Source: Caldisericota bacterium (lineage in GTDB: Bacteria; Caldisericota; JANLFM01). Taken from it: a DNA stretch of 18,461 nt. The translations under genes and the position numbers were made by a program. The notes beneath the pieces were generated by a model that made no database searches, had not been told where the DNA came from, and saw only the letters and a list, made by a program, of their open reading frames with translations. Positions 1 to 18,461 of the stretch are shown here, piece by piece (position 1 is the stretch's first letter; each line of letters begins with the position of its first letter). The DNA lies in the NCBI GenBank assembly GCA_024655865.1, contig JANLFM010000024.1, positions 4,130-22,590 on the forward strand, in the 5' to 3' direction.

Positions 1-86
1 CAAACCGGTGTTTTTGCAAATTAATTCTTTAGCATTTATTAAATGTGGAGGTGGCATTTGATTGAACTCAAGTAGGGTAGGGCAAT

Positions 87-416
87 TTAGGTCATATTTA
101 AAATTAGTGACCCCACAATTAAGCCATCCTTCTCAACTCCGTAAACTATGGCAAATGGGTTGCCATTCTTATCCTCATAGACAGATGACCCAACCGGAAA
201 GGAATCCTTTAAAATTGGAAGTAGTGCAGCTTGGCTATCAAGGAAACCTTTTGCAAATTGATATAAGCGGGAATTTTGTTGAAGTGTCGACAACGAGCTC
301 TCTTTCAATGAATTTGGTAAGTCCTTAACGTTTCTTTCTCCTGCCCAAGTTATAGGCAAGGAGCAATTAAAGGTTAAAGAAACTAGTAAAACTATAAGAA
401 ATATTTTCTTTCCCAT
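87..416 (-). CDS. small exported protein, unknown function
   Basis: A 109-residue protein of no family I recognise. Residues 1-25 form a Sec signal peptide: MGKK, then a hydrophobic stretch, then a likely signal peptidase I site at TWA-GE. No lipobox is evident around the Cys at 18. The mature part is about 84 residues and is polar at first. It ends in a segment with VYEDKNGNPFAIVYG that looks like beta strands. I chose the start at 416 because GGAGGTGA lies 4 nt upstream. A longer in-frame version (to 452) would put the leader hairpin and ribosome binding site inside the gene. It is transcribed from the duplicated ECF-type promoter/leader at 421-525 and appears monocistronic. Function is unknown. 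The signal peptide, ribosome binding site and promoter make it very likely a real gene. Confidence 0.7.
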   Translation of the reverse strand: MGKKIFLIVLLVSLTFNCSLPITWAGERNVKDLPNSLKESSLSTLQQNSRLYQFAKGFLDSQAALLPILKDSFPVGSSVYEDKNGNPFAIVYGVEKDGLIVGSLILNMT

Positions 417-435
417 TTCTTCACCTCCAAATTTT

Positions 436-458
436 GGGTATTTCCTCTGCATACACCC
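436..458 (-). promoter_or_regulatory. 5'-UTR hairpin, copy A
   Basis: Read on the minus strand, GGGTGT is followed by an 11-nt loop and ATACCC. The 6-bp stem contains one G-U wobble. It sits a few bases after the predicted transcription start and just upstream of the GGAGGTGA ribosome binding site. In copy B the same stem position is G-C and the loop is one base longer. It could stabilise the 5' end or control ribosome access; this is inference. Confidence 0.5.
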
Positions 459-469
459 TTTATTTGGAA

Positions 470-495
470 GACGAACTTACCCTTCAAAATGTACC
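470..495 (-). promoter_or_regulatory. ECF-type promoter (GGTACA-N16-CGTC)
   Basis: On the minus strand GGTACA (495-490) is followed by exactly 16 nt and CGTC (473-470). The architecture is that of ECF sigma promoters such as SigW/SigM of Bacillus (TGAAAC-N16-CGTA/C). The predicted start near 463 gives a leader of about 47 nt. The same spacing recurs at four other exported-protein genes in this window. Confidence 0.55.
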
Positions 496-663
496 CATTT
501 TTCCCAAATATTTTTAATTTCTTAACTCCGGTGAAGGAGAGCCTTTTCGTGCTTTCCTTGATCTTCCCAAATAAAAAATAGTGTCAGGTCTGATTTTTTC
601 TTATTAACAATTTAAAAGTCAGCCGTATAAGGAAAAGAACGCCAGCCTAGCAATATTCACAGT

Positions 664-1410
664 TTAAGGGCTCAGGGCTTTGGGGAGAAGATCACTAAAC
701 TGAGGATCAATGACCTCAATCTTAGCCTGAGAGATTAATTGCTCTGTGAAATTATCCCAGAACTGCTGAAATTTTTCCTTTAAAAGCCCCTGCTCTAAAA
801 TTCCTTGAGGGGCATCCTCAAATTCTGGATGTCTGGATTTGAAATCCTGGACCTCCTCTGGGGTAGGTGCAGGCAGACTCTGACGTAGACTATCTTTTAA
901 GCGATTGATGGTGAGAGTAACACGATAAGATGCAGGGGCCATCTGGCTCCAATATTCCTCCTCGGTAATCCCCATTCCCTTGAGGAGTTCCTTGAGGAAT
1001 TCCTTCCCTTCGGGATCCGCTTCAGGGGCTTCCAGGAGCTTGCGCTGCTCTTCCGCGAAAGACTTTGCCTCTTCCTCAGACACCAAAAATCCTTTCTTGA
1101 GCGCTTCGGTATACAATACAGCTTGCCTCAAGATACTGTGCAGGGCCGCAACTTTAGCTTCTTCCTCCGGCATCCGGTCATTCTTAGGGTTTAAGCGCAC
1201 ATTATCGTAGGCCGTAGTCCACCACCTCTCGGTGATAGGTTCCCCATTCACGGTAAGGAACACTCGATCGGTTTTATTTCTCCAATTTTCTCCTATAAAG
1301 AATGCCGTAGATTGCCCTCTCAGACCATGATAGGAGAAGAGAACGCCCAAGGTGGCGCTAAGAATGACAATCAAAACTATTCCTAAAAGGAAAAGGGTTT
1401 TTTTCTTCAT
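664..1410 (-). CDS. membrane-anchored SurA-N-like chaperone without PPIase domain
   Basis: A 248-residue protein with an N-terminal membrane anchor or uncleaved signal (residues 5-27), then a helical extracytoplasmic region. Residues 48-62 (VFLTVNGEPITERWW) and the following charged helices up to about 175 resemble the N-terminal chaperone domain of SurA/PrsA peptidyl-prolyl isomerases. The C-terminal helix (about 200-233, ending QAKIEVID) resembles the strand-helix that closes that domain after the parvulin insert. The ~95-residue parvulin domain itself is absent. The protein is therefore likely a holdase for exported proteins and not an isomerase. The start has AAGGTGA 4 nt upstream. It lies 13 nt after the stop of the exported Cys-containing protein and shares its ECF-type promoter, so that protein may be its client. 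Assignment to the SurA-N fold rests on sequence pattern only. Confidence 0.7.
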   Translation of the reverse strand: MKKKTLFLLGIVLIVILSATLGVLFSYHGLRGQSTAFFIGENWRNKTDRVFLTVNGEPITERWWTTAYDNVRLNPKNDRMPEEEAKVAALHSILRQAVLYTEALKKGFLVSEEEAKSFAEEQRKLLEAPEADPEGKEFLKELLKGMGITEEEYWSQMAPASYRVTLTINRLKDSLRQSLPAPTPEEVQDFKSRHPEFEDAPQGILEQGLLKEKFQQFWDNFTEQLISQAKIEVIDPQFSDLLPKALSP

Positions 1411-1423
1411 GGCTCACCTTCCT

Positions 1424-1954
1424 TTAAAAGCTGATTAGGGCCGTATTTGATATATACCAGGGCATGGCGTTAGAAAAAGCCTCTGTTACAGCATTGCAAG
1501 AATCATTATAGGCGGGCCAGAGATTGATGTCCTGGTTAATATCTCCTCCCCAAACTTCCTCGCCTATGGGAATCCATACTCTCCCATACCAATTATCGGG
1601 GATTTGAACCTCAGCCACAAAGCTTCCATTGGCGTAATACCTATTTCTTCCAGTACAATCTACCAAGAATCCGTCGGGCCAGGTGCTTATGTTTTTAAAA
1701 AACCCTCCGTGTTCGTGCCAGTACACAATACAAGTGCAATAGTAGCCACTTCCATTGTAGTAATAATTGAAACCCGCAATCCTTGATGTGACCACTGCTA
1801 CCGGTTGGTAGACCCCCTGGACTGGGTAGAAAAAGTTGAAAGTGCAGAGATCTCTATATTCCTTGATCAAAGCAAAGGCAGGTGCGGGAAGAAGGATAAA
1901 TGCAAGGATTAAAACCAAAAGCATTCCTACCTTGCAGATTCTTAACCTCTTCAT
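1424..1954 (-). CDS. exported Cys-containing protein, unknown function
   Basis: A 176-residue protein with a typical Sec signal peptide: MKRLRICKVG, a hydrophobic core at 10-22, and APAFA cleaved after about residue 28. The mature part is rich in Tyr, Trp, Asn and Gly, contains five cysteines (one near 37, a CTC pair, DCTG and DSC), and looks all-beta. The cysteines suggest disulfides outside the membrane. I recognise no family. The start at 1954 is fixed by GGAGGTGA two bases before the ATG. The upstream GTG in frame falls inside the leader hairpin and is rejected. It is the first gene of an operon with the SurA-N-like chaperone (13-nt gap) and is driven by the duplicated ECF-type promoter/leader. 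Confidence 0.75.
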   Translation of the reverse strand: MKRLRICKVGMLLVLILAFILLPAPAFALIKEYRDLCTFNFFYPVQGVYQPVAVVTSRIAGFNYYYNGSGYYCTCIVYWHEHGGFFKNISTWPDGFLVDCTGRNRYYANGSFVAEVQIPDNWYGRVWIPIGEEVWGGDINQDINLWPAYNDSCNAVTEAFSNAMPWYISNTALISF

Positions 1955-1971
1955 TTTCACCTCCAAATTTT

Positions 1972-1995
1972 GGGTGTTTCCTCTTGCATACACCC
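1972..1995 (-). promoter_or_regulatory. 5'-UTR hairpin, copy B
   Basis: On the minus strand GGGTGT (1995-1990), a 12-nt loop and ACACCC (1977-1972) form a perfect 6-bp stem just upstream of the ribosome binding site. Copy A differs by a G-C to G-U change in the stem and a one-base deletion in the loop, both compatible with the same fold. Confidence 0.5.
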
Positions 1996-2006
1996 TTTAT
2001 TTGGAA

Positions 2007-2032
2007 GACGAACTTACCCTTCAAAATGTACC
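2007..2032 (-). promoter_or_regulatory. ECF-type promoter (GGTACA-N16-CGTC)
   Basis: GGTACA (2032-2027), 16 nt, CGTC (2010-2007) on the minus strand, identical to copy A. It would drive the exported Cys protein and the SurA-N-like chaperone. Confidence 0.55.
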
Positions 2033-2248
2033 CATTTTTCCCAAATATTTTTTAACTTCCTTAAGAGCCAGAGACTCTCTTCAGCTTTGTACCCTGTTCT
2101 TTTCGCGCAGGGCTTATCACAATACTTGTTAAATCCCTGTTAACAGCTTCAAGGACTAATATTTCTTCCTATTCAAGTATTGACACGCTCTCTTCCCAAT
2201 CAGATCAGGGCATACGAGGTGGGCCAGGGTAGTAAGAGACAGCTCTTG

Positions 2249-2300
2249 CTTCTTTCTTTTTCCTTTCAAATGCAAGATAGGGGAAGGAAAAAGAAAGAAG
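2249..2300 (-). terminator. 17-bp perfect inverted repeat after the 2327-3031 gene
   Basis: A pyrimidine-only arm (2249-2265) is exactly complementary to a purine-only arm (2284-2300), with an 18-nt loop. It begins 27 nt after the stop of the minus-strand exported-protein gene. The stem is A/T-rich and no T-tract follows on the minus strand, so it may be a 3'-end stabilising or processing hairpin and not a classical intrinsic terminator. Confidence 0.45.
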
Positions 2301-2326
2301 AGACGTTTCCAATTCTCAAACGAAGC

Positions 2327-3031
2327 TTATTTCACATCAAGGACGAAAAGAGGCAGGACTTCCCCTCTAAGGGAATAGGGCAGAAAAGTATTTTCTCCAA
2401 CTTTGATCTGAAAAACAGTTAAGGGAACTAGCCAGTATGAACCCGGAGTATCAAATTGAATCTCAATTGTGTCCCCGATGATTGCGCCCGGAGGAATTAC
2501 CAAAGGTTGCATCGAAACCTTTCTTGATACCTGCTTTTCTTTCCAGCTTCTCCCTGCTTGACCCTCTAATCCATATTCCAGGTCGAACGGTTTGAGCTCG
2601 AACTGGCCAAAAATGGTAGCGCTTCCGGTGTTCTCGAGGTAAAAGCGCACCGGTATTTTAAGGCCCACGATAGAGTAATTGGTATCCAGTCCCCAAACAA
2701 AAAGGATGCGAAGCGGGACAGGTAAGGTAACTCCTTCTAAATTCGCAATTTCCACTTCCTTCATGGTGATAGGGGTAGGAGTTGCGGTGGGGTAGGTCTT
2801 GGGATTGGGGAAAGGTTCCAGAAATCCCAAGGGAGCCATCTCCTCCCCGGCTGGTTTGTTCATTCCCTCATAAACGATTTTTTCCAGTAATTTGGGACTG
2901 GGAGGTTGTGGCTCCAGCGAATTTATGGAGGGACCGAGCGATGCCTGCGCCGCAGGCACTAAGGAGAGAACCAGGACTCCTAAAAAAATGCCAACTAAAA
3001 CCCGGCGCACCAGAGACTTATTCCTTCCCAT
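2327..3031 (-). CDS. exported protein with proline-rich linker and beta domain, unknown function
   Basis: A 234-residue protein. Residues 1-30 are a Sec signal peptide (two Arg pairs near the N-terminus, hydrophobic core 11-27, cleavage at AQA-SL). A Pro-rich low-complexity stretch (about 35-90, including TATPTPIT) follows. Then comes a C-terminal region (95-234) of alternating strands with turns such as ENTGSATIFG and DTPGSYW, which resembles an immunoglobulin-like beta sandwich. I recognise no family. AGGAGG lies 6 nt before the ATG. The gene is divergent from the membrane-anchored gene at 3301. Each has an ECF-type promoter in the shared 269-bp intergenic region, and a strong hairpin follows its stop. 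Confidence 0.75.
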   Translation of the reverse strand: MGRNKSLVRRVLVGIFLGVLVLSLVPAAQASLGPSINSLEPQPPSPKLLEKIVYEGMNKPAGEEMAPLGFLEPFPNPKTYPTATPTPITMKEVEIANLEGVTLPVPLRILFVWGLDTNYSIVGLKIPVRFYLENTGSATIFGQFELKPFDLEYGLEGQAGRSWKEKQVSRKVSMQPLVIPPGAIIGDTIEIQFDTPGSYWLVPLTVFQIKVGENTFLPYSLRGEVLPLFVLDVK

Positions 3032-3145
3032 TAGCTTCCTCCTCTTCCATGCCCCGGATCATTATTGGAAATTCCATAAATACCAATAAACTTTTCTGCA
3101 CAATTCTTACTTTCTTCCCAGTCTTTTGTTTCTTTTATTGTATAC

Positions 3146-3171
3146 GACGAAGAAGGAGAGAAAATTGTCCA
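3146..3171 (-). promoter_or_regulatory. ECF-type promoter (TGGACA-N16-CGTC)
   Basis: On the minus strand TGGACA (3171-3166), 16 nt, CGTC (3149-3146), then GTATAC. A sigma-A style -10 (TACAAT) overlaps it, but no matching -35 lies 16-18 nt upstream. It points at the exported-protein gene starting at 3031, with a leader of about 110 nt. Confidence 0.5.
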
Positions 3172-3203
3172 TGTTAAGGCATGGCTTTCGGCCAAAGACA
3201 CCC

Positions 3204-3229
3204 TGAACAATTTCAGTTACTTTTGCGTA
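3204..3229 (+). promoter_or_regulatory. ECF-type promoter (TGAACA-N16-CGTA)
   Basis: TGAACA (3204-3209), 16 nt, CGTA (3226-3229), followed by TATATAT. This is the copy closest to the known SigW consensus TGAAAC-N16-CGTA. A sigma-A reading (TTCAGT at 3212, TATAAA at 3234, 16-nt spacer) overlaps it and cannot be excluded. It drives the gene at 3301. Confidence 0.5.
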
Positions 3230-3300
3230 TATATATAAAGGACGGACGAAGAAGGAATATTTAAAAAGAGAAAAAATTTTTAGAGAAATGGGAGGTCGAC

Positions 3301-3750
3301 ATGGGAAAGAGGATCCTTTTTACGGTCCTTTCTGGAATTCTGGGCCTGATCCTGGGTGTGGTCCTGACCTATGGTCTGTTTATCCCTGCAGGATTTTATC
3401 TTTTTGGCGCCCCTACTACCTCGCCGAACGGGATGCCTCTTCCGGCTTGCATTTTGGTGCAGAACAACACCGGGGGACCCGTGGAGTTCTATCTGGATGA
3501 AAAGTTAATGGCGGTTATCCAGCCAGATAGTAACCAGACGAGCGAGCGCCTGGAACCGGGGAAACATCGCCTCTGGTACAAAACTGAGAATGGCGAAGTG
3601 GTAGTGATAGGGACGGTAGACCTTCCGCCGGATCGCATGGCTCTCTTTAATCTCATGCCCCAGGGAGAGTTCAGATGGATAACTGCCAGATGGGATTTCT
3701 TCTTTGACCCTTCTGCAATGAGATTTCTAGGGTATCCCCTGACCTCTTAG
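3301..3750 (+). CDS. membrane-anchored extracytoplasmic protein, unknown function
   Basis: A 149-residue protein with one N-terminal hydrophobic segment (residues 5-36) and no clear signal peptidase site, so it is probably anchored with the C-terminal domain outside. That domain (48-149) starts CILVQNNTGGPVEFYLDEK and continues with a PDSNQTSERLEPGKHRLWY region. This resembles the small beta domains with a PEGA-like 'leptgkh' turn, in which a decorated surface protein presents ligands or cell-wall contacts. The resemblance is weak. GGGAGG stands 5 nt before the ATG. The gene is transcribed away from the 2327-3031 gene. A hairpin follows its stop. Confidence 0.7.
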   Translation: MGKRILFTVLSGILGLILGVVLTYGLFIPAGFYLFGAPTTSPNGMPLPACILVQNNTGGPVEFYLDEKLMAVIQPDSNQTSERLEPGKHRLWYKTENGEVVVIGTVDLPPDRMALFNLMPQGEFRWITARWDFFFDPSAMRFLGYPLTS

Positions 3751-3761
3751 AGTCACCCTGT

Positions 3762-3790
3762 GGGCTAAAGAAGGCTAACGGTTTTAGCCC
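3762..3790 (+). terminator. hairpin downstream of 3301-3750 gene
   Basis: GGGCTAAA (3762-3769) pairs with TTTAGCCC (3783-3790) across a 13-nt loop, starting 12 nt after the stop codon. The stem can be extended by GTG/CAC with one bulged base. There is no T-run, so termination is only a possible role. Confidence 0.35.
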
Positions 3791-3844
3791 CACCCTGTTG
3801 ACTACCTGGGGCCTGGAAGTGCGGGGAATTGTCCTGAGGTTGTT

Positions 3845-3862
3845 GGATTGCAAGACCTGACC
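3845..3862 (-). repeat. dispersed element-end motif (GGTCAGGTCTTGCAATC)
   Basis: Bases 3846-3862 are the exact reverse complement of 9436-9452 (17 nt). Related shorter motifs occur at 581-593, 5891-5934, 9603-9617 and 9975-9995. GGGTCAG-type sequences of this kind commonly mark ends of IS200/REP-associated (Y1) transposon relics. No transposase is present next to this copy. Confidence 0.5.
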
Positions 3863-4082
3863 ATCGGTCCCCCCGGTTATAAAGTGGATAAGCCCGTTTA
3901 TCACGAAAGCTTCCTTGGCGGGCGGCACCCTCTAACTGAGAGGAAAGGGTACAGGCGATTAAGGATTTCTTGAGGGTTAGCGTTTAAGATAGCGCCTGGT
4001 TAATTTCCCGCGCCCCTTGCCGGATTTTCCCTCAGGAAGAACTTCCGGAAAAAGCAAAATGTGAAAAATTTGAGAGGAAAGT

Positions 4083-4778
4083 TCAAACAGTTCCCTTTTT
4101 TATCTCCAGGGGCCCGCGCAGGTCTTTGAAATAATAGTAGAGGGCAACAAGGTAAAGGATAAAAGAAGCCGCCAGGCCGATTCCCACACTTGCCGCCACG
4201 GATATTTTCTTATCCACGTGGAGCAGGCCTAAATAGACAAAAGCGCTGTGAAGGATAATTACCAGGGGCAAAGCGGCCGCTATGAGCCTGCGCTTGAACC
4301 CATAGGCTAAAAAGAAAGCCAGATCAATGTGCAAAAGGATAGCACCGGCGCGATCCAGGAAAAACACGAAGGAGGGCATGGAGTAGGTGAGGTTGCGGAT
4401 GGAGTAAAGGATATAGAAGCCCTCACCCAGCCCGAATCCTAGACCCAGCATAGCTCCGATCCAGAGAATGTTGCTTGAGGAAAGCAGCTTGAACCCACCC
4501 AGGAAAAGGAACTTGACCAGCTCCTGAAGTATACCCGCGATCAAGGCCAGGGTGATAGTGCGGATAAAGAAGGAGACGTCTTGAGGAAGAGAACCCAGAG
4601 CCCAATCCTGAAGTGGAGGTTGAGCCAGGGGAACAAGGAAGTAGATTCCCAAGCCCACTAAGAGCGCCAGCCAGGAAGACCAGCGGTTCCAGCCCTTCCA
4701 AGCGAGCGGCAGGACAATAGCCAGCCCGATGAGCAGAATCACAGCACCAGCGAATATAAGCACTCCGTATTCAGGCAA
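4083..4778 (-). CDS. PrsW/CPBP-like intramembrane protease
   Basis: A 231-residue polytopic membrane protein with about seven hydrophobic segments. Four polar motifs inside membrane segments match the glutamic-type intramembrane proteases (PrsW, YhfC, CPBP): QE86LVK, G-rich GFGLGE119GF, H150 in LLHID, and H177 in LHSAF. In PrsW the first motif is usually EE; here the first position is Gln. PrsW of Bacillus cleaves the SigW anti-sigma factor, which is relevant because this window carries an ECF sigma/anti-sigma pair and SigW-like promoters. That functional link is inference. Translation starts at TTG (4778): AAGGAG lies 8 nt upstream and there is no ATG nearby. No ECF-type promoter was seen before it. 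Confidence 0.65.
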   Translation of the reverse strand: MPEYGVLIFAGAVILLIGLAIVLPLAWKGWNRWSSWLALLVGLGIYFLVPLAQPPLQDWALGSLPQDVSFFIRTITLALIAGILQELVKFLFLGGFKLLSSSNILWIGAMLGLGFGLGEGFYILYSIRNLTYSMPSFVFFLDRAGAILLHIDLAFFLAYGFKRRLIAAALPLVIILHSAFVYLGLLHVDKKISVAASVGIGLAASFILYLVALYYYFKDLRGPLEIKKGTV

Positions 4779-5083
4779 TGCGTATTCTCCTTTTCCATTA
4801 GTTTTCCGAATTAGGATAAGGCTAAATCATCAGTTTCACAAGCTTATGTCCATATTGGAATTTGGAAGAAACTGAAACTTCGTCTATCATAGCGGAACTT
4901 GAAACCCGGAGGAATCCGATTTATTTGCCTTAAATAATATTTCCCTGAAGTACACGATCTTCCTACCATGCTGGTCTCTGGCCGCAAGGGGCTGATATTT
5001 AATTTGTCATTGGTGCTGAAAAAATGCGCTGAAATTTTACTCATCTGCTTTATTTCGAGCTAAAATAATAAAAAGTATTTAAA
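4779..5083. other. gene-free stretch between protease and pRiA4b-like genes
   Basis: No convincing gene on either strand. CAGTTTC (4831-4837) and GAAACTG (4868-4874) form a 7-bp inverted repeat with a 30-nt loop. The last ~40 bases are A/T-rich (TAAAAT, TAATAA) and probably hold the promoter of the 5084 gene. Confidence 0.55.
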
Positions 5084-5680
5084 ATGAGGAGAAAGTTCGA
5101 CTCTGTTTACCAATTTAAAATCACGCTTTTGGGCGTGAATCCGCCTGTTTGGAGAAGAATTCAGGTGCCGGAAACATACGACTTCTGGGAGTTGCACGTA
5201 GCGATACAGGATGCCATGGGCTGGTATGATTATCATCTTCATGAATTCTACATAAAGGATCCCCAAACGGGAAAGGAAATTTTCATAAGTATGCCTGATG
5301 AAGAGGACCGGGAACCCGAGAGAGTAGTATCGGAACTGGAGGCCAAGATTAAGGATTATTTTACTCTGGATAACTATAAAGCAAAATATGTTTACGATTT
5401 TGGCGATAATTGGGAGCACCAGATAGAGCTGGAAGCAATATTACCTCGCCAGATTGGGGTTAACTACCCCATTTGCATTGATGGCAAACACGCCTGCCCC
5501 CCTGAAGATGTAGGCGGGGTTGGCGGATATGCGGAGTTTTTGGAAATAATTAAGAATCCCAAGCATGAACGCTTTGAGGAAATGCAGGAATGGATTAACG
5601 GAGAATTTGACCCGGAATATTTTGACCCTGAAGAAGTAAAATTTGATGACCCTAAAAAAAGACTGAAAGAGCTTTTTTAA
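5084..5680 (+). CDS. plasmid pRiA4b ORF-3-like family protein
   Basis: A 198-residue protein matching the pRiA4b ORF-3-like family. It begins YQFKITLLGVNPPVWRRIQVP and continues with an amphipathic 'FWELHVAIQDAMGW' helix and the Y(D)YHLHEF motif. The family hallmark YDFGDNWEHQIELE follows, then a CIDGKHACPPEDVGGVGGY block. The family is widespread on chromosomes, plasmids and transposons, and its molecular function is not established. Here it ends in an acidic/basic tail. No Shine-Dalgarno precedes the ATG; the upstream sequence is A/T-rich, so translation may be leaderless or weak. It has no operon partner. Family assignment is confident. Confidence 0.85.
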   Translation: MRRKFDSVYQFKITLLGVNPPVWRRIQVPETYDFWELHVAIQDAMGWYDYHLHEFYIKDPQTGKEIFISMPDEEDREPERVVSELEAKIKDYFTLDNYKAKYVYDFGDNWEHQIELEAILPRQIGVNYPICIDGKHACPPEDVGGVGGYAEFLEIIKNPKHERFEEMQEWINGEFDPEYFDPEEVKFDDPKKRLKELF

Positions 5681-5689
5681 GAATTTTAA

Positions 5690-5772
5690 CTGCCTTCTTG
5701 CCCCTCGTAATTTGCACCTTTTTATGTTTTTTCTTTTTCTCCTGGCCCTTCTGCTCCGTTGCTGTTGAGGAT
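5690..5772 (-). repeat. degenerate dispersed repeat, copy 1
   Basis: Shares ordered blocks with 9517-9577: TGCC(C)T-CTTGCCCC, TCG(C)TAATTTGC, and CCGTTGC(T/C)GTT followed by AGG/GGGAT. The copies differ by small indels and a ~30-nt A/T-rich insertion here. Both lie between genes, beside GTCAGG-type motifs. Confidence 0.4.
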
Positions 5773-5907
5773 CTCCTTGTTTGGGAAAGCCACCCCCTGG
5801 TTTTCTGATTTCGGAAAACAATCAGGCGTTACAGCCGTACGCTTAAAGAGCAATGTTGAACTTCAGGACCTTATTCTCGGGTGCATTTAGGGTCAGGCAA
5901 ATACTTC

Positions 5908-5934
5908 CTTTGGTCAGATTACTTTGGTCAGATT
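5908..5934 (+). repeat. 14-bp tandem duplication
   Basis: CTTTGGTCAGATT occurs at 5908-5920 and 5922-5934. Its GGTCAG core resembles the element-end motifs elsewhere in the window. Confidence 0.6.
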
Positions 5935-6035
5935 TCCCGTTTACCTTTTAGAAGGGTAACCCGTTAAGGACTATGGATAAGTATCAATATTATTAGAAGG
6001 GCGGGTTGCAAGGCAGAAAACGACAAGAGTTTACG

Positions 6036-6611
6036 CTACCCCTTTTTGAAGAGCTTGAGCATCATGGCATTCATGCGTTCGTGCTGGCGCTGGTAACACT
6101 CGTAAACTACCCAGCCTGTAATCATACCGAGTATAGCTCCGCCCAAAATATCGCTTGGCCAGTGTACTCCAACGAAAATTCTGGCGATACCCATTATCGT
6201 GGAAGCTGCCAAAAACCAGGTTCCCAATTTTTTATCGAACCTGTACAGGACCATGCTCAGGGCAAAGAAAAAGATGGCATGGCCAGAAGGAAAAGATTGA
6301 AAATTCTCACTGAGTGGTGTGAGGAGAAGCTTGTGCACATTCTCCAGGGTGATAAAGGGACGGGGTCTACTAAAAATGGACAATATTACGGTTTTAATAA
6401 CGAATCGGGCAATGAGAGCGGCTAACAATCCCAGGGCAACCATTAATCTATTCTCAAGCCACTTCTTTCTTGGCCAGAAGATCAATAAGAGCAAAATCAA
6501 ACTGATTAGATACGGCATATACTCGGCAAAGAATATGCCCAGTAAATCCAGAAATTTAAAATGGCCGGCTAAACCATTTATGTATTGAAATAAATTAAGA
6601 TCCGGGTGCAT
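6036..6611 (-). CDS. PAP2 family membrane phosphatase (undecaprenyl-diphosphatase-like)
   Basis: A 191-residue integral membrane protein of the PAP2 superfamily, which hydrolyses lipid phosphates such as undecaprenyl pyrophosphate or phosphatidic derivatives at the membrane surface. It has the catalytic motifs in order: K73...RP83RP, PSG-H111 and R144-x5-H150-x3-D154 (RIFVGVHWPSD). The spacing between K73 and RP is two residues longer than the textbook KX6RP. Five to six hydrophobic segments are visible, and the length is typical for the bacterial BcrC-like group. The start at 6611 gives the usual N-terminus (LNLFQYINGLAG), although no Shine-Dalgarno precedes it. It is divergent from the PepSY-regulator-kinase module, so its promoter shares the intergenic region with the phased regulator boxes. 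Confidence 0.85.
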   Translation of the reverse strand: MHPDLNLFQYINGLAGHFKFLDLLGIFFAEYMPYLISLILLLLIFWPRKKWLENRLMVALGLLAALIARFVIKTVILSIFSRPRPFITLENVHKLLLTPLSENFQSFPSGHAIFFFALSMVLYRFDKKLGTWFLAASTIMGIARIFVGVHWPSDILGGAILGMITGWVVYECYQRQHERMNAMMLKLFKKG

Positions 6612-6717
6612 GGTTTTTTGTAAATTTTACGGCTTTAACCTCGATAGTATAGAGCATTGCCCCTTCATCTTCATGCAGGCTTCTTTTAAATAAGGGAAGG
6701 AAACCTGATTAAAAAAT

Positions 6718-6768
6718 TTTCATCAAAATTACAGGAAGATTTAATCTCAATTTCATCTGCCTTTCATC
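6718..6768 (+). promoter_or_regulatory. 11-bp-phased TTTCATC box array (OmpR/PhoB-type operator)
   Basis: TTTCATC occurs exactly at 6718, 6751 and 6762, and TTTAATC at 6740. All are in an 11-bp register, with a weak fifth slot (TTACAGG) at 6729. Tandem direct repeats at 11-bp spacing are the binding mode of OmpR/PhoB-family regulators, such as the one encoded at 7376. A -10 element (TATATT, 6778-6783) follows 9 nt after the last box, and the boxes occupy the -35 position. This is the layout of an activator-dependent promoter. Confidence 0.6.
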
Positions 6769-6777
6769 TCCCTCCCC

Positions 6778-6783
6778 TATATT
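6778..6783 (+). promoter_or_regulatory. -10 element TATATT of the PepSY gene
   Basis: Five of six match to TATAAT. No -35 consensus is present; that position is covered by the TTTCATC boxes. The ribosome binding site AAAGGAGG follows before the ATG at 6817. Confidence 0.5.
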
Positions 6784-6816
6784 GAGGGTAACCTTAAAAG
6801 AAAGGAGGTACTGAAA

Positions 6817-7290
6817 ATGAAGCTTAATCGCATTATCGCTCTGGCGGTGATCGCTCTGACCGTTCTTGCCATAGGAACTATTGGTGTCCGCGTGCTGGCT
6901 CAGCCGCAAACTCCCACAGTCAGCTCTCAGGTCTCTCAGGGCTCAGAAATAAAAGAGACTCCTGAGACGCAGAAATCCGCTCCAGACAATGATAACGTCG
7001 AGGTAAAAGAAGGGGATCAGAATGAGGCCAATGATCTTGAAGAGGCTGGAGCTGAGATAGAAGGAAGTTCCGAAGCAGGGGATCCTGTTCCTCAAGGAAC
7101 TCCCGCCATCACTTCGGACGCCGCTCAGAAAACAGCCGAGGCCTACCTCAACGTCAGTCCTGCTTTAAAGGTAACCCTGGATGATGAAAACGGAAAGCTC
7201 ATTTACAGCGTGGAATTTGCTAACGGGACCGATGTCAAAGTTGATGCCATGAGCAGTGCTGTTCTGGGTGCAGAAACTAGTGAGGAGTAA
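6817..7290 (+). CDS. exported PepSY-domain protein
   Basis: A 157-residue protein. It has a Sec signal peptide (residues 1-28, VLA-QP), then an acidic, Glu/Asp/Ser-rich linker (about 35-95). The C-terminal PepSY domain (97-152) begins with AITSDAAQKTAEAYLN and has the typical KVTLDDENGKLIYSVEF strand pair. PepSY domains are thought to modulate extracytoplasmic enzymes or sense envelope conditions. Here the gene precedes a response regulator/histidine kinase pair, a common arrangement in which the PepSY protein is a target and possible signal input of that system. AAAGGAGG is well placed before the ATG. A 32-bp palindrome lies between it and the regulator. Confidence 0.9.
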   Translation: MKLNRIIALAVIALTVLAIGTIGVRVLAQPQTPTVSSQVSQGSEIKETPETQKSAPDNDNVEVKEGDQNEANDLEEAGAEIEGSSEAGDPVPQGTPAITSDAAQKTAEAYLNVSPALKVTLDDENGKLIYSVEFANGTDVKVDAMSSAVLGAETSEE

Positions 7291-7305
7291 AATCACCCAT
7301 AGCTT

Positions 7306-7337
7306 AATGAGCCCCAGCTTTAAAGCTGGGGCTCATT
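7306..7337 (+). terminator. 32-bp perfect palindrome between PepSY gene and regulator gene
   Basis: AATGAGCCCCAGCTTT is followed directly by its exact reverse complement, which gives a very stable G/C-rich hairpin 15 nt after the PepSY stop. No T-tract follows, so it may be a partial terminator or an mRNA stabiliser that sets PepSY expression above the regulator and kinase. Confidence 0.6.
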
Positions 7338-7362
7338 CGTCGTGGCAAATCCTCATTAAAGC

Positions 7363-7368
7363 TATACT
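7363..7368 (+). promoter_or_regulatory. -10 element TATACT placing transcription start at the ATG
   Basis: TATACT ends 7 nt before the ATG at 7376, and there is no Shine-Dalgarno. A start 6-8 nt downstream of the -10 would fall on or next to the A of the ATG, giving a leaderless mRNA for the regulator. The -35 is weak. Confidence 0.4.
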
Positions 7369-7375
7369 ATAAAAA

Positions 7376-8065
7376 ATGCGCATTTTAATTGTCGAAGACG
7401 AGCACAAAATTTCCACCTACCTGAAGCGCGGCTTAGAAGAACAGGGCTATGCCGTTGATGCAGCTTTTACTGGATCCGAGGCTCTGGATTGGGTTCAGGC
7501 AGCACCTTACGACCTGATCATTCTGGACATCATGCTCCCGGAAATTGATGGCATTACTCTTTGCCGGGAACTTCGGGCACGCGGCATGCGGATGCCGATA
7601 CTGATGCTCACTGCTCGCGACGCAATAGAGGATCGGGTTACCGGACTTGATGCGGGGGCAGATGATTACCTCATTAAGCCATTTGCATTTAATGAACTTT
7701 TAGCCAGAGTACGTGCTCTTCTTCGCAGAAATCAGGATGCACCCAAGGTGAACACTTTGCAGGTGGGCGATTTAATTTTGGATACCCTCGCGAGACGTGT
7801 TTCGCGCGGAGGGAAGAGGATTGATTTAACTCCTAAGGAATACGCTATTCTGGAGCTTTTGATGAGGGAGCAGGGTCGCGTGTTAACTCGCACCCAAATT
7901 GCGGAACATGTCTGGAATTATGAAGTGTATAACCAATCCAACATCGTTGACGTTTACATCCGCAATCTTCGCCGCAAAATCGATGATGGCTATGAACTCA
8001 AGCTTATTCGAACTGTAAGAGGCGTCGGTTATCAGATTTCAGCGGAGAAGGATGAAACTCTTTAA
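7376..8065 (+). CDS. OmpR/PhoB-family response regulator
   Basis: A 229-residue cytoplasmic transcription factor. The receiver domain (1-118) has the acidic pair E7/D8, phospho-acceptor D51 (LIILDIMLP), T79 (LMLTARD) and K101 (LIKPF). The winged-helix DNA-binding domain (about 126-225) has the LTPKEYAILELL and RNLRRKID...IRTVRGVGYQI motifs of the OmpR/PhoB class. It overlaps the histidine kinase gene by 14 nt. The 11-bp-phased TTTCATC boxes upstream of the PepSY gene are its likely target. The ATG has no Shine-Dalgarno and follows a -10 element by 7 nt. Confidence 0.95.
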   Translation: MRILIVEDEHKISTYLKRGLEEQGYAVDAAFTGSEALDWVQAAPYDLIILDIMLPEIDGITLCRELRARGMRMPILMLTARDAIEDRVTGLDAGADDYLIKPFAFNELLARVRALLRRNQDAPKVNTLQVGDLILDTLARRVSRGGKRIDLTPKEYAILELLMREQGRVLTRTQIAEHVWNYEVYNQSNIVDVYIRNLRRKIDDGYELKLIRTVRGVGYQISAEKDETL

Positions 8066-9470
8066 GTCTCTTCGTTTCCGGTTCGCCTTCTGGACAGCCA
8101 GTATACTGCTCATTGCTCTGGTCGCTTTTGGTGTTTATATGTATGAATCTGTAGCGCGGGAATTGAACGCCTCTGTGGACAGTACTTTAGCTTTAAATGC
8201 CTCTCAGGTTATCTCGACCCTGAATTTTGAAAATGGCCAGTTAATTAATCCTGAAAGCGGGGTTTCCCAGGCGGAAGCGCCTGATCTGTTCGAATTGGGC
8301 ATTTCTTTCCGAATTATTTCTCAAGACGGCAGGGTACTCCAATCCCTCGGTCCCTTTAAATCCTTGCCTATTCCTGAAACGAGTGACATTCAAAACAGCT
8401 TCTATGCCACGTATACTGATTCCACAACTTTAAAGCCTTTCCGTGTTTATACTGTTCCGGTAATAGAAAACGGCCGCTCGATCGCTTTGGTTCAGGTGGT
8501 GCGAGATCTTACAAATGAGCAGGGAGCACTGCTTCGCTTGCGGAGCATCTTATGGTTCAGCATCCCCATATTGGCGCTTGTTGCTGGGCTGGGAGGGTAC
8601 TTGCTTGCTCTAAAAGCGTTAACCCCGATCGATAAAATCACTCGCACGGCGCGTCGTATTTCCGTTGAGGATCTATCTTCCCGCCTCAACCTCCCTTACA
8701 TAGATGACGAAGTGGGCAGATTAGCACGCACCTTTGATGAGATGCTCGAACGCCTGGATCAGTCCTTTCGCCGGGAAAAGCAGTTCATTGCTGATGCCTC
8801 TCATGACCTGCGGACACCACTTACCGCCATCCGGGCCATTATTAGCATGATCCTTGAAAAGCGCCGAACCGGGGAAGAATATGAGCAGGCCTTAAGGGAT
8901 TTGTGGGAGGAAACCGATCGTCTGCAAACACTAACCGAAAGCCTTTTGCAGCTTGTGCGCGCAGAATCCTCCAAAAACCAGATGGTTGAGACTGTTGACT
9001 TATGCACCCTTCTTCGCGATTTAAGCGAATCCTATAAACCCATCGCAGAAGCTAAATCTCTGGAGATGGCCATCGATCTGCCAGAGAGACTGGTCATTAA
9101 TGGCGACCGCGATAGCTTGATTCGACTCTTCGCCAATCTGCTGGATAATGCCATAAAGTACACAATGAAGGGAAAAATTACTTTATCCGCCTTAGAAGAG
9201 CGAGACGGTATGATTCAGGTAATAGTATCTGACACGGGAATGGGCATTGCCCCTGAACACCTTCCCCATATTTTTGAGCGCTTTTACAGAGTGGATAAAT
9301 CTCGTTCCGAGCCTGGCACCGGTCTTGGTCTTTCCATTGCCGCGGAAATTGCCAGAGCCCATAGAGGCAGAATAGAGGTGAAAAGCGTTGTAGGGCAGGG
9401 CACCACCTTTATCGTTTTTCTTCCTCAGAAAAAGGGGTCAGGTCTTGCAATCACACATTTTCATTCTTGA
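8052..9470 (+). CDS. sensor histidine kinase, C-terminus extended by a repeat
   Basis: A 472-residue membrane kinase. TM1 (12-31) is followed by an extracytoplasmic sensor region (32-165), TM2 (166-187), HAMP (188-240) and HisKA with H251 (ADASHDLRTPL). The ATPase domain has the N box (N362, NLLDNAIKYT), G1 (DTGMGI, 394-399), F box (FERFYRVDKS) and G2 (GTGLGLSIA). It phosphorylates the regulator encoded just upstream; the genes overlap by 14 nt, with GGAG before the ATG inside the regulator gene. Kinases of this class normally end near VFLPQK. Here residues 462-472 (GSGLAITHFHS) are encoded by the element-end repeat at 9434-9461, so the native stop has probably been replaced. The catalytic core is intact. 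Confidence 0.95.
   Translation: MKLFKSLRFRFAFWTASILLIALVAFGVYMYESVARELNASVDSTLALNASQVISTLNFENGQLINPESGVSQAEAPDLFELGISFRIISQDGRVLQSLGPFKSLPIPETSDIQNSFYATYTDSTTLKPFRVYTVPVIENGRSIALVQVVRDLTNEQGALLRLRSILWFSIPILALVAGLGGYLLALKALTPIDKITRTARRISVEDLSSRLNLPYIDDEVGRLARTFDEMLERLDQSFRREKQFIADASHDLRTPLTAIRAIISMILEKRRTGEEYEQALRDLWEETDRLQTLTESLLQLVRAESSKNQMVETVDLCTLLRDLSESYKPIAEAKSLEMAIDLPERLVINGDRDSLIRLFANLLDNAIKYTMKGKITLSALEERDGMIQVIVSDTGMGIAPEHLPHIFERFYRVDKSRSEPGTGLGLSIAAEIARAHRGRIEVKSVVGQGTTFIVFLPQKKGSGLAITHFHS
9434..9461 (+). repeat. element-end repeat captured in the kinase gene
   Basis: It begins GGGGTCAGGTCTTGCAATC. Bases 9436-9452 match 3862-3846 exactly in the opposite orientation. An imperfect inverted partner lies at 9603-9617 (GATTTGCAAGACCTC), so 9434-9617 could be a ~185-bp MITE-like relic. 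Confidence 0.5.
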
Positions 9471-9516
9471 ATCGCCTGTTTTCCGTAGGAGAAGCTCATC
9501 CGGCTATAAGCTAATT

Positions 9517-9577
9517 TGCCCTGCTTGCCCCGGACCCTGTCGCTAATTTGCCCCTGCCCCCCGTTGCCGTTAGGGGA
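9517..9577 (-). repeat. degenerate dispersed repeat, copy 2
   Basis: Shares ordered blocks with 5690-5772. Internally GCTAATTTGCCC(C)TGC occurs twice, about 32 bp apart (9510 and 9542). Confidence 0.4.
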
Positions 9578-9784
9578 TTGTTGAGCGTTACTCTTAATTG
9601 TTGATTTGCAAGACCTCGTACATTAAAAACGAAATGAACGCCCTCTCTTTCCCCAAAGGAGAGTTAAACTTGGAAAAGTGGAGAACAGCCAAGTTTCCCT
9701 TCCCACTCCAACCAGCGTTCACAAGTCAGGGGAAGGGAAGAAAGCCATGATCAGCAAGAGGAGAAGCAACCTAATCAGGTCCTG

Positions 9785-9952
9785 CTCTACGAGGGAACCT
9801 TGTCCGGAGCAAGGTACAACCCTCAGGTGAGGGGGATCTATCAGAGGCTCAAGGAGAATGGGGCTCCAGAGAAAAAAGCCGGGATCGCTGCTAGTCACAA
9901 ACTCCTGCTCAGCGCTCATGCCATTTACAAAAAGGGGTACCTACGATCCTGA
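9785..9952 (+). pseudogene. IS110/IS116/IS902-family transposase C-terminal remnant
   Basis: The frame ending at TGA 9950-9952 encodes the typical C-terminus of IS110-family transposases: an ARYNPQVRGIYQRLKENG block, then an EKKAGIAASHKLLLSAHAIY block. This matches the family pattern 'NP..r..y.rl...G...k.A..A..rKLL'. Only about 55 residues are recognisable. Upstream in frame the sequence becomes Gln/Glu-rich and does not resemble the RuvC-like DEDD domain. The remnant is too short to be functional, and no upstream part of the gene is left in the window. Confidence 0.6.
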
Positions 9953-9974
9953 CTGGCCAAAGGGGAGTTGACAT

Positions 9975-9995
9975 GAAATACAGTATCTGACCCCC
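9975..9995 (-). repeat. element-end-like motif (GGGGGTCAGATACTG)
   Basis: On the minus strand GGGGGTCAGATACTG is followed by TATTTC. It resembles the GGGGTCAGGTCTTGC motif at 9434 and sits just after the transposase remnant. Confidence 0.4.
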
Positions 9996-10067
9996 GGTAT
10001 CGTTTGTCGGACATAAGCGGTGTGGAAGCGGAGGAGAAGCGGAGTTGACTGCTCCAACTTTTTCTTT

Positions 10068-10838
10068 TCATTTCCCCCTTTGAAAAATCATGGAAATCAG
10101 AAAGATAAAGGCGCTAAAAACAATAATTAATGGTCCCGCTGGTAGGGTCGTACCCTTAGAAAGGGAGATCCCGACCGCTGCGCTTATTGCGCCAAAACTC
10201 AAGCTTAATAGCTTATATTGAGCAAGATTTTTAGCCAGATTTCTTGAGGAAGCAGCAGGTATAGCCACAATAGCAGCTGTTAAAAGCCCTCCTACTATTT
10301 TTACCCCCAAAGCGACAATTAAAGCGACCAATAAAAGGTAAATTAAATTGTATTTTTTAACATCGATCTTTCTCGCTTTTGCCAAGTCTTCGGAGACATT
10401 AATTAAAGTTATCGAGGGATAGATTTTCTGGCAAATTATGAAGATCAGGGCACACAAAATAACAGAGTAAATAGCCTCGTTAAGCTGGATTTTCGAAATA
10501 TCGCCCACTAAGGCGGCTTCTGCCTGGTCGATGGGCAAAAAGAAAAAAGCGATGGCTACACCAGTAGCAAAAACAACGGCTGTTAAAGCCTCCATCGGCA
10601 GTCTCGTCTTTCTTTCCAGAAACCAGATTAGAACTACTCCTAATATGACAAAGGGGAAAGCACCCAGAGAAATATCAAAGCCATAAATTAGGGCAAGGGC
10701 AATTCCTGGGAGCGCGAGATGGCCCAAGGGCCCTGCAGCCAAAGCCATCCTCTTGGAGAGCATTAGGGAGCCCAAAAAACCAGCTACTCCTCCGATGAAA
10801 ATCCCGGAAATTAAACTAAGGAGAAACTGTCCCGTCAT
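10068..10838 (-). CDS. metal ABC transporter permease (ZnuB/MntB type, ABC-3 family)
   Basis: A 256-residue permease with about eight hydrophobic segments, belonging to the ABC-3 family that imports Zn, Mn or Fe. Typical features are the N-terminal GGVAGFLGSLMLSKRMALAAGPLGHLALPG region, a VGGLLTAAIVAIPAASSRNLA block, and a final FGAISAAVGISLS helix pair. The substrate metal cannot be read from the permease. Its ATG lies inside the end of the ATPase gene (23-nt overlap), so the two are translationally coupled. No substrate-binding protein gene is adjacent on either side. The downstream neighbour is a mobile-element graveyard. Confidence 0.9.
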   Translation of the reverse strand: MTGQFLLSLISGIFIGGVAGFLGSLMLSKRMALAAGPLGHLALPGIALALIYGFDISLGAFPFVILGVVLIWFLERKTRLPMEALTAVVFATGVAIAFFFLPIDQAEAALVGDISKIQLNEAIYSVILCALIFIICQKIYPSITLINVSEDLAKARKIDVKKYNLIYLLLVALIVALGVKIVGGLLTAAIVAIPAASSRNLAKNLAQYKLLSLSFGAISAAVGISLSKGTTLPAGPLIIVFSAFIFLISMIFQRGK

Positions 10839-11526
10839 CTAAATGCCTATGTTGATAAAATTTTACTTGGCCTGAATACAGATCTGAAATTCTTTCTGGA
10901 GTTAAAATCTCCTTTGGCACCCCACTGCATAGCATCCTTTTATTTAAGCAAATAATCCTATCGGCCAGACTGTAAACGATTGATAATTCGTGAGTTACGA
11001 ACAAAATTGTTAAATTGTTTTCCTTCCTTAATTTCTCTAAAAGATTATAAACGGTTTCTTGGCCTCCAATGTCAATGCCGGTTAAGGGTTCATCAAAAAG
11101 CAGAACTTTGGGTTTGGAAGATAAAGCCCAGCCGATTAAAATTCTTTGAAATTGGCCGGAAGAAAGGTCTCCAATTTTTTTCTTCAGTATACCTTCCTTC
11201 AGCCCTATTGATTTCAAAATCCCTTTGGTTTCGTTTATAGGGATTTTACCCAAGTCAAAAAACTCCTTGACACTCAAGGGCACGTCCTTGATGAAGGGTA
11301 ACCTTTGGGGAACATAGCCAATTTCTACTCCCTCTTTCCACTCAATTTCTCCCTGATAAGGCAAAAGGGAAAGCAAGGTCTTAAGCAAAACAGTTTTCCC
11401 AGCCCCATTTGGTCCTAAAATTGCCAGAACCTCCCCCTCTTCCACCTCGAAGGATAACTCCTCCAGGATTTTTTCTCCCTCTAGTTCTACGTTCAAATTT
11501 TTTACTTTTAAAATTGTGTTTTTCAT
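10816..11526 (-). CDS. metal ABC transporter ATP-binding protein (ZnuC/MntA type)
   Basis: A 236-residue ABC ATPase with Walker A G38PNGAGKT45, Q-loop Q74 (YVPQR), signature L121SSGQ125, Walker B VLLFDE146 and switch His179 (FVTHE). The YVPQR Q-loop and length are typical of the zinc/manganese subfamily. The C-terminal tail contains HRHLDD, a possible metal ligand cluster. It energises the permease encoded by the overlapping downstream gene. AAAGG lies about 9 nt before the ATG. A 58-codon TTG-initiated frame ends 19 nt upstream (see the gap entry 11527-11857). Confidence 0.92.
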   Translation of the reverse strand: MKNTILKVKNLNVELEGEKILEELSFEVEEGEVLAILGPNGAGKTVLLKTLLSLLPYQGEIEWKEGVEIGYVPQRLPFIKDVPLSVKEFFDLGKIPINETKGILKSIGLKEGILKKKIGDLSSGQFQRILIGWALSSKPKVLLFDEPLTGIDIGGQETVYNLLEKLRKENNLTILFVTHELSIVYSLADRIICLNKRMLCSGVPKEILTPERISDLYSGQVKFYQHRHLDDGTVSP

Positions 11527-11857
11527 ATTTTTGAGCCTTTTTGCTTTATCTTAGGGTTTTCCGCTTCTTCAGGACTTCTTCAGGCATTTTTTGGACATTT
11601 ATTAGCTTGCCCTGTGTCCAAAGGATAACAACGGTACAAACGTAACTCTTGGGCAAGTCCTCGCTCTCATGGTTATCCTTTCTCACTTTGATTCTACACT
11701 TGGCGTCAAGAGTAAATAGCAATATGCACTACCTTCCTATGACTTGGCAGGGAGGGTTAGGAGGGTCTCACAAGGCTATCCGTTATGCTTTTGAAACAGC
11801 TAGTAACTGGAATGAACCCTTAACCCCCTTCCTCTTACAGTTGTGCCTTGCAGAAAA
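11527..11857. other. gene-free stretch, with one possible small ORF
   Basis: On the minus strand a 58-residue frame runs from TTG (11722) to TAA (11546-11548). It has GGAAGG nine bases before the TTG and ends 19 nt upstream of the ATPase gene. Its product (ending KMPEEVLKKRKTLR) resembles nothing I know and is too short to be a metal-binding protein. GGACA...TGTCC (around 11592-11614) is a short inverted repeat inside it. No Zur-like palindrome was recognised. Confidence 0.4.
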
Positions 11858-12943
11858 TTAAGGCAGGACCTGAAAGGGAAGTGTCCCTCCTTCTCTTATC
11901 CCGGCAAAGGGTACGAGGTCGTAATAGGTGAGGGAGTATTGCCCTGGGAGGAGCTCCGGAAAGCTCAGGGACAAAGAAAATTCCCCTCCCTTGATGGAGT
12001 AAACCCTCTCTTTCACGCCCAGACCGTCAGCCGAACAAACCTGGATCAATAAATACCTGTCTCGAGTAGATGATCCTACTATGTTCAGGCTCTCCCCTTT
12101 CTTGAATTGGTCTTTTTCCGGGCGAGCAACCAGGGAATCCAGAGTGGAGGGGGAGCCCTTTCCTGGAGGCTCGGGGAAGGGTTCCATTTGCTCTGCCTTG
12201 ATTTTCTCAAGTTTTTCCAGAGTCATGGTGGCTTCCAGGTTGGCTATTCGGTAAGTTCTCTGGCGAGGCCACCCGGATTGTTCCTCCAGCTCCTCCCTCG
12301 TTTGCGTGAGTTCGGTGCCGGAAGACGTGGTTTCGGGCACCTTGCTCCCAGTACTTAGTTTTGAGAGGGTAGGGCGAATCAGAAGAAAGCGCGCCCTTTC
12401 TGGAGGAAGGTTCAGGAGGCCGACTTGAACCCAGCGGTTCTCTTCGGGATAGTAGAGCCAGGCGTCACTGCCGTTAGCTATAAGTTCGTCCACTTGGCCC
12501 TGGAGTAAGTTTTTAACCTGGATTCGAAAGGTATCTTGAGAAAGGTACCAAACTTTAGCGGATTCACTCTCCACAATTTTCTCATCCAATTTCACCTCCA
12601 GACGCACCGTGTAGACCGATGGTCCCAAATAAAGTGAAAGATAATCGTTGCGGGCGAAGAGGGGAATCGTTCCCGGCCAGATCAGCGATACCAAAAGAAG
12701 AATCAGCAGAATAAAACTTAAAGCAGAAAGGGCCGGGACTAACCAGGGCTTAGAGGCACCCGCTTTTAGTGCCTCCGGCGGAGAGGGACGCAAGGTCTTG
12801 AGCAATCGAACCAGGGGTAGAAAGGAGAGGGCCTCCGGGTCTTCCTTGATTTCTTCGTAAGGAGGCCTCCGCTCCTCGAGCAGGGAGTCAATCATTTTAT
12901 CGATAGGTTTTTCCCGAAAACGCTTTTTATCTTTAAAACACAT
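11858..12943 (-). CDS. membrane anti-sigma-like protein with LolA/RseB-like outer domain
   Basis: A 361-residue single-pass protein. The cytoplasmic part (1-66) is charged and helical and lacks the HxxxCxxC zinc motif of ZAS anti-sigma factors. One TM segment (67-90) follows. The outer part has three regions: 105-185, with strands like YTVRLEVKLD, TFRIQVKN and DAWLYYPEENRWVQV as in LolA/RseB-type domains; a polar linker (195-275); and a beta-rich C-terminal domain (276-361, ending GQYSLTYYD...LPFQVLP). The start at 12943 is set by GGAGG 6 nt upstream. It overlaps the sigma gene by 11 nt, so expression is coupled. By position and topology it should hold the ECF sigma factor at the membrane and sense the envelope; this is inference. 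Confidence 0.7.
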   Translation of the reverse strand: MCFKDKKRFREKPIDKMIDSLLEERRPPYEEIKEDPEALSFLPLVRLLKTLRPSPPEALKAGASKPWLVPALSALSFILLILLLVSLIWPGTIPLFARNDYLSLYLGPSVYTVRLEVKLDEKIVESESAKVWYLSQDTFRIQVKNLLQGQVDELIANGSDAWLYYPEENRWVQVGLLNLPPERARFLLIRPTLSKLSTGSKVPETTSSGTELTQTREELEEQSGWPRQRTYRIANLEATMTLEKLEKIKAEQMEPFPEPPGKGSPSTLDSLVARPEKDQFKKGESLNIVGSSTRDRYLLIQVCSADGLGVKERVYSIKGGEFSLSLSFPELLPGQYSLTYYDLVPFAGIREGGTLPFQVLP

Positions 12944-13526
12944 CTTCTTCCTCCATTTCCAGGCCACAACTCTTCAACCTCTCCTTGAGGTACCTGAGGG
13001 AATTGATCATGATCTCCCTCACTTTGCGACGGCTACAGCCTAAAAAACGAGCGGTTTTTTCCTCAGAAAAGCGGCAGGTGAAGCGGAGATACAATAAAGT
13101 CTGCGCCAATTGCGGAAGTTCCCTGACATACTCTCCCAGCCGCTCCAGCACTTCATCTAAAATCAGACGGTCTACAAATTCCTCGGGTTCAGAGATTTCC
13201 TTAGAGTCAATGTTGAACCCCGGATTCCCTTCTTCCAGGAGGACGTATGTGCGATCCTTTAAGGACCGCAATTGGTCTATAAAAATATTGCGCAGGGTAT
13301 TGCGCAGATAGGAAAAAACCTGTTTTCCTTCTTTCATTCGAAGAACCTCTACATGGGGAATAATGCGACGAAAGGTTTCCTGGACCAAATCCTCTGCCTC
13401 CTCTTTATTGGCTGAGATGTAAAGAGCATAACGGTAGAGTGCAGGACGGTAAAGGGAGTACAGTTCCTTTAACCTGGCCAGGCTTTCCCTCTTATCCTGT
13501 TTGTTCTCTTTTGAATCCTGAGGCAT
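12933..13526 (-). CDS. ECF-type RNA polymerase sigma factor
   Basis: A 197-residue sigma-70 family protein of the extracytoplasmic-function group. It has region 2 (about 21-90), with the core motif AEDLVQETFRR (44-54) and the DNA-contacting FSYLRNTLRNIFIDQLR. An acidic linker follows, then region 4 (about 125-183) with the helix-turn-helix FSEEKTARFLGCSRRKVREIMINSL. The start is uncertain. I prefer ATG 13526, with GGGAAG just upstream, over ATG 13565 or GTG 13604, since those only add a non-conserved tail. The anti-sigma-like gene overlaps its 3' end, and the exported-protein gene upstream ends 109 nt before it. It probably recognises the NGNACR-N16-CGT(A/C) promoters in this window, including the one heading its own operon. 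Confidence 0.9.
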   Translation of the reverse strand: MPQDSKENKQDKRESLARLKELYSLYRPALYRYALYISANKEEAEDLVQETFRRIIPHVEVLRMKEGKQVFSYLRNTLRNIFIDQLRSLKDRTYVLLEEGNPGFNIDSKEISEPEEFVDRLILDEVLERLGEYVRELPQLAQTLLYLRFTCRFSEEKTARFLGCSRRKVREIMINSLRYLKERLKSCGLEMEEEDVF

Positions 13527-13543
13527 CTTCCCACTTTGAATCT

Positions 13544-13560
13544 GGCGGTGTCCTCCCGCC
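13544..13560 (-). promoter_or_regulatory. small hairpin upstream of sigma gene
   Basis: GGCGG and CCGCC flank a 7-nt loop between the exported-protein gene and the preferred sigma start. It may modulate sigma translation relative to the first gene. Weak evidence. Confidence 0.25.
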
Positions 13561-13635
13561 TTCATCAATGATAGGCCTGATTCGCTTTCGTGGCAAAGCC
13601 TCACCGCCGATCTGCCGGGGAAGTTGGGTTTTCCC

Positions 13636-14370
13636 TCACTGGAAGAAAAGGGTAACTGTGCCGCTGTAGTTGACAGTCTGGTCGTTGAGCGGTGAAGGGT
13701 TGTAAATCATAATCTCAAAGGATCGCGAAGGCTCAAGAGAGAAACCAGCTGTTCCTGAGCCATTGGAAAGCCTGGAATAGTAGAAGTTCGGTGAGTCCAG
13801 ATATTTGAAACCCACGTCGAGCACCTGATTTGAGGGAGTCCAATTCATGGAGATCGTGAGATAGATATAGCCAGAATAGGGACCGTAAGCAGCAATGTAA
13901 TTAAGCGCTAAAGAGCCCGAGATAGGAAAAGAAGTTTGCCAGACCTGGGGCTCAACGGCAGCCGGACTGTATTTTACGACCTTGATTTCCAGGGCTCCCT
14001 CGGGCGTGCGAGGAGATGATTCCCAGTCCAGAGTTTCCACGCCCAAAATAGCTACAGTGGGGCGCCGCAGGGGAGAGTTCGCTTTCTCCTCGAAATGAGC
14101 AAGGTCCACGAACTCCGAAATCCGAATGCTGGAAAGAGAAGCGGTCTCCTCTTCCAAGGAGACAGCATGCACGACCTCCATGGGGATCAGTTCCTGACCA
14201 TCAGGAGTGATCAACTTTCCGTCCTGAGGTTTGACTTCTATGGTCACTCCTGGATTTGTCGAGCCGGGAATCACCACTGCTTTCGCGGCGCTGGAACCAG
14301 GCAAAATAGAACTGAGGCCCAGGCTCAAGAGCAAGACCAATGCAAGCGCTAACAACTTTCTTATGCGCAT
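13636..14370 (-). CDS. exported beta-rich protein, first gene of the sigma operon
   Basis: A 244-residue protein with a Sec signal peptide (MRIRK, hydrophobic core 6-24, cleavage near SSAA-KA). A middle region holds ITPDGQELIPMEVVHAVSLEEE. The C-terminal domain (about 140-244) is a run of Tyr/Ser-rich strands (LALNYIAAYGPYSGYIYLTISMNW...) that looks like a jelly-roll or immunoglobulin-like sandwich. I recognise no family. The start at 14370 is supported by AGGAGGG 8-9 nt upstream and by the signal peptide; a longer frame to 14493 has neither. It is followed by the ECF sigma and anti-sigma-like genes in the same direction and is headed by an ECF-type promoter. It is probably a regulon member and may also feed back on the sensor. 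Confidence 0.75.
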   Translation of the reverse strand: MRIRKLLALALVLLLSLGLSSILPGSSAAKAVVIPGSTNPGVTIEVKPQDGKLITPDGQELIPMEVVHAVSLEEETASLSSIRISEFVDLAHFEEKANSPLRRPTVAILGVETLDWESSPRTPEGALEIKVVKYSPAAVEPQVWQTSFPISGSLALNYIAAYGPYSGYIYLTISMNWTPSNQVLDVGFKYLDSPNFYYSRLSNGSGTAGFSLEPSRSFEIMIYNPSPLNDQTVNYSGTVTLFFQ

Positions 14371-14409
14371 TATGCTTTCCCTCCTTCCTCTTGAACTTCC
14401 ATTCATATA

Positions 14410-14435
14410 TACGTAAAAGGAGGGAATTCCGTCCG
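14410..14435 (-). promoter_or_regulatory. ECF-type promoter (CGGACG-N16-CGTA)
   Basis: On the minus strand CGGACG (14435-14430), 16 nt, CGTA (14413-14410), then TATATG. The -10 side (TTTTACGTATATAT) closely matches the one at 3221-3234 (TTTTGCGTATATAT). It heads the operon containing the sigma gene, as expected for ECF autoregulation. Confidence 0.5.
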
Positions 14436-14507
14436 CGCATTTCGACTTGCCCGGAGGCCGCCTTCCTGATAAGGTTTTACTTTGAAACTGCAAACTGGAG
14501 GGTTTTT

Positions 14508-15962
14508 ATGGATAGACTTTTAGAGCTTACGGAACTTTTAGAAAAACAGGTCGTTATCCTTGAGGGTGAAAGAGCGAACCAGTATTCCGGGTTCTCATAT
14601 TCCGAAGAGTCGATGGATAAGGCTTCCCGTGAAATCGAGAAAATATCGAACCAGATTCTTGCGGAATTTCCTCCAGAGAGCCAGCCCTCTTCCCTGTTCT
14701 TCGCCCTGATCACTATGGCCAACCAATCCCGCTACACGGAACTGGAAAACGAGATCTATCGCCTGAGAAACGAAGCGGTGAAAGTAGAAATTGACGGCGA
14801 GACCGTGAATTTGAGCAACTGGCGCCGCTTCAACGCCCAGCACCTCCTCGATAAAGAAAAGAGGAAGAGAGCCTTCGACGGTTTGATGGAGAAAGCCCGC
14901 GCTCTCACCCCAATTCTGGACGAGCGCTTCGCCCTCTCAAGAAAACTCTTCGCCGCATACAACCTTGACCCCCTGAAGACCTACATTGTGGAAGAAAGGC
15001 TCAGCCTGCTCAAGCTCAAGGAGCTCGTGGAGGGATTGGCGCTCAAGGCCAAACCCCTCTTTCTGGAGTTGGGCGACCGATACGCCCGGGAAATCCTGGG
15101 GAAGCCCTTAGAATACTACGACGATATGTACGTCTTCCGCAGCTTCATCTTTGAGCCCGTGGATCCATACTTCAAATTCAACTTCGAGGAAAAGCTCCTT
15201 CCCATTTACCACCGCCTGGGGTTCCAGACCGAGAGAATCCTGATCGACGGAGAAGCCCGCCCGGGAAAGCATGCTTCCCCCGTATGCTTTGCCGTTCAGG
15301 TGCCCTCGGACGTGCGTGTCCTCTACCAGCCCACTAGCCCGGTCTCCGATTACATGAGCTTCTCCCACGAGATGGGCCACGCCCTGCACTTCTCCCACAT
15401 CGACCAGAACAGGCCCTTCTGGGACAGGTACCTGATCGCTAACGGGATCGCTGAAGTCTTCTCCACTCTCTTTGAAAGCCTTTCCATAACGCCTGAATTC
15501 CTTGTCGAGGAAATCGGCGTCCAGAGGGATGTAGCCTTAGAGCTTTACCGCCGCAACCAGTTCATGCAGCTCTACTTCCTGGTCTTCTACGGCGTGAACT
15601 CCATGCTCAAGATCAAGTTCTGGGAAGAGAGACTCACCATGGAGCGGGCGGATCAGGTCTATGCGGAATACGCCGAGAAATACATGGGCCTTCCCCTTCC
15701 GGGAATTTACTGGGAGACTCACCACGTGGCCTCAATGTTCGATATGTACACCCCCTCCTACCTTCTAGCCCAGATCCGCATGGAGGAAATGGTGCTCAAG
15801 TTAGAGGAGCAGTTCGGGAAAAAGTGGTGGAAAAATTCCACATCTGGTGCCTACATCAAAGGACACATCTTACCCGGAGGAGCGATTGACCTGGAGAGCT
15901 TCTCCCAGTTGAACGAAGGTCCTTTCTGGAGGAAAATCGTTACCCCTCCTGAAGAACTTTAA
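14508..15962 (+). CDS. M3-family metallopeptidase (oligoendopeptidase-like)
   Basis: A 484-residue cytoplasmic zinc peptidase that cleaves short peptides. The zinc site is H287EMGH291 (SHEMGHALHF) with the third ligand E316 25 residues later (GIAEVF), the thimet/PepF (M3) spacing. The N-terminal two thirds are helical, as in the closed-channel M3 fold, and a VASMFDMYTPSYLLAQI helix near the C-terminus is typical. It is somewhat shorter than PepF (about 600). The start at 14508 has GGAGGG 5 nt upstream and no signal peptide; the open frame extends upstream to 14340 but overlaps the divergent promoter region. An MFS transporter gene follows after 41 nt, probably in the same operon, so peptide or amino-acid handling is a plausible joint role. 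Confidence 0.92.
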   Translation: MDRLLELTELLEKQVVILEGERANQYSGFSYSEESMDKASREIEKISNQILAEFPPESQPSSLFFALITMANQSRYTELENEIYRLRNEAVKVEIDGETVNLSNWRRFNAQHLLDKEKRKRAFDGLMEKARALTPILDERFALSRKLFAAYNLDPLKTYIVEERLSLLKLKELVEGLALKAKPLFLELGDRYAREILGKPLEYYDDMYVFRSFIFEPVDPYFKFNFEEKLLPIYHRLGFQTERILIDGEARPGKHASPVCFAVQVPSDVRVLYQPTSPVSDYMSFSHEMGHALHFSHIDQNRPFWDRYLIANGIAEVFSTLFESLSITPEFLVEEIGVQRDVALELYRRNQFMQLYFLVFYGVNSMLKIKFWEERLTMERADQVYAEYAEKYMGLPLPGIYWETHHVASMFDMYTPSYLLAQIRMEEMVLKLEEQFGKKWWKNSTSGAYIKGHILPGGAIDLESFSQLNEGPFWRKIVTPPEEL

Positions 15963-16003
15963 GGAGCGTAAATTAAAAAACAGGCTGGCTGGATTTTAAG
16001 GAA

Positions 16004-17245
16004 ATGGCAGAGCGCCCGGAATACATAAGCACCGATTTGGGCAGGGATTCCCATAGAGAGGCCTGGCTCTTGGTGATCTCCCAGGGCCTTGTGGCCTGGC
16101 CCATAGGATTCCTGATGGTCGTTCTGCCCATCTATTTGAAAAAAGCGGGCATCGATCCCGTCTGGATCGGGAGCTTCTACACCATTTCCGGAATCTTCGC
16201 CAGCCTCTTCCTGCTCGTTCTGGGGCCCATCCTGGACAGGAAAAAGAAAAAGCCCTTTCTCCTTTTGGGCACCGCTTTGCCTCTTTTGAGCTTTCTGATG
16301 CTGGCCTTTTCCCGAAATCCCTGGGCAATCATTGTTTCCAGCGCCCTGGGCGGGATCGGGCTCTCTTCGGGAATTGCCGGAGCCTTTCAGGGGGCCACCT
16401 TCTCTCCCTTGCTCATGCTCAAAGCAGGGGTTAAAGGAAGCACCAAGTTTTTCAGCTACATGACCTCGGCCTGGCTCCTTTCCGCTACCGTGGGCTCCCT
16501 CCTGGGCGGGCTTCCCGACTACTTCCAGGGCTGGGGTTTGAGCTTCGATTACGCCTACCGCCTTTCCTTCTTCCTCTGCGCGCTCTTTACCCTCCTTGCG
16601 GCCCTTTTTCTTCTTCCCATCAGGGAGGATGAAGCGCACCTTTCCCCTGAGCGCACCAGGCTTTTTTCCCTAAAGGGCGAGGGCCAGAAGTTCATCTGGA
16701 AGTACGGGATCACCCAGGCCTTCATCGGTTTAGGGGCAGGATTTGTGGTCCAGCTTCTCTCCCTCTGGTTTTTCCTCAAGTTCGGCGTGGGAGAGGTTCA
16801 GATTGCCCCCTGGTTCGCTGCCGCTAACTTCGCAGCCATGATTGGCGCCTACTTGGTCCCGGGGATTGTGGATCGACGCGGGAAGCTTGTCACCGTGATT
16901 TCCACCCAGCTTCTGAGTGCCCTCTTTGTGGTTTTGATCATCGTCACCGGGAACTATCAACTGGCAGCACTTTTCTTTCTGATGCGCACCGTGCTCATCA
17001 ACATGTCCTGGCCCGCGCAGAACGCCTTTTTGATGTCTGTGGTCCCCGAGGAGTTGCGTTCCTCTGCGGCTGCGGTCTCCAACGCCTCCTTCGGCTTTTC
17101 CAGCGCTCTCTCTCCGCTCCTTGGAGGATGGCTGATGCAGACGGGGCACATTGATCTCCCCATCGCTTTGGGCGCCTTCTGTTTTTTCCTCTCCGGGTCC
17201 TTCTTCTGGCTGCTCTTCAAGAGGAAGGGAGTTCAGGAAGGGTAG
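16004..17245 (+). CDS. major facilitator superfamily transporter
   Basis: A 413-residue polytopic protein with about 12 hydrophobic segments in two halves, separated by a basic central loop (around 205-225, EDEAHLSPERTR). The loop between TM2 and TM3 reads GPILDRKKKKPFL, a form of MFS motif A (G-x3-D-R-x-K/R). Its substrate cannot be told from sequence. AAGG lies close to the ATG, so initiation may be weak or coupled to the upstream peptidase gene 41 nt away. It converges on the Nif3 gene, with only 25 nt between the stops. Confidence 0.85.
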   Translation: MAERPEYISTDLGRDSHREAWLLVISQGLVAWPIGFLMVVLPIYLKKAGIDPVWIGSFYTISGIFASLFLLVLGPILDRKKKKPFLLLGTALPLLSFLMLAFSRNPWAIIVSSALGGIGLSSGIAGAFQGATFSPLLMLKAGVKGSTKFFSYMTSAWLLSATVGSLLGGLPDYFQGWGLSFDYAYRLSFFLCALFTLLAALFLLPIREDEAHLSPERTRLFSLKGEGQKFIWKYGITQAFIGLGAGFVVQLLSLWFFLKFGVGEVQIAPWFAAANFAAMIGAYLVPGIVDRRGKLVTVISTQLLSALFVVLIIVTGNYQLAALFFLMRTVLINMSWPAQNAFLMSVVPEELRSSAAAVSNASFGFSSALSPLLGGWLMQTGHIDLPIALGAFCFFLSGSFFWLLFKRKGVQEG

Positions 17246-17246
17246 G

Positions 17247-17269
17247 GGGGAAGCGTTTCTTGCTTTCCC
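17247..17269. terminator. hairpin between convergent genes
   Basis: GGGAAGC pairs with GCTTTCCC (one bulged T) around a short loop, directly between the converging MFS and Nif3 stops. It may serve both strands. There is no strong T-run. Confidence 0.35.
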
Positions 17270-17270
17270 T

Positions 17271-18020
17271 TCAATAAGGGGAGGGAACGTCCAGGAAGGT
17301 GTGCTTCAGGGAGAACCTGGATGAAAGGAGCTCGCCTACTGCCTTGATCCCCACGGTTTCTGTGGCGTAGTGCCCGGCGAAGATGATGCTCTGGGAGGCG
17401 TCTTCCACCAAACGGAAGAGGGAAAGTCCCGTCCCTCCCGTAAGGAGAAGGTCATACTTCCCCAACCCCTCCTTCATGATCGAGCCGGCCTCCCCGGAGA
17501 CGATGGCCACGCTCCTGATCTCCTTCTTGCCGAAGCCCCAGACCTGTACTTTCTGATTCAGTTTATCCTCCAGGATTTTTTTGATTTCCTCGAGGGTTAA
17601 AGGCTGAGGAAGGACCCCCGCACACCCGATCTGAGTCCCTTTGTAGTAGCCGAAGGGTTCCACATTCTTTAGGTTGAGCATGCGGGAAAGGACGGCATTG
17701 TTTCCCACCTCGGGGTGAGCGTCCAGGGGAAGGTGACAGGCGTAGAGACCCATCCCGTTTTTGATCAGAGCCTCGATGCGGGAAAAGTCCACTCCCACAA
17801 GGGGGAAAGGCTTCCCCCAGAAAAGTCCGTGGTGCACTAAAAGAAGCTGGGTTCCCCATTCGCGTGCCCGCTCGAAGGTCTTGAAGCTTGCGTCTACAGC
17901 GGTGGCAATGCGCTCCACCTCCTCAGGCCCCTCCACCTGGAGCCCGTTCCAGGAATCGTCCTGGAAATCGCCCACCTTCAAATATTCATCCAGAAACTTG
18001 ACGATTTCCTTCAATTTCAT
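17271..18020 (-). CDS. Nif3-like dinuclear metal center protein
   Basis: A 249-residue protein of the Nif3/DUF34 family (formerly annotated as GTP cyclohydrolase I type 2). The fold hallmarks are SWNGLQVEG (23-31), H63-H64 (LLVHHGLFWG), the HLPLDAHPEVGNN block (96-108) and the C-terminal GH217YATE221TVG. His63/64, D100, H217 and E221 are the expected ligands for two metals. Near 192-200, where many members read TGE..H, this one reads TGGTGLS, so that pocket differs. The cellular role of the family is unsettled. AGGTGA stands well before the ATG. The upstream gene ends 21 nt earlier on the same strand, so they are probably co-transcribed. Confidence 0.92.
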   Translation of the reverse strand: MKLKEIVKFLDEYLKVGDFQDDSWNGLQVEGPEEVERIATAVDASFKTFERAREWGTQLLLVHHGLFWGKPFPLVGVDFSRIEALIKNGMGLYACHLPLDAHPEVGNNAVLSRMLNLKNVEPFGYYKGTQIGCAGVLPQPLTLEEIKKILEDKLNQKVQVWGFGKKEIRSVAIVSGEAGSIMKEGLGKYDLLLTGGTGLSLFRLVEDASQSIIFAGHYATETVGIKAVGELLSSRFSLKHTFLDVPSPY

Positions 18021-18041
18021 GCTCTCACCTCGTCTCTTTTT

Positions 18042-18461
18042 TTATGTTTTTCGTAACCAGAAGCGCCAGAGAGGATACCTTTCCTCCTGACCCTCGTTTT
18101 TGAAAGCGCCCGCTTCCAGAGAGAGGAAGGTTTCCGGAAGCATCAGGCGAGGGAATTGGCGCGTAGAGACGACGAGTCTTCCGTACTCCCCCCTTTTTGC
18201 CTGACTTAAAGGTTTGATCTCCTTCCTCGTGCGCCATTCGAAAAAACAAGTTCCCACAGGATGAAGCCCGGACTCTCTGGTCAACTGCAGGGCCAGGATC
18301 CCGAGGGGGGAACTGTAGAACTCCCTTACCTCCACCCGGGGGAGGATAGCCTGGGCCTGGAAGGCGAAGATCGTGGGGATCTCCGGGTAGCCCGTGAGGA
18401 AAAGGGTGCGAATCCTCAAGCGACGCACTTCCCGGCGCAGTTTACCTTTTAAGAAGCGCAG
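18042..18461 (-). CDS. unrecognised protein, 5' part outside the window
   Basis: The frame is open from the window edge to the stop at 18042, giving at least 139 residues. The N-terminus is missing. The visible part starts LRFLKGKLRREVRRLRIRTLF and continues with ...TGYPEIPTIFAFQAQAILPRVEVREFYSSPLG. It is Arg-rich but has a balanced hydrophobic pattern. It ends 21 nt before the Nif3 start on the same strand, which supports it as a real gene in that operon. In Firmicutes the tRNA methyltransferase TrmK often sits here, but I see no SAM-binding motif. Function is not assigned. Confidence 0.5.
   Translation of the reverse strand: MRFLKGKLRREVRRLRIRTLFLTGYPEIPTIFAFQAQAILPRVEVREFYSSPLGILALQLTRESGLHPVGTCFFEWRTRKEIKPLSQAKRGEYGRLVVSTRQFPRLMLPETFLSLEAGAFKNEGQEERYPLWRFWLRKT

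Follow-up and report, generated by a model that had tools for sequence, protein, structure and literature searches.

The question raised by this locus is whether five similar sites preceding genes for exported or membrane-anchored proteins are promoters read by an ECF sigma factor and, in that case, how far their regulon extends. In the window, which is the whole stretch of DNA analysed (18,461 nucleotides from the genome of an uncultured Caldisericota bacterium), the candidate promoters are the following:

470–495, minus strand: ECF-type promoter core GGTACA-N16-CGTC, leader-A copy 1 (read directly)
2007–2032, minus strand: ECF-type promoter core GGTACA-N16-CGTC, leader-A copy 2 (read directly)
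3146–3171, minus strand: ECF-type promoter core TGGACA-N16-CGTC (read directly)
3204–3229, plus strand: ECF-type promoter core TGAACA-N16-CGTA, divergent, followed by TATATATA (read directly)
14410–14435, minus strand: ECF-type promoter core CGGACG-N16-CGTA at the head of the sigma operon, followed by TATAT

Direct reading bore out an earlier note as to the sequence, position and strand of these sites and their location upstream of exported or membrane-anchored proteins; a hydrophobic export segment opens the products of all five downstream genes. The sites are non-coding and lie 39–114 nt from the start codon, the 470 site being read about 53 nt upstream of the ATG at 416. A search for NGNACR-N16-CGTM returned five matches in the window, all of them the described sites, against a mean of 0.49 in dinucleotide shuffles of the window, none of 200 reaching five, a figure that overstates the significance because the pattern was fitted to the sites after they had been seen. 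AC-N17-CGT spacing was found at all five, and a –35 AC and a –10 CGT spaced 16–17 nt apart, present at the window sites and in the repeat family to which two of them belong, fit ECF promoters; AAC/CGT promoters, a linked anti-sigma factor and autoregulation are ECF hallmarks (PMC8103513). With moderate confidence, the five sites are read here as probable ECF sigma promoters within a species-specific exported-protein island that encodes two paralogous ECF sigma/anti-sigma pairs.

The genes near the first four sites are:

87–416, minus strand: small exported protein with signal peptide MGKKIFLIVLLVSLTF, 37% to part of C37:6483-7220
664–1410, minus strand: membrane-anchored SurA-N-like foldase, downstream of gene 1424–1954, with paralogs on C36 and C40
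1424–1954, minus strand: exported aromatic-rich protein, function unassigned, with paralog C36:7059-7613
2327–3031, minus strand: exported protein whose pro-segment is common to the glutamic-peptidase-like family
3301–3750, plus strand: N-terminally membrane-anchored protein with a weak BiPBP_C-like match and three C40 homologs

The effectors, previously called unrecognised, can be narrowed, and likely include SurA-like foldases, C39-like peptidases and proteins with a glutamic-peptidase-like fold. The C36 paralog of gene 1424–1954 likewise adjoins a SurA-like gene. The glutamic-peptidase-like family (C36:4800-5696, C16:1442-2293 and C40:1134-2036) is encoded outside the window; the fold predicted for the family of C36:4800-5696 matches 2ifw (Z 12.9, rmsd 3.7, 162 residues) in a low-confidence model (mean pLDDT 50), Q156 and E238 are invariant and 82 residues apart, and no significant sequence match of the family to Pfam or PDB was found.

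Two of the sites lie in a repeat, leader A:

420–517, minus strand: leader-A repeat (A/T tract, –35, –10, 5′ hairpin and RBS) heading gene 87–416; C16:4549-4646
436–458, minus strand: 5′-UTR hairpin GGGTGT...ATACCC, just past the predicted transcription start
1956–2057, minus strand: leader-A repeat heading gene 1424–1954; C16:6085-6186
1972–1995, minus strand: 5′-UTR hairpin GGGTGT...ACACCC

The proposal that these two sites are copies of one duplication was right as to their being copies but not as to their number, leader A being a promoter-leader element of ~100 nt with 14 genome copies. Similarly, the exact 16-nt spacer held at the five window sites but is not strict, because the spacer is one base shorter in four of the 14 leader copies (AC-N16-CGT). 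In most copies, a 5′ hairpin with pair-preserving changes starts ~11 nt past CGTC, near the expected transcript start. The signal peptides are homogenised along with leader A; together with the promoter and the 5′ hairpin, they act as a single cassette that can be exchanged. An in-frame leader peptide was rejected because indels make the open frame through the leader differ between copies. In G002, one partial leader (E 5.7e-4; model positions 46–102, CGTC to RBS) precedes an ortholog of a leader-A gene; because the upstream half of this leader is not conserved, it speaks neither for nor against the –35.

Outside the repeat, CTTTTRCGTATATAT is common to the 3204 and 14435 sites, and GNAC-N17-CGTATA has only six genome matches, of which three are non-coding: those at 3204 and 14435 and a third that precedes a further ECF sigma gene. 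Common ancestry of 3171, 3204, 14435 and class B was considered and rejected, since several pairs beat shuffles but the alignments were gapped and purine/pyrimidine-rich; from these local alignments, only the CTTTTRCGTATATAT match was retained. Only a few sites count as independent, namely leader A, class B, 3171, 3204 and 14435, and class B is the sole held-out, non-homologous group.

The operon behind the 14435 site consists of:

13636–14370, minus strand: exported protein whose gene opens the sigma operon
12933–13604, minus strand: ECF sigma factor, regions 2 and 4 (profile matches)
11858–12967, minus strand: anti-sigma-like protein with a cytoplasmic helical N-terminus, one TM helix, a beta domain and a C-terminal Ig-like domain

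This gene order agrees with the claim that the site heads an ECF sigma/anti-sigma-like operon. The 12933–13604 protein contains sigma regions 2 and 4 only (Sigma70_r2, E 1.2e-12; region 4 weak, E ~3e-4) and scores 68.7 bits against TIGR02937, above the cut-off of 42.9. By profile scores, it is neither SigM (SigM_subfam 67.2 bits, cut-off 147.95) nor SigW (36–43 bits; SigW_bacill 36.3, cut-off 243.1), and the named genomes scanned gave only distant ECF matches. Its partner was assigned as anti-sigma-like from where its gene lies, from its topology and from a weak match of its N-terminus to a G007 protein beside an ECF gene. No Pfam family matched this partner, nor did its sequence match solved structures; its predicted structure is poorly modelled (mean pLDDT 46.5), the fold search matching generic Ig-like domains only. 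For comparison with the N-terminal four-helix domain of class I anti-sigma factors, the model places helices 21–31, 44–47 and 50–58 ahead of the TM helix, at a pLDDT under 50. The Hx3Cx2C zinc motif is absent from its N-terminus, and this motif is not required in class I anti-sigma factors (ASDI) (PMC7406223). A second sigma factor, 48% identical, is encoded on C41 with its own anti-sigma paralog, and the same motif heads its operon; the cluster thus has two such operons that are paralogous, each preceded by the motif, and the sigma/anti-sigma pairing is conserved between them. A LolA-like match in the C41 anti-sigma paralog (E 0.18) is a lead only.

The sites had also been taken to represent a general envelope regulon. 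The genome-wide test consisted of pattern searches and the neighbourhoods of all matches, and NGNACR-N16-CGTM showed no genome-wide excess (100 matches versus 116 for the reversed control) and no enrichment upstream of genes outside the cluster, where four of 83 matches were promoter-positioned versus 2.9 expected. Outside this locus, the frequency is therefore equal to random, the outcome that the earlier note had named as refuting its reading. On the cluster contigs, eight of 17 matches were promoter-positioned by automatic calling and 13 of 17 by eye, versus 1.0 expected. Because the loose pattern is not enriched outside the cluster, a genome-wide regulon for it is ruled out, and the data point to a regulon confined to this locus rather than a general SigW/SigM-like envelope regulon.

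The exported-protein genes form a chromosomal cluster within which the two ECF sigma factors are encoded. Both sigma/anti-sigma operons are absent from 60 related genomes, and a congener carries the backbone without the island:

4083–4778, minus strand: multi-pass membrane protein, a backbone gene that in the congener adjoins the M3 peptidase gene
4779–14462: segment absent from the congener (G001), here holding an OmpR/histidine kinase pair, an ABC transporter and the sigma operon

Assembly contamination was rejected for C16 and C25, the two contigs covered by this check, because they carry backbone genes with 50–89% protein identity to the congener's genes in a congener-like neighbourhood.

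On the basis of what was observed, namely the sites and their positions, the repeat family, both operons and their absence from relatives, a switch of the following kind may be proposed. An extracytoplasmic signal would cause the membrane anti-sigma protein to release its sigma factor, which would recognise the core GNAC(A)-N16/17-CGT(C/A) and let RNA polymerase start at a predicted point ~7 nt past CGTC/CGTA. The targets would be exported-protein genes and genes for small LuxR-type regulators, together with the sigma operons themselves, which would produce positive feedback.

Autoregulation, as the earlier note had it, may be indicated by the motif, which heads each of the paralogous operons, but other assignments of sigma factors to sites are possible as well, because a third ECF sigma gene (C33:117050) has a similar upstream promoter, GAACC-N16-CGTATA (as GAACC-N16-CGTATATAG), whose CGTATATA extension is common to 3204 and 14435. 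It is accordingly conceivable, if rather unlikely, that some or all sites are read by another ECF sigma such as this one and that the window sigma is not autoregulated; some seven genes of the genome are ECF-like. Against this, the island's phylogenetic distribution is matched, among ECF genes, by its own two sigmas only, and the ECF genes on C22, C55, C7 and C11 have no such site within the 660 nt scanned upstream, so the motif does not mark ECF operons in general. This alternative overlaps the favoured reading, which holds whichever ECF sigma reads each site.

An unlikely explanation is that duplication alone accounts for the pattern, the cassette having been copied among paralogs and transcribed by a housekeeping or other sigma factor, with the remaining three sites as chance matches to a flexible pattern. 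The 14-copy repeat, the homogenised signal peptides and the lack of genome-wide excess would agree with it, and the TATATA/TACAAT runs beside 3204, 14435 and 3171 could be –10 boxes. However, no sigma-70-type match coincides with any of the five sites, and the columns at –35 (including A31, T33 and T35) and at –10 (including C48, G49 and T50, T52 and T53) are invariant in the 14 diverged leader copies despite the change in spacer. Additionally, a matrix built solely from leader A recovers the 3171 site, which is non-homologous to leader A, as its best promoter-positioned non-repeat match, and both paralogous sigma operons are headed by the motif. 

Very improbable is a leader A that acts as a regulatory RNA and not as a promoter, in which CTTCCAAAT past CGT would pair with and hide the Shine-Dalgarno ATTTGGAGG. 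In seven of 14 copies, complementarity reaches –9 to –12 kcal/mol, equalled by at most three of 300 shuffles, and a compensating change preserves it in C37:1426. Such a switch was rejected because the diverged copies do not keep the pairing, which in C16:2285, C25, C36:4699 and C40 does not exceed what shuffles give. Nor is there any such element at the non-repeat sites, and in leader A most of it would precede the start point that the promoter predicts.

If the ECF promoter reading is correct, a vague "envelope regulon" becomes a bounded and testable one of ~14 cassette copies and at least four other sites, whose locus is absent from a same-genus genome and whose probable effectors, glutamic-peptidase-like proteins among them, are indicated. 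Only tentatively, the locus may be a secretion island complete in itself, whose two dedicated ECF sigma/anti-sigma pairs control a whole array of exported proteins by means of a portable, exchangeable and concertedly evolving 5′ cassette, made up of an operator-like A/T tract, an ECF promoter, a 5′ hairpin, an RBS and a signal peptide. The cassette would then be swapped in one piece between mature domains that are unrelated, any captured domain joining the regulon, an example of regulon growth by joint copying of promoter, leader and signal peptide.

As regards known systems, the glutamic-peptidase-like candidates resemble MEROPS G1 peptidases (eqolisins; bacterial pepG1 Q117 and E199, PMC3009609) in the spacing of Q156 and E238 and in predicted fold, but differ in having no significant sequence match and a low-confidence model. 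The bipartite promoter is similar to that of Bacillus SigW/SigM (PMC2375139), with the CGTA/C –10 common to both, whereas the –35 here is GNACA, mostly as AC-N17-CGT, the proteins targeted are unrelated ones and the pattern does not extend genome-wide. The SigW promoter is TGAAAC-N16,17-CGTA, i.e., AAC-N16/17-CGT, with N17 also listed (PMC2375139), so that the consensus match formerly proposed is one register off, AC-N17-CGT being the rule here. Known ECF sigma regulons (PMC8103513, PMC7406223) are alike in the two-domain sigma, the linked single-TM anti-sigma-like protein, the AC –35/CGT –10 promoter, the motif before the sigma operon and the exported targets. Unlike in those regulons, the anti-sigma N-terminus here has no zinc motif, the sigma pair was found in this genome only, two paralogous sigma systems occur within the same contig set, and the targets are confined to one locus, many being copies of one cassette. 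The cassette cluster is probably, as judged from its sequence, an ordinary kind of switch in an unusual arrangement.

Direct reading of the window sequence found the five NGNACR-N16-CGTM sites of the earlier note at their reported positions, all of them non-coding and on the same strand as the next gene; the distance from CGTM to the start codon is 39 to 114 nt (about 53 nt from the 470 site to the ATG at 416):

470-495, minus strand: site preceding the gene 87-416
2007-2032, minus strand: site preceding the gene 1424-1954
3146-3171, minus strand: site preceding the gene 2327-3031
3204-3229, plus strand: site preceding the gene 3301-3750
14410-14435, minus strand: site preceding the gene 13636-14370

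The claim that all five precede exported or anchored proteins was also borne out, since a hydrophobic export or anchor segment lies at every N-terminus, as was the placing of the 14435 site at the head of the sigma operon, in the order exported gene, ECF sigma gene (12933-13604) and anti-sigma-like gene (11858-12967). The pattern has only these five matches in the window, where shuffles expect 0.49, a figure that overstates the case because the pattern was derived from the same sites. Additionally, CTTTTRCGTATATAT is common to the 3204 and 14435 sites as well. The best explanation, and a reasonably probable one, is that the five sites are promoters of the ECF type; we infer that the window's own sigma recognises them, as we do the start sites and the signal.

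Genome-wide, the pattern has 100 matches, versus 116 for a reversed control. The neighbourhoods of all matches were retrieved and genes were called there by a codon-usage model. The contigs carrying the exported-protein locus (C16, which holds the window, C36, C37, C41, C46, C25, C40 and C50; 75 kb) hold 17 matches, of which 8 were promoter-positioned by automatic call and 13 with five by-eye additions, namely matches ahead of short genes or of genes with starts missed by the gene caller, against about 1.0 expected. Outside these contigs, 4/83 were promoter-positioned versus 2.9 expected, so the enrichment upstream of genes that had been proposed as a test did not appear there. Therefore, the motif belongs to the locus and not to the genome's exported proteins at large, and the reading as a general envelope regulon is not sustained.

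With repeats collapsed, five independent promoter-positioned groups are found: the repeat called leader A, a second repeat called class B, and the 3171, 3204 and 14435 sites. Class B (CGTACAGAATTTCCCTTTCACTCGTCTTTAAA; C36:309, 1721 and 6732, and C41:6777) lies upstream of small LuxR-type (LuxR-HTH) regulators, one copy apparently preceding a truncated gene, and has no recognisable homology to leader A; being out of the earlier note's view, it is the one independent group that was held out. When a leader-A-only matrix was applied to about 325 kb, the 3171 site was the top promoter-positioned match outside the repeat; a stronger match, at C62:26286, overlaps a coding gene. For the narrower pattern GNAC-N17-CGTATA the genome has six occurrences, and for its reversed control seven, with no excess; three of the six are within genes, and the others are 3204, 14435 and one upstream of another ECF sigma gene on C33, a result that is descriptive since the C33 site was seen, before counting, when regions upstream of other sigma genes were inspected.

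The 495 and 2032 sites, previously taken as copies of one duplication, do share one element of about 100 nt, but this element, leader A, has 14 genome copies. It consists of an A/T tract with a ATTTNNGAAAAA core, the -35, the -10, a 5'-UTR hairpin and a ribosome-binding site; upstream of the tract, flanks are mostly unrelated among copies. Among the columns that never vary are A31, T33 and T35 (-35) and C48 G49 T50 and T52 T53 (-10), and the spacer varies. An exact 16-nt spacer had been claimed, which holds at the five window sites; among leader-A copies the AC-to-CGT spacing is 17 in 10/14 and 16 in 4/14, so its length is not strictly constant. Starting about 11 nt past CGTC, the hairpin (GGGTGT/ACACCC) can persist in most copies by way of substitutions like G-C to G-U and U-A to C-G; it is disrupted in C46:4507, and in the C25, C36:4699, C36:3960 and G002 (a related genome) copies the minimum-energy fold is a different one. 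If transcription started about 7 nt past CGTC, the hairpin would lie at the extreme 5' end of the RNA. About half of the leader copies (e.g., window 420-517 and 1956-2057) show complementarity between CTTCCAAAT, just past the -10, and the Shine-Dalgarno region. Small contigs terminate in a copy of leader A or of class B (C46:2, C50:1, C41:6777-6900), suggesting that assembly broke at these repeats and that the array extends beyond what is visible.

The re-use extends into the coding sequence. Two leader-A genes, C16:1442 and C46:3700, are 81% identical over the first 36 residues and 26% in the mature parts, whereas for C16:1442 and C36:4761 the values are 34% and 43%. The C25 gene and its G002 ortholog are 72% identical in the mature part but only 56% in the signal peptide; the signal peptide of the C25 gene is instead 78-83% identical to those of paralogs in its own genome. 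Most simply, promoter, leader and signal peptide would be copied or converted together, as a single block.

The largest leader-A family, exported, has no significant Pfam match:

C36:4800-5696: family member
C16:1442-2293: family member
C40:1134-2036: family member
L094:7983-8831: family member in G002

Its predicted fold is closest to eqolisin/neprosin glutamic peptidases (best match scytalidoglutamic peptidase, Z 12.9, rmsd 3.7, 162 aligned; other folds from 11.3), and invariant Q156 and E238 are 82 residues apart, as are the Gln/Glu of bacterial pepG1 (PMC3009609); given the low confidence of the model (mean pLDDT 50), this likeness is a lead. The 2327-3031 protein has this family's pro-segment, SPxLLEKIxYEGMxxPAGEEMAPxGFLEPFPNPK, without the catalytic part. 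A SurA-N-like foldase gene directly follows 1424-1954, a pair also present on C36, and Peptidase-C39-like proteins (C16, C37) and an M16 peptidase (C25) are encoded as well. Identical 155-aa homologs of window 3301-3750 at C40:4669-5136 and 6141-6608, within 1.5 kb, are a recent tandem duplication.

In the same-genus genome G001, about 160 nt separate the equivalent of the membrane-protein gene 4083-4778 from the M3 peptidase gene; MFS and NIF3-like genes come next, and the sulfur-relay-like cluster that the present genome carries on contig C25 is close by. In the window, the membrane-protein and M3 peptidase genes are parted by 9.7 kb (4779-14462) absent from that G001 locus (L204, G001:C33); this segment encodes an OmpR/kinase pair and an ABC transporter in addition to the sigma operon, with the 14435 site starting 27 nt inside it. 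Contamination is argued against for C16 and C25 by their backbone genes. Short sequences at 9434-9466 and 9992-10046 are repeated at several other places in the genome, the latter also in the congener.

A paralog of the window sigma on C41 shows 48% identity to it; an anti-sigma paralog (37%) lies immediately downstream, and a leader-A copy (C41:178) heads the operon. No match at E 1e-20 or better was found in 60 related genomes, and the two sigmas stand alone within the sigma family. The anti-sigma-like protein matches, over its first 58 residues (E 1.6e-4), a protein adjoining an ECF gene in the related genome G007, and its low-confidence AlphaFold model (mean pLDDT 46.5) predicts helices, a TM helix (76-96), a beta domain and an Ig-like C-terminus. 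The C33 site supports the ECF reading; as it is similar and precedes another ECF gene, whose sigma may read window-type promoters, autoregulation by the window sigma is one possibility.

ECF promoters are generally described as AAC/CGT, the anti-sigma being linked and autoregulation usual (PMC8103513), and that of SigW is TGAAAC-N16,17-CGTA (PMC2375139). The proposed SigW/SigM match is not borne out, since aligning AAC to AC gives 17, not 16, nt between AC and CGT at the window sites; the pattern is ECF-like yet is not the SigW/SigM signature, and the window sigma is neither SigW nor SigM. The system is of a known kind, unusual in its single-locus confinement and its re-used promoter-leader-signal cassette.
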